NCBI GenBank assembly: GCA_024637015.1
Contig: JAGXGE010000011.1
Coordinates: 1 to 64,000 of the forward strand
Reading direction: 5' to 3'
DNA: 64,000 nt
Source of the DNA: Aequorivita sp.
GTDB lineage: Bacteria; Bacteroidota; Bacteroidia; Flavobacteriales; Flavobacteriaceae
Part shown: positions 1-64,000 of the stretch, in pieces
Position numbering within the stretch: position 1 is the first letter of the stretch
Layout of the letters: each line of letters opens with the position of its first letter
Made by a program: the position numbers and the translations under genes
Notes under the pieces: generated by a model
Told to the model about the DNA's origin: nothing
The model's database searches: none
Seen by the model: the letters and a program-made list of their open reading frames with translations, nothing else

Positions 1-1
1 C

Positions 2-529
2 GGCAGTATCAGCGATGCCCTTGGTGATGGCGGCGGGAACCCAGTGTTGATAGATTTTATAAACGCACTGCAACAGGATCTATACTCTTTTGTTCCTACC
101 ATGAGTTCCTTAGCAATAGACAATCCAGATTGGTTTGCTACACCAGATTTGAACGATTCTCCTTTTGTGAATTTCTATATTCCTAACGAAAATGAACCGC
201 ACGTAACTATAACTGCTGCAAATGCGCAATTCGCTTTAGATGAAATTAGGAATGGGGTATTGGCCTTGGGGGACAATCAGTTATCCAATCAATTCATTCT
301 AGCTCAAAATCCTGTTCAGAAAACTATCGATATTGTCATTCCAAGCACTACTTCAGAAAAAAATATTACTGCCACAGTTTTCAGCATAGCAGGACAAAAG
401 CTGATGCAAAATACTTGGGTAAACCCAAGTAGTAAATTGGTTTGGAACCATAATTTGTCCAGTGGAATTTATTTACTAAAATTAAATAATGGTTCTTCAG
501 TGCAAACCATAAAAATGGTAGTTGAGTAG
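2..529 (+). CDS. T9SS-secreted protein, C-terminal part (cut by window edge)
   Basis: The frame is open to the left edge, so the 5' part lies outside the window; a GTG at 44 is in frame but is not a credible start. The last ~75 residues form a Por-secretion-system (type IX) sorting domain: a PVQKTIDIVIP strand, VFSIAGQKL, a WNH-LSSGIYLLKL stretch and a terminal IKMVVE. Such domains direct export across the outer membrane and attachment to or release from the surface. The remaining N-terminal residues contain an FVPTMSSLAID stretch and a later EPHVTITAAN segment that faintly resemble the C-terminal region of PGAP1-like alpha/beta-hydrolases; this is a weak impression only. The sorting call is firm, the catalytic role is unknown. 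Confidence 0.8.
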   Translation, partial: GSISDALGDGGGNPVLIDFINALQQDLYSFVPTMSSLAIDNPDWFATPDLNDSPFVNFYIPNENEPHVTITAANAQFALDEIRNGVLALGDNQLSNQFILAQNPVQKTIDIVIPSTTSEKNITATVFSIAGQKLMQNTWVNPSSKLVWNHNLSSGIYLLKLNNGSSVQTIKMVVE

Positions 530-540
530 AAGTTGTAATT

Positions 541-1224
541 ATGAAAAAATATTTAGTTGCATTCGCCTTTAGTTTAGGGGTAATGTCCTGCACTCCAAAG
601 AAAGAAAATACAATCGCAATAAATGTGCTGTTAATTCCTTCGCAAGAAATGTATTCGCAAGCGCTTGCGCTAAATTCAGTAATAAATCAGAACAATCCCG
701 AAACCATCAAACTTGATGAAAACCATGTACCTCATATTACACTTTTGCAGTGTTTCATCAACGAGAATGATTTACCCAAAGTGAACGAAGCATTGGAAGG
801 TCTATACAAAACTATTGCCCAAGATTCACTAAAAGCTAAAAGTCTTTTTTATGACGAAGACAAGGAAAAAAGCTTCGCCATGGTTCGTGTTGAAAAGTCA
901 GCGCCGTTACTGGAAATCCATAAAAAGGTTATCGAGCTAGTAAAACCATTTATTGTAAAAAACGGCTCAGAAGTCTCCTTTGTGCAAAACCCTGATGGCA
1001 GCTCCATTAGTGAATCTACCGTTGAATATGTTCCAGAGTTTGTCGAGAAGTATAGTTATAAAAACTTTGATCCGCATATAAGTCTTGGGGTTGCCCAGAA
1101 TAGGATATTGGACAGCTTGGCGGAGAATATTTTTAAGCCAATTCAATTTAAAGCGGAGTCGGTAAGTGTTTATCAATTGGGCGATCATGGAACCGCGCAA
1201 AAACTCCTTTGGAAATCTGAATGA
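541..1224 (+). CDS. lipoprotein with 2H phosphoesterase (2'-5' RNA ligase-like) domain
   Basis: A 227-residue protein with a lipoprotein signal: short charged start, hydrophobic core and lipobox G-V-M-S-C17. The mature part carries two H-x-T/S motifs, H65-I-T67 and H179-I-S181, about 112 residues apart, each followed by a Leu. This is the signature of the 2H phosphoesterase superfamily (LigT, cyclic phosphodiesterases). Known members hydrolyse 2',3'-cyclic or 2'-5' phosphodiester bonds, usually in the cytoplasm; the lipid anchor here predicts an envelope location, so the substrate is unknown. It starts 11 bp after the upstream T9SS gene and may be cotranscribed with it. A hairpin terminator follows. 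Confidence 0.75.
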   Translation: MKKYLVAFAFSLGVMSCTPKKENTIAINVLLIPSQEMYSQALALNSVINQNNPETIKLDENHVPHITLLQCFINENDLPKVNEALEGLYKTIAQDSLKAKSLFYDEDKEKSFAMVRVEKSAPLLEIHKKVIELVKPFIVKNGSEVSFVQNPDGSSISESTVEYVPEFVEKYSYKNFDPHISLGVAQNRILDSLAENIFKPIQFKAESVSVYQLGDHGTAQKLLWKSE

Positions 1225-1246
1225 TTTTGAGTTAATATCACCTCAT

Positions 1247-1280
1247 AAAAAAAGCACGTGGAATTATTCACGTACTTTTA
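1247..1280. terminator. bidirectional hairpin terminator
   Basis: An A-run followed by GCACGTG, an 8-nt loop, then CACGTACTTTT forms a stem flanked by A and T tracts, usable in both directions. It lies between two convergent genes (stops at 1224 and 1303). Confidence 0.75.
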
Positions 1281-1302
1281 ATCTATTGTTAAATCAGACC
1301 TT

Positions 1303-1929
1303 TTAGATTTTTTCCAATGCAGCTTTTATGTAAGTTTCACCTTTCAAAATCTCAAAAGTTTTATTTCTGGCTACGGATTCTTCTAGAGAGCCAACTAAAG
1401 TTTCAGCAACATCTCCACGAGGAATTTCCCCACGTTTGTTTAATTTGTTGTCAAGCTCAATTTTTCCGTTTCCATCATTGTTGGTTAGAGCACCCGGACG
1501 AACAATGGCATATTCAATGCCCAAATGTTTTAAGTATTCATCTGCATTGTGTTTTGCTCTTAAGTACTCCTGAATTTGATCTGCTTCTTCTGGGTTGTCG
1601 GCACCCATAGAGCTAAGCATTACAAATTTTTTCACGCCTTTTTCCTTAGCGGCATCCATCAGTTTTTTGGCGCCTTCCTGATCGACCTCCTTCACTTTTT
1701 TTCCTCCCGATCCTGCTGCGAAAATAACTCGGTCAATACCATTAGTTGTCTGGCTCACATCATTTTCCAAATCGGCCAGAATAGTTTCAACGCCATTTTT
1801 CTGAAAATTTGAAACCTGTTCTTCTTTCCGAACCATTGCAACTGGTTTGTATTTATTGGATTCTTTTAAAATTGAAATTATCTTTTTTCCTGTGGTGCCG
1901 TTTGCACCTGCTACTAATATTTTTTCCAT
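1303..1929 (-). CDS. NAD(P)-binding atypical SDR (NmrA/YwnB type)
   Basis: A 208-residue Rossmann protein with the N-terminal nucleotide motif G8-A-N-G11-T-T-G14 and the characteristic atypical-SDR (SDR_a5) pattern: VIFAAGSGGK after the fourth strand, KKFVMLSSMGAD, and IVRPGALT near the C-terminus. Members are flavin reductase-like or NADPH-sensing oxidoreductases related to YwnB/YtfG; the substrate cannot be told from sequence. It is monocistronic on the minus strand, followed by a shared terminator. About 25 bp upstream of the start there is a perfect 10-bp palindrome TGGTTAACCA that could be an operator. Confidence 0.8.
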   Translation of the reverse strand: MEKILVAGANGTTGKKIISILKESNKYKPVAMVRKEEQVSNFQKNGVETILADLENDVSQTTNGIDRVIFAAGSGGKKVKEVDQEGAKKLMDAAKEKGVKKFVMLSSMGADNPEEADQIQEYLRAKHNADEYLKHLGIEYAIVRPGALTNNDGNGKIELDNKLNKRGEIPRGDVAETLVGSLEESVARNKTFEILKGETYIKAALEKI

Positions 1930-2047
1930 ATAATAAATTTATTAAAACTAATGGTTAACCAAAATGATTTAGCATTCTTTAACCCGCTTATTCACTTCTT
2001 TTAAATAATCTTTAACGAAGTAAAAAAATAACTATTTATAGAAGAAA

Positions 2048-2956
2048 TTAATTTGCACTGACTTGTTCGATGACAAAGAAGCCATCGTTTCCTTGGCTTT
2101 GATAGAGGGGCATAAAAATATACGCATTCCAATCGCTGTATATGGGATTTCCGTTTTGATGAGCCAGTAGTTCGCCCTTTTTAATTTGCTGGAAGTTGCT
2201 ATAGCCCGGTTCCATTTTAAATTCGTCATCATCTTTTAGTCCATGACGATATTTTATTTCGAAGGTTTTTCTGTTTTTTCTTTTTTCCTCAAGCATTTTT
2301 GAGGCATCGGGATAATTCCTTAAAGAATCTAAATCTAGAAAACAAGCATACTGAAGTGACAACCAAATCATCCCTTCGTGGTTTTTTTCCGAAATCTTGC
2401 TGTCGTGCTGCCCACCTTCAAAAACAAATCCGGTAATGCCTATTCTGCTTTCGTAATGGTCGATACAGCCTAGGACTATATCTGAAAAACCTCTAATTAT
2501 ATATGTTGGAAATTTATGGGCCCAAGCATCATTATCATTAAGCTGTTGTACAGAAATATAAGGTTCACTTGCAGAAGAAGTTGTATGGCAGTCCAGAAAA
2601 ATACGTTTGGTAAAATCTTTTTCTGGGTATTTTTTCAGCACATTTATTATTTCAAACATTTCTTTCTTTTCGCTGGAATCAATTTTCCCTGAAGCAATAT
2701 TTTCAACCGTCCAAGTGCGATTCAAATCCTCATCAATATAACGAACGCCCTTCATCAGTGCTTTTTGATTTCCTGAAACGCCCACTACTTTTCCTTTAAT
2801 GATGGGTTTTTCCTTTTTCAATATTTCAAAAATACGATGCAGTGCCACAATCCCGCTAGGTTCATTTCCGTGAACGCCACCAGTTATAAATAGCAATGGC
2901 CCTTCTTTTCCACTATCATATTCACCAATAATTCTTGGTATATTACTTAAAATCAT
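2048..2956 (-). CDS. succinylglutamate desuccinylase/aspartoacylase-family hydrolase
   Basis: A 302-residue zinc carboxypeptidase-like (M14) amidohydrolase. The zinc ligands are visible as H29-x-x-E32 (in GGVHGNEPSG) and H124 (in LDCHTTS), the substrate-binding D-L-N-R80 is present, and E180 in FVFEGGQ matches the general acid/base. Family members remove an acyl group from an N-acyl amino acid (N-acetylaspartate, N-succinylglutamate) in the cytoplasm. It is the third gene of an operon, 19 bp after an ATP-grasp ligase and behind a QEGLA metallopeptidase. Its partners suggest that it deacylates or cleaves a small peptide-like conjugate rather than acting in arginine catabolism, since no ast genes are nearby. 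Confidence 0.85.
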   Translation of the reverse strand: MILSNIPRIIGEYDSGKEGPLLFITGGVHGNEPSGIVALHRIFEILKKEKPIIKGKVVGVSGNQKALMKGVRYIDEDLNRTWTVENIASGKIDSSEKKEMFEIINVLKKYPEKDFTKRIFLDCHTTSSASEPYISVQQLNDNDAWAHKFPTYIIRGFSDIVLGCIDHYESRIGITGFVFEGGQHDSKISEKNHEGMIWLSLQYACFLDLDSLRNYPDASKMLEEKRKNRKTFEIKYRHGLKDDDEFKMEPGYSNFQQIKKGELLAHQNGNPIYSDWNAYIFMPLYQSQGNDGFFVIEQVSAN

Positions 2957-2975
2957 TAAATAGGTTATTTAAAAA

Positions 2976-4028
2976 TTAATCCATTGTAGCCAACACTCTG
3001 TTGCTCAAACTATTTTTGTAATATTTTCTATATTTCATTTTACGCTCCAGGGCATCCACAACTGTATCGGTAAAGGAGGGCAAGCCTATATTTTCACAAT
3101 AATCAAGGCCTCCCGGACTCAACACGTTAATTTCTATCAATTTGTCTTTAACAATGTCTAATCCTACAAAAAAGAGCCCGTCACGTATTAATTTGGGTGC
3201 AGTTAGAGATACTATATGTTCCATTTCGGAGGTAAGTTTGGCTTTTTTTGGTTTTGCACCTAACGCCAGATTACTTCGAAATTCGCTCTTATCAGAACTA
3301 ACGCGTCGAATCACTGCCATCTGCCCATCTTCTTCAAGTACTTTGCCATTCATTAAAATTACTCTTACATCACCTTTATTAACTTCCGGTAAAAACTCCT
3401 GAGCGATGATGTAGCCCTTTGAAATAAGCGTTTCTATAATTTGATTTAGATTTTTTTTGTCTTTGTCAATTAGATAAACATCTTGACCCCCACTGCCTTC
3501 CAAAGGTTTCAGAACCATTTTTTTTCCATTCTTTTCCCAAAACTTCAGCAGATCTTCTTTGTTTCGCGATATGATACTATTGGGTTTAATTTCCGAAGGC
3601 AATTCTTCAAAATATAATTTATCTATAAACGCGTGGCTCATGGCGAAGGCATCATTTAGCACTAACACACCACTTTGCTGAATCATACGGGCAAAGGCAA
3701 TACCGCTATGCTCTGCCCAATGACGATCAGATGCTTCTTCAGTTGGATTATTTCGAAGGAAAAGAATGTCCATTTCTGAACTATGTACGGCCTTCGCTTT
3801 CAGTTTATCGTCCTGCACCTGTTCCCAAAACTCCTCAACGGTTTCGCCTTTTAGAGAAGGGGGAATTTTTTTACAACGCAGACTTATGTCTTCATCATGG
3901 TGGAAAATAAAGTCTCCTACACTCATTACGAATACTTTATGGCCACGTTCGTGTGCTTTTTTTAGAATAACCACGGAGGTACCGCACACTTCAGTTTTAA
4001 TATCGCTTATTACAAAACATATTTTCAT
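2976..4028 (-). CDS. glutathione synthetase-like ATP-grasp ligase
   Basis: 350 residues. An N-terminal pre-ATP-grasp domain (MKICFVISDIKTE, then ILFLRNNPTEE) is followed by the ATP-grasp fold: VLKPLEGSGGQDVY (phosphate-binding loop), AQEFLP-x-x-NKGDVRV, EDGQMAVIRR and the Mg-binding end LIEINVLSPGG. The length and motifs match GshB, which joins an amino acid to a dipeptide using ATP. No GshA is visible and flavobacteria do not generally make glutathione by the GshA/GshB route, so the true product is probably another peptide-like compound. It starts 7 bp after the QEGLA gene, which implies translational coupling. Confidence 0.85.
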   Translation of the reverse strand: MKICFVISDIKTEVCGTSVVILKKAHERGHKVFVMSVGDFIFHHDEDISLRCKKIPPSLKGETVEEFWEQVQDDKLKAKAVHSSEMDILFLRNNPTEEASDRHWAEHSGIAFARMIQQSGVLVLNDAFAMSHAFIDKLYFEELPSEIKPNSIISRNKEDLLKFWEKNGKKMVLKPLEGSGGQDVYLIDKDKKNLNQIIETLISKGYIIAQEFLPEVNKGDVRVILMNGKVLEEDGQMAVIRRVSSDKSEFRSNLALGAKPKKAKLTSEMEHIVSLTAPKLIRDGLFFVGLDIVKDKLIEINVLSPGGLDYCENIGLPSFTDTVVDALERKMKYRKYYKNSLSNRVLATMD

Positions 4029-4035
4029 AGTTATA

Positions 4036-5874
4036 TTATATTAGTTTAGAAAGGGAAACACCCTGTTTTAGCTTGTTCATTCGTTTTTCAAAATCTTTTT
4101 GCTGAAGATATCTTGGTTTCAGTTTTGGTGGGTTTAATAGGCCTCTTTCTGTGAGGTCTTTTATCATAGGAACATGTTTTAGGGCGAATTTACCAGCCAA
4201 CAAAAACTCCAGATCACCACCCTCCATCAAATAATCACGAAGGTTTATAAGGCCTTTCAGGTAAATTATATCTTTTAAAAATCCCCCTCCCTGAAATATT
4301 CTAGAGGTAATATTGAATGCTGGTTCTTTGGAAAAGCCGTGGGTGGAATACAACAGGTTAAACACCTCCATAAAATCTGCTCCTTCCAAAATTGCTGCTC
4401 CAGCTACTACACGCCCAGCCAGAATTCGCAATCGATTGCCTGAAAGGCCACCAATTAAATATTCTGACAGTACGGCAATGCCTTCTTGTAAAGGGTCATA
4501 ATCAGCAAACCCTACTGCCAATTGGGATAGAGGTTGCTGGCTTCCATTAAAATATGTTAGGGAATGGGTGCCAATTTCGTGTTGAATCAAAGTCTTTGCT
4601 TCCTTATGGGTCAAGGTATAATCTGAAGGAAGATATAATTCACCATTACTGACCATAATTACATTTACATCTTTTCTTATATGAACTTTTCCTTTGTAAT
4701 TTGGATCTTGCTTATGGAAAAATTCAAATTCTTCCTCTGCCATTTTTTTAAATCCTTCTGCATCAAGTAATTTTACTTTTTCTTGTTGTGTATCTTCAGA
4801 AATATTACGTAATATCAATTCTGCCTCTGCAAGTACATTTTTTTCAAGTCCTTTGTATAGGCGGACACTACTGTAGAAGAAATTCTTAGAGCCACGCTCT
4901 TTTAACATTGTTAATTGCTGGTCAAGTTCTTCACGTTTTTCACCAAAAAGGTAAGATAGTTCTGGATCGTCAATTTCCTCAATAGGCAAATTATAAAGTT
5001 TTCGCTTTAAAATGTCTGGATCAATTGGAAGCAATCTATAGTGATACGGATTTATTTCTTTGAAATTGGATTTAAAAAAGTTTTCTCGCAAAGACTGAAT
5101 GTTCACTGGAGATACCAATAATAGAAATTGATAGCTTTTTTCTATTTCGGTCAGCTTTCGATCCATTTTAAAAACTTCTTTATGGATTTCCCTTTTGCCT
5201 AGAGCTGAAAAACTATCTAAATTTGAAGATGTCTGTATGCGGATAAACTCAAAAACAGCCTTATGAACAGCTTTTGCAAAACCTTCCCTGAATTTCCTAA
5301 AATAGAGGGGGTAGATTTTACCAGTTGTATCACGATATACTGGTGGTATTTCTAGACCTATCAATGTGCCTCCACATTCCTTTATTTCTTCAATATCACA
5401 AAAAGCTCTTTTATTTTGCTGTTGCCTTTGTTTTGTTTGTTCTATTCTGGCAGTTAATAGTTTTCCTCCGTATTTCCTACTTTCAACTTTGTCAAACTCT
5501 TCGCGCAATACTTCCAAAGAGACTGGCAATTTGTGGGCGGGGCCGCGAATTACAAATTCAGTACTGTTTTCTGGTCCGCTATAGATTTCCATTAAAATAA
5601 AGGATCCAAAGCGAGCACTCATCTTTTCAGTGAGTTGTTTTATAATTTCCTTGAAATATTCAAAATGATCCTTACCCACAACCAAATATGATGCTCCTGT
5701 TCTAGCTAGCCTAATGGTAGCCTTGTCTTTGGGGATATTTCGATAAATCATCAAGAAAGGAACATCATGTTCAAGAAACAAATAGCCACCGTGGGAAAGT
5801 TCCTTGACAGTTCTTTCGCCGGGTTTCATTTCTTCTAGAAACGCATCTGTTTCCATCTTGACAATTTCATTCAT
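4036..5874 (-). CDS. QEGLA-motif (DUF1704) metallopeptidase-like protein
   Basis: 612 residues; the first gene of a three-gene operon. It has the DUF1704/TIGR02421 hallmark: H432-E433-I-G-T-H437 (HExxxH) and the Q-E464-G-I-A motif that names the family. Eukaryotic relatives (MATCAP/KIAA0895) are tyrosine carboxypeptidases of tubulin, so the HExxxH plus downstream Glu is most likely a zinc site and the protein a carboxypeptidase. The bacterial label 'flavohemoglobin expression-modulating' says little about mechanism. No signal peptide, hence cytoplasmic. The coupled ATP-grasp ligase and M14 hydrolase suggest that it processes a ligated peptide tail or small peptide. The function is inferred; the family assignment is firm. 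Confidence 0.85.
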   Translation of the reverse strand: MNEIVKMETDAFLEEMKPGERTVKELSHGGYLFLEHDVPFLMIYRNIPKDKATIRLARTGASYLVVGKDHFEYFKEIIKQLTEKMSARFGSFILMEIYSGPENSTEFVIRGPAHKLPVSLEVLREEFDKVESRKYGGKLLTARIEQTKQRQQQNKRAFCDIEEIKECGGTLIGLEIPPVYRDTTGKIYPLYFRKFREGFAKAVHKAVFEFIRIQTSSNLDSFSALGKREIHKEVFKMDRKLTEIEKSYQFLLLVSPVNIQSLRENFFKSNFKEINPYHYRLLPIDPDILKRKLYNLPIEEIDDPELSYLFGEKREELDQQLTMLKERGSKNFFYSSVRLYKGLEKNVLAEAELILRNISEDTQQEKVKLLDAEGFKKMAEEEFEFFHKQDPNYKGKVHIRKDVNVIMVSNGELYLPSDYTLTHKEAKTLIQHEIGTHSLTYFNGSQQPLSQLAVGFADYDPLQEGIAVLSEYLIGGLSGNRLRILAGRVVAGAAILEGADFMEVFNLLYSTHGFSKEPAFNITSRIFQGGGFLKDIIYLKGLINLRDYLMEGGDLEFLLAGKFALKHVPMIKDLTERGLLNPPKLKPRYLQQKDFEKRMNKLKQGVSLSKLI

Positions 5875-6067
5875 TACTAGTTATTTGAAGGGCTATTGTT
5901 TTCAATTTAAAGAAATCACCTCGCCCACACAGAATGTTTTAATTTTATTTAACAAGGAATTATTAGTTCCTTAAAACTATTAAAAGATATTTTTTGGTGT
6001 TTAGAGGCACTTCCTAATAATATTTTTTCGTTTTATTATATGTATTTTTACACTATAATATTAAACT

Positions 6068-6949
6068 ATGGACTACACATCAAAAATGCTTCGCGATGAC
6101 GCGCTAAAAGGAAAAACAATAGTAGTAACAGGCGGTGGAAGTGGCTTGGGAAAGGCAATGACAACCTATTTTTTGGAATTGGGCGCCAATGTAGTTATTA
6201 CTTCCCGTAACATAGAAAAACTACAAACAGTAAAAGAAGAACTAGAAGCAGCTACTGGCGGAAAAGTATTGCCTGTGCAATGCGACGTACGAAATTATGA
6301 CGAGGTAGAAGCAATGGTTGAAGCTTCGGTTAAAGAATTCGGGACTGTAGATGTTTTGTTGAATAACGCTGCAGGAAACTTTATTTCACCTACCGAAAGA
6401 CTTTCAGCTAATGCTTTTGATACAATTATAGATATTGTTTTAAAAGGAACAAAAAACTGTACGCTCGCTTTCGGAAAACATTGGATTGAGAAAAAAGAAA
6501 CTAACAAAGTTGTTTTAAATATAGTTACAACCTATGCCTTTACGGGTTCAGCTTACGTTGTTCCAAGCGCCACAGCAAAAGCAGGTGTATTGGCAATGAC
6601 GCGTTCATTGGCTGTTGAATGGGCTAAATACGGAATCCGTTTTAACGCAATCGCTCCAGGTCCATTCCCAACAAAAGGGGCTTGGGACCGATTGCTTCCG
6701 GGCGATTTAAAGGAAAAATTCGATCCTGCAAAAAAAGTTCCTGTTAAGCGTGTGGGAGAACACCAAGAATTAGCAAATCTTGCCGCATATCTTGTTTCAG
6801 ATTTTTCAGCATATATCAATGGTGAAGTAGTGGTAATAGATGGTGGTGAATGGTTAAAAGGAGCTGGACAAATGAATCTACTTGAAGAAGTTCCTCAGCA
6901 AATGTGGGATATGCTGGAAGCGATGATACGGGAAAAGAAGAGTAAATAA
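6068..6949 (+). CDS. SDR oxidoreductase, 2,4-dienoyl-CoA reductase-like
   Basis: 293 residues, classical SDR with T21-G-G-G-S-G-L-G28 at the cofactor site and LLNNAAGNF. The usual Y-x-x-x-K catalytic pair is replaced by S-x-x-x-K in PSATAKAGV, as in the 2,4-dienoyl-CoA reductase (DECR) branch. The N-terminal MLR-DALKGKT and the C-terminal IDGGEWLKGAG segments also fit that branch. It probably reduces 2,4-dienoyl-CoA with NADPH during oxidation of unsaturated fatty acids, in the cytoplasm. It is monocistronic: 193 bp of AT-rich DNA precede it and a degenerate palindromic repeat follows. Confidence 0.85.
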   Translation: MDYTSKMLRDDALKGKTIVVTGGGSGLGKAMTTYFLELGANVVITSRNIEKLQTVKEELEAATGGKVLPVQCDVRNYDEVEAMVEASVKEFGTVDVLLNNAAGNFISPTERLSANAFDTIIDIVLKGTKNCTLAFGKHWIEKKETNKVVLNIVTTYAFTGSAYVVPSATAKAGVLAMTRSLAVEWAKYGIRFNAIAPGPFPTKGAWDRLLPGDLKEKFDPAKKVPVKRVGEHQELANLAAYLVSDFSAYINGEVVVIDGGEWLKGAGQMNLLEEVPQQMWDMLEAMIREKKSK

Positions 6950-6951
6950 AA

Positions 6952-7027
6952 TGCTTTAAGCTATAGGCAATAGGCTTTAGGCGAAATATATAAAAGCTTA
7001 TAGCTTACAGCTTAAAGCCTTAAGCTA
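6952..7027. repeat. degenerate palindromic intergenic repeat
   Basis: Short units such as GCTTTAAGCTATAGGC and TAGGCTTTAGGC are followed by inverted copies (GCTTATAGCTTACAGC, TTAAAGCCTTAAGCT), so the whole can fold as a long imperfect hairpin. Repeats of this 'ctttaagc/taggc' type are widespread between genes of flavobacteria. It lies in the 160-bp gap between the SDR and parA and may also act as a terminator. Confidence 0.7.
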
Positions 7028-7109
7028 ATGTTCACTTCCTGTTAACAAAAATGATTTTCTATCCACATAATTAATCGTACTTTTAACTGCTAAAATTTTA
7101 AGCAAATTA

Positions 7110-7880
7110 ATGGGTAAAATTATTGCAATTGCAAACCAAAAAGGAGGCGTAGGCAAGACCACGACCTCAGTAAATTTAGCGGCCTCTCTGGGCGTTTTAG
7201 AAAAGAAGGTTTTACTTATTGATGCAGATCCACAAGCCAATGCAACTTCGGGATTGGGAATTGATGTTGAAACTGTTGAAGTTGGTACTTACCAGTTGCT
7301 TGAGCATAGTGCTTCAGCGAAAGAATCCATCGTTTCTACAAATTCTCCCAATCTGGATTTAATACCCTCGCATATAGATTTAGTGGCAATAGAGATTGAA
7401 TTGGTTGATGTAGAGAACCGCGAATATATGCTGAAAAAAGCTATTGAAGGCCTAAAAGCAGATTACGACTATATTCTTATAGATTGTGCACCATCATTGG
7501 GCTTGCTTACATTGAATGCACTTACAGCAGCAGATTCAGTTATCATTCCAATTCAATGTGAATATTTCGCTTTGGAAGGGCTTGGAAAACTTTTAAACAC
7601 CATAAAAAGCGTTCAAAAAATACACAATGAAAATCTTGATATTGAAGGGTTGTTGTTGACAATGTACGATCAGCGTCTTCGCCTTTCAAATCAAGTGGTA
7701 GATGAGGTGAAAAAGCATTTTGACGAAATGGTTTTTAAGACAATCATTCAGCGCAATGTGCGTTTAAGTGAAGCGCCTAGTTATGGAGAAAGTATTATCA
7801 GTTATGATGCTTCCAGTAAAGGAGCCGATAATTATTTAAGTTTGGCGCACGAATTAATTCAGAAAAACGAAAAGAAATAA
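7110..7880 (+). CDS. parA: chromosome-partitioning ATPase ParA (Soj)
   Basis: 256 residues. The deviant Walker A K11-G-G-V-G-K16-T-T opens the protein, DADPQANAT (A') and LIDCAPSLGLLT (Walker B) follow. The protein has no N-terminal DNA-binding extension, as in chromosomal Soj-type ParA. With ParB it segregates the replication origin region by ATP-dependent gradients on the nucleoid. The parB gene begins directly after the stop codon. The gene order parA-parB-DUF5683-dapB-lepB is a conserved flavobacterial block. I saw no parS site with a TTCCACGTGGAA-like core in this window. Confidence 0.95.
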   Translation: MGKIIAIANQKGGVGKTTTSVNLAASLGVLEKKVLLIDADPQANATSGLGIDVETVEVGTYQLLEHSASAKESIVSTNSPNLDLIPSHIDLVAIEIELVDVENREYMLKKAIEGLKADYDYILIDCAPSLGLLTLNALTAADSVIIPIQCEYFALEGLGKLLNTIKSVQKIHNENLDIEGLLLTMYDQRLRLSNQVVDEVKKHFDEMVFKTIIQRNVRLSEAPSYGESIISYDASSKGADNYLSLAHELIQKNEKK

Positions 7881-8780
7881 ATGGCGAAAGCGACCAAAAA
7901 ACAAGCCTTGGGCCGCGGACTTTCAGCATTGTTGAAAGATCCTTCCAATGATATAAAATCCGTAGCAGACAAAAATGCCGACAAAGTTGTTGGCAGTATT
8001 GTGGAGCTGGATTTGGGTAGTATTGAAGTAAACCCTTTTCAACCACGAACCAGTTTTAACGAAGAATCGCTTCGGGAGCTGGCCTCGTCTATTAAAGAAC
8101 TTGGGGTTATTCAGCCAATTACCGTTCGTAAATTAGATTTCAATAAATACCAATTAGTGAGTGGGGAACGTCGTTTTCGTGCTTCAAAATTGATTGGTCT
8201 AGAAACCATTCCAGCCTACATCCGTATTGCAAACGATCAAGAATCTCTGGAAATGGCTTTGGTTGAAAACATCCAAAGACAAGATTTAGATCCTATTGAA
8301 ATTGCACTTTCATACCAACGATTAATTGAAGAAATTAGCGTTACTCAAGAGGAATTGAGCGACCGGGTAGGGAAAAACCGTTCTACCATCGCTAACTATC
8401 TTCGCCTGTTGAAACTGGATCCGATCATCCAAACCGGGATGCGCGATGGTTTTATTAGTATGGGCCACGGCCGCGCGTTGATAAATGTTGACGATTTAAG
8501 TGATCAACTTGATATTTATGAAAAGATTTTAAGCCAAAACCTTTCCGTTCGAGATACGGAAGCTTTGGTGCGGAATTTTAAAAACCCCGACCAAAAAATA
8601 GCTCCTAACAAAACGACCGCGCCACCTTTTGTCAAAAAAGCAAAGAAGGAATTGACGGATCTTTTTGAAACATCTGTTGAAGTGAAGGTTTCAAAATCTG
8701 GGAAAGGACAATTAGTGGTTCCTTTTAAAAACAAAGAAGATTTCGAGCGTATTTTGAAGCTAATCAAAAGTGAAAAATAA
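7881..8780 (+). CDS. parB: chromosome-partitioning CTPase ParB (Spo0J)
   Basis: 299 residues. The N-terminal CTP-binding ParB/Srx domain shows PFQPRTSF, VIQPITVRK and the nucleotide motif GERRFRA; next come the ENIQRQDLDPIE box and a central helix-turn-helix (QEELSDRVGKNRSTIANYLRLL), followed by a dimerisation tail rich in Lys. It loads on parS and slides along DNA as a CTP-dependent clamp, and stimulates ParA. The start abuts the parA stop, and the reading frame overlaps the next gene by 11 nt. Confidence 0.95.
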   Translation: MAKATKKQALGRGLSALLKDPSNDIKSVADKNADKVVGSIVELDLGSIEVNPFQPRTSFNEESLRELASSIKELGVIQPITVRKLDFNKYQLVSGERRFRASKLIGLETIPAYIRIANDQESLEMALVENIQRQDLDPIEIALSYQRLIEEISVTQEELSDRVGKNRSTIANYLRLLKLDPIIQTGMRDGFISMGHGRALINVDDLSDQLDIYEKILSQNLSVRDTEALVRNFKNPDQKIAPNKTTAPPFVKKAKKELTDLFETSVEVKVSKSGKGQLVVPFKNKEDFERILKLIKSEK

Positions 8781-9369
8781 TTTCCTAAATATTTTTTTTT
8801 TAATCTTCACCGCATCGCTGTTTGCGCAGACTACTGATTCTTTGGTTGTAAAAAGGGAGAAAAGGGTAATTGTGGTTAATGATTCAATTTTACCAAAAGA
8901 AGAATATAATCCGCTGGCGCCCGCAAAGGCGGCTTTTTATTCCGCTGTAATTCCTGGACTTGGCCAAGCTTACAACAAAAAATATTGGAAAATACCTATC
9001 ATTTATGCGGGAATGGCTGCCGGAGTTTACTTCTACAAACAGCAGGATAATGATTATGACCGTTTTCGCAATGCATACAAAAGGAGACTCGCAGGATATA
9101 CAGACGATGAATTTTACGGCAATGGAGCGGAACCATTGATTAGTAATGATCGACTAATTAATGCTCAAAAATCTGCCCAAAAAAATAAGGATATTAGTAT
9201 TATAGTTACTGTGGCTTTTTATTTGTTAAATGTTGTGGACGCAAATGTTGACGCACATTTAAGGCAATATGAAGTAAGTGAAGATCTTTCGCTTGAACCT
9301 AATTTCGATTACAACCAATTCAATGCTCAGCCACAGTACGGAATGTCGTTGACCTATCGTTTCAAATAA
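8770..9369 (+). CDS. DUF5683 membrane/secreted protein
   Basis: 199 residues from a GTG that overlaps the end of parB by 11 nt, which implies translational coupling. A signal peptide (NNFLNIFFLIFTASLFAQ) precedes the mature start TTDSLV. The central AFYSAVIPGLGQAYNKKYWK motif, followed by a hydrophobic IPIIYAGMAAGVYFY segment and a second one near residue 145, is the DUF5683 signature. Its function is unknown. It is always next to parB/dapB in this phylum, and the motif resembles TM2-like membrane proteins. Confidence 0.85.
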   Translation: MKNNFLNIFFLIFTASLFAQTTDSLVVKREKRVIVVNDSILPKEEYNPLAPAKAAFYSAVIPGLGQAYNKKYWKIPIIYAGMAAGVYFYKQQDNDYDRFRNAYKRRLAGYTDDEFYGNGAEPLISNDRLINAQKSAQKNKDISIIVTVAFYLLNVVDANVDAHLRQYEVSEDLSLEPNFDYNQFNAQPQYGMSLTYRFK

Positions 9370-9376
9370 TTTTTCT

Positions 9377-10078
9377 ATGAAAATAGCATTACTCGGTTAC
9401 GGAAAAATGGGCAAGACAATTGAAAAATTGGCTTTGGAAAAAGGCCATTCCGTGGTTTTTAAAAGTACGAGTGAATCTTCCGAAGGAAATTTTGAAGATG
9501 CTGAGGTTGCCATTGAATTTTCTTCAGCCGAAGCTGCCATTACAAATATTTCAAAAGCATTAGAAGCTGGAATTCCAATAGTTTCAGGCACTACGGGATG
9601 GCTAGATAATTACGATAAAATGGTAAAGTTATGTGAAAAACGTAACGGAAGTTTCATCTATGCGTCCAACTTCAGTGTTGGTGTAAACCTCTTTTTTAGT
9701 ATAAACGAATACGCTGCGAGGTTGATGGCGCCCTGGAAAGAGTACAATGTCTCTGTGGAAGAAATACACCACCTTCAGAAGAAAGACGCACCAAGCGGAA
9801 CCGCAATTACCATTGCTGAAGGAATATTGAAACACAGTGATAAAAAGGATTGGAAGCTAAACACTTCCGAAGAAAACAGTTTGAATATTACCGCTAAAAG
9901 GGAAGAAGATGTTAAGGGAACACACATAGTTTCCTATGATTCTTCCATAGATACAATTTCGCTAAAACACGAGGCGCACAGCCGTGAAGGATTTCCTTTG
10001 GGAGCTATTTTAGCAGCGGAATGGTTACAAAATAGAAAAGGAATCTTTACAATGAAAGATGTTCTCGGCATTAAATAA
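9377..10078 (+). CDS. dapB: 4-hydroxy-tetrahydrodipicolinate reductase
   Basis: 233 residues. It shows the N-terminal dinucleotide site LLGYGKMGKTIE, the SGTTGW motif, the ASNFSVGVN loop and the catalytic/substrate region EEIHHLQKKDAPSGTA, in which the H-H and K residues of DapB are kept. It reduces 4-hydroxy-tetrahydrodipicolinate with NAD(P)H in the lysine/diaminopimelate pathway, in the cytoplasm. At 233 aa it is somewhat shorter than the E. coli enzyme (273), as is typical for Bacteroidota. It starts 7 bp after the DUF5683 gene and precedes lepB by 40 bp. Confidence 0.95.
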   Translation: MKIALLGYGKMGKTIEKLALEKGHSVVFKSTSESSEGNFEDAEVAIEFSSAEAAITNISKALEAGIPIVSGTTGWLDNYDKMVKLCEKRNGSFIYASNFSVGVNLFFSINEYAARLMAPWKEYNVSVEEIHHLQKKDAPSGTAITIAEGILKHSDKKDWKLNTSEENSLNITAKREEDVKGTHIVSYDSSIDTISLKHEAHSREGFPLGAILAAEWLQNRKGIFTMKDVLGIK

Positions 10079-10118
10079 TAAATTGCAGAAGTTTTAAGCT
10101 TTAGAAAAACATACAATT

Positions 10119-11753
10119 ATGAGTTGGACAGGTTGGTTTATATTTTTTTTGATAGTTCAGGTAATCCATTTTGCCGGAACTTGGAAGTTGTACCAAATAG
10201 CAGGTAGAAAAGCTTGGGAAGCAGCGGTACCGGTTTACAATTCCGTTGTATTGATGAAGATTATTAATCGTCCGTGGTGGTGGACAATTTTGCTTTTCGT
10301 ACCAATTGTGAATTTAATTATGTTCCCAGTTGTTTGGGTGGAAACTTTGCGCAGTTTTGGTCGCAATTCTACAACCGATACTATCTTGGGTATTTTGACT
10401 TTAGGACTTTATATTTATTATATCAACTACACTCAAAAGGTTACACATTTAAAAGAAAGAAGTCTAAAACCACGTACTTCAACTGGGGAGTGGGTGAGTT
10501 CCATTCTTTTTGCAGTGGTTGCTGCTACCATAGTACACACTTATTTTATGCAGCCGTTTACAATCCCAACTTCTTCTTTGGAAAAAACGCTTTTAGTGGG
10601 AGATTTTCTGTTTGTAAGCAAATTCCATTATGGGGCACGTACACCTATGACGCCAATAGCATTTCCGATGGTACATGATACAATTCCAGTTGTTGGAACA
10701 AAATCATACCTGCCAAAACCACAGATACCATATTTTAGATTTCCAGGTTTTCAGAAAATTGAGCGAAATGATATTGTTGTTTTTAACTGGCCAGTAGATA
10801 CATTGATTGACATTCGCCCGGGTCACATGCGAGGAAGTATTCAAAAACCTATTGACAAAGAGTCGAATTATGTAAAGCGTTGTGTAGGTTTACCAGGAGA
10901 TTCCTTGGAAGTTCGCGATGGATATGTATTTATAGATGGAAAACGAAATGACTTGCCGGACCGAGCGAGAGTTCAACATTCTTATTGGGTAAAGTATAAA
11001 AATCCCAATATGAGGCTGAGCGACCAACAACTCTATCAACAATATGACATAACTGATGCCACTTCACAATATGATCAGGAAACAGGCGAATTTAAAATTG
11101 CAGCGGTTACGGAAGAAGTTGCTGCAAGATTAAAAAACAACCCAAATATTGAATCCATCCGAAGAGATGTTTCTCCGAAAGGGGAGATGGAAATCCAACG
11201 GTATTTGGATTTTAATAACCAAGTTGTTGAAAACAATAAAGCGATGTTTCCCAATAATGGCTTGGTAAACTGGAACAACAGTAATTTTGGACCTCTCTAT
11301 ATTCCTGAAGCTGGGGCTAAGGTTGCTATTACCCCTGAGACAATTCCATTGTATAAAAGAATTATTGAGGATTATGAAGGGGCGGAACTTGGAATTAACA
11401 ATAAAATCACCCAATCTGGAACGCAAGTTTTACTAAACGATCAGCCAATTACTGAATATGTTTTCAAGATGGATTATTATTGGATGATGGGTGATAACCG
11501 TGATAATTCCCAAGACGCTCGTACTTGGGGTTTTGTACCTTTTAACCACGTGGTGGGTAAACCTGTTTTTATATGGATGAGTTGGGATACAAATGCCCAA
11601 GGAATTGCAAATAAAATACGTTGGGAACGCCTCTTCACAACCGTTGGCGGTAGCGGAAAACCAGTTTCTTACTTTATGTATTTTGTTATTGCTGTAATAG
11701 GTTGGTTTGCTTTTGATTTTTATAGAAAAAGAAAAAAAGGAGCTAAAAAGTAA
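10119..11753 (+). CDS. lepB: signal peptidase I, long Bacteroidota form
   Basis: 544 residues, far longer than E. coli LepB. The N-terminus has three membrane segments of a DUF5684-like module (residues ~4-20, 55-77, 87-103), then an anchor helix at ~127-143. The peptidase S26 domain follows: catalytic Ser153 in the IPTSSLEKTL box (IPSGSM in E. coli), the general base Lys253 in YVKRCVGLPGD, and the GDNRDNSQDARTWG box near residue 460. A ~190-residue insertion lies between the Lys box and the GDN box. A C-terminal helix ends in a basic tail. It removes signal peptides of exported proteins at the inner membrane. Confidence 0.95.
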   Translation: MSWTGWFIFFLIVQVIHFAGTWKLYQIAGRKAWEAAVPVYNSVVLMKIINRPWWWTILLFVPIVNLIMFPVVWVETLRSFGRNSTTDTILGILTLGLYIYYINYTQKVTHLKERSLKPRTSTGEWVSSILFAVVAATIVHTYFMQPFTIPTSSLEKTLLVGDFLFVSKFHYGARTPMTPIAFPMVHDTIPVVGTKSYLPKPQIPYFRFPGFQKIERNDIVVFNWPVDTLIDIRPGHMRGSIQKPIDKESNYVKRCVGLPGDSLEVRDGYVFIDGKRNDLPDRARVQHSYWVKYKNPNMRLSDQQLYQQYDITDATSQYDQETGEFKIAAVTEEVAARLKNNPNIESIRRDVSPKGEMEIQRYLDFNNQVVENNKAMFPNNGLVNWNNSNFGPLYIPEAGAKVAITPETIPLYKRIIEDYEGAELGINNKITQSGTQVLLNDQPITEYVFKMDYYWMMGDNRDNSQDARTWGFVPFNHVVGKPVFIWMSWDTNAQGIANKIRWERLFTTVGGSGKPVSYFMYFVIAVIGWFAFDFYRKRKKGAKK

Positions 11754-11764
11754 ATAATATATCT

Positions 11765-11800
11765 ATTCGAGTACAGTCGAGAACTATTTAGGTTTCGCCT
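11765..11800. repeat. degenerate TCGAGTACAGTCGAGAA repeat
   Basis: The short motif TTCGAGTACAGTCGAGAA in the 77-bp gap between convergent lepB and the PQQ gene resembles the common Bacteroidota intergenic repeat based on ctcgactgcgctcgag. It is a partial copy. Confidence 0.45.
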
Positions 11801-11830
11801 GTGCTCAAGAAAACAATAAAAAATGGTTGA

Positions 11831-12949
11831 CTATTCTGGAATCAATCTAAAAATTCCTTGTCCTTCAACACCTATATAGATTAGTCCATCTGGCCCCATT
11901 TTCACATTGCGAACCCGCCCGATATCCTGTACAATTTTTTCGCGATTGGTTACTTTTTCTCCTTCCAGAGTTAACAATTCCACGTAATCAAACTTTAACG
12001 AGCCCACTAATAGCTTGTCTTTCCACTGTGGGTATTTATTTCCGGTCACAAATGCCATGCCGCAAGGTGCGATTGAAGGTACCCAATAATAGATAGGTGG
12101 TTCAATTCCTGCTTTTGTGGTTTCATCAGTTATTTCCGTACCGTTGTAATTGACGCCATAAGTAACAATAGGCCAGCCATAATTAGCACCTTTTTTAACG
12201 ATGTTTATTTCGTCACCACCCTTTGGCCCGTGTTCGTGCATCCAGATTTTTCCAGTTTTGGGATGTTTTGCCATCCCTTGTGGATTTCGGTTTCCGTAGG
12301 TGTAAATTGCTTTTTTAGCATTTGGTTCGTTGTAATAAGGATTGTCTGTTGGGATGCTCCCGTCGTCGTTCAACCTATAAATTTTTCCGCCATCACGAGT
12401 TATGTCTTGCGGATTAACATTGCGCTCACCACGTTCGCCAATGGAGAAATAAACGAAGCCATCATCATCAAATTCAATTCTTGAGCCAAAATGCTGTCCA
12501 GCCGTAGTGTTGGGTTCTGCTTTGTAAAGTGTTTCAATATTTGTGAGTGAATTGCCTTCCAATTTACAACGCATTAAAGCAGTATGTCCACCTTTGTCTG
12601 ACCCTTCTTCCGAAGCATAGGTCATATATATCCAACCATTTTCTTTATAGTTTGGGTGTAATTCAATATCAAGCAAACCACCTTGTCCATTGTTGTAAAC
12701 TTTCGGGATGTTCGCTATTTCAGTCTTTTCGCCATTCTTAAAATGAATTAAGCGTCCGTCTTTTTCAGTAATCAGCATACTACCATCCGGTAGCCAAGTC
12801 ATTCCCCAAGGGTTAAAAAGATCTTTAACCACTTCTTCAATTTTGTAGGATTGCGGTTCTGTTTTTAAAGCGATATCGTTTTTCTTTTTTTGCTGCGCAC
12901 AGGAAGCAAAAACCACAAAAACAGAGACAAAAAAAATATACTTTTTCAT
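11831..12949 (-). CDS. PQQ-dependent aldose sugar dehydrogenase-like lipoprotein
   Basis: 372 residues with a lipoprotein signal ending in a F-A-S-C lipobox and a Lys-rich linker. The rest is the six-bladed propeller of soluble aldose dehydrogenases (GSDH/YliI family): NPWGMTWLPDGSMLITEKDGRL, GQGGLLDIELHP, GQHFGSRIEFDDDG, YTYGNRNPQG and HEHGPKGGDE are all family blades or PQQ/Ca contacts. It would oxidise aldose sugars outside the cytoplasm with PQQ. No pqq biosynthesis genes are in the window, so the cofactor must come from elsewhere or be scavenged. It is monocistronic. Confidence 0.9.
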   Translation of the reverse strand: MKKYIFFVSVFVVFASCAQQKKKNDIALKTEPQSYKIEEVVKDLFNPWGMTWLPDGSMLITEKDGRLIHFKNGEKTEIANIPKVYNNGQGGLLDIELHPNYKENGWIYMTYASEEGSDKGGHTALMRCKLEGNSLTNIETLYKAEPNTTAGQHFGSRIEFDDDGFVYFSIGERGERNVNPQDITRDGGKIYRLNDDGSIPTDNPYYNEPNAKKAIYTYGNRNPQGMAKHPKTGKIWMHEHGPKGGDEINIVKKGANYGWPIVTYGVNYNGTEITDETTKAGIEPPIYYWVPSIAPCGMAFVTGNKYPQWKDKLLVGSLKFDYVELLTLEGEKVTNREKIVQDIGRVRNVKMGPDGLIYIGVEGQGIFRLIPE

Positions 12950-13065
12950 AATGATTCGTTTTAGCTAAAGATACCAAAGTTGTGCGGAATTTTCTAAAAT
13001 CATTCTCCATTCCTTTTTGCCGATACCTTAAACAAACCTTATCTTTAAACAAAATTTTCAAAATT

Positions 13066-13560
13066 ATGGAAGAAAGCTATCACATAAAGGTAGATGAAAA
13101 CTATGAGTTCCAATTGACACCGGAAGATGTCAATAAAATTGATCAAACAGAACTTTCCGGCCAAAAGGTACATCTTCTTCACAATCAAAAATCGTATGCC
13201 ATTGAACTGTTGGAAAATGATTTTCTGAAAAGAAATTATACAGTTAAGGTAAACGGAAACACTTATAAAGTGAATATTGAAACCCCGTTGGATCAACTTA
13301 TTAAGGAAATGGGACTTTCTCTTGGGAATGCTTCAGTAGAGAGCGAAATCCACGCCCCAATGCCTGGTATTATTCTGGAAGTGAATGTATCTAAAGGCGA
13401 TGAAGTGAAAAAGGGAGACTTCCTCTGTGTCCTTGAAGCAATGAAGATGGAAAATACACTTACCGCTCCACGTGACGGTGTTGTGAAATCTATAAATATT
13501 GTAAAAGGAGAAACTGTTGATAAAGGAGAATTGCTAATTGAATTTGAGAAAAATGATTAA
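13066..13560 (+). CDS. biotin carboxyl carrier protein subunit of acyl-CoA carboxylase
   Basis: 164 residues when started at the ATG at 13066 (MEESYHIKVDENYEF); the longer in-frame ORF upstream encodes non-conserved residues. The N-terminal ~85 residues are a small beta domain, residues ~95-164 are the biotinyl domain with P-M-P-G and the biotinylation site E-A-M-K127-M. It carries carboxybiotin between the biotin carboxylase and carboxyltransferase genes that follow. Its last codons overlap the accC start by 8 nt. Confidence 0.92.
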   Translation: MEESYHIKVDENYEFQLTPEDVNKIDQTELSGQKVHLLHNQKSYAIELLENDFLKRNYTVKVNGNTYKVNIETPLDQLIKEMGLSLGNASVESEIHAPMPGIILEVNVSKGDEVKKGDFLCVLEAMKMENTLTAPRDGVVKSINIVKGETVDKGELLIEFEKND

Positions 13561-15004
13561 AAAAATATTAGTTGCCAATCGCGGTGAAATCGCTTTACGA
13601 ATAATGAAAACCGCCCGGAATATGGGGATAAGAACGGTTGCCATTTATTCCGAAGCAGATAGAAATGCTCCTCATGTAAAATTTGCCGATGAGGCTGTAT
13701 GTATTGGTCCACCGCCATCCAACGAATCCTATTTGTTGGGCGATAAAATAATAAAAGTTGCCAAAGAGTTAAACGTGGACGCCATCCATCCTGGCTACGG
13801 ATTTTTGAGCGAAAATGCCGAATTTGGCGAACATGTTGAAAAAAGCGGAATGATTTTCATCGGTCCAAAATCATACGCCATTCGTATTATGGGAAGCAAG
13901 CTTGCCGCAAAAGATGCCGTTAAAAAATATGATATCCCAATGGTTCCTGGTACCGATGAAGCCATTACAGATGTTGGTGCTGCAAAAGAAATCGCTAAAG
14001 AAATTGGCTTTCCGATCCTTATTAAAGCTTCAGCTGGAGGAGGGGGAAAAGGAATGCGTATTGTTGAGAATGCCAAAGAATTTGAGGATCAAATGAAGCG
14101 CGCCATCAGCGAGGCTGAAAATGCTTTCGGTGATGGCTCGGTTTTTATTGAAAAGTTTGTCACTTCGCCACGGCATATCGAAATTCAGGTTTTAGCTGAT
14201 AATTTTGGTAATACCGTTTATCTTTTTGAACGGGAATGTAGCATACAGCGTCGTCATCAAAAAGTAGTAGAAGAGGCCCCTTCTTCAGTTTTAACTCCAG
14301 AATTGCGTAAACAAATGGGGGAAGCGGCGGTAAAAGTTGCAAAAGCTTGTGATTATGTTGGCGCTGGAACGGTGGAGTTCCTTTTGGATGATAAGCACAA
14401 TTTCTATTTCCTTGAAATGAATACGCGCCTTCAAGTAGAACATCCTGTTACTGAATTTATTACAGGTCTCGATTTAGTAGAACAGCAAATAAACATCGCC
14501 AATAATGAAAAACTTTCCTTTTCACAGGAAGATTTGAAAATTACAGGACACTCTTTTGAATTACGCGTTTATGCAGAAGACCCATTGAACAATTTTATGC
14601 CAAGCGTTGGAAAACTGGAGGTTTATCGTCCGCCGAGCGGAAAAAATATTCGGGTAGATGATGGTTTTACTGAAGGAATGCAAGTGCCAATCCAATATGA
14701 CCCCATGCTTTCCAAATTGATTACCTACGGAAAAACACGAAACGAAGCGATGCAGCGAATGCTAGAAGCCATTTCGGAATACGACGTGGAAGGTGTGAGT
14801 ACAACACTTCCTTTTGGAAAATTTGTTTTTGAGCATGAGGCTTTCCGAAGTGGAAACTTCGACACCAATTTCGTTAAAAAGTATTATTCCGAAGAAAAGT
14901 TAAAAGCAATCAATGAGGAAGAAGCAAAAGTAGCTGCTCTTTTCGCATTGAAACAATATTTAAATGATTCCGAAAAATTAAGATTGCCAAAAATTTCTAA
15001 GTAA
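13553..15004 (+). CDS. accC: biotin carboxylase subunit
   Basis: 483 residues from the ATG at 13553, which overlaps the carrier gene's stop. The biotin carboxylase fold is complete: [23 protein letters not shown], the ATP-grasp glycine loop [37 protein letters not shown] and the C-terminal LRVYAEDP. It carboxylates biotin with ATP and bicarbonate. The operon with a propionyl-CoA-type carboxyltransferase suggests a propionyl-/acyl-CoA carboxylase rather than the malonyl-CoA-forming four-subunit enzyme, although the same subunit could serve both. Confidence 0.93.
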
Positions 15005-15009
15005 ACAAA

Positions 15010-16551
15010 ATGAGCGATAACAATAAAAAACTGCAAGAAATCATTTCCGAAGCTAAAAAAGGAGGTGGAGAAAATCGAATTGCAAAACAACACGAAAAGA
15101 AAAAACTCACCGCCCGCGAACGTGTAGAGTATCTTCTTGACAAAGGCTCTTTTGAGGAAATGGGTATTCTCGTCACCCATCGAACCATCGATTTCGATAT
15201 GCAAAAGGAATTGTATTACGGCGATGGTGTAGTAACGGGCTTCGGAACAATTAATGGACGTTTGGTCTATGTTTTCGCACAGGATTTTACGGTTTTTGGC
15301 GGAGCACTCTCCGAAACACACGCTGAGAAAATCTGTAAAATAATGGATCACGCTGTTAGCGTTGGTGCACCTATAATTGGTTTGAACGATTCTGGCGGAG
15401 CGCGTATTCAAGAAGGCGTGCGTTCTTTGGGTGGTTATGCTGATATTTTTTATAGAAACGTGCAAGCCTCGGGCGTTGTTCCACAAATTTCGGCAATTAT
15501 GGGGCCGTGTGCCGGTGGCGCAGTTTATTCCCCAGCGATGACCGATTTTACATTGATGGTGCAGGACAGCAGCTATATGTTTGTTACTGGTCCAAACGTT
15601 GTAAAAACCGTTACTAATGAGAACGTAACTTCTGAAGAGTTAGGAGGCGCACGAACACACGCTACCAAAAGTGGGGTGACCCACTTTACCGCTGCGAATG
15701 ATATTGTTTGTTTGGAACAGATTAAAACCCTACTAAGTTATCTTCCTCAGAACAACAAATCTGTTACTGAAAAATTGCCATTTGAAGCTGTTGATGAATT
15801 TCGGGATGAGTTGGAAACCATTGTTCCAGATTCTTCAAACAAGCCTTATGACATGCATGAAGTTATCAAAGGGATTATTGATGCAGATTCTTTCTTTGAA
15901 GTACATAAGGATTACGCAGATAACATTATAGTTGGCTTCGCGCGATTGGGTGGAAGAAGTATCGGTATTGTAGCAAACCAACCCATGAGTTTGGCGGGCG
16001 TTTTGGATGTGGACAGTTCCAAAAAAGGAGCACGGTTTACGCGTTTTTGCGATTGTTTTAACATTCCGCTTTTGGTTTTGGTTGATGTGCCAGGGTTTCT
16101 CCCTGGAACCGACCAGGAATGGAACGGTATTATTTTGAACGGAGCAAAACTGCTTTACGCTTTAAGCGAAGCTACTGTACCACGAGTGACAGTGATTACC
16201 AGAAAAGCTTACGGTGGCGCTTATGATGTAATGAACAGTAAACACATTGGCGCCGATATGAACTACGCGTGGCCAACTGCTGAAATTGCTGTAATGGGAG
16301 CGAAGGGAGCCAGTGAGATTATTTTTAGAAAGGAAATTGCTGCTGCTAAAAATCCTGAGTTGAAACTATCGGAAAAAGAAGCTGAATATGCCTCAACTTT
16401 TGCCAATCCTTTTAAAGCTGCTCAGCGAGGTTTTATTGATGAAGTAATTCAGCCTCGGGAAACACGCAGAAAGTTGCTGAAAGCGTTTGCAATGTTGGAA
16501 ACCAAAGACGTGCCGCGACCAAACCGGAAGCACGGTAATATTCCGTTGTAA
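15010..16551 (+). CDS. acyl-CoA (propionyl-CoA) carboxylase beta subunit
   Basis: 513 residues with both crotonase-fold carboxyltransferase halves: N-half motifs [13 protein letters not shown] and [12 protein letters not shown] (acyl-CoA oxyanion hole), C-half motifs [20 protein letters not shown] and the C-terminal Arg-rich NRKHGNIPL tail, which is diagnostic of PccB/MmdA. It transfers CO2 from carboxybiotin to propionyl-CoA, giving methylmalonyl-CoA. It starts 5 bp after accC, the third gene of the operon. No decarboxylase membrane subunits are present, so it is a carboxylase and not a sodium pump. Confidence 0.92.
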
Positions 16552-16565
16552 AAACTCGAAAAGGA

Positions 16566-17366
16566 TTAGTTGGAAAACTCTTTAAAAATAATATAAATAC
16601 CCATCAGCAATACAAACCAACCGAATCCTTTTTTAAGTTTTTTTCCATCAACAAAAGCATTCAGTCTTATTCCGATAAATATACCGAAAATTGAAATTGC
16701 GGTAAAAATTAAAAGGAATTTCCAGTCAATTTCAAGAGTTGCGAGATCACCTGTAAAGCCTATTAATGAGTTTACGGCTATAATGAGCAGAGAGGTTGCC
16801 ACGGCTTTTTTCATTGGTAATTTCGCCAATAAAACTAAGGCTGGGATAATTAGAAATCCACCGCCAGCACCCACTGCACCAGTTACAAAGCCAAGAAAAA
16901 TTCCTTGAAGAATAATTAATGGATAGTTGTATGAAACTTTTTCACCAATTTCGGGCTCAGGGCTTTTGTTGCTAATCATTGTGATGGAGGCAGCTATCAT
17001 TACTATTGCAAAAAACAGCATTATTGCAATGTCTTTTGTAAGGGTAAGGCCATCCAACACAAATAGGTTTTCAGGTATCGCCGGAAGGAAAAATCTTCTT
17101 GTTAAATAGACAGAAATAAAGGCAGGAGTTGCAAAAATTAAAGCTGTTTTAAAATCAACAAGCTTTTTTTTCATATTTCGAATAGCGCCAACAAGAGCAG
17201 ATGTTCCTACCACAAATAGCGAATATCCCGTTGCAACAATCGGATTCAAAGAAAAGAGATAAACTAATACGGGAACAGTCAAGATTGAGCCGCCACCGCC
17301 TATTAGACCTAGGACCACGCCAACCATAAGCGCGCCCAAATAGCCTAATATTTCAGTTATTTCCAT
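16566..17366 (-). CDS. TSUP-family sulfite/sulfonate exporter TauE/SafE
   Basis: 266 residues and about eight transmembrane helices, in two inverted repeats. Each begins with the G-G-G family signature: LGLIGGGGSILTVPVLVYL (residues ~20-38) and TGAVGAGGGFLIIPALVLL (~160-178). Members export organosulfur or sulfur oxyanions. The substrate is not determined by sequence. Its 3' end lies 14 bp from the convergent carboxylase gene. The intergenic region upstream (17367-17553) is shared with a divergent P-type ATPase, but the Crp/Fnr box there points toward the ATPase. Confidence 0.88.
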   Translation of the reverse strand: MEITEILGYLGALMVGVVLGLIGGGGSILTVPVLVYLFSLNPIVATGYSLFVVGTSALVGAIRNMKKKLVDFKTALIFATPAFISVYLTRRFFLPAIPENLFVLDGLTLTKDIAIMLFFAIVMIAASITMISNKSPEPEIGEKVSYNYPLIILQGIFLGFVTGAVGAGGGFLIIPALVLLAKLPMKKAVATSLLIIAVNSLIGFTGDLATLEIDWKFLLIFTAISIFGIFIGIRLNAFVDGKKLKKGFGWFVLLMGIYIIFKEFSN

Positions 17367-17486
17367 TTAAGGATTTAGTTTTTTGAAATCTTTACTACAA
17401 GGTTAACCATTATTTTAAAAAGTAGGCTACAACTTTAGAGTAATTTATAATTTGAATTCACAACGAATACTTGGCAAAATTATTCA

Positions 17487-17530
17487 TTGATAATTATCAT
17501 AAAAAATCAGATTGGTATTTCATAATTTGT
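17487..17530 (+). promoter_or_regulatory. FNR-like box and -7 element upstream of P-type ATPase
   Basis: TTGAT-AATT-ATCAT (17487-17500), nearly the FNR consensus TTGAT-N4-ATCAA, with its dyad centre 29.5 bp before a TAATTTG element at 17523. The expected transcription start is about 20 bp before the ATG at 17554. Confidence 0.7.
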
Positions 17531-17553
17531 AAAGGTTTAATTTTACATAATGT

Positions 17554-20079
17554 ATGGCTGTAGAAAATTTTGACATTCAAGGGCTGTCCGATTCTGAAGT
17601 TTTGGCTGCGCGAGAAAAATTTGGTTCAAACATTCTCGAATCCAAGAAAAGGAATCCATTTTTTGAAGCAATAAAAGGGCTGCTAAAAGAACCAATGGTC
17701 ATTTTGTTGTTGGTTGCAGCTACGCTGTATTTTTTTACGGGAAATACCGGTGACGGAATTTTTCTAGCGGCCGCAATTCTTTTGGTTGCTGCAATATCAA
17801 TCTATCAAGATGCTAAAACCCATGATGCGCTAGAAAAACTCAAGGAACTTTCACAGCCCCATTGTAAGGTAATTCGGAACGGTACGGTTGTGGAAATCAA
17901 GAGCCAAGAAGTTGTGGTTGGTGATTTTTTGATGGTAGAGGAAGGTTCAACCATTGTTGCAGATGGTACCATTGTCCATTCCAATGACTTTTCGGTAAAC
18001 GAATCCATTTTGACAGGAGAATCCTTTTCCGTTGAAAAAAATGCATCTTCCGAGGACAACGTAATTTATATGGGAACCCAAGTGGGTGGAGGTCTTGCCA
18101 TTGCCGAAATATCTGCGGTGGGAAATCAAACAAAGGTTGGGAAAATAGGTAAAAGCATTGAAGATATTTCTTCTGAAAAATCTACGCTTGAACTCCAAAT
18201 AAACAATTTTGTAAAAAAGATGGTAATCGCGGGAGCGGTTGTTTTTCTATTGGTATGGGGAATCAATTATTACAATTCCGGAAACGTTTTGGACAGTCTT
18301 TTGAAGGCGCTCACACTTGCAATGAGCGTTTTGCCGGAGGAAATTCCTGTTGCATTTACCACCTTTATGGCCATTGGTGCTTGGCGACTTATGAATCTGG
18401 GCGTTATCGTAAAACAGATGAAAACCGTAGAATCCTTGGGCAGCGCAACCGTTATTTGTGTTGACAAAACCGGTACGATCACCCAAAATAAAATGGCACT
18501 CGACAGAATTTATACTTTAGAAACCGACAAAATTACTTCGTTGGATGGAACGCTTTCCGAGAGTGAAAAAGAACTCATCACAACAGCAATGTGGGCAAGC
18601 GAGCCAATTCCTTTTGATACTATGGAACAGTCACTACACAAATTTTATCATTCCATGGTCAAAATTGACGATCGCCCAAATTTTAAAATGGTTCATGAAT
18701 ATCCATTGGGCGGCAAACCCCCTATGATGACCCACATTTTTGAAAATGCTGCGGGCCATCGAATCATTGCTGCCAAAGGGGCCCCTGAGGCTCTGATTGT
18801 AGTATCAGATTTAAGTGTGGAGCAAAAGGAAAATATAAAAGGAAAAATCAGTGTTTTGGCCGCGAAAGGATATCGCGTTTTGGGAGTTGGAATATCCTAT
18901 TTTGAAGGAACTACATGGCCGAAAATGCAGCAGGATTTCAATTTTGAATTTAAGGGACTGATTGCTTTTTATGATCCACCAAAGGAAAATATTTCAAAAG
19001 TATTTCAGGATTTTTACAATGCGGGGATAGTTGTTAAAATTATTACTGGGGATATTGCTGAAACAACAATGGCCATTGCTAAAAAAGTGAACTTCAAGGG
19101 TTCGGGGGAAGTAGTTTCAGGAGATGACATTGTGGCTTTGGATGCTATGGAACTGCAAAAAGTTACTTTAGAAAAAAATATTTTTGCACGAATGTTTCCC
19201 GAAGCAAAACTTAAAATAATAAATGCACTCAAAGCACAGGGTCACATAGTAGCCATGACTGGCGACGGTGTTAACGACGGTCCCGCGCTTAAAGCGGCAA
19301 ATATTGGCGTGGCTATGGGGAAGAAGGGTACCGAAATAGCCAAACAATCTGCGTCACTTGTTCTGGTGGATGATGATCTTTCTAAAATGTTGGATGCGGT
19401 GGCGATTGGTAGAAAAATCTATTCCAATCTTAAAAAAGCTATTCAGTATATTATTTCAATACATATACCAATTATCCTCACTGTTTTTATTCCTTTAGTT
19501 TTAGGTTGGGTATACCCAAATATTTTTACGCCCGTACATGTAATTTTGTTAGAATTGATTATGGGACCAACCTGTTCTATAGTTTATGAAAACGAACCCT
19601 TGGAACAAGATTTAATGTTTCAGAAACCGCGACCTTTTACGAGTACTTTTTTCAATTGGAGCGAACTTTTTACAAGTATAATCCAAGGGTTGGCAATTAC
19701 AATAGGTGTGCTAACGGTTTATCAATTAGCGGTCAATTACGGCCATAACGAATCTATAACCAGGACTATGGTCTTTACCACGCTTATAAGCGCCAATATT
19801 GCTTTAACTTTCGTAAACCGTTCTTTCATCTATTCCATTTTCACCACTTTCAAATATAAAAACAGATTGGTGCCGATTATGATTGGCATAACCATTGGCA
19901 TAACTTTGTCACTTCTTTTGGTGCCACCCTTCACTAAATTCTTTGGATTTGAAAGACTTGACATAAACCAGATTGGCATCAGCGTTGGGATTGGTGTGTT
20001 AAGTGCGTTGTGGTATGAAATCTTTAAATGGGGGAAGCGCCAACAAATCTCGAAACACTCTATTTCCAAAGTGCTTTAA
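17554..20079 (+). CDS. cation-translocating P-type ATPase (P2-like)
   Basis: 841 residues. Actuator motif T154-G-E-S, M4 motif P261-E-E-I-P, phosphorylation site D304-K-T-G-T, and the hinge GDGVNDGPALKAANIGVAMG are all present. About ten membrane helices and a cation-ATPase N-terminal domain place it among the P2 (Ca-ATPase-like) pumps. M6 reads ELIMGPTCSIVYENEP and lacks the N-x-x-T-D calcium ligands of SERCA, so the ion is uncertain; Ca, Mn, K or H are possible. An FNR-like box upstream suggests induction with the stress genes of this window. Confidence 0.88.
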   Translation: MAVENFDIQGLSDSEVLAAREKFGSNILESKKRNPFFEAIKGLLKEPMVILLLVAATLYFFTGNTGDGIFLAAAILLVAAISIYQDAKTHDALEKLKELSQPHCKVIRNGTVVEIKSQEVVVGDFLMVEEGSTIVADGTIVHSNDFSVNESILTGESFSVEKNASSEDNVIYMGTQVGGGLAIAEISAVGNQTKVGKIGKSIEDISSEKSTLELQINNFVKKMVIAGAVVFLLVWGINYYNSGNVLDSLLKALTLAMSVLPEEIPVAFTTFMAIGAWRLMNLGVIVKQMKTVESLGSATVICVDKTGTITQNKMALDRIYTLETDKITSLDGTLSESEKELITTAMWASEPIPFDTMEQSLHKFYHSMVKIDDRPNFKMVHEYPLGGKPPMMTHIFENAAGHRIIAAKGAPEALIVVSDLSVEQKENIKGKISVLAAKGYRVLGVGISYFEGTTWPKMQQDFNFEFKGLIAFYDPPKENISKVFQDFYNAGIVVKIITGDIAETTMAIAKKVNFKGSGEVVSGDDIVALDAMELQKVTLEKNIFARMFPEAKLKIINALKAQGHIVAMTGDGVNDGPALKAANIGVAMGKKGTEIAKQSASLVLVDDDLSKMLDAVAIGRKIYSNLKKAIQYIISIHIPIILTVFIPLVLGWVYPNIFTPVHVILLELIMGPTCSIVYENEPLEQDLMFQKPRPFTSTFFNWSELFTSIIQGLAITIGVLTVYQLAVNYGHNESITRTMVFTTLISANIALTFVNRSFIYSIFTTFKYKNRLVPIMIGITIGITLSLLLVPPFTKFFGFERLDINQIGISVGIGVLSALWYEIFKWGKRQQISKHSISKVL

Positions 20080-20173
20080 GTTGTTGATAAACAGTTCTAA
20101 ACTGATTTTCGTCATTTTATAGTTCTTAATTTCACCTTAATTTTGAATAGTGTTTAATCAAAATCCAACCTCA

Positions 20174-20752
20174 ATGAAAAAATCTATTTTTTTGCTTGTA
20201 ATTGCAATCCTGTTTTTTTCTTTTACTGTAAAAGCCCAAGAAAAATGGTCAGTAGAATTTAGACCCGGTCTCAATTTTCCCACTAGTGATGTGGGCAATA
20301 CCGAGGCTAAAGTTGGTTATGGCTTTGAGATTACGGGTGCATACAAAATTATGCCCCATTTGGCTGCATATGTGGGTTGGGGCTGGAACCAGTTTAAAGG
20401 CGAAAATAGATTTTCAAAGGATGATGTTACTTTGAATGAAACTGGATATACGTTTGGTTTTCAGATTATACATCCCATTGGAACTTCTCATTTTTCCTAT
20501 GTGGCAAGTGCTGGCGCGATTTACAATCATATAGAGCTAGAAAACAAAACAGGCGACATCATAACGGACACAGGCCATGGTTTTGGATGGCAAGTGGCAG
20601 CAGGCATTGATTATGAGATTGCCCCAAGTCTATCTTTACGTCCAATGCTTCGGTACCGGTCTCTTTCAAGGAATATGGAGATTGCGAATGTTTCCACAGA
20701 GCTGAAGCTTAATTATATTGCTTTCGGGATAGGCTTGGCTTTGGAGTTTTGA
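20174..20752 (+). CDS. outer-membrane beta-barrel protein
   Basis: 192 residues from the ATG at 20174, chosen because it begins the signal peptide (hydrophobic core, cleavage after VKAQ). The rest alternates in amphipathic strands (WSVEFRPGLNFPTSD, AAYVGWGWNQF, GYTFGFQIIHPIG, HGFGWQVAAGIDYE, LSLRPMLRYRSL) and ends in a C-terminal Phe, as expected of an eight-stranded OmpA/OmpX-like barrel. Function unknown; possibly a small porin or adhesin. The lipid-handling gene downstream may not be related. Confidence 0.8.
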   Translation: MKKSIFLLVIAILFFSFTVKAQEKWSVEFRPGLNFPTSDVGNTEAKVGYGFEITGAYKIMPHLAAYVGWGWNQFKGENRFSKDDVTLNETGYTFGFQIIHPIGTSHFSYVASAGAIYNHIELENKTGDIITDTGHGFGWQVAAGIDYEIAPSLSLRPMLRYRSLSRNMEIANVSTELKLNYIAFGIGLALEF

Positions 20753-20824
20753 TTCCACATGGATAGTTGAAATTTGAATTGTACAACTCTTTAATAATTT
20801 TTGAATTTATCGAATATTTTTGAA

Positions 20825-21913
20825 ATGAAAACTGCATTTGTCATCCTTCTTTCTATTCACGGTCTTATTCATTTGATGGGGTTTTTAAAGGCTTTTGGCT
20901 TTGCTGAAATCCCACAACTTTCACAAAATTTTTCAAAACCGGAGGGTCTTTTATGGCTAGCGGTTGCTCTGTTATTTGTGTATTTAGGAGTGCTTTTTCT
21001 GATGAAAAACAATCTTTGGTTTTGGATTGCAATAGGAGCGGTAATACTTTCGCAGGTTTTGATTATTATGAATTGGCATGATGTAAAATTTGGGAGCATT
21101 GCCAATGTGATTGTGTTGGTTGTTGCGGTCATAGCAGCAGCTAGTTGGAATTTTGAAAGACAATACAAACAGGATGTATCTCAATCTTTTGAAAACGCAA
21201 CCATTTCCGAAGAAATAATTTTGGAAGAGGATATTGAAAATCTTCCCATTCCAGTTCAGAAGTACTTGAAATATGTTGGGGTGCTTGGCAAGCCCAAAGT
21301 AAGAACTGTCAAAGCTATTTTTAAAGGTGAAATGCGTGAAAAGGGAAAAGATTGGTTTGCTTTCACTTCGGAGCAAACCAATTTTTTTGAAAACCCCACG
21401 CGGCTTTTTTTTCTGAAAGCAATTTTCAAAGGGCTGCCAACACAAGGGTATCACTATTACAAAGATGGAAAGGCTTCCATGCTTATAAAACTTTTGTCGG
21501 TTTTTCCAGTAGTGGATATAAAAGGGCCTGAAATGTTCAAAACTGAAACCGTAACCTTTTTTAATGATTTGTGTCTGTTTGCTCCTGCAAAATTAATTGA
21601 TGAAAAGATTGAGTGGCAGAATATTGACGCTAAAACGGTAAAAGCAACATACACAAACAAGAAAGCGACTATTTCGGCCATTTTGTATTTCAACGAAAAT
21701 AATCAACTTATCAATTTTGTTTCCCAAGATAGGATGAATGTGAATTCCAAGCAAAGAGTTCCGTTTTCAACTCCAGTAAAAAAATACGGGACTATCAATG
21801 GCTATAATTTGTCCATTGCTGCAGATGCCGTTTATCAGTTTCCCGAGGGTGATTTTGTCTACGGGAAGTTTTATCTGTTGGACGTTCAGTATAATGTAAA
21901 AAAAATGGATTGA
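20825..21913 (+). CDS. DUF6544-like membrane protein
   Basis: 362 residues from the ATG at 20825. The first ~110 residues hold four membrane helices (FVILLSIHGLIHLMGFLKAF, then WLAVALLFVYLGVLFL, FWIAIGAVILSQVLIIM, VIVLVVAVIAAASW). The cytoplasmic or periplasmic remainder starts LPIPVQKYLKYVGVLGKPKVRTV, the opening signature of DUF6544/DUF6920 domains, and ends with a beta-rich stretch. The fold looks like a lipid-binding beta structure, but no function is known. It overlaps or abuts the next small membrane gene. Confidence 0.75.
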   Translation: MKTAFVILLSIHGLIHLMGFLKAFGFAEIPQLSQNFSKPEGLLWLAVALLFVYLGVLFLMKNNLWFWIAIGAVILSQVLIIMNWHDVKFGSIANVIVLVVAVIAAASWNFERQYKQDVSQSFENATISEEIILEEDIENLPIPVQKYLKYVGVLGKPKVRTVKAIFKGEMREKGKDWFAFTSEQTNFFENPTRLFFLKAIFKGLPTQGYHYYKDGKASMLIKLLSVFPVVDIKGPEMFKTETVTFFNDLCLFAPAKLIDEKIEWQNIDAKTVKATYTNKKATISAILYFNENNQLINFVSQDRMNVNSKQRVPFSTPVKKYGTINGYNLSIAADAVYQFPEGDFVYGKFYLLDVQYNVKKMD

Positions 21914-21918
21914 AAGTA

Positions 21919-22266
21919 ATGTTCGCTTTAAACAAAAATAAACTCTTATTTATAAAAATCATTCACACTTTAATTTGGATATTTTTCAGTGTGGTAATAT
22001 TTTATCTTTTGTATGCGGCAATTACCAACAAAATTGACAAATGGGTGTGGATATGCATAGGTCTTGTTATTGGGGAAGGTTTGGTACTGGTCGCTTTTAA
22101 AATGTTTTGCCCACTAACAGTCCTAGCCCGAAAATACTCAAATTCAACTAAGGAAAACTTTGATATCTTCCTACCGAATTGGTTGGCGAAATACAATAAA
22201 CTTATTTACACCACTATTTTTTGTATTTCATTAATTATTGTGACATACAGGTTGGTTATTGGTTAG
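21919..22266 (+). CDS. small four-helix membrane protein
   Basis: 115 residues from the ATG at 21919 (a TTG at 21910 is also in frame and overlaps the previous stop). Three to four hydrophobic segments are visible: IIHTLIWIFFSVVIFYLLYA, WVWICIGLVIGEGLVLVAF and LIYTTIFCISLIIVTYRLVIG. The segment VAFKMFCPLTVLARKYSNSTKENFDIFLPNWLAKYNK is reminiscent of the small membrane partner proteins of DUF6544-family genes. Unknown function. Confidence 0.65.
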   Translation: MFALNKNKLLFIKIIHTLIWIFFSVVIFYLLYAAITNKIDKWVWICIGLVIGEGLVLVAFKMFCPLTVLARKYSNSTKENFDIFLPNWLAKYNKLIYTTIFCISLIIVTYRLVIG

Positions 22267-22397
22267 AAATATGGAAAATTCTTTTTTTACATATAAAATA
22301 CTTTGTGATGTTCTTTTTCTTTCGTGGCGATTTCAAATTGTATAATATTTTTTTTTGGCTCACTTACTTATCGTGATGGCATTAATATCTAAATGTC

Positions 22398-23372
22398 TTA
22401 AATCGAATCATGCGTTACTTCTTTCAATTTTATATTTTCAAAACCAGGATATATATTTTTAAACTCTACGGTTTCTCCTTGATCATTTTTTCCTTGCAGT
22501 TCGTATTTAATGACCACTTTGGTTCCTAGTGGTGCATAATAATAGACAATCCAAGCGTCAGATTCCCTTAATCCAATACAGCCATTAGAAGAAGGTTTTT
22601 CCAAAGTAGCCAAATTGGTAGTAGGATGAATAAGTTGACCAACACTTCGGCCATTTATTGAAGGTTCCAACCATGGGATAGCGGGTAGCCCAGTTAGTTT
22701 GCCGTCATCTCGATGTGTTTTTACATATTTATGATTATTCTGAGGATTCTTAAATACCGGTTTTTTATTTACTCGTATTATTTCACCTATGCCTGGTTTT
22801 GTCCTCATATCTACTTCCCCTTTAGCCATAGCTAAATATCTTTTGCCAACTTTCCCCACTCTCACGGGAAATTTATATATTTCTTTTCCATCCTGAATTA
22901 TTCGAAGCCTATATTCCGGTATGTTCAGTTCTAAAGAAGTTTTGTCTAACTGGGCATTGAGTTGTTGCGTTTGGATAGAATCGGGAATTTCCAAAACCTG
23001 ACCTTCTTTTAAAGCTATTAGTGATTGTGGATCTTCATTAAAAATCCCTCTATCCATTAGGTAATAATAATCAGTATGTGCTAGCGTGTCCAGAATCCAA
23101 CTGTTATTATGAACAATTATATACTCATCAATACTATAATTGTGGGTTTGGTTATGTTCCGCAACAATGCTATCCATCCATTTAAAATAGGAGCGAATAG
23201 GAATATCTTTGTTGACTACTATTTCAATTGGCAATAATTGTTTTTCTTGTTTTGAAGTATCAACTACCTCATTTATGTTAATTGATTTCTCTTCTTCGTT
23301 ATTCTCTTTATGCTTATTTACGCAACCTATAAATGTGAAGGCGAGAACAAATAATAATAAAGTATTTTTCAT
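22398..23372 (-). CDS. L,D-transpeptidase (YkuD) lipoprotein with LysM-like region
   Basis: 324 residues. A lipobox F-I-G-C17 anchors it, followed by an acidic linker. A central LysM-like stretch (YIIVHNNSWILDT, ALKEGQVLEIPD) precedes the YkuD domain at ~residues 150-305 with the catalytic H249-P and S-S-N-G-C265-I-G-L motif. L,D-transpeptidases make 3-3 crosslinks in peptidoglycan or attach lipoproteins to it. A perfect 14-bp palindrome with a correctly spaced -7 element lies upstream on this strand, so the gene is a likely member of the Crp/Fnr-controlled set. Confidence 0.88.
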   Translation of the reverse strand: MKNTLLLFVLAFTFIGCVNKHKENNEEEKSININEVVDTSKQEKQLLPIEIVVNKDIPIRSYFKWMDSIVAEHNQTHNYSIDEYIIVHNNSWILDTLAHTDYYYLMDRGIFNEDPQSLIALKEGQVLEIPDSIQTQQLNAQLDKTSLELNIPEYRLRIIQDGKEIYKFPVRVGKVGKRYLAMAKGEVDMRTKPGIGEIIRVNKKPVFKNPQNNHKYVKTHRDDGKLTGLPAIPWLEPSINGRSVGQLIHPTTNLATLEKPSSNGCIGLRESDAWIVYYYAPLGTKVVIKYELQGKNDQGETVEFKNIYPGFENIKLKEVTHDSI

Positions 23373-23420
23373 CTTTTTAAATTCATTTTTTTTAGGAAAG
23401 AGTTGATTTTAATAAAGAAT

Positions 23421-23463
23421 CAAAGTATGAATTTAATTATCAAAATGATATGACATTAGTCAT
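23421..23463 (-). promoter_or_regulatory. FNR-like box for the L,D-transpeptidase
   Basis: ATGAC-ATTA-GTCAT (23450-23463), a perfect dyad. On the minus strand the centre is 29.5 bp before a TACTTTG element (23427 to 23421); no such element lies at that spacing on the plus strand, so the box serves the gene starting at 23372. Confidence 0.65.
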
Positions 23464-23588
23464 CTTTACTGTTAATCCTATAGGCGTCGAGGTCCTTGCA
23501 AACTCCTGTTGACTAGATTTGATTTTATGCCCCTATTTATTGGAAAATCATTGCATCTTTATGATCTTTACAAAAAGGTAAGCAAGCC

Positions 23589-24353
23589 ATGAAAATAGTC
23601 TCTTGGAATATAAATGGTATAAGGGCAATAGTTAAAAAGGATTTCTTTGAGGATATCTCTAAAATGGATCCAGATATTATTTGTCTTCAAGAAACAAAAG
23701 CTCAAAATGAGGAGGTTGAAAAAGCCTTGTCCAAAATGACTGATTACCAACAATATTATAATTCTGCAGGTAGGAAGGGGTATTCAGGTACTGCAATTTT
23801 GAGCAAAACAAAACCGATATCAATCACTAATGATATGGGTATTGATGAACACGATACAGAAGGCCGGTTACAATGTGCGGAATTTGATAATTTCTATTTG
23901 GTAAACGTTTATGTGCCTAATTCTGGACAAAAATTGGAAAGGCTTGATTACAGAAAGAGATGGGATGTGGATCTCCGTAACTATCTGAAAAATCTGGAGA
24001 AAACAAAACCTATTGTTCTTTGTGGTGACTTAAATGTTGCGCATCAACCCATTGACCTTAAAAACGACAAAACTAACTACAACAAAACGGCTGGATACAC
24101 TCAAATAGAAATTGATGGAATGGATAACCTTATAGACACTGGATTTGTGGATTCGTTTCGGTATTTTCATCCAGATAAAGTTGCCTATACTTATTGGAGT
24201 TATAGATTTAATTCTAGGGAACGTAACACAGGCTGGAGGATTGATTATTTTTTGGCCAGCAATTCTTTGATAGACAAAATAAATAAGGTTGAGATATTAT
24301 CCGAATATTATGGCTCAGACCATTGTCCCATTAAACTTGATATTGAAATGTAA
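23589..24353 (+). CDS. xth: exodeoxyribonuclease III
   Basis: 254 residues of the endonuclease/exonuclease/phosphatase fold. The signature runs are SWNINGIRA, CLQETKAQ (catalytic Glu), YSGTAILSK, CGDLNVAHQPIDL, and RIDYFLAS...SDHCPIKLD (catalytic Asp-His). It removes 3' blocking groups and incises abasic sites in base excision repair. It is transcribed divergently from the L,D-transpeptidase with its own promoter region and followed by 261 bp of intergenic DNA. Confidence 0.95.
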   Translation: MKIVSWNINGIRAIVKKDFFEDISKMDPDIICLQETKAQNEEVEKALSKMTDYQQYYNSAGRKGYSGTAILSKTKPISITNDMGIDEHDTEGRLQCAEFDNFYLVNVYVPNSGQKLERLDYRKRWDVDLRNYLKNLEKTKPIVLCGDLNVAHQPIDLKNDKTNYNKTAGYTQIEIDGMDNLIDTGFVDSFRYFHPDKVAYTYWSYRFNSRERNTGWRIDYFLASNSLIDKINKVEILSEYYGSDHCPIKLDIEM

Positions 24354-24379
24354 TTTAAGCACCTAATTTTTATAGTTTC

Positions 24380-24487
24380 TTATTGGAATCCTAGTTTTAC
24401 AAGAATTATTTCGCCATCTAACTGATGTATAGCACTTCCCGTGAAAATAGATTGAATATGGTCTACCTCAGAATACTTTGTTATGGC
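24380..24487 (-). other. possible short remnant of a coding sequence
   Basis: A 35-codon open stretch without start codon reads AITKYSEVDHIQSIFTGSAI and then HQLDGEIILVKLGFQ, ending in TAA. Its composition looks protein-like, but no family was recognised. It sits in the 261-bp gap upstream of mlaE and may be noise. Confidence 0.2.
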
Positions 24488-24553
24488 TTACGCTTTTCCC
24501 TTTTATTAAATATTTGTAAAATATGAAGTCTTAATTTGCTTTTACTTTATAAG

Positions 24554-24597
24554 CTGACTAAAATCATTCTTATTACTCAAAATCATAGCTATATTTG
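24554..24597 (+). promoter_or_regulatory. FNR-like box and -7 element upstream of mlaE operon
   Basis: CTGAC-TAAA-ATCAT (24554-24567) with the centre exactly 29.5 bp before a perfect TATATTTG at 24590-24597. The coding start follows at 24615. Confidence 0.7.
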
Positions 24598-24614
24598 GTT
24601 TTTTCCTTTTCTAA

Positions 24615-25391
24615 ATGAATAAAGAAAACTCTATACTAACCGACATTAAATCATTCTTTGCTGAAATTGGCGATATGACTTTTTTTGCAGGACGTTTTTT
24701 TAAAGAAGCGTTAAGCCCCCCTTTTGAGTTTAGGGAACTGCTTCGCCAATGTTATAATATGGGCAATCGCTCTTTATTATTAGTGAGTGTGACTGGGTTT
24801 ATTTTAGGGCTTGTGTTCACGCTACAGTCGCGACCCACTTTGATGCAGTTTGGCGCACAATCCTGGATGGCCTCCATGGTGAGTCTTTCCATTGTTCGTG
24901 AAATCGGGCCTGTAATAATAGCACTTATCTGTGCTGGACGAATAGGCTCGGGAATTGGTGCAGAGCTTGGCTCTATGCGTGTTACAGAGCAGATAGATGC
25001 AATGGAGGTTTCGGGCACCAACCCTTTTAAGTATTTGGTTGTTACCCGTATTGCGGCCACAACTTTGATGTTACCTTTGTTGATAATTATGGGAGATGCC
25101 ATCGCTCTTTTTGGTTCGGCTTTAATTGAAAATTTAAAAGGTAATGTTTCTTATTTGCTTTACTTCAACCAAGTTTTTGACGCCTTAAAATTCAGCGATA
25201 TAATTCCACCAACGATAAAATCCGTTTTCTTTGGTTTTGCCATTGGATTGGTAGGGTGCTATAAGGGTTATTATTGTTCTAAAGGAACCGTCGGGGTTGG
25301 AGAGGCGTCAAATTCCGCTGTGGTTTATATCTCAATGTTACTGTTTGTAATTGATTTTATTGCCGTTTTTGTAACCGATATATTTATTTAA
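24615..25391 (+). CDS. mlaE: MlaE-type ABC transporter permease
   Basis: 258 residues, five to six membrane helices. It has the MlaE family run LVSVTGFILGLVFTLQ, the conserved IVREIGPVIIALICAGRIGS and GAELGSMRVTEQIDAMEV stretches, and the C-terminal YISMLLFVIDFIAVF. It forms the inner-membrane part of a lipid transporter with MlaF and MlaD, which moves phospholipids between inner and outer membrane. The three genes form an operon with short spacings (6 and 4 bp). An FNR-like box precedes it. Confidence 0.92.
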   Translation: MNKENSILTDIKSFFAEIGDMTFFAGRFFKEALSPPFEFRELLRQCYNMGNRSLLLVSVTGFILGLVFTLQSRPTLMQFGAQSWMASMVSLSIVREIGPVIIALICAGRIGSGIGAELGSMRVTEQIDAMEVSGTNPFKYLVVTRIAATTLMLPLLIIMGDAIALFGSALIENLKGNVSYLLYFNQVFDALKFSDIIPPTIKSVFFGFAIGLVGCYKGYYCSKGTVGVGEASNSAVVYISMLLFVIDFIAVFVTDIFI

Positions 25392-25397
25392 GTATAA

Positions 25398-26150
25398 ATG
25401 AATTCAAAAAAAAACATAAAACCCGTACTAGAGTTAAAAAATCTTCAAAAAAGTTTTGGAGACAACCATGTGCTTAAAGGTTTTAATCTAAAGCTTTTTG
25501 AAGGCGAAAACTTGGTAGTGATGGGCAAATCAGGTTCGGGAAAATCGGTGATGGTAAAATGTTTGGTGGGTTTAATTCAGCCTGACAGTGGTAGTATTAC
25601 TATTCAAAATCAGGATATAACATCCATGGGCCATAAAGAGCTAGACTTGTTGCGCACCGAGATTGGTTTTCTTTTTCAGGGCAGTGCATTATACGATTCT
25701 ATGACTGTGCGCGAAAATCTGGAATTTCCGCTGCGGCGACATAAAGATAAAATAGAAAATTTTCAAGGAACCGAAATTTTGGTAAAAGAAGCTCTGGAGA
25801 ATGTAGGTCTGGCAGATGCTATAGATTTGATGCCAGCAGAACTTTCTGGTGGGATGCAGCGACGGGTGGCTTTGGCACGAGCGTTAATCTTGAAACCAAA
25901 AATTATTATGTATGACGAGCCAACAACGGGTTTGGATCCAATCACAGCTAAGGAAATTATCCTGTTGATGCGAAATATTCAAAAAAAATATCATACTTCC
26001 TCACTTATTATCACACACGATGTGGACTGTGCGAGAGTAATCTCAAACAGGATGATTTTGTTGGTGGATGGAATCAATTATGCCGAAGGAACTTTCGAGG
26101 AGCTTTCAAACTCAAGCGATCCACAGGTTCAGGCATTCTTTAAAAATTAA
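25398..26150 (+). CDS. mlaF: MlaF-type ABC transporter ATP-binding protein
   Basis: 250 residues. Walker A MGKSGSGKS, Q-loop FLFQGSALYDSMTV, signature LSGGMQRRVALARAL, Walker B IIMYDEPTTGLDP and H-loop IITHD are intact; the SALYDSMTVRENLEFPLRR region is characteristic of MlaF. It energises retrograde or anterograde phospholipid transport with MlaE. It begins 6 bp after mlaE. Confidence 0.93.
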   Translation: MNSKKNIKPVLELKNLQKSFGDNHVLKGFNLKLFEGENLVVMGKSGSGKSVMVKCLVGLIQPDSGSITIQNQDITSMGHKELDLLRTEIGFLFQGSALYDSMTVRENLEFPLRRHKDKIENFQGTEILVKEALENVGLADAIDLMPAELSGGMQRRVALARALILKPKIIMYDEPTTGLDPITAKEIILLMRNIQKKYHTSSLIITHDVDCARVISNRMILLVDGINYAEGTFEELSNSSDPQVQAFFKN

Positions 26151-26154
26151 TGTT

Positions 26155-27141
26155 ATGGGAAAATCAACTTCACAAAAAATTAAGGTCGGTGTTTTTGTAG
26201 TAATAGGAACAATTCTTCTTGTTGCTGCACTTTATTTTATTGGAAACAAGCAACATTTGTTTAATAAAAATATTGAAATTTATGCCACATTCGCAAATGT
26301 AAACGGCTTAACCTTGGGTAACAACGTACGCTATTCTGGAATTAACGTTGGCACTGTGAGCAAAATAGAGATGATTGATGAAGGAACTATCACTATTCAA
26401 ATGATGGTGGAGGATAAAACTTCAAAATTCATTAAAAAAGATGCGATAGCTTCCATTGGATCAGATGGATTGGTAGGAAGTATGGTTGTAAATATTACTC
26501 AAGGAAAAGTTCAAAACGCAAAACACGTAAGCGCAGGCGATACCATTCAGTCATATAGTAGAATTGGGGCCGACGACATGCTTTCCACTCTGAACACAAC
26601 CAATGAGAATGCCGCGTTATTGACTGCTGATTTGTTAAAAATAACCAATAAAATCCTTGAAGGTAAAGGTACTTTGGGTGCATTGGTAAGCGATACCTTG
26701 TTAGTTCAAGACATTCGTCAGTCTGTTGCAGAACTCAAAAAAACCACCATGGGCACTTCTGCTGTAATTTCAAAAATCAATACTATTATTTCAAAAATAA
26801 ATTATGACGAAAGTGCTGCAGCAGTATTTTTGAGCGATACCGTTTCTGCCAACCAAATTAAACAAGTATTTGCCAACCTAGAAAAATCGAGTAATGATAT
26901 AAATGAAGTAACCAAAAATTTGGATGAGTATATTAAAGAAATAAAATCAGGAAAAGGAACTTTAAATTATGTTACACAGAATGAAGTTTTGGTCAAAAAT
27001 ATTGACTCTACAATGATTAATATAAAAGAAGCTACCGAGAAACTAAACGAAAATATGGAAGCCCTAAAGCACAATTTTCTATTCCGTGGATATTTTAAAA
27101 AGCTCGAACGGCAAGAAAGAAGAGAAGCCAAGGAAAACTAA
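26155..27141 (+). CDS. mlaD: MlaD-family (MCE domain) lipid-transport protein
   Basis: 328 residues from the ATG at 26155. One N-terminal anchor (VGVFVVIGTILLVAALYFIG) is followed by an MCE domain (YATFANVNGLTLGNNVRYSGINVGTV to residue ~115) and a long helical tail (~140-328) with ILEGKGTLGALVSD-like repeats. MCE rings bind lipids in the periplasm. Unlike E. coli MlaD (183 aa), this has a long coiled tail, as in MceG/Mce proteins of other phyla. It ends the mlaEFD operon; no mlaA, mlaB or mlaC is present here. Confidence 0.88.
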   Translation: MGKSTSQKIKVGVFVVIGTILLVAALYFIGNKQHLFNKNIEIYATFANVNGLTLGNNVRYSGINVGTVSKIEMIDEGTITIQMMVEDKTSKFIKKDAIASIGSDGLVGSMVVNITQGKVQNAKHVSAGDTIQSYSRIGADDMLSTLNTTNENAALLTADLLKITNKILEGKGTLGALVSDTLLVQDIRQSVAELKKTTMGTSAVISKINTIISKINYDESAAAVFLSDTVSANQIKQVFANLEKSSNDINEVTKNLDEYIKEIKSGKGTLNYVTQNEVLVKNIDSTMINIKEATEKLNENMEALKHNFLFRGYFKKLERQERREAKEN

Positions 27142-27192
27142 TTTTAATTTGGTATTTTCGTTCTCTTCAAAAACCAGCTAAAAGATTGTTTC

Positions 27193-27825
27193 ATGCTCAA
27201 TAATTTAAAAGAAAATTTTACTAATATTTTTGAAGATGCACTTATTGAGGAAATAAACCAAATTGGAACTTTAAAAGAAGTAAAAGAAGGGGAAAAACTA
27301 ATAGAGATTGGTGAATTTGTCCGATCTATGCCGTTACTTATTTCTGGGGCGATAAAAATTTTGAGGGAAGATGATGACGGGGACGAACTATTGCTTTATT
27401 TTTTAGAACGTGGCGATACATGCGCAATGACTTTAACATGCTGTTTGGGTCAGAAAAGAAGTGAAATCCGTGCTATCGCAGAGCTTGATACAACCTTGAT
27501 AATGATTCCCATCCAAAAAATGGAGGAGTGGACGGGCAAGTACAAGAGTTGGCGCAATTTTGTATTCCAAAGCTATCACGAACGCCTAACGGAAATGTTC
27601 GAAACCATTGATAGTATTGCTTTCTATAATATGGATGAGCGCTTGGTAAAATACCTTCAGAACAAACAAAAGGTCACCAACGATCCATTGATTAATTCAA
27701 CACATCAGGAAATCGCTTATGAACTGCATACTTCGCGAGTAGTGGTTTCGCGTTTGTTAAAAAAACTAGAAAACTTGGGAAAAATAGAACTTTATAGAAA
27801 TAGCATCAAGATCATTTCGCTTTAG
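27193..27825 (+). CDS. Crp/Fnr-family transcriptional regulator
   Basis: 210 residues. Effector-binding cNMP-like domain at ~20-125 (KEGEKLIEIGEFVRSMPLLISGAIKI, then LLYFLERGDTCAMTLTCC), long dimer helix, C-terminal winged helix (THQEIAYELHTSRVVVSRLLKKLENLGKI). There is no N-terminal Cys cluster, so it is not a [4Fe-4S] FNR; three Cys lie in the beta-roll (CAMTLTCC). Ligand unknown. A GTAAC-N4-GTTAC box starts 37 bp after its stop, and this regulator is one of two candidates for the box sites in the window. Recognition-helix residues SRVVVSRLLKK fit Crp-family binding. Confidence 0.88.
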   Translation: MLNNLKENFTNIFEDALIEEINQIGTLKEVKEGEKLIEIGEFVRSMPLLISGAIKILREDDDGDELLLYFLERGDTCAMTLTCCLGQKRSEIRAIAELDTTLIMIPIQKMEEWTGKYKSWRNFVFQSYHERLTEMFETIDSIAFYNMDERLVKYLQNKQKVTNDPLINSTHQEIAYELHTSRVVVSRLLKKLENLGKIELYRNSIKIISL

Positions 27826-27861
27826 TTTCAAGACTGGTTTTTTCCTAACTTTGTTTGAAAT

Positions 27862-27905
27862 GTAACTTTTGTTACTACCAAAAAAATCTTCTTAGGATAT
27901 CTTTA
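27862..27905 (+). promoter_or_regulatory. GTAAC-N4-GTTAC box and -7 element upstream of peroxiredoxin remnant
   Basis: Perfect GTAAC-TTTT-GTTAC (27862-27875); centre 29.5 bp before TATCTTTA (27898-27905). Transcription would start about 27909, directly before the peroxiredoxin remnant, and could run into the cytochrome gene. Confidence 0.65.
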
Positions 27906-27919
27906 CGCTTCTAAAATAA

Positions 27920-28132
27920 ATAAAGTTGATTGTATATTATCCTTTGAATGTGGACCGAGATATGGATGAAATTTTAAGAGCGCTAGATGCACAATACAAA
28001 AATTAGATAAATATAGTGCTGCAATGCCTTTAGACTGGAAAATAAGTGACAAGGTTATCATTCCCACCGCCAAAAACTTGGTAAGAAATGGAAGTATATG
28101 TGAAAGATAATCTATCGAAAAAATCGCTTTAA
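27920..28132 (+). pseudogene. 1-Cys peroxiredoxin remnant (C-terminal part only)
   Basis: The 326-bp gap between the Crp/Fnr gene and the cytochrome holds broken coding sequence. Frame 1 reads KLIVYYPLNVDRDMDEILRA then LDAQYKN-stop; a shifted frame continues LDKYSAAMPLDWKISDKVII then PTAKNLVRNG; a third gives EMEVYVKDNLSKKSL-stop, ending at 28132. Together they match the C-terminal half of 1-Cys peroxiredoxins (Prx6/AhpC2 type), where IYYP..GR..DEILR...D is followed by the ..P.WK..DKVI.P domain. The N-terminal thioredoxin-fold half with the peroxidatic Cys is missing, and at least two frameshifts remain. Upstream an intact promoter and activator site still face it. Confidence 0.75.
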
Positions 28133-28151
28133 ATTTTAAAAACGAATAATA

Positions 28152-29174
28152 ATGAAATTACTTGCCATAGCTTTATTTGGAAGCATTTTATTTGCTTGCA
28201 ATACACAAACCAAAGATTCCTATTTTGTTATACACGATGTTTCTGGGGATTTGGCAATGGCAACTCCTCAAGAACATCCTGGGAAGAAGTTAATGGAAAA
28301 CAATTGTTACGCTTGTCACAATCCAAAAGCTTCAGAAGAAAATATCATTGCCCCGCCTTTTGTAGCTGTAAAGATGCATTATATTTCTGAGGACACTTCC
28401 AAGGAAGATTTTGTAAAAGCAATGATAGAATGGTCCAAAAAACCTTCCGAAGAAAAATCAAAAATGCCAGGAGCAGTTAAAAAATTTGGATTGATGCCCT
28501 ATCAATTTTTTCCAGAGGAAACCATACGGCAAATTGCTGATTATATGTTCGATGATGAAATAGAAGAACCAGTCTGGTTTGGAGAGCATTATAACAAAAT
28601 GCACGGCGACCGCCCAATGATGAAAGGGAAAATGGGTCGTGGAAAAGGCATGGGGATGAATAAAAAACAAGCTAACACCAACAAACAACTTTCTGTTGAG
28701 GAACGCGGAATGCAAATGGCGCTAACTACCAAAACTGAACTTGGTAAAAACCTCATGGGTCAAATCCAAAAAAACGGAGTAATTGCCGCACTTGATTTCT
28801 GTAATGTGCAAGCCTTGCCTATAACTGACAGTATGGCTACCTTTCATAAAGCGCACATTAAACGTGTTACTGACAAACCTAGGAACCCAAAAAATAAGGC
28901 TAATGCTGCGGAATTGCAATACTTAGAAAATTTTAAAGCACAAGTTGCTGCGGGTGGCGAAGTGAAGCCGATTACAGTACAAATGGGCAATAAATCCGAA
29001 TTTTATTACCCAATCGTAACTAATTCTATGTGCCTAAAATGTCATGGTACGCCCGGAAAGGAATTAGAAAATCTTACTTTGTCCAAAATAAAGGAGCTTT
29101 ACCCAACTGATAAAGCTATAGGTTATGCGGAAAACGAAGTGCGAGGAATTTGGAGTATAAGCTTTGAAAAATAG
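28152..29174 (+). CDS. lipoprotein with cytochrome c and DUF3365 (Tll0287-like) heme domains
   Basis: 340 residues, lipobox F-A-C16. Two c-type heme sites are seen: C52-Y-A-C55-H in an N-terminal cytochrome c domain (residues ~40-140), and C294-L-K-C297-H in a C-terminal DUF3365 domain (~180-340), whose start QMALTTKTELGKNLMGQIQK and LDFCNVQALPITDSM are typical. The linker is rich in Met, His, Lys and Gly (HYNKMHGDRPMMKGKMGRG) and may bind metal. Likely an outer-membrane or periplasmic electron-transfer or redox/gas sensing protein. It follows a Crp/Fnr box and a broken peroxiredoxin, and is 3 bp from a methyltransferase gene. Confidence 0.85.
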   Translation: MKLLAIALFGSILFACNTQTKDSYFVIHDVSGDLAMATPQEHPGKKLMENNCYACHNPKASEENIIAPPFVAVKMHYISEDTSKEDFVKAMIEWSKKPSEEKSKMPGAVKKFGLMPYQFFPEETIRQIADYMFDDEIEEPVWFGEHYNKMHGDRPMMKGKMGRGKGMGMNKKQANTNKQLSVEERGMQMALTTKTELGKNLMGQIQKNGVIAALDFCNVQALPITDSMATFHKAHIKRVTDKPRNPKNKANAAELQYLENFKAQVAAGGEVKPITVQMGNKSEFYYPIVTNSMCLKCHGTPGKELENLTLSKIKELYPTDKAIGYAENEVRGIWSISFEK

Positions 29175-29177
29175 TTA

Positions 29178-29759
29178 ATGAATCTTTACGAAACTTTTTG
29201 GAACGATAAATACTTAACAAGGGAAACAGGCTGGGATATTGGCTACATATCCACGCCAATAAAAGAGTATATTGATCAACTTTCCAATAAAAACTTAAAA
29301 ATATTGATTCCCGGTGGCGGAAATTCCTATGAAGCGGAATATCTTTTTAAAAAGGGATTTACGAATGTTTTTGTGATTGATATTTCTTCCATTCCACTAA
29401 AAAATTTAGCCGAACGCGTTCCATCGTTTCCAAAAGGAAATCTGTTGCATTCAGATTTTTTTGAACTTCAAGATAGTTTCGACCTTATTTTGGAGCAAAC
29501 TTTTTTTTGTGCGCTCGATCCGAGTTTTCGGAAAGATTACGTTTTAAAAATGCATCAATTATTAAAACCGAAGGGCAAGCTTGTTGGGCTACTTTTTAAT
29601 ATTCCGTTGAATAACGATAAACCGCCTTTTGGTGGAAATGAGGAGGAGTATATTTCGCTTTTTCAAGAAAAATTCAAAATTCAAAAAATGGAGTTGGCAT
29701 ATAATTCAATTCAGCAGCGCTCTGGGAATGAACTTTTTTTTAAACTTATAAAAGCATAA
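29178..29759 (+). CDS. TPMT-family SAM-dependent methyltransferase
   Basis: 193 residues of class I methyltransferase fold. The N-terminal W-x-x-x-Y...TGWD box (FWNDKYLTRETGWDIG) and ILIPGGGNSYEAEYLFKKGF are characteristic of the thiopurine/thiol methyltransferase family (TPMT). The rest (HSDFFELQDSFDLILEQTFFCAL, then LFNIPLNNDKPPFGG) fits. Substrates of bacterial members include thiols, tellurite, selenite and halides. It starts 3 bp after the cytochrome-DUF3365 gene, so the two are probably cotranscribed. Confidence 0.85.
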   Translation: MNLYETFWNDKYLTRETGWDIGYISTPIKEYIDQLSNKNLKILIPGGGNSYEAEYLFKKGFTNVFVIDISSIPLKNLAERVPSFPKGNLLHSDFFELQDSFDLILEQTFFCALDPSFRKDYVLKMHQLLKPKGKLVGLLFNIPLNNDKPPFGGNEEEYISLFQEKFKIQKMELAYNSIQQRSGNELFFKLIKA

Positions 29760-29832
29760 TTTTAAACCTTAGTTACGATTCAATAACTTTTTTTAGAGTT
29801 TATAAAGTCTTTTTTTGACTAAAATTTGCATT

Positions 29833-31173
29833 ATGAAAATTAAACAATTTGAATATAAACCGCTTTCACATTTTTCATACGCCATTATTAGCGATGGAAA
29901 AATGGCTTTGGTGGATCCAGAAAGAAACCCGATACAGTATTATAAATACGCAGAAGAAAACGATGCTCAGATAGTAGCTGTTTTTGAAACCCATCCACAC
30001 GCTGATTTTGTGAGTTCGCACTTACAAATTCATGAAGAAACGGGAGCAACACTTTATTGTAGCAAAAAAACGGGTGCCGATTATCCACATTCGCCTTTTG
30101 ACGATGGCGATATGGTAAGAATGGGAAATACAACTTTTAAAGCCATCAATACTCCAGGACACTCTCCAGATAGCATAACCATCCTGGCTAATGAAGAAAA
30201 CAAAACAGCACTTTTTACTGGCGACACTTTATTTGTGGGCGATGTAGGTCGTCCAGATTTGCGCGAAAAAGCTGGACATGTGAAGGCCAAACGAGAGGAA
30301 TTGGCCAAAATGATGTTTGAGACTATTCAAAATAAGTTTTCAGATTTACCAGACAATGCATATGTATATCCAGCACACGGAGCGGGTTCGCTTTGTGGAA
30401 AAGGGATGAGCGATGATGCTTCATCGAGCACACTTGGCAATGAAAGAGTGGGAAACTGGGCATTTAAAAAACAAACTGAAAAGCAGTTTGTAGATTACCT
30501 GCTAGATTCACAGCCTTTTATTCCGCACTATTTTGGCTATAATGTTGATGTGAATAAGAACGGGGCTAAAAACTTACGCGCTGCTTTGGGTAAAATTCCT
30601 TTTCGATCAAATGTTAATAGCGTCACTAAAGGAGCTTTATTGATAGATATTAGGGAGGCAGATGATTTCAAAAAGAAACATCTTCCTGGAAGCATAAATA
30701 TTATGGCTACTTCCGAAACCTCTAAATTTGAGACTTGGCTTGGGTCCATTGTCCGTCCTGATGAAGAATTTCATTTGGTAGTTGATTCCGCTGCGAGCAT
30801 AGAAAATATTCTTAATCGAACAGCTAAAATTGGGTACGAGGTAAATGTTAAAACCATTTTAACCTTAGGTGAGGGGGTTTCCGAAAAATCGACTGGGTTT
30901 AATTTGGAACACTTTAAAAATAATATTAATGATTATACTATTGTTGATATTCGAAATGAAACCGAAGTTTCCGAAGGTGAGTTTTTTGAAAATAGCATAG
31001 TTATTCCTTTATACCAATTACGGGAGAAAGCGAGTCAAGTGCCAACAGATAAACCCATTGTGGTACATTGTGCTGGCGGTTACCGCAGTGCTGCTGGGGC
31101 AAGTATTTTGCAGAAAGAACTTCAGATCAAAAACGTATTTGACCTGAGTGATGATGTTGAACATTTTAAATGA
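29833..31173 (+). CDS. persulfide dioxygenase-like MBL protein with two rhodanese domains
   Basis: 446 residues from the ATG at 29833. The N-terminal metallo-beta-lactamase domain (ETHPHADFVSSH, TPGHSPDSI, FTGDTLFVGDVGRPDL, HGAGSLCGKGMS) is of the ETHE1/BlhA type; the usual D-H of HxHxDH is D-F here. Two rhodanese domains follow (~260-350 and ~360-446); only the second keeps the active Cys, in VHCAGGYRSA. Probable role: oxidation of glutathione or other persulfide to sulfite, with rhodanese sulfur transfer, in the cytoplasm. Its stop abuts that of convergent upp. Confidence 0.88.
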   Translation: MKIKQFEYKPLSHFSYAIISDGKMALVDPERNPIQYYKYAEENDAQIVAVFETHPHADFVSSHLQIHEETGATLYCSKKTGADYPHSPFDDGDMVRMGNTTFKAINTPGHSPDSITILANEENKTALFTGDTLFVGDVGRPDLREKAGHVKAKREELAKMMFETIQNKFSDLPDNAYVYPAHGAGSLCGKGMSDDASSSTLGNERVGNWAFKKQTEKQFVDYLLDSQPFIPHYFGYNVDVNKNGAKNLRAALGKIPFRSNVNSVTKGALLIDIREADDFKKKHLPGSINIMATSETSKFETWLGSIVRPDEEFHLVVDSAASIENILNRTAKIGYEVNVKTILTLGEGVSEKSTGFNLEHFKNNINDYTIVDIRNETEVSEGEFFENSIVIPLYQLREKASQVPTDKPIVVHCAGGYRSAAGASILQKELQIKNVFDLSDDVEHFK

Positions 31174-31827
31174 TTACAGTTTTTGACCAAAGGAAAGATC
31201 GCCAGCATCGCCTAATCCAGGTATAATGTAACCGCGGTTGTTTAGTTTGTCGTCAACGGCTGCAATCCAAAGATGTGTGTTTTCTGGAAAAATATTTTTT
31301 ATATATTCAATTCCGGGTTTAGCTCCAATAATTGAAAGTATATGAATTTGTTTTGGAGCGCCGTGACTTTCAAAAGCTTTAAGAACATTTTCCAGCGTTT
31401 TTCCGGTAGCCAACATTGGATCGGTCAGCACCAAAATTTTATTTTCAATAGATGGAGATGCCAAATAATTTACAATAACTTCAAAAGCATCTCCGCCATC
31501 AGGATGGTGCCGGTACGCAGAGATAAAAGCGTTTTCGGCAGTGTCAAAGAAATTTATAATACCATTATGAAATGGCAATGCTGCACGTAATATAGAGCAA
31601 ACCACCAAATCAGTTTCGGGCACGTGCATTTCCTTTTCTCCCAAAGGTGTTGTTACAACTTCTGTTTTATAAAATAACGTTTTACTCATCTCATAGCTGA
31701 GGATTTTACCAATGCGTTCAATGTTTTTTCGAAAGCGCATGGAATCTTTTTGGATTGAAACATCGCGCATTTCCAATATAAATTGGTTGAGGATTGATTT
31801 TTCGTTACTGAAATCGTGGACTATCAT
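31174..31827 (-). CDS. upp: uracil phosphoribosyltransferase
   Basis: 217 residues. The PRPP loop VLTDPMLATGKTLENVL, SILRAALPFHNGI and the C-terminal PGLGDAGDLSFGQKL are UPRTase motifs. It makes UMP from uracil and PRPP in pyrimidine salvage. The stop codon directly abuts the stop of the convergent MBL-rhodanese gene. Upstream there is a TAATTTTG -7-like element at 31885-31878 on its strand. Confidence 0.93.
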   Translation of the reverse strand: MIVHDFSNEKSILNQFILEMRDVSIQKDSMRFRKNIERIGKILSYEMSKTLFYKTEVVTTPLGEKEMHVPETDLVVCSILRAALPFHNGIINFFDTAENAFISAYRHHPDGGDAFEVIVNYLASPSIENKILVLTDPMLATGKTLENVLKAFESHGAPKQIHILSIIGAKPGIEYIKNIFPENTHLWIAAVDDKLNNRGYIIPGLGDAGDLSFGQKL

Positions 31828-32315
31828 AATCTTTTTGAAGTTGTACTATTAATAATTTGGATTATACTTTACTCAAACAAAATTAAAACAAAGATCAGTT
31901 AATTTATTAATTAGGTAACAAATGATACTGCAACAAGGGCGGCTCCTGTTTATTTTTTTTGGCATTATTTGTATTTGTAGAACCCTTTACACCATAGCTA
32001 ATCCCATTTTTGGTTTTTCTTCCTCGAATTTCCCTCTTGGTATTGGGATTGGCTTGAGTAATATTCGGGAGATTTTGAGGAGTTCTCCTTTGGAGGTTCT
32101 TAGGAAGAGTGGTTAGGTTGAGTTGTTGGTTGAATTTTATTAAATAGAATCGCATTGCAAATGCTATACGTAAATCGACACGCTTTGCACTTCGACTTCG
32201 CTCAGTACAGGCGCCAGCGCGCCAGAGAGGGTTATGACAGATACCCTTATTGCATTCATTAGCATATCCAATTTACATTGCTTATTTTTATGGAAAACTT
32301 ATTTTGACTAGTAAC
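31828..32315. other. 488-bp intergenic region with repeats and no intact gene
   Basis: Short open stretches on both strands (around 31907-32155) do not look like genes: the plus-strand reading lacks family motifs and the minus-strand one is Asn/Lys/Gln-rich. The middle (32065-32115) contains a GGAGGAGT/CCTTTGGAGG-like repeat unit. From 32175 to 32225 there is a copy of the CTTCGACTTCGCTCAGTACAGG repeat. A partial GTAAC half-site lies at 31915. Confidence 0.5.
32175..32225. repeat. Bacteroidota intergenic repeat (CTTCGAC...GCTCAGTACAGG type)
   Basis: The run CTTCGACTTCGCTCAGTACA followed by GGCGCCAGCGCGCC matches the common flavobacterial repeat core cttcgactgcgctcagtgcaggc. It ends in a GC-rich self-complementary block, which is unlike its AT-rich surroundings. 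Confidence 0.6.
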
Positions 32316-33617
32316 ATGAGGCAGTTATCTTTAAAAATATTCTTTATTATATTGGGTTTGACCTTTAGCAGCTTCGTCCATGCACAGAAGGTAATTGTTT
32401 TGAATTTGAACGATGCGATTTATCCTTCAACGGCGGACTATATTAACAATGGACTTGATAAAGCTGCCGAAGAAAATGCAGTTTGTGTGGTACTGAAAAT
32501 TAATACGCCTGGTGGTTTGATGGAGCCTACAAGGCAAATGGTAGGTAAAATAATGAACGCGCCCATTCCGGTCATTACTTTTGTCACACCCTCGGGCGCA
32601 CATGCGGGCTCTGCGGGTGCTTTTGTTACACTCGCGGCAAATATTACGGCTATGAGTCCGGGATCGAATATTGGAGCTTCCCATCCTGTTTTGCAAGGTA
32701 GCATTCCAGATTCCATTATGAATGCGAAAATGACAGAAGACGCATCAGCTTTTATGCGCTCTATTGCGGAACACAGAGAGAAGGACACAACCTTGGTTAT
32801 GCAGATGGTTACCAATAGCCGCTCGTTTTCGGCTGAACAAGCCTTAGCAAATAATATAATTGATTTGCAAGCCAATAATCTGAATGAACTGCTCAAAGAA
32901 ATTGATGGTCGGACGGTTCATCTAAATTCCGGAAAAAATATAATTCTTCACACGGCTTCGGCAGAAGTTGAAAATATAGAAATGGGGCAGAAGCTAAGAT
33001 TTTTGACTTATCTGAGTAACCCCAATTTGATGTACGTTTTTTTGATAATGGGTTTGATGGGGCTGTTTTTTGAATTTAGCAATCCCGGCGGATTGGTGCC
33101 CGGGATTGTCGGTTTAGTTTGCTTGATACTAGCAGGTTTCGGAATGTCCGTTTTACCGATTGATTTTACCGGATTGGCATTAATCATTGTGGCTATTATC
33201 CTTTTTGTGTTGGAAATAAAATTTCAGAGTTATGCGTTATTATCTATCGGCGGTATAATTTGTTTATTTTTGGGTTCTATGTTTTTAATTGACGAAACTC
33301 CTTCAATCGATGTGCTTTATATTTCTTTGTCTGTTCTTATAACCTCCGTTTTGATAATTTCGGCTTTCTTCATTTTCCTTGTCTTTTTTGGCATCAAAGC
33401 TCAATTTAGTAAGAAAAAAACGGGGATTGAAGCGTTAATAGGGGTAAGAGGTATTGCAATGGAAACGCTTTCACCAGAAGGGAGAGTAAGAGTAAACGGA
33501 GAATTTTGGAATGCCATTGCTGAAGAGGGAGCTATAGCCGCCAAAACTGAAATAGAAGTTGTCTCGATTAATCAATTTAAACTCACTGTTAAATCAGTAC
33601 CTTTAATAAAAAACTAA
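32316..33617 (+). CDS. NfeD-family membrane serine protease
   Basis: 433 residues from the ATG at 32316, where a signal peptide begins (cleavage after VHAQ). Residues ~20-230 are a ClpP-type serine protease domain with [14 protein letters not shown] and the catalytic Ser in [16 protein letters not shown]. Four to five helices follow at ~245-370, then a C-terminal OB-fold NfeD domain ([21 protein letters not shown]). Such proteases cleave stomatin-like partners; the slipin gene 13 bp downstream is that partner. The pair is thought to work in membrane quality control. Confidence 0.9.
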
Positions 33618-33630
33618 AAATCCAATTATT

Positions 33631-34455
33631 ATGGTTCCAATTTATGTTATAATATTTTTCGTTGTTCTCATTTTACTCAGTTCAATCAAAATCCTAAAAG
33701 AGTATGAACGTGCTGTTGTATTTAGATTGGGAAGAGTTACCCAAGGTGGAAGTAAAGGGCCTGGGCTTATCATCCTTATTCCTTTTATTGATAAAATGAA
33801 AAAAGTGACTTTACGAACCATTGTCCACGATGTGCCAACCCAAGATATTATTTCACTGGATAATGTTACATTAAAAGTAAATGCGGTTGTCTATTTTCGG
33901 GTAGTTGATGCTGAAAAGGCGACTATTGAGGTAGAAGATTATTTTTATGCCACATCACAGCTTTCCCAAACCATTCTTCGAAGTGTCCTGGGACAATCAG
34001 AATTAGATGAAATTCTTTCTCAACGAGATAAATTAAATTTGCAGTTGCAAGAAATTATCGATGCGCATACCGATCCTTGGGGCGTTAAGGTTTCGACCGT
34101 AGAAATTAAACAAGTGGATTTGCCACAGGAAATGCAAAGAGCAATGGCAAGACAAGCTGAGGCTGAAAGATACAGAAGAGCAAAAGTAATTGCTGCCGAA
34201 GGAGAATTTCAGGCTTCTGAAAAATTAGCTGATGCCGCTGAAGTACTTTCGAGACAACCTAGCGCTTTGACACTTCGTTATCTGCAAACTTTAACTGAAA
34301 TTGCAGCTGAAAATAACTCTACTACAATTTTCCCTATCCCTATTGATCTTTTTAAGCCTTTTATGGAAAATATGGCGAAGAATCCTGATGTGATTAAACA
34401 ACTAACGAATAAAGAGAATAAGGATACGGGTACAAAGAAAGTTACGGATAAATAG
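33631..34455 (+). CDS. slipin (SPFH/band 7, stomatin-like)
   Basis: 274 residues. An N-terminal membrane helix ([17 protein letters not shown]) leads to the SPFH domain: [48 protein letters not shown], then [14 protein letters not shown] and the Ala/Glu-rich coiled coil [22 protein letters not shown]. It is the substrate/partner of the upstream NfeD protease. SPFH proteins oligomerise in membrane microdomains. It ends in a Lys/Asp-rich tail. Confidence 0.92.
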
Positions 34456-34549
34456 GTTCTATCTCCAAGCTGCCGTTGGCTTCCCGCCGATAACACTACT
34501 GAAAAATAAAATAAGTGTACTTTATCGGGATGAAAAAATACCTAGATAA

Positions 34550-34670
34550 AAACCGTCATTGCGAGGCGAAGGCCGTGGCAATCTCATGAAGACATTTGTT
34601 GTCATGATTGGAACTACTCCTGAGCAGATTGCCACAGTCATTCCTTGGGTTGCTCCTTGGTGATAATCCC
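34550..34670. repeat. palindromic REP-like element
   Basis: CGTCATTGCGAGGCGAAGG precedes GTGGCAATCT (34573-34582); its perfect inverted complement AGATTGCCAC lies at 34626-34635, giving a 10-bp stem with a long loop, then GTCATTCCTTGG and TGCTCC. This is the common Bacteroidota 'cgtcattgcgag...gcaatct' repeat. It sits between the slipin gene and the next gene. Confidence 0.7.
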
Positions 34671-34714
34671 CCAAAAATTTGTATCTTAAACATTCAATTT
34701 TAAAAATCTTGATT

Positions 34715-35299
34715 ATGAAAAAAATACTAATTGTCTTCTTTTTTGCATTTGCGTTTTCCGCATTTTCACAAAATAAAATTTTACCCAAGAACATACAGAT
34801 AAAAACCGCCGTTTTGGCTGCGCCTGAAATGTATCGCGACGGTGCTACCGTTCTTGGTTATAATTCCGAAGGAAAACTTATCACCTTGCGTGAAGGCTCC
34901 AACGGAATGGTTTGCTTGGCTGATGACCCAAAAAAGGAAGGTATAAGTGTAGCCTGTTACGGCGCAGAATTGGAACCTTTTATGGCACGAGGCCGAGCCT
35001 TGGCCGCTGAAGGAAAATCCAATGAAGAAAAGCGTGAAACCCGAAAAAATGAAATAGATGCTGGAACTTTAAAAATGCCAGCAGAACCATCTATACTCTA
35101 TATATTGGCTGGTGAAGAAAAAGACTATAGTGCTGAAACTGGCGAACTTCTAAATAGGAAAATACGTTACGTAATTTATAAGCCCTATATGACGGGCGAA
35201 AGCACTGGTCTGCCTACTAAACCACAGGCTCCAGGAATGCCTTGGCTTATGGAGGCTGGCACGCATCGATCACACATAATGATTACTCCGGCCAATTGA
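34715..35299 (+). CDS. secreted protein of unknown function
   Basis: 194 residues from the ATG at 34715. A signal peptide (MKKILIVFFFAFAFSAFSQ) with cleavage after FSQ is clear. The mature part holds LREGSNGMVCLADDPKKEG, ACYGAELEPFMARGR, a Lys/Glu/Arg-rich segment (EEKRETRKNEIDAG), and the C-terminal PQAPGMPWLMEAGTHRSHIM. Two Cys may form a disulphide. The family is not recognised. It follows a repeat element and may be monocistronic. No metal or catalytic motif is evident. Confidence 0.7.
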   Translation: MKKILIVFFFAFAFSAFSQNKILPKNIQIKTAVLAAPEMYRDGATVLGYNSEGKLITLREGSNGMVCLADDPKKEGISVACYGAELEPFMARGRALAAEGKSNEEKRETRKNEIDAGTLKMPAEPSILYILAGEEKDYSAETGELLNRKIRYVIYKPYMTGESTGLPTKPQAPGMPWLMEAGTHRSHIMITPAN

Positions 35300-35337
35300 G
35301 ATAACTACTTTTATGGAGTTGAAAAATGTAAAGTTGT

Positions 35338-35381
35338 GTAATCTTTGTTACATAGCTTCCCGGCTTACAACCTTATATTTG
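35338..35381 (+). promoter_or_regulatory. GTAAT-N4-GTTAC box and -7 element upstream of DUF302 gene
   Basis: GTAAT-CTTT-GTTAC (35338-35351), one mismatch from the GTAAC-N4-GTTAC dyad; centre exactly 29.5 bp before a perfect TATATTTG (35374-35381). Confidence 0.7.
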
Positions 35382-35418
35382 TTTGAGATTGTTGAAAAAA
35401 TTAAATAATTGAAAAATC

Positions 35419-35808
35419 ATGAGTTATTATATCAGTACAACCTTAAAGAATACAACTTTTAAAGATGCTATTGAAAAAACAACGGCAGCATTAAAGGAAG
35501 AGGGTTTCGGTGTGTTGACCGAAATAGACCTTAAAGCCACATTAAAAAAGAAGTTGGACGCCGATTTCTACAACTACACTATTCTCGGGGCTTGCAACCC
35601 ACAAATGGCGTATCAAGCGCTACAGGCCGAAAATAAAATTGGTACTATGCTTCCCTGCAACGTAATAGTTCAGGAACGCGAACCAGGAATTGTTGAGGTT
35701 TCTGCGGTAGATCCTGCTGCTTCAATGATAGCAGTAAAAAATGATTCCTTGGGAGAAATCGCGAAGGATGTTCAAAAAAGATTGACCAAAGTCATACAAA
35801 GTATTTAG
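35419..35808 (+). CDS. DUF302 domain protein
   Basis: 129 residues covering one DUF302 domain: TFKDAIEKTTAALKEEGFGV, the LKKKLDADFYNYTILGACNP core, ...ALQAENKIGTMLPCNVIVQ and the tail VSAVDPAASM. DUF302 proteins are small cytoplasmic alpha/beta proteins of unknown function, often encoded next to redox or heavy-metal genes. A GTAAY-N4-GTTAC box controls it, like the efflux operon that follows a terminator downstream. The gene is monocistronic. Confidence 0.88.
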   Translation: MSYYISTTLKNTTFKDAIEKTTAALKEEGFGVLTEIDLKATLKKKLDADFYNYTILGACNPQMAYQALQAENKIGTMLPCNVIVQEREPGIVEVSAVDPAASMIAVKNDSLGEIAKDVQKRLTKVIQSI

Positions 35809-35860
35809 GGACGTTTCTTGGTTGGTTCGTTCCTAATGAGTGCAGATTTATTAGTTAGTT

Positions 35861-35885
35861 AAAAGCACCCCGAGTGGGTGCTTTT
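35861..35885 (+). terminator. Rho-independent terminator of the DUF302 gene
   Basis: AAAAGCACCC-CGAGT-GGGTGCTTTT, a perfect 10-bp stem followed by T-rich sequence, between the DUF302 stop (35808) and the next promoter. Confidence 0.85.
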
Positions 35886-35891
35886 TCTTAG

Positions 35892-35935
35892 GTAACATTA
35901 GTTACTGACCAACCTTGATTTCTAATGTATTTTTG
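35892..35935 (+). promoter_or_regulatory. GTAAC-N4-GTTAC box and -7 element upstream of RND operon
   Basis: GTAAC-ATTA-GTTAC (35892-35905), perfect dyad; centre 29.5 bp before a perfect TATTTTTG (35928-35935). The TolC gene starts at 35955. Confidence 0.7.
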
Positions 35936-35954
35936 CATCAAATTTAATATAGCA

Positions 35955-37259
35955 ATGAAGATTAAAAATATAATTACATTAATTGGCTTGCTGCCCGTGA
36001 TAGGTTTTGCGCAGCAAACCGTGCCCATTTCCAAAGCAGAAGTGCTGGAAAAGGTGATTCAACAAAATAATAAACTAAAAATTGGGGAACAGCAAGTACT
36101 TGCCGCAAAGGGAGATTACAACCAGACCAACGCTGTGTTTCTTCCAAACATAACGGCATCGCATAGCGGAACCGCGACCACCAATCCGTTGATGGCTTTT
36201 GGTTTTAAACTGAACCAGGAAATAGTTGCCCAAGCGGATTTTGATCCGAATAAATTGAACAATCCTTCACAGATTAATCTGTTCGCTACAAAATTTGAAG
36301 TTCAGCAACCCATTATAAACGTTGACGGTATTTTTCAAAGAAAAGCTGCGAAAGCAAAATGGGAAGCAACCCAAATGCAATTGGCCCGCATGGGTGATTA
36401 TCTTTCCCTAGAAACAGAAAAGGCTTATATGCAGTTGCAATTGGCCTATAAAAGTGTTGCAGTTTTGGAAAATGCCTTAAAAGCAGCTGATGAAAACTTA
36501 CGTTTGGCGAACAATAGTTTCAAGCAAGGCTATCTTCAACAGAGTGATGTTTTAGCGGTGCAAGTGCGCGTTACCGAGGTGGAGAACCAGTTACAATACG
36601 CAAAAAGCAACGTGATAAATGCTTCAGAATATCTCGCGGTTATGATGAATGAAGAAGTTTCTGGTGTTTTGAAGCCTACGGATTCTCTAATGGTTTCTTC
36701 GGAATTAAATTCTGTTGAAAACCTTTCCAATTCCAGAGCAGATATTCAAGCAATGGAATTTGCTACGGAAGCCTACAAACAAAACTACAAAGCCGATAAA
36801 ATGACTTTTCTGCCAAGGCTGAACGCCTATGGAAGCTACGAACTTTACGATGACCAAATTTTCCAAGCAGATGCAAGTGGATATTTATTCGGTGCAGCGT
36901 TAACGTGGAACCTTTTTGAAGGCTCAAAACGCTTCGGAAAAACCCAAAAAAGTAAAGCAGAGTTCAATAAAGCAAACCTTGAGTTGGATCAATATAAAGC
37001 CGAAAGCCAATTGGAGCTTAACAAAGCAAAAAGAATGTTCCAAGACGCCAAAAATAATTTAAAATTAACTGAATTGGCCCTTGAACAATCAAAAGAAGCA
37101 CTTCGGATTCGTACCAATAGATTTGCGGAAGGTCTTGAAAGAACTACCGATTTGTTGAGTGCTGAAACACAGTTTTCACAGAAACAGTTGGAATATTTCA
37201 ACACAGTTTTTCAGCATAATTACGCTTTGGCATATTTACAATTTTTAACAAAAAATTAA
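35955..37259 (+). CDS. TolC-family outer-membrane efflux channel
   Basis: 434 residues from the ATG at 35955, which opens a signal peptide (cleaved after GFAQ). It has the two-repeat OEP structure with long coiled coils (VLEKVIQQNNKLKIGEQQVL; LAVQVRVTEVENQLQYAKSN; ALEQSKEALRIRTNRFAEGL). It is the outer-membrane channel for the adaptor and RND pump encoded directly downstream (gaps 6 and 2 bp). Confidence 0.92.
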   Translation: MKIKNIITLIGLLPVIGFAQQTVPISKAEVLEKVIQQNNKLKIGEQQVLAAKGDYNQTNAVFLPNITASHSGTATTNPLMAFGFKLNQEIVAQADFDPNKLNNPSQINLFATKFEVQQPIINVDGIFQRKAAKAKWEATQMQLARMGDYLSLETEKAYMQLQLAYKSVAVLENALKAADENLRLANNSFKQGYLQQSDVLAVQVRVTEVENQLQYAKSNVINASEYLAVMMNEEVSGVLKPTDSLMVSSELNSVENLSNSRADIQAMEFATEAYKQNYKADKMTFLPRLNAYGSYELYDDQIFQADASGYLFGAALTWNLFEGSKRFGKTQKSKAEFNKANLELDQYKAESQLELNKAKRMFQDAKNNLKLTELALEQSKEALRIRTNRFAEGLERTTDLLSAETQFSQKQLEYFNTVFQHNYALAYLQFLTKN

Positions 37260-37265
37260 TTAGAA

Positions 37266-38345
37266 ATGAAAAAAATATATACCCTACTTCTATTTTCGGC
37301 GGTTCTCAGTTTTACTGCTTGTAAAAATTCCTCAGAGGAAAAAAAAATAGATAATACACCTGCGGTACCAGTAACAGTAAGTTCGGTAGCTGCGGAAAAC
37401 AACTCACCATTTTTAACTGCAAGCGGAAAAATAGAAGCCGCAAATAGCGTAACCCTCAGTACCCGAATGATGGGGTTTGTGGATAAAGTTCACGTTAATG
37501 TGGGCGAAAAAGTTACAAAAGGGCAATTGTTAGTAAGCGTCAATAATTCTGATCTTTCTGCAAAACAAGCGCAGGCAACTGCTGGGATTACTGAAGCGCA
37601 AGCCGCTTTTAACAATACCGAAAAGGATTATCAACGCTTCCAAAATCTTTTCGCTGAAAACAGCGCAAGCCAAAAGGAACTCGATGACCAGCGGGCTCGT
37701 TATGAAATGGCAAAAGCCAGACTTGAAGGCGCAAAACAGATGAAAAACGAAGTACAGTCTCAGTTTGCCTATGTGAATCTTCGCGCTCCTTTTAACGGGA
37801 TTGTTACCAATAAATTTATTGAAGCCGGCGATATGGCAAATCCCGGCGTACCTTTGATTTCAATTGAAGGTCCAGGGAATTTTGAAGTTACTGCTTCAGT
37901 TCCTGAGAGTGAAATTTCAAAAATAAAATCTGGATCCGAAGTGCAAGTAATTGTAAAATCTTCAGATAAAATACTTCCAGGAACAGTTACCGAAGTGAGT
38001 ACTTCAGCAAAAAATACGGGTGGACAATATTTGGTAAAAGTAGTTTTAGACAAAACCGATGAGAGTATTCTTTCTGGAATGTATGCTACGGTTCAATTTC
38101 CCATTGAAAAGAAAACTGATGTTACGACGGTTTTAGTGCCAGAGGAAGCATTAGTAAAACGCGGGCAATTGACAGGAATTTATACGGTTAGCCAGAGCAA
38201 TACCGCAATGCTGCGTTGGTTGCGATTAGGCCGTACTTTCGGCGATAATGTAGAAGTGCTTTCAGGCTTGGCCGCAGATGAAAATTATATTATTTCTTCT
38301 GAAGGAAAACTATTTAACGGCGCCAAAATAACTATTAAACAATAA
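37266..38345 (+). CDS. RND efflux periplasmic adaptor (membrane fusion) lipoprotein
   Basis: 359 residues. Lipobox F-T-A-C near residue 19 anchors it in the inner membrane. It has the lipoyl half-motif (GFVDKVHVNVGEKVTKGQLLV), a helical hairpin (AQAAFNNTEKDYQRFQNLFA to QQ...QMKNEVQSQFAYV), the second lipoyl half FNGIVTNKFIEAGD and beta-barrel strands. It bridges the pump and TolC. The second gene of the operon. Confidence 0.92.
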   Translation: MKKIYTLLLFSAVLSFTACKNSSEEKKIDNTPAVPVTVSSVAAENNSPFLTASGKIEAANSVTLSTRMMGFVDKVHVNVGEKVTKGQLLVSVNNSDLSAKQAQATAGITEAQAAFNNTEKDYQRFQNLFAENSASQKELDDQRARYEMAKARLEGAKQMKNEVQSQFAYVNLRAPFNGIVTNKFIEAGDMANPGVPLISIEGPGNFEVTASVPESEISKIKSGSEVQVIVKSSDKILPGTVTEVSTSAKNTGGQYLVKVVLDKTDESILSGMYATVQFPIEKKTDVTTVLVPEEALVKRGQLTGIYTVSQSNTAMLRWLRLGRTFGDNVEVLSGLAADENYIISSEGKLFNGAKITIKQ

Positions 38346-38347
38346 TC

Positions 38348-41300
38348 ATGAAGGACGGATTTGCAGGCAAAATTGCCAAATTATTTATAGGCTCAAAGCT
38401 TACGGTGCTGTTGATGATCGTGTTTATGGTTATCGGTGTTTACAGTTCGTTTTTGATACCGCGCGAGGAAGAACCGCAAATTGATGTGGCTATGGCCGAC
38501 ATTTTTGTGGGCTACCCTGGCGCGTCCCCAACCGAAGTAGAATCCCGTGTTGTGAAACCTTTGGAAAAACTGGTTTCCAACATTCCTGGAGTAGAGTATG
38601 TGTATTCCACTTCTTCGAAAGAAGGAGCAATGGTGATTGTACAGTTTTATGTGGGTGAGGATATTGAACGCTCTTTCGTAAAGCTCTATAATGAGATGAA
38701 CAAGCATATGGATCAAATGCCTCCGGGTGTTACTATGCCACTTGTAAAACCTCGTGCTATCGATGATGTTCCAATGCTTGGAATTACACTTTGGAGCGAA
38801 AATTACAATGATTTTCAGCTGAAACAAATTGCAGATGAGCTTACGCAAGAAATTGAAAAAGTAAAGCAAGTTTCTACCACCCATAAAATTGGTGGACGAG
38901 ATCGTCAGCTAAGGGTTGTACTTGATAAAGACAAATTGGCTGCAAGTGGATTAGACTTTTTGGGTGTTGCAGAAATGATAAAGGCAAACAATCAACAAAT
39001 GAGTTCGGGCAGTTTTGACAAAAACGATACAGAATTCTTGGTTACAACCGGAAATTTCCTAAAATCTGCAACCGATGTTGAGAATTTGGTTGTTGGTGTG
39101 CAGCAGAATCAACCAATTTATTTAAAGCAAGTTGCCTATATTTTTGACGGTCCTGAAATACCTAACAAATATGTTTCCTTCGGTTTTGGTGGTGCTAGTG
39201 AAAGCACTTCCAAATACCCTTCGGAATATCCTGCCGTCACCATTTCCGTTGCAAAACGAAAAGGTGCAGATGCCATGAAAATTGCCGATGTGATTATTGA
39301 CAAAGTAGATCATTTGCGAAGCAACCTAATTCCCGATGACGTTCACGTAGAAATCACACGGAACTACGGCGAAACAGCTTCCCAAAAAGTTTCGGAACTG
39401 TTAATGCACCTTATAGGTGCCATCATAGCAGTGACGCTGGTGGTAATGCTCGCTATGGGCTGGCGTGGTGGTTTGGTGGTTTTCCTTTCAGTTCCAATTA
39501 CATTTGCGCTAACACTTTTGAGCTACTATTTACTCGATTATACTCTAAACAGAATTACGCTTTTTGCATTGGTATTCGTAACAGGTATTGTGGTGGATGA
39601 CTCTATTATTATTGCGGAAAATATGCACCGGCATTTCAAGATGAAACGCTTGCCGTTTAAGCAAGCTGCTATATATGCAATAAACGAAGTAGGAAATCCA
39701 ACCATTTTAGCAACTTTCACGGTTATTGCTTCCGTATTACCGATGGCGTTTGTGTCTGGATTGATGGGGCCCTATATGTCGCCAATGCCCATAGGAGCTT
39801 CCATTGCGATGATCCTATCGTTATTTGTAGCTTTAACTATCACGCCATATTTGGGCTATATTTTTCTTCGTGAAAAGGAGAAAAAAGGAAAAACACCGAA
39901 GCCAGAAAAATCTTTGGAGAGTACTTTCATTTACAGAATTTATTCAAAATTTGAAATGCCTTTAATCGAAAATAAAAAGACTCGTTGGATATTTCTGGGA
40001 ACTACTATAGTACTTCTTTTGGGATCTATGTTGTTGTTTTTCACAAAATCGGTTGCAGTGAAAATGCTCCCTTTCGACAATAAAAACGAAATGCAAGTGG
40101 TGATCGATATGCCCGAGGGAACTACTTTGGAACGTACGGCAGTGGTTACTCGCGAGATTGGACAATACCTTTCAACACAACCCCTCGTGGTTAATTATCA
40201 AAACTACATAGGTACTTCGGCGCCGATAACTTTCAACGGTTTGGTGCGTCATTATGACCTTCGTGGGGGTAGCAATAATGCGGATATACAAGTAAACTTG
40301 ATCGATAAGGAAGAACGGGACAAACAAAGCCACGATATAGCAAAACAAGTTCGTCCGCATATTCAGGAAATTGGGAAGAAATACGGCGCCAACGTTAAGA
40401 TAGTGGAAGTGCCACCAGGACCACCTGTACTTTCAACTATTGTAGCTGAAGTTTACGGTCCTAATTATGACCAACAAATTGCAGTTGCAAAACAACTTGA
40501 GAATATTCTAAAAGAAACGCCAGATGTTGTAGATGTAGATTGGATGGTTGAGGCAGATCAAAAGGAATACAAATTCATCATTGACAAAGAGAAAGCAATG
40601 CGCTATGGTGTTACGCCCCAACAGATTGTTTATACAATGAATATGGCACTTTCAGATAAGCCGGTAACCAATCTTTATGATGAAAACGTTGTTGACCAAG
40701 TAGGAATATTATTGGCTTTGGATGAAAAGGAAAAATCAACAATTCAGGATATTTCGCAATTAAAAATTGCTTCTAAGCAAGGCAATATGGTTTCTGTGGG
40801 CGATTTGGTAAATATTAAAGAAAGTACCTTGGCAAAGAGCATTTACCGAAAAAACCAAAAACGTGTTGTATATGTATTGGCCGATATGGCAGGAGAGCTT
40901 GAAAGTCCTGTTTACGCTATTTTGGGAATGACCGACAAGTTGAACAAAATAGAATTGCCCGCTGGCTATAAAATGAATGAGCTTTACTTGGAGCAACCTG
41001 AATTTGAAGATGATTTCACTGTGAAGTGGGATGGCGAATGGCAGATAACTTTAGAAGTATTTCGTGATTTAGGTATTGCATTTTTGGGGGTAATTATCAT
41101 TATTTATATTTTGATCGTGGGTTGGTTTCAAAACTTCAAAGCTCCTATAGTGATGATGGTTGCTATTCCTTTATCATTAATTGGAATCATACTTGGTCAT
41201 TGGGTTTTGGGTGCTTTTTTCACCGCAACTTCCTTTATTGGAATGATTGCTTTAGCGGGAATTATGGTTCGAAATTCAGTACTATTGATAGACTTCATAA

Positions 41301-41545
41301 ACCTACGAACAGCAGATGGAATCCCGCTTAAACAAGCCGTGATTGAAGCAGGTGCAGTACGAACCACGCCAATTTTATTGACTGCCGGAACTGTTGTAAT
41401 TGGAGCATTTGTAATTCTTTTTGATCCAATTTTTCAAGGTCTTGCCATTTCCTTAATGGGTGGGACTATTGTTTCCACTGTGCTAACGCTGCTTGTTGTG
41501 CCGCTAGTATATTATATGATTGAACGAAAAAACTTTAAAGAATAA
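38348..41545 (+). CDS. RND efflux permease
   Basis: 1065 residues with twelve helices in two halves and large periplasmic porter loops. Motifs include GYPGASPTEVESRVVKPLE, PPGVTMPLVKPRAIDDVPM, FVTGIVVDDSIIIAENM (TM4 D-D proton relay), and the C-half MIALAGIMVRNSVLLIDFI. The consecutive acidic pair in TM4 fits the H+ relay. The substrate is uncertain: HAE1-like drug pump or a hydrophobe exporter; no metal-binding Met clusters of CusA type are seen. Third gene, 2 bp after the adaptor. Confidence 0.92.
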   Translation: MKDGFAGKIAKLFIGSKLTVLLMIVFMVIGVYSSFLIPREEEPQIDVAMADIFVGYPGASPTEVESRVVKPLEKLVSNIPGVEYVYSTSSKEGAMVIVQFYVGEDIERSFVKLYNEMNKHMDQMPPGVTMPLVKPRAIDDVPMLGITLWSENYNDFQLKQIADELTQEIEKVKQVSTTHKIGGRDRQLRVVLDKDKLAASGLDFLGVAEMIKANNQQMSSGSFDKNDTEFLVTTGNFLKSATDVENLVVGVQQNQPIYLKQVAYIFDGPEIPNKYVSFGFGGASESTSKYPSEYPAVTISVAKRKGADAMKIADVIIDKVDHLRSNLIPDDVHVEITRNYGETASQKVSELLMHLIGAIIAVTLVVMLAMGWRGGLVVFLSVPITFALTLLSYYLLDYTLNRITLFALVFVTGIVVDDSIIIAENMHRHFKMKRLPFKQAAIYAINEVGNPTILATFTVIASVLPMAFVSGLMGPYMSPMPIGASIAMILSLFVALTITPYLGYIFLREKEKKGKTPKPEKSLESTFIYRIYSKFEMPLIENKKTRWIFLGTTIVLLLGSMLLFFTKSVAVKMLPFDNKNEMQVVIDMPEGTTLERTAVVTREIGQYLSTQPLVVNYQNYIGTSAPITFNGLVRHYDLRGGSNNADIQVNLIDKEERDKQSHDIAKQVRPHIQEIGKKYGANVKIVEVPPGPPVLSTIVAEVYGPNYDQQIAVAKQLENILKETPDVVDVDWMVEADQKEYKFIIDKEKAMRYGVTPQQIVYTMNMALSDKPVTNLYDENVVDQVGILLALDEKEKSTIQDISQLKIASKQGNMVSVGDLVNIKESTLAKSIYRKNQKRVVYVLADMAGELESPVYAILGMTDKLNKIELPAGYKMNELYLEQPEFEDDFTVKWDGEWQITLEVFRDLGIAFLGVIIIIYILIVGWFQNFKAPIVMMVAIPLSLIGIILGHWVLGAFFTATSFIGMIALAGIMVRNSVLLIDFINLRTADGIPLKQAVIEAGAVRTTPILLTAGTVVIGAFVILFDPIFQGLAISLMGGTIVSTVLTLLVVPLVYYMIERKNFKE

Positions 41546-41549
41546 AGCT

Positions 41550-41855
41550 ATGAAACTATTAATTGTAACAATTGTGGACGAATTTCAGAAAGAAGTACTG
41601 CAACTTTTCAAAAAGGCAAATATTGAGAGCTACAGTGGATCCGATATTGAAGGATTTAAAAATGCTTCTCCTTTTATGATGAACTCCAGTTGGTTTCCGT
41701 CAGAAAAAAGCGGGGCAGATAGCATCTTGTTTTTTTCTTTTACGGAAGATGAAAAAATTGATTTGTTTTTCACTTTAGTGCTACAATTCAATGAAAATTT
41801 GGAAACAAGTAATCCCATTCACGCGGTGGTTGTACCAATAGAAAGAAGCATTTAA
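41550..41855 (+). CDS. small PII/CutA-like protein of the efflux operon
   Basis: 101 residues from the ATG at 41550, 4 bp after the RND stop. MKLLIVTIVDEFQKEVLQLF, then KKANIESYSGSDIEGFK, a FFSFTEDEKIDLFFTLVLQF stretch and the terminal HAVVVPIERSI match the beta-alpha-beta ferredoxin-like fold of PII-like signalling proteins attached to transporters. No ATP-binding T-loop of GlnB is seen. Inference: a regulatory or ligand-sensing subunit of the pump. Function unproven. Confidence 0.65.
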   Translation: MKLLIVTIVDEFQKEVLQLFKKANIESYSGSDIEGFKNASPFMMNSSWFPSEKSGADSILFFSFTEDEKIDLFFTLVLQFNENLETSNPIHAVVVPIERSI

Positions 41856-41866
41856 TAAATTTTCTC

Positions 41867-41920
41867 AACTCCTCAAAGGTGCGTATTTGATTTACGTTCC
41901 TGCTCCTTTAGAGGAGTTTT
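41867..41920 (+). terminator. hairpin between the efflux operon and the DUF2892 gene
   Basis: AACTCCTCAAAGG and CCTTTAGAGGAGTT (41905-41918) pair as an imperfect 12-bp stem with a T-run after it. It may be a terminator or a short repeat element. Confidence 0.55.
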
Positions 41921-41962
41921 AAGAAAAAATCACATAAATTTTAAACTTTAAATTTTAATACA

Positions 41963-42169
41963 ATGATTAACAGATATATTAGGGCAATTGCCGGAACTTT
42001 TATTTTGATCAGTCTTATTTTGGCTATTTACATGAATATAAACTGGCTGTGGTTCACCGCTTTTGTAGGTGCAAATTTGCTTCAATCTTCCATTACAAAA
42101 TGGTGCTTGATGGAAAAAATCCTAAAGAAGCTTGGTGTAAAAGATGAAAAAGAAAGTTGCTGCGCATAG
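41963..42169 (+). CDS. DUF2892 small membrane protein
   Basis: 68 residues: two hydrophobic segments (AGTFILISLILAIYM and WLWFTAFVGANLLQSSI) and a Cys-containing W-C-L-M segment, then a Lys/Glu-rich tail ending in E-S-C-C-A. This is the DUF2892 (YgaP transmembrane-like) domain, often found with sulfur-transfer or rhodanese genes. The terminal Cys pair is notable. A strong hairpin follows. Confidence 0.8.
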   Translation: MINRYIRAIAGTFILISLILAIYMNINWLWFTAFVGANLLQSSITKWCLMEKILKKLGVKDEKESCCA

Positions 42170-42194
42170 GTGGTAACCTTCAATAATTTGCTTT

Positions 42195-42232
42195 AAAAAT
42201 CCTGTTTACATAAACTATGTAACAGGATTTTT
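42195..42232 (+). terminator. Rho-independent terminator after DUF2892 gene
   Basis: AAAAATCCTGTTTACATA pairs with TATGTAACAGGATTTTT around a short loop; a strong stem with A and T flanks. Confidence 0.85.
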
Positions 42233-42255
42233 GGCTTTAGAAAACAAATTTATAT

Positions 42256-42299
42256 ATGACTTTGGTCATTTTAAAACCTACAAATATTGAATATATTTG
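42256..42299 (+). promoter_or_regulatory. FNR-like box and -7 element upstream of HPF-Usp unit
   Basis: ATGAC-TTTG-GTCAT (42256-42269), perfect dyad; centre 29.5 bp before a perfect TATATTTG (42292-42299). Transcription would start about 42303, upstream of the HPF ATG at 42326. Confidence 0.75.
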
Positions 42300-42325
42300 A
42301 CAAATAGAAACCAATTCAAAATATC

Positions 42326-42624
42326 ATGACAATAAACATTCAATATGTGAAAATGCCCTATAGCGAGGCGATGAACGAATATGTTGAAAAAAGCTCAAAA
42401 AACTTGCTGTTAAATATGAATGGCTTATTAGAGCTGAAGTAAGTTTTAAAATGGAAAACAACGTTTATGGAAAAGGCAACATATGTGAAATGGAACTGAG
42501 CCTTCCGGGTCCCAAAATTTTCGCAACTTCAAAAGAAACAACTTTTGAAGCAGCTGCAAAAGAAACTATTTCTGATTTGGAAAAACAACTTAAAAAACGC
42601 AAAGCAAAATTCACAACACACTAA
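42326..42624 (+). pseudogene. ribosome hibernation factor (HPF/RaiA family), single-base frameshift
   Basis: The ATG at 42326 starts MTINIQYVKMPYSEAMNEYV, which runs off frame at a run of six A (42387-42392). One extra A would restore E-K-K-L-K-K-L-A-V-K-Y-E-W and a continuous ~99-residue protein ending RKAKFTTH-stop at 42624, with YGKGNICEMELSLPGPKIF and AAAKETISDLEKQLKKRK as in HPF/RaiA proteins. As read, translation stops after ~38 codons. The defect is one base in a homopolymer, so it may be a sequencing or assembly error or a real mutation or programmed slip. The gene lies 9 bp before a Usp and behind an FNR-like box. Confidence 0.85.
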
Positions 42625-42633
42625 ACCATTTAT

Positions 42634-43470
42634 ATGAAAAAAATATTAGTTCCTGTAGATTTCTCTAAGCATTCCGAATACGCACTAGAGGTTGCTGCTA
42701 GCATTGCTAAAAAACAAAATGCTGAAATTGTTGCAGTACACATGATGGGTCTAAACGATGCCGTTTTAACTAAAGATGAAAACAAGGAAGTTTTTGAAGC
42801 GATGTATTATATGAAACTTGCAGAAAAACGCTTTGCAGAATTTTTAGATAAAGATTATTTAGAAGGGATTAAGATTACGGATACCGTTCACAACTATAAA
42901 AATTTTAGCGAGCTGAATGATTTAGCGCTTGAATTTAAAGCAGATTTGATTGTAATGGGTTCCCACGGAAGCTCAGGTTTAAAAGAAGTTTTTGTGGGAA
43001 GTAATACCGAAAAAGTTGTCCGTACTTCTGAAATTCCTGTTCTTGTTATTAAACATCACGTAGATAATTTCAACCCACAATCGGGTATATTTGCATGTGA
43101 CTTTTTGGAAAATTCGGTAGGTCCTTACAAACGCGCACAAAAATTATTTGATATTTTCGGAATTAATATGCATATGCTCTATGTGAACCTTGCGGGCGAT
43201 TTCCGAAGCACCCGTGAAATTGAAAAGCGAATCCTTATTTTTTTGAAAAGCGCTGGAGAACCAAATCCGTTGGAAATCTTGAACAAAGTGATTCAATACA
43301 ACGAATATTCTGTGGAAGCTGGAATCTTTGGCTACAGCCAAGTAAGCAATGCCGATATAATTGCCTTGCCAACACAAGGACGTCAGGGCTTAGCACACTT
43401 CTTCTCAGGAAGTATTGGTGAAGATGTGGTAAACCATTCCGATTTGCCCGTGATGACATTTAAAGTATAG
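42634..43470 (+). CDS. tandem universal stress protein (UspA family)
   Basis: 278 residues with two Usp domains. The first has an intact ATP loop G-S-H-G-(9)-G-S (VMGSHGSSGLKEVFVGS), the second a partly conserved one (TQGRQGLAHFFSGS). It begins KKILVPVDFSKHSEYAL. It is 9 bp after the HPF reading frame, so the two share the FNR-like promoter. Usps accumulate under starvation, anoxia or stress, and tandem ATP-binding ones sense the ATP level. Confidence 0.92.
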   Translation: MKKILVPVDFSKHSEYALEVAASIAKKQNAEIVAVHMMGLNDAVLTKDENKEVFEAMYYMKLAEKRFAEFLDKDYLEGIKITDTVHNYKNFSELNDLALEFKADLIVMGSHGSSGLKEVFVGSNTEKVVRTSEIPVLVIKHHVDNFNPQSGIFACDFLENSVGPYKRAQKLFDIFGINMHMLYVNLAGDFRSTREIEKRILIFLKSAGEPNPLEILNKVIQYNEYSVEAGIFGYSQVSNADIIALPTQGRQGLAHFFSGSIGEDVVNHSDLPVMTFKV

Positions 43471-43498
43471 CTAATTGCTATCGACAACAATTAGCGAG

Positions 43499-43535
43499 AA
43501 AAGCGGGAACTTCAATTATGGGTTCCTGCTTTTTT
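43499..43535. terminator. bidirectional hairpin terminator
   Basis: AAAAGCGGGAAC, a loop, then GGTTCCTGCTTTTTT, between convergent Usp (+, stop 43470) and deoD (-, stop 43539). Confidence 0.8.
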
Positions 43536-43538
43536 ATT

Positions 43539-44240
43539 TTAGAGAAGTGTATTAAGAGCTATCTCCATCATTCTTGAAAAGCTACCTTCGCGTTCATCAG
43601 CGGTAATGCTTTCTCCTGTTAACAGAGAATCCGAAATGGTCAAAATAGCCAATGCTTTCACCTTAAATTTTGCAGCGATAGTGAAAAGTCCGGCCGCTTC
43701 CATTTCTACGCAAAGCACTCCGAAATCTGCCCAATCCTTATAACTTTCGAAGTTGTCTTCGTAAAATTGATCGCTGGAAAGCACGTTTCCAGCTTTTATT
43801 GGAATATTGTTTTCCTTCGCGTAAAGCACAGCTTTCATAAACAAATCGAAATCGGCAGTAGGTGAGTAGTCACAATTTACAAAACGGGTATTATTGATTC
43901 CCGAAGTGGAAGACGCTGCCATTGCAATCACAATATCATGAAGATTGATATCCTTTTGATAAGAGCCTGCAGAACCAACCCGAATCAGATTTTTCACGCC
44001 GTAATCATTAATAAGCTCGTGGCAATAAATCAAGGTTGAAGGGATGCCCATCCCGGTACCTTGAACTGAAATTCGTTTTCCTTGAAAAGTTCCGGTATAG
44101 CCCAACATGCCACGAACGTCGTTGTAACATTTTGCATTTTCAAGAAAAGTTTCGGCAATCCATTTGGCACGCATGGGGTCGCCGGGAAGAAGAACCGATT
44201 CTGCAATTTCTCCAGGTTTGGCTTCAATATGTGTGCTCAT
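43539..44240 (-). CDS. deoD: purine-nucleoside phosphorylase, DeoD type
   Basis: 233 residues of the hexameric DeoD class: HIEAKPGEIAESVLLPGDP, GTGMGIPS, RVGSAGSY and the ECMEMEAAG-like VEMEAAGLF. It phosphorolyses purine (deoxy)ribonucleosides. Its start overlaps the end of deoC by 17 nt. With deoC and thioredoxin in one run it suggests salvage of deoxynucleosides, for example under stress-induced nucleic-acid turnover. Confidence 0.94.
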   Translation of the reverse strand: MSTHIEAKPGEIAESVLLPGDPMRAKWIAETFLENAKCYNDVRGMLGYTGTFQGKRISVQGTGMGIPSTLIYCHELINDYGVKNLIRVGSAGSYQKDINLHDIVIAMAASSTSGINNTRFVNCDYSPTADFDLFMKAVLYAKENNIPIKAGNVLSSDQFYEDNFESYKDWADFGVLCVEMEAAGLFTIAAKFKVKALAILTISDSLLTGESITADEREGSFSRMMEIALNTLL

Positions 44241-44898
44241 CTGTGTTTTTTTTGTTTTGTGAAACTATCGTTATTCCCGAAGAGGTTCCTATTCTACTAA
44301 CGCCCATATCAATATATTTTTTAGCAGTTTCGGCATCTTTTATTCCGCCAGAGGCTTTTATTTTTAAAGTGTCGCCTACTTCGTCAACCATTATTTTCAC
44401 AACGTGTTTTGTGGCGCCACTTGTTCCATAGCCTGTAGAAGTTTTTACGTAATCAGCACCAGCCTTTTTAGCTATTTGGCAGGCTATTCTTATTTCATCA
44501 TCTTTTAAATAGCAGGTTTCGAGGATTACTTTTAATGTTCGACTGCCGATTGCTTCTTTAATGGCCGCTATTTCTTCACGAACTGATTTGTGTAATTTTG
44601 CTTTTAAAAAACCTATGTTTAGCACCATGTCAATTTCATCGGCACCATCTTTTATACACTGTTCTGCTTCACAGACTTTGGCATGACAACTGCTTGAGCC
44701 TAAAGGAAAACCAACTACAGAAGCGACTTTTGCATCACTATTTTTTAATTCATTTGCAGCCAAAAAAGTATAACAACTGTTTATACAAACTGCATAAAAT
44801 CTATATTCTTTGGCTTCGTTGCAAAGCTTTACGATGTCATCTGGGGTGGCGGTGGCTTTTAATAAAGTGTGATCTATGTAGTGGCTTAGATTTATCAA
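44224..44898 (-). CDS. deoC: deoxyribose-phosphate aldolase
   Basis: 224 residues from a TTG at 44898, which overlaps the trxA stop (TTGA) and gives the usual start INLSHYIDHTLLKA; an in-frame ATG at 44961 lies inside trxA and adds non-family residues. The lysine of the Schiff base is in DYVKTSTGYG, and KASGGIKDA is the second conserved Lys. It cleaves 2-deoxyribose-5-phosphate to acetaldehyde and glyceraldehyde-3-phosphate. It is translationally coupled to trxA upstream and deoD downstream. Confidence 0.92.
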   Translation of the reverse strand: MINLSHYIDHTLLKATATPDDIVKLCNEAKEYRFYAVCINSCYTFLAANELKNSDAKVASVVGFPLGSSSCHAKVCEAEQCIKDGADEIDMVLNIGFLKAKLHKSVREEIAAIKEAIGSRTLKVILETCYLKDDEIRIACQIAKKAGADYVKTSTGYGTSGATKHVVKIMVDEVGDTLKIKASGGIKDAETAKKYIDMGVSRIGTSSGITIVSQNKKNTDEHTY

Positions 44899-45197
44899 TT
44901 TTTGTATTGATTGATGATATTGATCAAATCGTTTTTTTGAAGAACACCACTTTGTCGCCAAAGTTGTTTTCTATTTTTGAATAGAATCATCGTGGGCACA
45001 CCACGCACTTGAAACTCTGCCGCTAATGGTTGGTTTTTGTCGACATCTATTTTTACAATTTTCACACTATTGCCCAATTCATCTTTTACTTGTTTCAGTA
45101 TGGGCGCTAGCATTTTGCACGGTCCGCACCAATCGGCAAAAAAGTCAACCAATACAGGTGTTTCGGAGTTTATTATTTCTTTGAAATTGCTTTTCAT
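44895..45197 (-). CDS. trxA: thioredoxin
   Basis: 100 residues with the full thioredoxin fold and active site F-F-A-D-W-C-G-P-C-K. The cis-Pro region R-G-V-P-T is present. It reduces disulphides in the cytoplasm. It is the first gene of the trxA-deoC-deoD run; the lipoprotein gene upstream is 11 bp away in the same orientation. Confidence 0.93.
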   Translation of the reverse strand: MKSNFKEIINSETPVLVDFFADWCGPCKMLAPILKQVKDELGNSVKIVKIDVDKNQPLAAEFQVRGVPTMILFKNRKQLWRQSGVLQKNDLINIINQYKN

Positions 45198-45208
45198 TTT
45201 ATCAGTTT

Positions 45209-46093
45209 TTAACCGATTAAAGGATTTTTTTTATACTTTCTTAAAACAGGCATCAGCATTTTCAATGGAATTTGGATGGAATAGGTTCCCGTGTAGGACG
45301 GGCAAATAACGCAATCATCAAAGTAGAATTCCACCACATCATCATTTATAACAAAATTATTTTTCGCATCGAAGAAATCATCTGCTGAAATTGCCCAACA
45401 GTCATAATACATTTCTCCGGAATTAATCTTTTCTTTTAAAAGATCATTTAAAATTCCGCGAAGCTCTTCTTCGGAACCGTTATTAAAAAAATCCTCATAC
45501 TTCATAAAAGTTGAACGAACCAAATCAAAATTCAAACAATCAAAAGTATATGCCGCGTGAGCTGCGCCAGTGTAATAGTTTTCTTTGTAAAAAAGCACGC
45601 TGATGAGTCTATCGTTGAGGTTGTATATTTTATAATCTACTGTTCGTTTTTCATTTTGTTTTGGGATCCCCAGCGAATCGCAGAGTCGTTTTTCTTCTAA
45701 AATCTGCTTTTCTACACCTTTGGCATCTAGATAATATTTGCTAATGTATTCGTTGAAATTTTCAAATTGGGGTTTGATTTTTTCGTTGAGGTATGGATAT
45801 TTAAAATCGAGCGTGTACCAATCGCCTTCCTTTAAAAATGATTTTGATATTAGTAGCTTTTCCAGTTCTGCTTTTGAATCTTTTTTCTCGATGAGTTCCT
45901 GACGTTTTAGGGTGAGGGTTTTTTGCTGTTGTTCCAAATTTCTGTCTGAAACACGCAATGAATCTACAATCTCTTCTGAATTTGTTTCACTATCATTTTC
46001 AAATTCCTCTTTTTTCGGGTCGTTTTTACAACCAAAAAAAATAAATAGAATAAGGACTGGCAGAAGAATTTTCATAGTTTTATGGATTTTCAT
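45209..46093 (-). CDS. lipoprotein with DUF4163/DUF3298 (RsiV-like) region
   Basis: 294 residues. The signal ends in the lipobox F-F-G-C and an acidic linker follows; an internal ATG at 46075 is an alternative start. The C-terminal half (LISVLFYKENYYTGAAHAAY, FNFDL-like FDLVRSTFMKYEDFF, then FVINDDVVEFYFDD and TYSIQIPLKML) shows the conserved pattern of DUF4163/DUF3298 periplasmic domains of RsiV. The N-terminal ~100 residues are charged and helical. Role unknown; lysozyme binding is known only for the Bacillus member. It lies 11 bp before trxA. Confidence 0.7.
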   Translation of the reverse strand: MKIHKTMKILLPVLILFIFFGCKNDPKKEEFENDSETNSEEIVDSLRVSDRNLEQQQKTLTLKRQELIEKKDSKAELEKLLISKSFLKEGDWYTLDFKYPYLNEKIKPQFENFNEYISKYYLDAKGVEKQILEEKRLCDSLGIPKQNEKRTVDYKIYNLNDRLISVLFYKENYYTGAAHAAYTFDCLNFDLVRSTFMKYEDFFNNGSEEELRGILNDLLKEKINSGEMYYDCWAISADDFFDAKNNFVINDDVVEFYFDDCVICPSYTGTYSIQIPLKMLMPVLRKYKKNPLIG

Positions 46094-46149
46094 TTATAAA
46101 ATTAGGCAAACAATTTTAAGTAGAGAAGCTTTAGCGATTTTAAACCAAT

Positions 46150-46554
46150 TTAATTTTTAAAAATATTTTTCAGTTTTGCGAGCATTATGACTTCGCTTTT
46201 GTTTTTACCTGAAAACGAGCTAGCTATTGCGTTTGCGGTTTTCCAAATAAGTTGCTTTCGTTCTTTGGTGAAAAGTTTGGGATATTCTTTTTTATAATCG
46301 GCAAAACTTTCGAAGCAATCTTTTGCATCCAACTGTTCATAATCAAACCAATCAAAAACTACTTCAATCTGATAAGCAGCATCGGTATGGAAGGGGTCTT
46401 CATACTCGTCCAAATTTTTCCACTGTTCTGCAACAATATTTTTCAATGCGTCATATTCTTCCTTCCGCACTACTTTGTCGGCAGCAGCAATGGCATAAAA
46501 AAGCTCTCCCATTTTTTGGTAAAATAGTAGTTGCGGTTTATCTACGGCTCCCAT
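46150..46554 (-). CDS. TerB-like protein
   Basis: 134 residues, mostly helical: QKMGELFYAIAAADKVVRKE resembles the first two TerB helices. FTKERKQLIWKTANAIASSFSGKNKSE follows, ending MLAKLKNIFKN. TerB/TerB-like domains bind metals and occur in stress-response operons. It lies 56 bp before the RsiV-like gene and 112 bp of shared intergenic DNA separates it from the divergent histidine kinase. Confidence 0.65.
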   Translation of the reverse strand: MGAVDKPQLLFYQKMGELFYAIAAADKVVRKEEYDALKNIVAEQWKNLDEYEDPFHTDAAYQIEVVFDWFDYEQLDAKDCFESFADYKKEYPKLFTKERKQLIWKTANAIASSFSGKNKSEVIMLAKLKNIFKN

Positions 46555-46616
46555 AATTCTTTATTTTTTTTTGATTTATAATAGTATAAAGCTAAATTCT
46601 TTTTTAGGGAAATTTT

Positions 46617-46662
46617 ATGACATTAATCAGTTAACAAAAACTATTTAAAATCCTTACTTTTG
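46617..46662 (+). promoter_or_regulatory. FNR-like box and -7 element upstream of the histidine kinase
   Basis: ATGAC-ATTA-ATCAG (46617-46630), one arm mismatched; the centre is 31.5 bp before a perfect TACTTTTG (46655-46662), 2 bp more than at the other sites. The start codon at 46667 is so close that a leaderless transcript is likely. Confidence 0.5.
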
Positions 46663-46666
46663 GGGA

Positions 46667-47893
46667 ATGAAGGTTTTTAAGGAAGAAAAAGATAATGTTT
46701 TCAAAATTCTTTCCGAAGCAATTTCGGAAGGTATTGTGATTGTCAATGATAATCAGGAAATTGTAACTTCAAATGATGCTGCTGATAGAATGTTTGGTTA
46801 CAAACCTGAGGAGCTTTTAGGCCAAAATCTGGATATATTGATACCTAGTGAATACAGAAAAAATCATCACCACCAAGTTGAGGGATTTTTGGAAAAAAGT
46901 GACCCCCGGCAGATGGGCCACGGACGGGATCTTTATGGACAACGCAAGGACGGTAGCGTATTCCCTGTAGAAGCAGGATTAAACCCCTTTGAGGTATATG
47001 GCACCAAATATGTAATGGCTTTGGTTACTGATATTTCGGTGCGAAAGAATCAGGAACTGGAAATAATTAACCTAAACTCATCCTTGGAACAAAAAATTGA
47101 AGAACGCACCAAGGAGCTTAATAGTACTATCAAAACTTTAAGGGAAGAAGTTTCAAAACGGAAGAAAGCAGAGCATAAAATAAAGGAATCGTTGCGGAAG
47201 GAGCGCGAACTAAATGAATTAAAAACAAAATTTCTATCGCTGGTCTCACACGAGTTTAAAACGCCCTTGAGTGGTATTTTAACTTCTGCCACACTTGCTG
47301 GAAAATATACCGAGACTAAACAACAAGATAAAAGGGAAAAGCATTTAAAAACCATTCAAAGTAAAGTAAAATACTTGAATAATATTCTAAATGATTTTCT
47401 TTCCATTGAACGATTGGAATCTGGTAAAGCCAATTATAAGTTTGACACAATACCACTTAGTAAAGTGATCAATGAGGTAATTTACAACTCCAATATGCTT
47501 CTAAAAGACGGGCAGAAAATAAACTATCCCAACAATATTGACGATATTACCATAAATTTTGATGAAAAAATCCTAGAACTTTCCCTCACAAATTTGATAA
47601 ATAATGCCATAAAATATTCGCCAGAATATACACTTATTGATGTTGTGGTGTCACCAAAGAAAGATGCAGTTGAGATAAAAATTATAGATCAAGGAATGGG
47701 TATTCCACAGAAGGAACAGAAATTCATATTTAATAGGTATTTCCGTGCCGAGAATGCACTTTTGGACCAAGGAACGGGTATCGGCCTTAATATTGTTAAG
47801 AGCCATTTAGAGAATCTAGGTGGTACAGTTACATTTGAAAGTGAAGAAGGTAAGGGTAGCACATTTATAATTTCATTCCCAACAAAAAAATAA
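46667..47893 (+). CDS. PAS-domain sensor histidine kinase
   Basis: 408 residues, no membrane segment. PAS domain ~10-125 (VNDNQEIVTSNDAADRMFGY, then LIPSEYRKNHHHQVEGF and GQRKDGSVFPVEAG), a coiled coil (~130-185), HisKA with H195 in LSLVSHEFKTPLSG, and a HATPase domain (NLINNAIKYSP, DQGMGIP, GTGIGLNIVK). The PAS is FixL-like in sequence, but the heme-binding His of FixL (in a DPHIIG context) is R81 here (DPRQMG), so heme binding at that site is not supported. It is probably the kinase for the receiver-Crp protein 11 bp downstream. Confidence 0.92.
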   Translation: MKVFKEEKDNVFKILSEAISEGIVIVNDNQEIVTSNDAADRMFGYKPEELLGQNLDILIPSEYRKNHHHQVEGFLEKSDPRQMGHGRDLYGQRKDGSVFPVEAGLNPFEVYGTKYVMALVTDISVRKNQELEIINLNSSLEQKIEERTKELNSTIKTLREEVSKRKKAEHKIKESLRKERELNELKTKFLSLVSHEFKTPLSGILTSATLAGKYTETKQQDKREKHLKTIQSKVKYLNNILNDFLSIERLESGKANYKFDTIPLSKVINEVIYNSNMLLKDGQKINYPNNIDDITINFDEKILELSLTNLINNAIKYSPEYTLIDVVVSPKKDAVEIKIIDQGMGIPQKEQKFIFNRYFRAENALLDQGTGIGLNIVKSHLENLGGTVTFESEEGKGSTFIISFPTKK

Positions 47894-47904
47894 TTCTGAG
47901 TAAA

Positions 47905-48954
47905 ATGAAAACAATACTTCTAATAGAAGACGACAGCGCATTAAGAGAAAATACTGCGGAGCTTTTAGAACTTTCCGGTTTTAAGGTTTTTACTGCGCCA
48001 AATGGTAAAATTGGTATCGAAAAAGCAAAAAATGAAAGTCCAAATATCATTATTTGCGATATAATGATGCCCGAAATAGATGGCTATGGAGTTTTGGAAG
48101 CGGTTACTTCTGAAGAAAAAACCAAACATATTCCCTTCATATTTCTTTCAGCAAAAACGGAACACAAAGAAATCCGCAAAGGAATGGATTTGGGCGCCGA
48201 TGATTACCTCACAAAACCTTTTGATGAAGAGGAATTGCTGAGTGCCGTGGAAAGCCGTTTGGCAAAAGCAAGCATTTTGGCAATGCGCAAAAATAGTAAA
48301 GAAGACCAGGCAGAGGATGATGAAAACCTACAAAACCTGAATCAATTAAAAAACTTTTTTTGTGATGAAGGCCAAGTAGTCAATTATAAAAAGGGTGAAA
48401 CAATCTTCAGAAAGGGTGACCACTCCAATAGTATGTTTCTTATTTTAGAAGGAGTGGTGAAAACACATACAATGGACGCCAACGCCAAAGAACTTATTAC
48501 AGGGCTTTACAAAGCCGATGATTTTTTGGGTTTCACTTCTTTTGACGATAACATCCCTTACAGCGAAACGGCTACAGCTGTTGAAAATACTGAAGTTGTT
48601 GGTGTTTCAAAAAAATATGTGAAGGATATTTTGAAAAAAAGCCAAGATGTTTCATTAGAATTGGTAAATCTTCTCACTGATAATCTCTCAGAAATAAAAC
48701 AACAATTGCTTAAAATGGCCTACAGTTCTGTTCGGAAAAAGACTGCCGCCACAATTCTTCAGTTTGTAGATATAATGAACAAAAAACCTAGTGCTCCTTT
48801 ACGAATTTCCCGGAACGATTTGGCCACCACAGCGGGAATAGCTACTGAAAGCTTGATCCGAACCCTTTCCGATTTCAAGAAAAATGGCATCATAGAAATT
48901 GAAGGCCGCGATATTCACATTATCGATTTGGAAAGTTTGCGGGAAATTGAATGA
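47905..48954 (+). CDS. response regulator with receiver, cNMP-like and Crp helix-turn-helix domains
   Basis: 349 residues in an unusual order: receiver domain 1-120 with D9/D10, phosphoacceptor D52, S82 and K104; linker ~120-145; cNMP-binding-like beta roll ~150-250 (YKKGETIFRKGDHSNSMFLI, then GLYKADDFLGFTSF); dimer helix; Crp-type winged helix ~290-349 (RISRNDLATTAGIATESLIR, LSDFKKNGIIEI). A kinase-regulated Crp protein. With the Crp/Fnr gene at 27193 it is a candidate binder of the boxes. The start follows the kinase by 11 bp. Confidence 0.9.
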   Translation: MKTILLIEDDSALRENTAELLELSGFKVFTAPNGKIGIEKAKNESPNIIICDIMMPEIDGYGVLEAVTSEEKTKHIPFIFLSAKTEHKEIRKGMDLGADDYLTKPFDEEELLSAVESRLAKASILAMRKNSKEDQAEDDENLQNLNQLKNFFCDEGQVVNYKKGETIFRKGDHSNSMFLILEGVVKTHTMDANAKELITGLYKADDFLGFTSFDDNIPYSETATAVENTEVVGVSKKYVKDILKKSQDVSLELVNLLTDNLSEIKQQLLKMAYSSVRKKTAATILQFVDIMNKKPSAPLRISRNDLATTAGIATESLIRTLSDFKKNGIIEIEGRDIHIIDLESLREIE

Positions 48955-49019
48955 TGTGCTTATATAAAAGGTTGTGATAATTTCTTTTATATAATCTTTT
49001 CAAAACATTTTTTCCAAAA

Positions 49020-49063
49020 CTGACTTTTATCATTTCCTGTACCGACACTTAAGGATATTTTTG
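49020..49063 (+). promoter_or_regulatory. FNR-like box and -7 element upstream of Usp
   Basis: CTGAC-TTTT-ATCAT (49020-49033); centre 29.5 bp before TATTTTTG (49056-49063), perfect -7. Start codon at 49083. Confidence 0.7.
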
Positions 49064-49082
49064 CAGGTAAGATTATTATATA

Positions 49083-49922
49083 ATGATGAATATATTGATT
49101 CCGACAGATTTTTCCGAAAATGCACGTAATACCATTCGGTATGCGCTGGACTATTTTGCTGATATTCCCGTGAATTTTTATATTCTACATATCTCTCTCA
49201 AAGAGTCAGGTCACAAAAATGAAGATGCAGACGGGTTTTTTGAACTACTCGAAAACAAAAAATTAGTTCAAACTGCTATGGGTATGTTGCAGGAAGAAAT
49301 TAAAACCTGTAAACTCTTAGCTAACAACCCCAAACATTTTTTTTATCCGCTTTACGAAAATATGCTTTTGGTTGAAGCAATTAGGAAACATATTGATGAA
49401 AAGGAAATTAATTATATTCTAATGGGCACCAGAGGCGCAATGAAAATTAATCGCAGCGAAATAGGTAGCAACTCAAGTGAAGTAATCACTAAAGTTAAAT
49501 GTCCAATATTGGTTATTCCTGAAAAGGCAAGGTTTAATAAAATAAAAAATATTGCTTTTTTGACTGATTATAACTACATATATCGAAACAAGGTTACTAA
49601 CTCACTTTCACAATTATTACACTTACAGGGAGCCGCGCTGAGAGTACTACATATTCGTTCTCAAAACAACGGACTTTCTGTAGCGCAAACCGATAACAAA
49701 GGATTTCTGCATTATTTTTTTAGAGAAACCAAACACAGTTTTCATTTTTTGGAGAATAAAAATATTGAAACAGGAATCCAAGATTTTGTTGAAACTTGGG
49801 AAATAGATATGATTGCCATTGTGGCTAAAAACCTAAACTTCATTCAGCGACTACTTTTCAAACCAGTTATCAATTCCATAAAGTACCAAAGCGAAGTGCC
49901 TTTTTTAATTCTTCACGAGTAG
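49083..49922 (+). CDS. tandem universal stress protein
   Basis: 279 residues, two Usp domains; the first has an intact ATP loop G-T-R-G-(9)-G-S (MGTRGAMKINRSEIGS), the second is degenerate (no G-x-x-G). The start NILIPTDFSENARNTI is canonical. It has its own box and promoter, and is followed by a 430-bp gap. Confidence 0.9.
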   Translation: MMNILIPTDFSENARNTIRYALDYFADIPVNFYILHISLKESGHKNEDADGFFELLENKKLVQTAMGMLQEEIKTCKLLANNPKHFFYPLYENMLLVEAIRKHIDEKEINYILMGTRGAMKINRSEIGSNSSEVITKVKCPILVIPEKARFNKIKNIAFLTDYNYIYRNKVTNSLSQLLHLQGAALRVLHIRSQNNGLSVAQTDNKGFLHYFFRETKHSFHFLENKNIETGIQDFVETWEIDMIAIVAKNLNFIQRLLFKPVINSIKYQSEVPFLILHE

Positions 49923-49973
49923 TTTCTATTTTAAAATTCAGATTGAATAATTCCTTTTAGCAAAAAACGGACT

Positions 49974-50225
49974 TCATCTAAATCGGTCCTTTTGGCTACT
50001 AGGGAAGTCTTCATAAAAATCCTCGAAAGTTTTGTTTGTGGTATGATTGTCTTTTAGAACTTTTATTACTGAAAAAATCAATAAAACCTGCCCCAAAACA
50101 GTAAGATAAAATACCCAGCTAAATGGAAAGTCCATCGCAGCAAAAATGGTTACAGTTATAAGCAGAAAAGTGGTTATTATAAGGTATGTAATTGCGGAAA
50201 TTTTGATAATTATTTTTACTCCAAT
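49974..50225 (-). pseudogene. small two-helix membrane protein without a normal start codon
   Basis: On the minus strand an 83-codon open stretch (50225 to 49974) reads VKIIIKISAITYLIITTFLL, ...AAMDFPFSWVFYLTVLGQVL, LIFSVIKVLKDNHTTNK, then FEDFYEDFPSSQKDRFR. Two hydrophobic helices and the acidic C-terminus look like real small flavobacterial membrane proteins. No ATG, GTG or TTG precedes the first helix; the only in-frame ATG (50135) begins after it and would leave 53 residues. Either an ATT start is used, or the 5' end has decayed. Nothing else is seen in the gap (49923-50352) except the box for the next Usp. Confidence 0.5.
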
Positions 50226-50281
50226 TTACAAAATATAAATTATGTTTATTCTTAACGATTCCTTAAAAACCAGGTGTTTAG

Positions 50282-50325
50282 TTGATATTTATCATACTTT
50301 TTCAATTTGATTATTACTATCTTTA
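50282..50325 (+). promoter_or_regulatory. FNR-like box and -7 element upstream of the Usp array
   Basis: TTGAT-ATTT-ATCAT (50282-50295), nearly the FNR consensus; centre 29.5 bp before TATCTTTA (50318-50325). The Usp array starts at 50353. Confidence 0.7.
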
Positions 50326-50352
50326 AGATTTGAATTTTTAAAGTAAAAAACT

Positions 50353-51198
50353 ATGCGAAAAATACTCATTCCCACTGATTTCTCTAAAAACTCATGGAAT
50401 GCTATAAAGTATGCCACGGAGCTTTTTAAATATGATCACTCTGAAATTTATCTTTTGCATGCTTTTGCCGATGAGGTGTATGACGCTAAAGCCAGACTTA
50501 CAGAAGAAATTTTCGATGAACTCCAGGAAAAAATACTTGAGAAATCAAAAGAGGCACTAGAATATTTTAGTAATCAAATTATTAAGTTTTCGCCAAATCC
50601 CAAACATAAAATACACACTATTGCAGAATTTGGAATGTTGGTAGATTCTGTAAATGATTGGGTTGAAAAAGAAAACATAGATGTGGTAGTTATGGGAACC
50701 AAGGGGCAGACGGAAGATAAAAAACTGACCTTTGGCAGCAACACGCTTCAGGTTATTAAATACGTAAAATGTCCCGTACTTGCTATTCCTTCAGTTTATA
50801 AAGACGTACATCCGAAAAATATTTTGTTTCCAGCAGATTTTCATTTGCCATACAAACGTCGCGAATTAAAATTGGTGAGCTATATAGCTAAGTCTTTTGT
50901 TTCAAAAATAAACTTTCTCTATGTTTCGAAATTTACAGGTCTTTCTTTGCGACAGCATGATAACAAAAGCTTCTTGGAGGCTTCTTTTTCTGAAAATCAA
51001 ATTGACTTTCAACAAAAAAAAGGTAGTAATGTTACAAAAGAAATTAATACCTTCATTATTGAAAACCCAATAGATATGCTGGTTATGGTAAACACTCGTC
51101 ATTCGTATTTGGAAAATATACTTTATCAATCAACTATTGAAAAAATAGGGTTGCATATAGACATTCCTTTTTTGGTACTTCAAAATCTTCCTCGTTAA
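50353..51198 (+). CDS. tandem universal stress protein
   Basis: 281 residues. Start RKILIPTDFSKNSWNAI. First domain has an intact ATP loop (G-T-K-G-QTEDKKLTF-G-S); the second lacks it. It opens the five-gene run Usp-Usp-Usp-ATP-cone nuclease-MBL, with gaps of 18, 41, 3 and 1 bp. Confidence 0.9.
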   Translation: MRKILIPTDFSKNSWNAIKYATELFKYDHSEIYLLHAFADEVYDAKARLTEEIFDELQEKILEKSKEALEYFSNQIIKFSPNPKHKIHTIAEFGMLVDSVNDWVEKENIDVVVMGTKGQTEDKKLTFGSNTLQVIKYVKCPVLAIPSVYKDVHPKNILFPADFHLPYKRRELKLVSYIAKSFVSKINFLYVSKFTGLSLRQHDNKSFLEASFSENQIDFQQKKGSNVTKEINTFIIENPIDMLVMVNTRHSYLENILYQSTIEKIGLHIDIPFLVLQNLPR

Positions 51199-51216
51199 TC
51201 TTTAAAAATTGTTGCA

Positions 51217-52065
51217 ATGAAAAAAATACTTCTTCCAACCGATTTCTCAAAAAATGCCTATGCGGCTTTGTTTTATATTGCAAAACTTTTTAATGATGAG
51301 GCTTTGCAGATAACCATTCTTCATTCTTTTGGAGAAGAAATTGATAAGTTGACGAGCCGTGTGGATATTGGTCGTTCCGATAACATCATTGAAAAACTTT
51401 ACAGCCAATCAGAAGAAGATGGCAAGCAATTAATGCATAAAATAAAATTAGACACAGGGAAACTGCCACATTCCTACCATATGGTTTCCACGCCAGCACA
51501 ATTATCACAAGTCATTAACAAGATGGTTGCCAACGAAGGCTATGACCTCGTAGTGATGGGCACCAAAGGCCGAACGGGTGCCGAAGATGTGCTTATGGGA
51601 AGCACCACTGTAAATATCACCAAGAGCCTAGAAGGCTGTCCGTTACTCATTATTCCGCGCGAAGTGGATTTTGTAATTCCTTCAAATATCACTTTCGCTT
51701 CAGACTACAATGATTTTTTTCAGCTTTCAAAGTTGAAACCTTTGCTGCAATTAGTAAGACAATATAATTCAACAATACACATGGCGCACGTTGGCAAAAA
51801 AAATGAACTTACAGAAAAGCAACTTTATAATTTGGAACAATTTGAAAATGATTTAACCGAATTTGACACAGAATTTCACTGGCTTCAAAAAAAAGAAAAC
51901 ATTTCGAAAACCCTTCACAATTTTATTGACGAAGAGCAAATGGATTTGCTAGCGTTGGTATATCACAAGCATGCTTTTATAAAACAACTTTTCAGGGAAC
52001 CTGTTGTAAGCAGGGTAGGCAAGCATGCACATACCCCAACTTTGGTAATTCCAATAAAAAATTAG
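51217..52065 (+). CDS. tandem universal stress protein
   Basis: 282 residues. Start KKILLPTDFSKNAYAAL. First-domain ATP loop G-T-K-G-RTGAEDVLM-G-S is intact; the second domain is degenerate but keeps the alternating strand pattern. Member of the Usp array, 18 bp after the previous Usp. The paralogues here are only moderately similar, which suggests old duplications with separate roles. Confidence 0.9.
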   Translation: MKKILLPTDFSKNAYAALFYIAKLFNDEALQITILHSFGEEIDKLTSRVDIGRSDNIIEKLYSQSEEDGKQLMHKIKLDTGKLPHSYHMVSTPAQLSQVINKMVANEGYDLVVMGTKGRTGAEDVLMGSTTVNITKSLEGCPLLIIPREVDFVIPSNITFASDYNDFFQLSKLKPLLQLVRQYNSTIHMAHVGKKNELTEKQLYNLEQFENDLTEFDTEFHWLQKKENISKTLHNFIDEEQMDLLALVYHKHAFIKQLFREPVVSRVGKHAHTPTLVIPIKN

Positions 52066-52106
52066 AATTTTTAAGAGAAAACGAAATATTGACTAAATAA
52101 AAAATT

Positions 52107-52958
52107 ATGAAAAAGAGAATATTGATACCTACAGATTTTTCAAAAAATGCCTTCAATGCTATTAAATATGCAATTGAACTTTACAAAAGGGAATATTGCG
52201 AATTCTTTATACTCCATTCTTATTATCTTCCTGGATATTCTAAGGATAACCTGTTGGTACCAGAGCCCAGTGAAAAAAAATTGATCGAGGTAAAAGAGCG
52301 TTCCGAAAAAAACATTGAAAAATTAAAGGTAAAAGTTCAGTTTAATGATGGCAACACTAACCATAAGATCCATTTCTTGAATGAATTTGGTCCTTTTTAC
52401 GATGTCCTCAAAAAAACTATTGAAAAGGAAGATATTGAACTAATAATTATGGCAACGCGGGGTGAAACAGATGACAAAAATGTAATTCTGGGGAGCAATG
52501 CGGTAAAAACCATGGAAAAAAACAGGAATTGTCCAGTATTTGCCATTCCTGGTAATGTGATGTTTAAAGACCCAAATGAGATTGTGTTTCCAACCAGTTT
52601 TAAAACACATTACAAAGAAAAGGAACTTGCTACTTTGATAGAGATTTCGCGCTTGACCAATGCACCAATTCGAATTTTGCACGTTCAAAAAGGCAAAGAA
52701 TTGAGCAAAGAGCAACTGGAAAATAAAACTTTACTCGATCGTATTTTAGACTCCACAACATTTACACATCACGAGTTATATAATGTAGATCTGCAGGAAG
52801 GGGTTCGCTGTTTTGTGCAAAGCCGAGAGAGCGAAATGATTGCTTTTGTTAACAAGAAGCATAATTTCTTTGAAAGTATTTTTTCAAACCCGATGGTTAA
52901 AGAACTTGGAATGCACACCAACGTCCCACTTCTGGCTATGCACGACTTGCGAAATTAA
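52107..52958 (+). CDS. tandem universal stress protein with altered ATP loop
   Basis: 283 residues. Start KKRILIPTDFSKNAFNAI. The first-domain loop reads M-A-T-R-G-ETDDKNVIL-G-S: the first Gly of G-x-x-G is Ala, unlike the other Usps here, so ATP binding may be weakened. The second domain has no loop. The third Usp of the array; the ATP-cone nuclease gene starts 3 bp after it. Confidence 0.88.
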   Translation: MKKRILIPTDFSKNAFNAIKYAIELYKREYCEFFILHSYYLPGYSKDNLLVPEPSEKKLIEVKERSEKNIEKLKVKVQFNDGNTNHKIHFLNEFGPFYDVLKKTIEKEDIELIIMATRGETDDKNVILGSNAVKTMEKNRNCPVFAIPGNVMFKDPNEIVFPTSFKTHYKEKELATLIEISRLTNAPIRILHVQKGKELSKEQLENKTLLDRILDSTTFTHHELYNVDLQEGVRCFVQSRESEMIAFVNKKHNFFESIFSNPMVKELGMHTNVPLLAMHDLRN

Positions 52959-52961
52959 TAT

Positions 52962-53810
52962 ATGAAGAAAAAGTCACAAGATATTGAAATTATAAAAAAT
53001 TCTGGTCAAAGAGCAAGTTTTTCAATTGAAAAGCTAAAAAGCTCTCTTCGGCGGAGCGGAGCGGAAGAAGCATTGGTTGAGCAAATTTCCAATCAAGTTC
53101 GCGATGAACTTTACCAAGGTATTTCTACAAAAGAAATATACAATCGTGCTTTTGAACTTCTCAAAAAAAAGAAAAATGCTTACGCTTCAAAATATAAACT
53201 AAAAAAAGCAATTTACGAGTTAGGCCCTACAGGTTTTCCATTTGAAAAATTTATAGGGGCCTTGCTTCTCTACAGTGGTTACGAAGTAAAGACCGGTCAG
53301 TTTTTGCAAGGAAAATGTGTATCCCACGAAGTAGATGTGGTTGCTCAAAAAAACAAACAGTATATTGTTGCAGAGTGTAAATTTCACAGTCAAGAAGGAC
53401 GTAGTTGTGATGTAAAAGTACCGTTGTACATACACTCCCGCTATCGCGACATTCTCAGTTTTTTTGACGAAGGAAACAATAGTGAAAAACCAAATGAAGG
53501 CTGGGTGGTCACCAATACTCGCTTCACTGAAGATGCTTTAAAATATGGAAAATGTAGCGACCTCTATTTACTGAGTTGGGATTTTCCGAAAGATAACGGT
53601 ATCAAAGACCGAATAGACTTATTGGGACTTTACCCTATAACAGTTTCTACCTTACTCAGCCAACGTGAAAAGCAGTTTCTGCTCAGTCGTGATGTGGTAC
53701 TTTGCAAACAATTAATAAATGACGATTTTTATTTAGACCATTTGGGGATTTCTGAAAAGCGGAAAGAGCGAATTTTAGAGGAAATTAAACTTTTATGCAA
53801 AAATAACTGA
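52962..53810 (+). CDS. ATP-cone domain fused to PD-(D/E)XK nuclease-like domain
   Basis: 282 residues. Residues ~8-90 form an ATP-cone (IIKNSGQRASFSIEKLKSSL, RRSGAEEALVEQI, then GISTKEIYNRAFELLKK), otherwise known as the nucleotide sensor of ribonucleotide reductases and NrdR. Residues ~92-165 form a restriction-endonuclease-like (Mrr) core with H-E123-V-D125-V and A-E138-C-K140, i.e. D125, E138, K140. A helical tail follows. I infer a nuclease whose activity depends on the ATP/dATP level. It lies between the Usp array and the beta-CASP RNase. Confidence 0.8.
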   Translation: MKKKSQDIEIIKNSGQRASFSIEKLKSSLRRSGAEEALVEQISNQVRDELYQGISTKEIYNRAFELLKKKKNAYASKYKLKKAIYELGPTGFPFEKFIGALLLYSGYEVKTGQFLQGKCVSHEVDVVAQKNKQYIVAECKFHSQEGRSCDVKVPLYIHSRYRDILSFFDEGNNSEKPNEGWVVTNTRFTEDALKYGKCSDLYLLSWDFPKDNGIKDRIDLLGLYPITVSTLLSQREKQFLLSRDVVLCKQLINDDFYLDHLGISEKRKERILEEIKLLCKNN

Positions 53811-53811
53811 T

Positions 53812-55182
53812 ATGCAAAAACTAAAAATCCATTTTCTAGGTGCCGCCGGAACCGTAACTGGGTCTAAGTTTTTGATTGAAACTACTGAACAAAACATCTT
53901 AATAGATTGCGGAATGTTCCAAGGTTTAAAGGAACTACGCGAAAAAAATTGGGAATATTTACCCATTGATGTTTCCACCATTGATATTGTTCTGCTTACG
54001 CATGGACATTTAGACCATACGGGCTATTTACCGCGATTGGTTAAGCAAGGTTTCCGCGGCAAAATTATAGGTACAGCGCCAACCTTGGCCATAACAGAAA
54101 TAATCTTGCTAGACAGCGCCAAAATTCACGAGGAGGAAGCTGAAAAAGCCGATGAAGAAGGTTATTCAAAACACAAGCCCGCCGAACCTTTTTATACGGT
54201 GAAGGAAGCCGAAACCACACTCGGTTTTTTTCAATCGGAGGAGAAGGATAAGTGGATTGAACTTTCCCAAAACATAAAATATCGGTTTCGGTATAACGGA
54301 CACATTATCGGCGCTACTTTTATAGAGCTGGAAATCTTCGGAAAAACCTTTGTATTTTCAGGTGATGTGGGACGTGAACACGATTTGTTGCTTTTTCCGC
54401 CAGAAAAACCAAAATGGGCAGACTACCTTTTTATTGAAAGCACCTATGGAAACAAACTCCATCCTCAAGAAAGTGTTTCGGATAAACTCGTGGAGCTCAT
54501 AAGCAAAACTATACAAAATCGCGGCAATTTGATTATTCCATCTTTTGCGGTGGAACGTTTACAGACGCTTATGTTTTTGCTTTGGAAACTTTACAATGAA
54601 AAACGAATTCCGAACATTCCCATATTTATTGATAGCCCGATGGGTAATAACGTACTGTCAGTTTTTCAAAATTTTCCAGATTGGTACAAAATGACGATAA
54701 AGGATTTCACCGCGATGAACAATCGGATGAACATTATCACTTCCTATAAAGAAACTTGGGAAACCATAGACAATCCGCAGCCTAAAGTAGTGATTGCTGG
54801 TAGTGGAATGGTTACTGGCGGTAGGGTTTTGACCTATTTGAAACAACTGATAGACAAGACAAATACAACAGTGTTACTGGCAGGTTACCAAGCAGAAGGA
54901 ACCCGTGGACGACAACTTTTGGAAGGGGCATATGAGTTAAAATTCTATGGAAAATATTATCCCGTAAAAGCTGAAATACATCATATTGAAAGCCTTTCAG
55001 CACACGCAGATCAACAAGGTCTTTTGGATTGGACAAGCAATATCAAAAACATTCCTGAAGAAGTTTTCCTTATTCATGGGGAGCCCACGGCGCAAGATGC
55101 TTTTCGTGTAAAATTGAGAGATACTTATGGTTGGAACGTAACCATTCCGAAGTTGTATGACATTAAAGAAATTATAGTTTAA
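53812..55182 (+). CDS. beta-CASP metallo-beta-lactamase RNase-like protein (CPSF/Ysh1 type)
   Basis: 456 residues. MBL motif T-H64-G-H66-L-D68-H69-T and FSGDVGR, then the beta-CASP insert (IPSFAVERLQTLMFLL, DSPMG) and the RNA-specificity motif at the end (ESLSAHADQQGLLDW, FLIHGEPTAQDAFR). No KH domains. Bacterial homologues of this CPSF73-type family are predicted endo- or exoribonucleases. It starts 1 bp after the ATP-cone nuclease gene, so the two are probably made together. Its stop overlaps the convergent LOG stop by 4 nt. Confidence 0.9.
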   Translation: MQKLKIHFLGAAGTVTGSKFLIETTEQNILIDCGMFQGLKELREKNWEYLPIDVSTIDIVLLTHGHLDHTGYLPRLVKQGFRGKIIGTAPTLAITEIILLDSAKIHEEEAEKADEEGYSKHKPAEPFYTVKEAETTLGFFQSEEKDKWIELSQNIKYRFRYNGHIIGATFIELEIFGKTFVFSGDVGREHDLLLFPPEKPKWADYLFIESTYGNKLHPQESVSDKLVELISKTIQNRGNLIIPSFAVERLQTLMFLLWKLYNEKRIPNIPIFIDSPMGNNVLSVFQNFPDWYKMTIKDFTAMNNRMNIITSYKETWETIDNPQPKVVIAGSGMVTGGRVLTYLKQLIDKTNTTVLLAGYQAEGTRGRQLLEGAYELKFYGKYYPVKAEIHHIESLSAHADQQGLLDWTSNIKNIPEEVFLIHGEPTAQDAFRVKLRDTYGWNVTIPKLYDIKEIIV

Positions 55183-55928
55183 AATTCCCTTCGGTTTTCA
55201 CCATACCACCATTTGGGCTTGTATTGTTTTTTTACCAATCCAAACTTTTCAATGGAGTGCACTTTTATATGGTCGATTAATTCTTCAACAGAATCGGTCA
55301 CGAAAAGTAGTTTCATATCTTCTGGACTAATGCTCTCGTTTTCGGCCATTATTTGGATATGTTCACACAATTCTTTGTGATATTCCGAATCGAAAATGAC
55401 AATAGGGAAATTTTGTATTATCTTAGTCTGTATCAAGGTAATCGCTTCAAATAGTTCGTCCAGAGTGCCCATTCCGCCAGGCATTACAACATAGGCATAT
55501 GAGTATTTCATCATCAAAAACTTTCTGATAAAGAAATAGGGGATGTCTATCCATTTGTGTAGATAGGAGTTGGGTTTTTGCTCAAAAGGTAAAATGATAT
55601 TAATGCCCACCGAATATCCACCTGATTCAAAAGCACCTTTGTTAGCGGCTTCCATTATTCCGGGACCACCTCCTGTCATAATAGTGAATCCTAATTTTGA
55701 GAGTGCTGCCCCAATTTTTTCTGCATTCTGGTAGTGAATGGAGTCTGGACTGAATCGTGCTGAACCGAAAACGGTAACACAGGGTCCAATAAAGTGCATT
55801 TTCCGAAAGCCTTTTATAAAATTGTATTGAACTTTCAGTGTAAAAATAAATTCCTTGAACCGGGAATGGGGCCCTTGTAGAAAGCTTGACTCGCTTTTTT
55901 GCAGATGATATTTTTTATCGTTTTCCAT
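55179..55928 (-). CDS. LOG-family (TIGR00730) Rossmann-fold protein
   Basis: 249 residues. The family motifs GGGPGIMEAANKGA and PGGMGTLDELFEAITLIQT (P-G-G-x-G-T-x-x-E) are intact. Homologues (LOG, PpnN, YgdH) hydrolyse nucleoside 5'-monophosphates at the N-glycosidic bond. The N-terminal ~50 residues are a helical extension. It is the last gene of the minus-strand ABC operon, with its start overlapping the permease stop by 1 nt. Confidence 0.88.
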   Translation of the reverse strand: MENDKKYHLQKSESSFLQGPHSRFKEFIFTLKVQYNFIKGFRKMHFIGPCVTVFGSARFSPDSIHYQNAEKIGAALSKLGFTIMTGGGPGIMEAANKGAFESGGYSVGINIILPFEQKPNSYLHKWIDIPYFFIRKFLMMKYSYAYVVMPGGMGTLDELFEAITLIQTKIIQNFPIVIFDSEYHKELCEHIQIMAENESISPEDMKLLFVTDSVEELIDHIKVHSIEKFGLVKKQYKPKWWYGENRREF

Positions 55929-57049
55929 TAGTTTACTTTTTTATAGCTCCAAACAGCCAAACCATTCATTACAATAGCATATAATAGCGTCTTCCATAGT
56001 TGAGGTAAAATATCGTTAAAATCAGAACCCTTCAACAATACCATACGCACAACCTCTACAAAGTACTTTATGGGATTGAATTCCGTAATTATCTGTGCCC
56101 ATTTTGGCATGCTTTCTATTGGCGTAAACAAGCCGCTCATCAAAATGAAAATCACGACAAAAAACCAGGCGATAAACATGGCCTGTTGTTGGGTGTCTGT
56201 GAAATTCGAAATCAGCAATCCCATTCCTAGGATTACCAATAGATAAATGGAGGTGAATAGATACAACAACCCTAAACTGCCTTCCATTGGGACGTTAAAA
56301 ATTATTTTTGCGAGTATCAGCCCAACAGTCAGCAACCCCATACCAATTATCCAGAAAGGAAATAACTTTCCGATTATGAATTGGCTTTTGCGAATAGGTG
56401 TTACATTGATTTGTTCCAAAGTGCCTATTTCTTTTTCCCGAACAATATTCATCCCAGAGAGAAATAGGGTTATCATAGATACCAGTAAAACTAAAATGCC
56501 AGGTACCATAAAGGTTTTATAATTTAATGTGGTATTGTACCAAAAGGATGGTATACTCTCAATTGTCAAGGGTTGCATAGCTTTTTTAGATGTGTCCATA
56601 AAGAACATTTTCACATCTTTGTTAAAGCTTTGTACAATTTGATTCACATAACCACTTTCCACACCTGCTGCTGCACCGTCAATGGCGTTAATGGTGATTG
56701 ATAAATCGGAGGTTTTTTCCTTTAGTAGATTTTGTTCAAAATGATTTGGTATTTCCAGCACCACATCAACTTCTCCAGCTAGCATCGCAGTGCTTGATTT
56801 TAGTTGTGAAGGAAAATCGGTTAAAACATCGAAATAGGTTGAGGCGTTAAACTTTTCAATCAATGCACGGGATTTTGAGGTGTGATCGTAATCTATGTAT
56901 GCAAACTTTATGTTTTTTACTTCATACGTTGCAGCATTTGAAAGAATAACCAATTGTAAAATAGGCAGAATAAATATAATAGGCAACATCCCTTTATTTC
57001 TAAAGATTTGCTTGAACTCCTTTTGAATTATATAGCCGATGGTCTTCAT
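55928..57049 (-). CDS. ABC-2 type transporter permease (YbhR/YhhJ type)
   Basis: 373 residues. N-terminal helix (FRNKGMLPIIFILPILQLVI), a large periplasmic loop (~50-170), then five helices with the NIVREKEIGTLEQINVTPI box of ABC-2 permeases and WAQIITEFNPIKYFVEVVRM. It forms the membrane channel with the neighbouring permease. It overlaps both flanking genes by 1 nt. Confidence 0.9.
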   Translation of the reverse strand: MKTIGYIIQKEFKQIFRNKGMLPIIFILPILQLVILSNAATYEVKNIKFAYIDYDHTSKSRALIEKFNASTYFDVLTDFPSQLKSSTAMLAGEVDVVLEIPNHFEQNLLKEKTSDLSITINAIDGAAAGVESGYVNQIVQSFNKDVKMFFMDTSKKAMQPLTIESIPSFWYNTTLNYKTFMVPGILVLLVSMITLFLSGMNIVREKEIGTLEQINVTPIRKSQFIIGKLFPFWIIGMGLLTVGLILAKIIFNVPMEGSLGLLYLFTSIYLLVILGMGLLISNFTDTQQQAMFIAWFFVVIFILMSGLFTPIESMPKWAQIITEFNPIKYFVEVVRMVLLKGSDFNDILPQLWKTLLYAIVMNGLAVWSYKKVN

Positions 57050-58155
57050 TATTCCAATCGTATTTTATATTTTTTCACACTTAACCCAATAAAAAAAAGA
57101 GTCATCCCGATCAAGATTAAAGTCTCCTTCCAGATATAGATCATTCCAACCCCTTTCAGCATGATGCCCTTTATAATGATGATAAACCATTTTGCAGGAA
57201 TTATGTTACTGATTATTTGTAGTGGCACCGGCATGCTCGATATTGGAAAAATAAATCCAGAAAGTAATATTACAGGAAGCATCAACCCCATTAAGGAAAT
57301 CATCATTGCTGCCTGTTGTGTTTCTGCGATGGTTGAGATTAAAATACCCAATGCTAATGAAGTGATTATAAACAAAACGCTTTCAGCACCCAATAAAAAC
57401 AAACTGCCTTGGACTGGCGTCTTAAATATAAAAATACTCAAAAGCACTATTACCGTTGCATTTATGACAGATAGAAAAATATATGGAACTACTTTGCCGA
57501 TAATTACTTGGAAAGGCTTTAAGGGTGATACCAACAGGATTTCCATCGTGCCTAATTCCTTTTCACGGGTGATGGAGATTGAAGTCATCATTGCCGAAAC
57601 CAACATTAAAATAATAGTCATTACCCCAGGCACAAACATAAACACACTTTTAAGTTCTGGGTTATAGACCATCCGTGTCTGTGGAATTATCTGATACTCC
57701 ATAACTATATCTTTATTTTTAGATTGCTGATAGTTTTGAAGTATTGAATTGATATAATTGGTTATCGAATTTGCGGTATTTGGGTTGGTGGCGTCGGTTA
57801 TTATTTGAATTATGCCTTTCTGATCTTTAATTAGGTTTTTGCTGAAATCCTTTTCAAAATTTAATACTGCTTTTATTTTCCCCTTTTTAAAAGCAGTTTC
57901 AATTTCTGCTTCTCGGGCGATAATTTGTTTTATTGTGAAGTATTTTGAGGCTGAAATTTTATTAATGATTTCTTCCGTAGTGGCATCTTTTGAATGATCC
58001 AAAATGGCGATATCTACATTATTGATTTCATTGGTGATAGCAAACCCGAAAAGCAATATCTGGGCAATGGGCATACCAAAAAGTATAAACAGTGACCGCC
58101 TATCTCTGAAGATATGGTAGAATTCCTTTTTTATAAAACCTACAAATCGTTTCAT
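57049..58155 (-). CDS. ABC-2 type transporter permease (YbhS type)
   Basis: 368 residues with the same architecture as the neighbouring permease: an N-terminal helix (FRDRRSLFILFGMPIAQIL), a periplasmic loop, five helices, the TREKELGTMEILLVSPLKPF box and LQIISNIIPAKWFIIIIKGI. The two permeases are paralogues and probably form a heterodimer. It starts 47 bp after the ATPase gene, and a palindromic repeat lies in that gap. Confidence 0.9.
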   Translation of the reverse strand: MKRFVGFIKKEFYHIFRDRRSLFILFGMPIAQILLFGFAITNEINNVDIAILDHSKDATTEEIINKISASKYFTIKQIIAREAEIETAFKKGKIKAVLNFEKDFSKNLIKDQKGIIQIITDATNPNTANSITNYINSILQNYQQSKNKDIVMEYQIIPQTRMVYNPELKSVFMFVPGVMTIILMLVSAMMTSISITREKELGTMEILLVSPLKPFQVIIGKVVPYIFLSVINATVIVLLSIFIFKTPVQGSLFLLGAESVLFIITSLALGILISTIAETQQAAMMISLMGLMLPVILLSGFIFPISSMPVPLQIISNIIPAKWFIIIIKGIMLKGVGMIYIWKETLILIGMTLFFIGLSVKKYKIRLE

Positions 58156-58167
58156 CTTGTTTGCCTT

Positions 58168-58200
58168 AGACCTGTTAGGTTTTAAAAACCTGACAGGTCT
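58168..58200. repeat. palindromic repeat within the ABC operon
   Basis: AGACCTGTTAGGTTTTAAAA followed by ACCTGACAGGTCT, a 16-bp near-perfect inverted repeat. It is the common flavobacterial GACCTGTCAGGTTTT intergenic repeat, here inside the gap between the ATPase and first permease gene. Confidence 0.8.
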
Positions 58201-58202
58201 GG

Positions 58203-58937
58203 TTATTCAATATTCCTCGCGAGCTTCAAAAACACTTGGCTCATTGAATCTGCCTTAAATTGTTCCTTCAGTTTTTTTGGAGTGTCGAGGGCTTCTATTT
58301 TTCCTTCCACCATTATGGAAACGCGGTCACAGTATTCAGCTTCGTCCATATAATGCGTGGTCACGAAAATTGTGGTGCCTTGGTCAGCGGCTTTATAGAT
58401 CATTTCCCAAAACTGTCTTCGCGTTATGGGGTCAACACCGCCCGTGGGTTCATCTAAGAAAACAATCTTTGGCTCGTGTAAAAGCGATACTGAAAATGAT
58501 AATTTTTGTTTCCAGCCCAAAGGCAGTGAGCCTACCAACTTATTGCTGATATTTTCCAATCCCAGTTCGGAAACCAATTGTTCTCTTTTTTCTTTGATTT
58601 TTGTTCTCGATAAACCATAGATGCCTCCAAAAAAAGTGATGTTTTCTTTCACTGTAAGATCATCATACAATGCGAATTTTTGACTCATATAGCCTATGTT
58701 TTTCTTGATAGATTCGGTTTGAGTATACACATCAAATCCTGCAACTTTAGCTGTGCCTGATGAAGGTTTGGAAATTCCTATAAGCATTTTCATAGCAGTT
58801 GTTTTTCCCGCGCCATTTGCACCCAAAAACCCAAAGATTTCACCCTTTTTAACTTCAAAAGTGATTGCATTCACAGCTGTGAAACCTCCAAATGTTTTGG
58901 TTAATTGATCGGCTTCTATAACATTTTCTGTTTTCAT
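58203..58937 (-). CDS. ABC transporter ATP-binding protein (second half of a YbhF-like pair)
   Basis: 244 residues. Walker A GANGAGKTT, Q-loop YMSQKFALYDDLTV, signature LGWKQKLSFSVSLL (non-canonical: L-G-W-K-Q rather than L-S-G-G-Q), Walker B IVFLDEPTGGVDP and FVTTHYMDEAEYCDRV. The divergent signature may mean one degenerate catalytic site in the pair. Its start overlaps the stop of the preceding ATPase gene by 1 nt. Confidence 0.9.
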   Translation of the reverse strand: MKTENVIEADQLTKTFGGFTAVNAITFEVKKGEIFGFLGANGAGKTTAMKMLIGISKPSSGTAKVAGFDVYTQTESIKKNIGYMSQKFALYDDLTVKENITFFGGIYGLSRTKIKEKREQLVSELGLENISNKLVGSLPLGWKQKLSFSVSLLHEPKIVFLDEPTGGVDPITRRQFWEMIYKAADQGTTIFVTTHYMDEAEYCDRVSIMVEGKIEALDTPKKLKEQFKADSMSQVFLKLARNIE

Positions 58938-59839
58938 TATTTCGCTAATTCCATAAAAGCATCCTCTATATTAGGTTGTCCGACTTCTACACTGATATCT
59001 GTTAGGCCTGCTTTCTCCAAATAGGATATTAAATTGGCTACTTCAAAAGAATCTCTTTTGTCAGTGTAATGCACAAACTCTCCAAACGGAAATACGCTAT
59101 ACTTATGTTCATAGCTCTGAAGTGATTGTATTAATTTATACATATTATTTGCCCCCAAATTGTAAATAGTTTTAGGAAATTTGCTTACAATAGCTTCCGG
59201 AGTGTCAATATCCAATATTTCGCCATCCTGAATCAGCGCGATTCTATCGCATAAAGCTGCCTCGTCCATATATGGAGTTGATACCAATATGGTGATCTCT
59301 TTTTTCTGTAATCGTTTTAGCATTTCCCAAAATTCTTTTCTCGAAACTGGATCCACTCCCGTTGTGGGTTCGTCCAGAAAAAGTACTTTCGGTTTGTGGA
59401 TTAATGCACAGCAGAGGGCAAGCTTTTGTTTCATTCCTCCCGAGAGTTTTCCAGCGCGGCGATCTTTGAAGGGTTCAATTTGCACGTAAATATCTTCAAT
59501 CAAATCGTAGTTTTCTTCAATCGTCGTTCTGAAAATAGTGGCGAAAAACGTTAGATTTTCCTCAACCGTTAAATCTTGGTAAAGCGAAAACCGTCCAGGC
59601 ATATAGCCCACGGACTTGCGGATGGCTTTATAATCTTTTACAACATCAAATCCTGCGACTGTGGCAGTACCTTCATCTGGGATTAAAAGCGTTGTCAAAA
59701 TTCTGAAAATGGTAGTTTTACCTGCGCCATCGGGTCCGATTAGGCCAAAGAGTTCGCCTGGATTCACATCAAACGAAATGTTTTGAACTGCTTTTACTTT
59801 TTTATAGGATTTACAGATATTGCTGAGGGAAATGCTCAT
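58937..59839 (-). CDS. ABC transporter ATP-binding protein (first half of a YbhF-like pair)
   Basis: 300 residues. Walker A GPDGAGKTT, YMPGRFSLYQDLTV, signature LSGGMKQKLALC, Walker B VLFLDEPTTGVDP and LVSTPYMDEAALCDR. C-terminal ~70 residues extend the NBD. In E. coli the two NBDs are one protein, YbhF; here they are separate genes. It starts 1 bp before the OsmC stop. Confidence 0.9.
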   Translation of the reverse strand: MSISLSNICKSYKKVKAVQNISFDVNPGELFGLIGPDGAGKTTIFRILTTLLIPDEGTATVAGFDVVKDYKAIRKSVGYMPGRFSLYQDLTVEENLTFFATIFRTTIEENYDLIEDIYVQIEPFKDRRAGKLSGGMKQKLALCCALIHKPKVLFLDEPTTGVDPVSRKEFWEMLKRLQKKEITILVSTPYMDEAALCDRIALIQDGEILDIDTPEAIVSKFPKTIYNLGANNMYKLIQSLQSYEHKYSVFPFGEFVHYTDKRDSFEVANLISYLEKAGLTDISVEVGQPNIEDAFMELAK

Positions 59840-60298
59840 TTAAGTCTCTATTTTAATGGTTATATCCATAGTTATTTTCGATTTTATTGAATTTGAAATC
59901 AAACAAGCAGCTTCCGATTTTTCAATAATTCGTTCGGCACGTTCGCGGTCTTTTTCGTCTTTGATTGTTACGGTAGGTTCCAGAATTACTTCTATCATTA
60001 AATATTTGCCTTCCACTTTTTCCATAATCCCTTTTGATTTGCAACTGAAACCAGAAAAATTTAGCTTTGAGTTTTCTGCAATCGCCAAAAAAGTAGTCAT
60101 CAAGCAACTACTTACAGCTGCTGTAAAAAGATGTTCGGGCGTCCAAATATTAGGCATTCCCTTTGGGAATTCCGGCGGCGTGGCAACTTCAATACAGTTA
60201 GCGGAATGAGCATCGCCTTCAGCCAATTCTGGCGAGCACATCATTCCTTTGCGGTCTGAGCGCCAGTTAATATCTACGTTATAATGATGTTTTTCCAT
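59840..60298 (-). CDS. OsmC/Ohr-family peroxidase-like protein
   Basis: 152 residues. Both redox cysteines of the OsmC family are present: V-S-S-C-L-M-T-T-F and E-A-A-C-L-I-S-N-S. Homologues reduce organic hydroperoxides in the cytoplasm. It lies within the efflux operon between a lipoprotein gene and an ABC ATPase; this link of hydroperoxide defence with efflux is unusual. Confidence 0.9.
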   Translation of the reverse strand: MEKHHYNVDINWRSDRKGMMCSPELAEGDAHSANCIEVATPPEFPKGMPNIWTPEHLFTAAVSSCLMTTFLAIAENSKLNFSGFSCKSKGIMEKVEGKYLMIEVILEPTVTIKDEKDRERAERIIEKSEAACLISNSIKSKITMDITIKIET

Positions 60299-60315
60299 AG
60301 TTTTTTAAATTTTAT

Positions 60316-60816
60316 TTATTGAAAATAATTGTAATATCCTTCCAAGTTTTCTTTGATACTCGCTGTAACTTCAGAGCCTTCATATACTGTTTCAATTTTT
60401 CCGAGTGCTTCAATTTTTTCAATTAGCGGATGCAGAAAAACGTGTAGATTGTCGTGTGATGGTCCTTCCATAGTACACTTTTTAACCACGAAATTTTTAT
60501 CTTCATTCAGTCTTGAAGCCAAATTGTGGTAATCTTCCACAGTTTTTGGTTCGCTGTCATTAACTAAATTGAGCATTTTGTCAACCCCTTCAGTTGTTTC
60601 CATGTTGGCTTGCCATTTGTTGCCGTTGTCGAGTTTTATGTCGTTTACCCAAGCATTATTTAAGGAATGTATTTCGACGGCCATTTCTTCCATTTCGTGT
60701 TCGTGAACACCTTCAGTGGTTTCAACGATGTCGGTGCTTCCCTGTTTGTGTTTGGTTTCGTTACAGCTTATTAATAATGCTGAAATGATTGCTGTTGTTA
60801 AGATTGTTTTTTTCAT
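60316..60816 (-). CDS. lipoprotein of unknown function in the efflux operon
   Basis: 166 residues; lipobox L-I-S-C18. After a His/Glu-rich stretch (EGVHEHEMEEMAVEIHSLNN) the rest is helical (KWQANMETTEGVDKMLNLVN, VEDYHNLASRLNEDKNFVVK, HDNLHVFLHPLIEKIEAL). The Met/His/Glu content suggests metal binding, but no family was recognised. It lies between the HlyD and OsmC genes. Confidence 0.65.
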   Translation of the reverse strand: MKKTILTTAIISALLISCNETKHKQGSTDIVETTEGVHEHEMEEMAVEIHSLNNAWVNDIKLDNGNKWQANMETTEGVDKMLNLVNDSEPKTVEDYHNLASRLNEDKNFVVKKCTMEGPSHDNLHVFLHPLIEKIEALGKIETVYEGSEVTASIKENLEGYYNYFQ

Positions 60817-60846
60817 AATTGTTTTATTATTGATTCTTGTATTTTG

Positions 60847-61731
60847 TTAATTTGAAATCCACATTTCTGCGGGCATCCCAATTTTTAGACTGCCGTCGTT
60901 TTTCACAGTTACTTTCACTGCATATACTAGGTTTACGCGTTCCTCTTTAGTTTGAATTATTTTCGGTGTAAATTCCGCAGAAGCTGAAATCCAACTTATA
61001 GTTCCACTGTAGTTTTTCATTTCTTCTCCAGAATCTATTTTCACAGTTACTTCCTGTCCGATTTTAATATTCGGAAGTTGTGTTTCACTTACATAAACGC
61101 GAAGGATCATTTCCTCCAAATCGGCAACTTTGTATAGCGGTTTCCCAAAAGAAACGATCTCTCCAGGTTCGGCAAACTGAGTTAAAACAGTTCCTTTTAT
61201 TGGGTTGGTTATTTTGCTTTTGGAAATTTGATCTGCTATCTGAGCCACTTTAGCATCAATGGATTTTACCTCATTCACGATTGGTGCATTTTGGGTTTCC
61301 ACATTTTGTATTTGCTTTTTCAAAACTTCCACTTTGCTGTTTGCTTGGTCTACTTGGCGTTGGGTCGCGGCGTTTTCGGCAAACATATTTTGGATACGTT
61401 GTTGTTCGGTCTTTGCGTTTTTAAGCTGTTGGTTTAATACACTCACTTGCGACCAAACGCCTCCCGATTTTGAAGCTACAGTAACTTTTGAAGCAAGCAA
61501 TTGCTGTTTGTTTAAATAAAGTTGAAGTGTATCAACAAGTCCAACAACTTCTCCTTTTTCCAAAACTTGGCCTTCCTCTAAATTCAAAAATTCCAGTTTT
61601 CCGTTTGCTTCGGAAGAGATTGTGATTTCAGTAGCTTCAAAATTTCCATAGCCATCTGCTTTTTCGCCGTTGGAACAGGAAAATAGACTTCCGAGCAAGC
61701 CTGCCAAAAACAATATCTTTAGATTTTTCAT
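60847..61731 (-). CDS. HlyD/YbhG-family membrane-fusion lipoprotein
   Basis: 294 residues. Lipobox L-F-S-C19. It shows the lipoyl halves EANGKLEFLNLEEGQVLEKG and PIKGTVLTQFAEPGEIVSFG with a coiled coil of alternating KTEQQRIQNMFAENAATQRQ-like helices between them. It links the ABC inner-membrane complex with the TolC protein encoded before it in the operon, as in YbhG. Confidence 0.9.
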   Translation of the reverse strand: MKNLKILFLAGLLGSLFSCSNGEKADGYGNFEATEITISSEANGKLEFLNLEEGQVLEKGEVVGLVDTLQLYLNKQQLLASKVTVASKSGGVWSQVSVLNQQLKNAKTEQQRIQNMFAENAATQRQVDQANSKVEVLKKQIQNVETQNAPIVNEVKSIDAKVAQIADQISKSKITNPIKGTVLTQFAEPGEIVSFGKPLYKVADLEEMILRVYVSETQLPNIKIGQEVTVKIDSGEEMKNYSGTISWISASAEFTPKIIQTKEERVNLVYAVKVTVKNDGSLKIGMPAEMWISN

Positions 61732-61740
61732 TGTAAATAT

Positions 61741-63003
61741 TTAATTAAAACCCCCATTGATTATTCTGTAATTTGCCTTTGCTAGTGCCAGTTGAACGTC
61801 GTGCAACTGTTGGTCAATTCTTGCCTCGTAAAGATTATTCAGTTCTGTAATATATTCCGAAGAAGTGATGGCGCCATTTTGTAATTGTGAAGTCGTGGAC
61901 CGTAAAACTTTTTCGCGCAGTCCAATGATTTCTATATCTTTTAGTAACATTTCTTCATATTTATTAATGTCATTTTTGGCTTCTTTTTGTTGCATTTCGT
62001 TGTTTAACAAAAAAGTTTCTTTTTCGGTGGAAACGATATCTTTTGAAATATCCACGGATTGCTTTTTCTCTTTTGTTTTTCCCCAATCGAAAATATTCCA
62101 GTTCAGTTTCAAACCAAACATGTAGAAATCCTGAAACGAATTGTCCAGCATATTCAATCCAGGATTACCGTAACCTACCTGCGCAAAGCCCATTATTTTT
62201 GGATAATTGCCTTTTGAAATCACTTCTTTTGAAGTTTCAAGTTGAGTTTGTTGCAATTCAAAAAACTTCAGTTCAGGACGTTGCGAAACGGTTTCAGAGG
62301 AAACCAAAATTTCGGGGTTAAGCAAGGTTGTTTTGCTATCTATATTGAGTGAAAGCAATAACGATAGATTGTCAAGTGCTTTTTTTCGGTCAAAATTAGT
62401 TTGTGAAAGCTGTTGTTCCAGTTTTAGTATTTCTGCTTTAAGCACCTGTTCGGAAGCGGGGAGGACTGCTCCATATTTTACTCCGGATTTTACTTCTTTT
62501 AAGCGTGCACCGAGCTCTTCCAGTTTTGAAAGGAGCAATTTTTGCTGTTCCTGAAAAAGCAAAATGCTAAAGTAGTTTTGGTTGATGCGGCTTTTTAAAG
62601 TGTAAAGAGATACCTCGATTTGTTGTTGCTGTGTTTCAAGTTCGGCGGTTTTCATTTTTTTGTTTGCCGCAATGTTTCCGCCATTATAAATTAATTGGTT
62701 TGCGTCCAGCGTAGCGCGATATTGGTCTTTGTTGGGTAGTTCAATGTTTGAATTTGGAATTTGTAAAGGAAATTCAATAACGTCTGATTGATAGGTAGCT
62801 TGGGCATTCAAATCCAATTTAGGAAGCCTTTCTTTTTCCAAAATCTTAATTTCAGAGTTTATTTTTTCTTCAAATAATCCAGTTTGCCGTGCCAAGGGAT
62901 AGTTTTTTTCAGCCCTGGCGTAACATTCTTCCAAAGTCAAGACTTGCTGTGCAGAGACGAATAGTGGGGCAAGGCCAAAGAGTATGAACAATAGTCTTTT
63001 CAT
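61741..63003 (-). CDS. TolC-family outer-membrane channel
   Basis: 420 residues with a signal peptide (cleaved after VSAQ). Two OEP repeats with coiled coils (LEKERLPKLDLNAQATYQSD, ...KSRINQNYFSILLFQEQQKL, LNNEMQQKEAKNDINKYEEM). Outer-membrane channel of the ABC/HlyD exporter. Second gene of the operon, 3 bp after tetR. Confidence 0.92.
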   Translation of the reverse strand: MKRLLFILFGLAPLFVSAQQVLTLEECYARAEKNYPLARQTGLFEEKINSEIKILEKERLPKLDLNAQATYQSDVIEFPLQIPNSNIELPNKDQYRATLDANQLIYNGGNIAANKKMKTAELETQQQQIEVSLYTLKSRINQNYFSILLFQEQQKLLLSKLEELGARLKEVKSGVKYGAVLPASEQVLKAEILKLEQQLSQTNFDRKKALDNLSLLLSLNIDSKTTLLNPEILVSSETVSQRPELKFFELQQTQLETSKEVISKGNYPKIMGFAQVGYGNPGLNMLDNSFQDFYMFGLKLNWNIFDWGKTKEKKQSVDISKDIVSTEKETFLLNNEMQQKEAKNDINKYEEMLLKDIEIIGLREKVLRSTTSQLQNGAITSSEYITELNNLYEARIDQQLHDVQLALAKANYRIINGGFN

Positions 63004-63006
63004 TTT

Positions 63007-63621
63007 TTACTTTTTTATGGAATTGATTATAAACTCTGAAAGAGCATTTTTACGTTTCTCCATTAATTGCTTAAAACCCTTGTCGTCAATTTTTAATAGT
63101 CCTTTTATTAAAGGGGTAGCTACGAAGGGGAAAATATTTAGCGAAATTATATTTATAAAAAGTTGTTCGCCGTCAATAGGTTTTAGGATGCCCTGTTCAA
63201 CTTCCGACTTCACTTGGTTATTAAATTTTTCAAGTGTTGGAAAAGCAGTATTCTGTTGTATTTTTTCAAAAAACTTTGGGTTACGGTTCAATTCCTGAAT
63301 GATGAAATTGGGCAGATAGGGGTGTTTCGATATAAAAGAAATATAATTATGTGTGAAGTTTTTTACCTTTTCCTCGATTGAAGAATCATCATTTAAAATT
63401 TTGTTAAGTTGAGGTGCCAAAAGCGAAAAAGCATTGCTAAATACCGCCTCAAAAAGTAATTGCTTGCTGCGATAGTAATAATGTAACATCGCCTTGTTTA
63501 TGCCTGCTTCATCAGCTATTTCCTGCATTCGCGCACCATCCATTCCTTTCTTTTGGAATACGTTTTTGGCTGCGCTCAATATTTGCCCTTCAGTATCTTG
63601 GTTTTTATTTTTCTTTGCCAT
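63007..63621 (-). CDS. TetR/AcrR-family repressor of the ABC exporter operon
   Basis: 204 residues. N-terminal HTH (ILSAAKNVFQKKGMDGARMQ, EIADEAGINKAMLHYYYRSK) followed by an all-helical ligand domain (~60-204). It heads the operon, with a 3-bp gap to the TolC gene. An inverted repeat overlaps its predicted transcription start, so it probably represses its own operon. The E. coli counterpart is YbiH/CecR. Confidence 0.9.
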   Translation of the reverse strand: MAKKNKNQDTEGQILSAAKNVFQKKGMDGARMQEIADEAGINKAMLHYYYRSKQLLFEAVFSNAFSLLAPQLNKILNDDSSIEEKVKNFTHNYISFISKHPYLPNFIIQELNRNPKFFEKIQQNTAFPTLEKFNNQVKSEVEQGILKPIDGEQLFINIISLNIFPFVATPLIKGLLKIDDKGFKQLMEKRKNALSEFIINSIKK

Positions 63622-63637
63622 CTTTCAACTTTATGGT

Positions 63638-63661
63638 TTAACCATTTGGTTAACAAAGATA
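63638..63661 (-). promoter_or_regulatory. predicted TetR operator and -7 element
   Basis: TTAACC-ATTT-GGTTAA (63638-63653), a perfect 16-bp dyad. Directly upstream on the minus strand a perfect -7 TATCTTTG is at 63661-63654, which places the start within the dyad. Bound repressor would block initiation. Confidence 0.7.
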
Positions 63662-63720
63662 AATAATTTTTATGTGCATAAAAATTATTTAGGACAATAC
63701 TGAAAATTATCTGTAAATGA

Positions 63721-63764
63721 TTGATAATTATCATTTTTGAAAACAGTAACTTACTTTAAGTTTA
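63721..63764 (+). promoter_or_regulatory. FNR-like box and -7 element before the last lipoprotein gene
   Basis: TTGAT-AATT-ATCAT (63721-63734), identical to the P-type ATPase box; centre 29.5 bp before TAAGTTTA (63757-63764). The next start codon is at 63877, so a ~110-nt leader is implied. Confidence 0.6.
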
Positions 63765-63876
63765 TACCATCTTTTGTGATTACTTCAAAATTTTAAAAAG
63801 TAGAAATGTATATTTACATATGCATTCGAAAAAGAAAATTAATAAGGCTGAATAATTAATTATTAAAAGGAATACT

Positions 63877-64000
63877 ATGCAAAGGTTATTTGCCATGGCG
63901 GTTTTTGTAATGTTTCTATCCAGTTGCTCCACCAGTCGATTGGTAGATGAATACGTAAATGCCGAAACCCCAAATTTTCAAACAAATAAAATTTTGGTAG
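63877..64000 (+). CDS. lipoprotein, N-terminal part (cut by window edge)
   Basis: Partial frame of 41 codons, open at the right edge. MQRLFAMAVFVMFLSSCSTS has a lipobox L-S-S-C15. AAAAGGA lies 7 bp before the ATG, a rare clear ribosome-binding-like site in this genome. The mature start LVDEYVNAETPNFQTNKILV is not recognised. It follows the FNR-like box at 63721. Confidence 0.7.
   Translation, partial: MQRLFAMAVFVMFLSSCSTSRLVDEYVNAETPNFQTNKILV

Follow-up and report, generated by a model that had tools for sequence, protein, structure and literature searches.

A shared class II-like promoter layout for two Crp/Fnr-type site families, and a putative kinase-linked receiver-Crp regulator, in Aequorivita

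In the window analysed here (the whole 64,000-nt stretch of Aequorivita DNA), palindromes of Crp/Fnr type stand at one exact distance from the −7 element of promoters, and it is probable that two Crp-superfamily activators share this single layout: the receiver-Crp fusion 47905-48954, which would read TGAY boxes and be driven by a heme-PAS kinase at low oxygen, and the protein 27193-27825, which would read GTAAY boxes.

Re-examination of the window found all 11 palindromes of the first-pass annotation where it had placed them, and 10 of the 11 have their dyad centre exactly 29.5 bp from the first base of the −7 element, which reads TAnnTTT[AG] at eight of these 10 sites and is the 7-base TAnTTTG at 17487 and 23450, as had been annotated. 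For the palindrome at 46617, the annotated 31.5 bp was borne out on the + strand, but the same dyad lies 29.5 bp from TAGCTTTA on the − strand, where this element precedes the gene 46150-46554. The low-oxygen/stasis character ascribed to the genes is supported (cbb3 oxidase, CcoI-type ATPase, radical-SAM/HemN-like, ScdA-hemerythrin and Usp genes); the “window-wide” extent had to be revised, as the island extends along the contig to at least 103 kb, with outlying sites on other contigs. The features are:

17488..17529, + strand: TGATAATTATCA and the 7-base −7 element TAATTTG, 29.5 bp, upstream of a cation P-type ATPase gene (17554-20079)
20103..20145, + strand: TGATTTTCGTCA and TAATTTTG, 29.5 bp, upstream of an OMP_b-brl gene (20150-20752)
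23421..23462, − strand: TGACTAATGTCA and the 7-base −7 element TACTTTG, 29.5 bp, upstream of a YkuD L,D-transpeptidase gene (22398-23372)
24555..24597, + strand: TGACTAAAATCA and TATATTTG, 29.5 bp, upstream of mlaE-ABC-mlaD (24615-27141)
27193..27825, + strand: stand-alone Crp-family regulator, helix SRVVVSR (NtcA-like), proposed GTAAY-box reader
27862..27905, + strand: GTAACTTTTGTTAC and TATCTTTA, 29.5 bp, upstream of cytochrome c/Tll0287-like (28152-29174), TPMT and metallo-beta-lactamase-rhodanese genes
35338..35381, + strand: GTAATCTTTGTTAC and TATATTTG, 29.5 bp, upstream of a DUF302 gene (35419-35808)
35892..35935, + strand: GTAACATTAGTTAC and TATTTTTG, 29.5 bp, upstream of OEP-HlyD-AcrB efflux genes (35925-41545)
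42257..42299, + strand: TGACTTTGGTCA and TATATTTG, 29.5 bp, upstream of a two-frame HPF-like stretch (42326-42624) and a Usp gene (42634-43470)
46150..46554, − strand: 134-aa protein without a Pfam family, encoded divergently from kinase 46667-47893
46618..46629, either strand: single dyad lying between two divergent genes, with spacings of 29.5 bp (TAGCTTTA, − strand) and 31.5 bp (TACTTTTG, + strand)
46667..47893, + strand: histidine kinase whose single PAS domain is akin to the DosP and FixL heme-PAS
47905..48954, + strand: response regulator (receiver, cNMP-binding fold, Crp HTH, helix ATESLIRT), proposed TGAY-box reader
49021..49063, + strand: TGACTTTTATCA and TATTTTTG, 29.5 bp, upstream of a Usp gene (49083-49922)
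50283..50325, + strand: TGATATTTATCA and TATCTTTA, 29.5 bp, upstream of a Usp gene run (50353-52958)
63722..63764, + strand: TGATAATTATCA and TAAGTTTA, 29.5 bp; a 210-aa ORF begins ~113 bp further (L032:1656)

One perfect site in this list (core 20103-20114, with TAATTTTG at 29.5 bp) had been overlooked by the first-pass annotation.

The constant spacing had been judged hard to obtain by chance, and this is what the counts say: TGAY-N4-RTCA followed after 23 bp by TAnnTTT[AG] occurs seven times in the window, 200 dinucleotide shuffles gave a mean of 0.01 and a maximum of 1 (mean 0.015 in a second run), and five control dyads of similar composition gave none at 29.5 bp in the window. A scan of the whole genome, as had been suggested, here with the reversed pattern as control, produced a peak at one gap: of 19 TGAY matches across gaps of 8 to 38 bp, 12 have a gap of exactly 23 bp, against four control matches over the entire range, and with one mismatch allowed gap 23 yields 34 matches versus five in the control. 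For GTAAY-N4-RTTAC with TANNTTTG at 8 to 38 bp, the genome has two matches (control 0), each of which lies in the window and has a gap of 23 bp. Around relatives of the fusion in 56 flavobacterial loci, 238 sites lie at exactly 29.5 bp (0.2 in shuffles), at least one in every locus, with 0 to 3 sites per motif at 28.5, 30.5 or 31.5 bp and none at 29.5 bp for five control dyads; two of the 238 fall within ORFs of at least 200 aa, and an ATG follows the −7 box by 10-29 bp at 177 of 232 sites. An A+T-rich genome crowded with TAnnTTTR and short palindromes might be suspected of generating such pairs fortuitously, and palindromes by themselves are indeed common (794 dyad-strands in 1.05 Mb of these near loci, about eight per shuffled window); the spacing peak, however, as well as the 207 matches in 21 family genomes versus five for the reversed pattern, leaves this explanation a practically negligible probability. 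Chance is thus refuted for the geometry, even though individual weak sites may still be due to it.

In the part of the Flavobacterium psychrophilum TSS map drawn on here, the −7 box spans −12 to −5 (PMC9723704), which, combined with the 29.5-bp spacing, would put the dyad at −41.5; with the start position carried over in this way, the layout agrees with the class II reading proposed at first pass. The −33 consensus is absent beyond the box edge, in agreement with the earlier claim that no −33 element is needed. Class II activation is established for CRP/FNR in E. coli. The sites could instead be repressor operators, or a mixture, whose fixed spacing obstructs RNA polymerase: position −41.5 can in principle serve repression, and a few dyads in FNR-type loci lie 15.5-17.5 bp from the −7 box, near −28, where a repressor would be suitably placed. 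Yet 238 sites at a single exact position with zero spread along the promoter, and the missing −33 consensus, both fit activation, which makes the operator alternative very unlikely.

The first-pass annotation had taken all the palindromes for a single Crp/Fnr regulon. This had to be abandoned since, in the window and in relatives, the TGAY and GTAAY boxes form two site families that follow different regulators: TGAY-N4-RTCA sites flank the fusion 47905-48954 and its PAS kinase 46667-47893, and GTAAY-N4-RTTAC sites accompany the separate Crp protein 27193-27825. Among 30 loci with relatives of the latter, 17 carry the GTAAY box (19 sites, nine at exactly 29.5 bp; five control dyads gave 0, 0, 1, 2 and 0), namely 17 of the 27 whose helix is RVV and none of the three with REV, whereas GTAAY boxes at 29.5 bp number one in 16 fusion loci and zero in 17 FNR-type loci. 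One global Crp/Fnr protein reading both boxes, with the fusion and 27193-27825 serving other targets, would account for the exact spacing common to both box types and for the TGAY dyads that also occur near 27193-27825 relatives (13 in 11 of the 30 loci). It is nevertheless unlikely, given that GTAAY at 29.5 bp is hardly seen in the fusion and FNR-type loci, that the base-contacting helix position is V in the 27193-27825 type versus E in the fusion type, and that a PF13545 search of the same genome returned three Crp proteins above the cut-off.

The GTAAY system, in turn, resembles that of NtcA, whose cyanobacterial site is GTA-N8-TAC: the helix R-V-x-V-[ST]-R (RVV[VI]SR in 27 of 30 relatives), the GTAAY-N4-RTTAC box and a predicted dyad position near −41.5 are the same, and the NtcA structure 2xgx (E 4.5e-9) is the second-best molecule for 27193-27825 after 3dv8. 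The sequence similarity is, however, distant and the targets are not nitrogen genes; the protein would drive the cytochrome c, metallo-beta-lactamase-rhodanese, DUF302 and efflux genes.

The fusion itself has the makings of a two-component regulator, i.e., a phospho-acceptor Asp, a Lys and an adjoining kinase: Asp52 and Lys104 of the receiver are invariant in 17/17, and the kinase gene immediately precedes that of the fusion in 53 of 56 near loci and in all 24 far ones. Its output is cNMP_binding plus HTH_Crp_2, not FixJ-type (LuxR-like), with the FNR-type E-x-x-x-R helix, and its gene lies among TGAY-N4-RTCA sites. The best PDB hits of the kinase PAS domain are DosP (1.9e-19) and FixL (4.7e-17), and at the position aligned with their heme His, a His stands in 51 of 54 near and 24 of 25 far rows (the window row being counted in each). 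Conservation is lower for the distal heme Arg (37 of 54 near rows, 12 of 25 far rows), so these kinases may not all respond to oxygen. What the sequences themselves show is where the sites lie, how they are spaced, that they go with the regulators across genomes and that the receiver Asp is conserved; the pairing of protein with site, phosphorylation, heme, the oxygen signal and activation rather than repression are what we infer from them. The TGAY sites here might also be read by another stand-alone Crp protein above the Pfam cut-off (HTH at C6:85044-85202, L016; no Cys), whose helix VETVIR retains both E and R, as in TGA readers. The sites, however, concentrate at the fusion, whose contig (226 kb of 3.22 Mb) holds 18 of the 34 one-mismatch gap-23 matches, and 238 surround its relatives, so that this reader appears quite improbable compared with the fusion.

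Neither this genome nor two relatives yielded a Cys-rich FNR when searched for one, yet TGAY sites persist in them. Across 21 family genomes, the fusion is present in 13 and absent from eight, all eight having a Cys-rich FNR; in three (G000, G039 and G102) the fusion is the only match to FNR, and 12, 6 and 3 exact TANNTTTG sites are kept. The idea that only the fusion uses the TGAY box was rejected because the eight FNR-only genomes carry exact sites too (4, 2, 7, 5, 5, 8, 6 and 17). The same box is to be expected from the nearly identical recognition helices (TATES-x-IR), ATESLIR in the fusion and ATES[CA]IR in most Cys-rich FNRs; the N-terminal CxxC is absent from the Crp half of the fusion and present in 15 of 17 stand-alone relatives. 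The eighth −7 base is A 31, G 16 and C 1 in 16 fusion loci versus G 15 and A 0 in 17 FNR-type loci (Fisher 6.5e-6, C row omitted), the latter including the same promoter kind from several genomes; over the 21 family genomes the counts are A 142 and G 153 with the fusion versus A 23 and G 54 in FNR-only genomes (Fisher 0.0045), seven of the eight FNR-only genomes being one genus, within which the contrast is weak (5, 6, 3 vs 3, 1, 1, 0, 4, 4, 6). With repeated promoters, one dominant genus and this weak contrast, a preference of the fusion for TAnnTTTA over TAnnTTTG is only a hint.

Instead of one dyad, more distant Bacteroidota carry a pair spaced by 22 bp, at predicted positions −63.5 and −41.5. 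A peak of 23 sites at 51.5 bp was at first read as class I, a reading replaced by the tandem one upon the second dyad 22 bp downstream, at −41.5, which matches at 5 or 6 of 6 bases in 14 of the 23. In another family, three loci with the fusion (L081, L083 and L086) have no site at 29.5 bp and do have tandem pairs.

In the proposed mechanism, oxygen would leave the heme of kinase 46667-47893, the kinase would phosphorylate Asp52, and the Crp half would bind the TGAY-N4-RTCA dyad, at the class II position −41.5 ahead of the sigma-A −7 box TAnnTTTR, and touch RNA polymerase, thereby switching on Usp, HPF, cbb3 oxidase and related genes at low oxygen; the heme-PAS-like sensor domain makes such an oxygen-to-phosphorylation chain likely, and the fusion would here substitute for the Fe-S FNR. 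The half-sites TGAY/RTCA, the predicted dyad position −41.5 and the targets (cbb3 oxidase, CcoI-type ATPase, HemN-like genes) are those of E. coli FNR (4Fe-4S) class II and alphaproteobacterial FixK/FnrN promoters, but the regulator has a receiver where the Fe-S cysteine region would be, and TAnnTTTR, the −7 box of Bacteroidota, takes the place of −10/−35 in the promoter. Rhizobial FixL-FixJ-FixK likewise offers a heme-type PAS, to which the one here is related, histidine kinase, receiver, FixK-like Crp output and cbb3 targets, whereas here receiver and Crp output are in one protein (two proteins instead of three), the FixJ/LuxR-type output is missing and Usp genes form the most frequent target class (115 of 230 genes downstream of fusion-locus sites). 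Comparable is the DosS/DosT-DosR dormancy regulon of Mycobacterium, where Usp, Hsp20 and cation-ATPase genes are under a heme-sensor kinase; its regulator DosR is of NarL/LuxR type and the DosS/DosT heme sits in GAF domains, and the resemblance would be convergence.

A broader reading, to which we give roughly even chances, is that low-oxygen/dormancy genes of Bacteroidota are run by a compressed FixL-FixJ-FixK (heme-PAS kinase plus receiver-Crp fusion) acting at −41.5 of sigma-A promoters: one dyad would serve in Flavobacteriaceae, where in some lineages, including this one, the fusion would have taken over the sites of a lost Fe-S FNR; in other Bacteroidota the same regulator would use paired dyads offset by 22 bp (−63.5 and −41.5), upstream of the same set of kinase, Usp, cbb3 and HemN-like genes; and a second Crp paralogue would have copied the layout for a different half-site. 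The layout would then be constant while reader, sensor and site number change. If true, a low-oxygen circuit whose promoters can be predicted by the hundreds would be defined for Bacteroidota, where the sigma factor is unusual and few activators have been mapped, and it would come with its own comparison of the same site under Fe-S FNR, the kinase-driven fusion, or both; activator function at a promoter lacking a −33 box and regulon survival after regulator loss would become directly testable. A literature search covering few subscription papers found no publication on a receiver-Crp fusion, FNR site or class II promoter in Flavobacteria; Flavobacteriales CRP/FNR homologues have been assigned to carbon sensing, the receiver-Crp system not being treated in the part of that paper drawn on here (PMC8510549).

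The sites would then allow the regulation of Usp, HPF and cbb3 genes to be annotated across the family. A relative of the 134-aa protein 46150-46554 comes after 27 of 230 sites around related fusions.

All eleven palindromes listed by the first-pass annotation (17487 to 63721) are present in the window, and its claim of a fixed promoter geometry was borne out, with the dyad centre lying exactly 29.5 bp before the first base of a -7 element (TAnnTTTR in eight cases, the 7-base TAnTTTG at 17487 and 23450; equivalent to a 23-bp gap after the dyad) in ten of the eleven, while the comparison with shuffled sequence that it had proposed gave 0.01 sites in window shuffles versus the 7 observed. A scan of the window added a dyad at 20103, absent from that list. 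Throughout the genome to which the window belongs (3.22 Mb in 39 contigs, 99.98% complete; the window's contig, C23, is 226 kb), the 23-bp gap holds 12 of the 19 dyad-to-TANNTTTG pairs with gaps of 8-38 bp (control, 4 over that range), and allowing one mismatch yields 34 sites versus 5 for the control, 18 of the 34 being on C23. The excerpt of PMC9723704 places the F. psychrophilum sigma-A box TAnnTTTG at -12 to -5. Given that box position, a dyad centred 29.5 bp before the -7 box falls at -41.5, where the dyads of this genome would then be centred. CRP and FNR of E. coli occupy this position at class II promoters, a known type to which the geometry seen here would belong. Elsewhere in the genome, at C17:40070-40143 and C32:4165-4238, a single dyad is flanked left and right by -7 boxes at 29.5 bp, and in each pair one of the boxes carries a mismatch; the two regions are candidate shared divergent class II promoters.

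The genes around which the analysis is built are the following:
27193-27825 (+), stand-alone Crp protein, proposed reader of GTAAY-N4-RTTAC boxes
46150-46554 (divergent from the kinase), 134-aa protein without a Pfam match
46667-47893 (+), PAS histidine kinase, directly preceding the fusion gene
47905-48954 (+), fusion of a receiver, a cNMP-binding fold and a Crp HTH, proposed reader of TGAY-N4-RTCA dyads

Read on the opposite strand, the dyad at 46617 has a -7 box at 29.5 bp, and in two related loci (L073 and L074) the interval between the kinase and the divergent small gene holds one dyad exactly 29.5 bp from the boxes on both sides. The closest named relative of the fusion protein among the matches listed (90%) is from Aequorivita todarodis, which makes a flavobacterium in or close to Aequorivita the most likely source of the window. 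The kinase PAS domain finds DosP (1.9e-19) and FixL (4.7e-17) as its best solved structures, and in the DosP alignment a His and an Arg of the kinase fall opposite the His that ligates the heme and the Arg that binds oxygen. When the window's kinase was aligned with 11 of 15 kinases near fusions (>30% identity; four more distant ones omitted), the His was present in 12/12 rows and the Arg in 7/12.

Of at least 591 relatives of the fusion, the best 80 were kept and split by taxon label and identity into 56 near loci (mostly Flavobacteriaceae genera) and 24 far ones (other Bacteroidota, one labelled Azovibrio MAG). Among these best 80, the PAS His is found in 51/54 near and 24/25 far rows, the Arg in 37/54 and 12/25, respectively. 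The near loci (1.05 Mb) contain 105 TAnnTTTG and 133 TAnnTTTA boxes at exactly 29.5 bp, with a site in 56/56; only 3 boxes at this distance end in C or T, the G and A forms number 0 to 3 each at 28.5, 30.5 and 31.5 bp, five control dyads give none at 29.5 bp, and twenty shuffles average 0.2 sites. Of the 238 sites, 2 fall inside an ORF of at least 200 aa; an ATG stands 10-29 bp past the -7 box at 177 of the 232 sites considered. Single-linkage clustering of 230 downstream proteins (one member per unknown cluster scanned) groups 115 with Usps, spread over 51 loci, followed by the 134-aa window gene (27), HPF (S30AE; 10), thioredoxin (7), MlaE (5), the cbb3 oxidase CcoNO (4) and Hsp20 (3). Sixteen further fusion loci added 48 sites at 29.5 bp, in 13/16. 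A weak trend towards TAnnTTTA is seen near fusions. A relative of the 46150-46554 gene occurs in 33/56 near and 0/24 far loci of the best 80, and its product, so far uncharacterised, belongs to the island as a partner.

For the 24 far loci of the same best 80, the commonest distance is 51.5 bp, with 23 sites spread over 13 loci, against 5 sites at 29.5 bp; the 51.5-bp dyads are followed 22 bp further downstream by another one, which thereby stands at 29.5 bp. Exact TGA-N6-TCA pairs 22 bp apart number 24 in 12 far loci (shuffles, 0.1), compared to 7 at 23 bp, and no other spacing up to 60 has more than 2; the near loci hold three tandem pairs at 22 bp. The three of the sixteen further fusion loci that come from another family (L081, L083 and L086) have no single site at 29.5 bp, and carry 1, 2 and 1 tandem pairs plus one 51.5-bp site each. 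Genes following the far tandem or 51.5-bp sites include those for the kinase (7 loci), CcoNO (4), Usp (4) and the radical-SAM/HemN-like protein (2), in a list where some -7 boxes are imperfect and each pair appears on both strands. Single dyads in near loci and tandem ones in far loci thus indicate that the -41.5 position is constant, and that a -63.5 dyad is gained or lost between lineages.

Sites are more widespread than the fusion: the full-length protein occurs in 16/148 genomes of the order and the exact TANNTTTG pattern in 83/148, while the window's family (21 genomes) has 207 exact sites versus 5 for the reversed control. Genomes lacking the fusion also carry exact sites, because a Cys-rich FNR (52-100% identity to the query, from L089) is encoded in 8/8 such genomes of the family. 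Both regulators co-occur in 9/13 fusion-bearing family genomes; in the window's genome and two others (G039 and G102), the fusion itself was the only match in the Cys-rich FNR search, and a fourth (G072) has only a 31% relative. Sites are retained in all four (12, 6, 3 and 9, respectively). HTH_Crp_2 matches above the cut-off in the window's genome number three: the fusion, the 27193-27825 protein and one on contig C6. As the recognition helices of fusion and FNR are almost identical, these search results suggest, on sequence grounds, that the fusion can, the C6 Crp protein aside, be the sole site reader in its own genome. The FNR-type loci L089-L105 also show ten dyad/-7 pairs 15.5-17.5 bp apart (TANNTTTR counts 4, 3, 3), and the resulting dyad position near -28 would suit repression by FNR.

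A second regulon seems to accompany the stand-alone Crp protein, whose relatives' 30 loci (104 kb) hold 19 GTAAY-N4-RTTAC boxes spread over 17 of them (counts for the five control dyads: 0, 0, 1, 2, 0), along with 13 TGAY dyads in 11 loci. A -7 box stands at exactly 29.5 bp for nine GTAAY boxes, and at other distances for three. The helix reads RVV[VI]SR in 27/30 relatives and REV in 3/30, and boxes are found in 17/27 RVV loci versus 0/3 REV loci. Among the genes following the nine 29.5-bp sites are a metallo-beta-lactamase-like gene (L108, L111, L113 and L133; named by likeness to 29815-31173), an outer-membrane-efflux-like protein and, in L109, the Crp gene itself with its preceding gene. 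When 27193-27825 is compared with solved structures, NtcA, whose site is GTA-N8-TAC, ranks second among the molecules matched, and the printed alignment has an R-V-x-V-x-R helix common to both.

The system builds on known kinds, namely FNR/FixK promoters and two-component oxygen sensing, and the class II geometry is likewise already known; the points for which no description was found in the literature searched are the carrier protein, its kinase link, the site hand-over between regulators and the single/tandem change. The island runs past the window (C23:65364-103000), where site-following genes encode Usp, cytochrome c, ADP-forming acyl-CoA synthetase-like, acetyl-CoA hydrolase, ScdA-hemerythrin, CcoI-type ATPase, CcoNO, alginate-export-like and radical-SAM proteins. 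Within the window, the HPF-like gene at 42326-42624 occupies two different reading frames: its first ORF, 42326-42442, matches nothing, and its second, 42451-42624, matches Ribosomal_S30AE (4.3e-07). This split is either a sequencing error or a real break.
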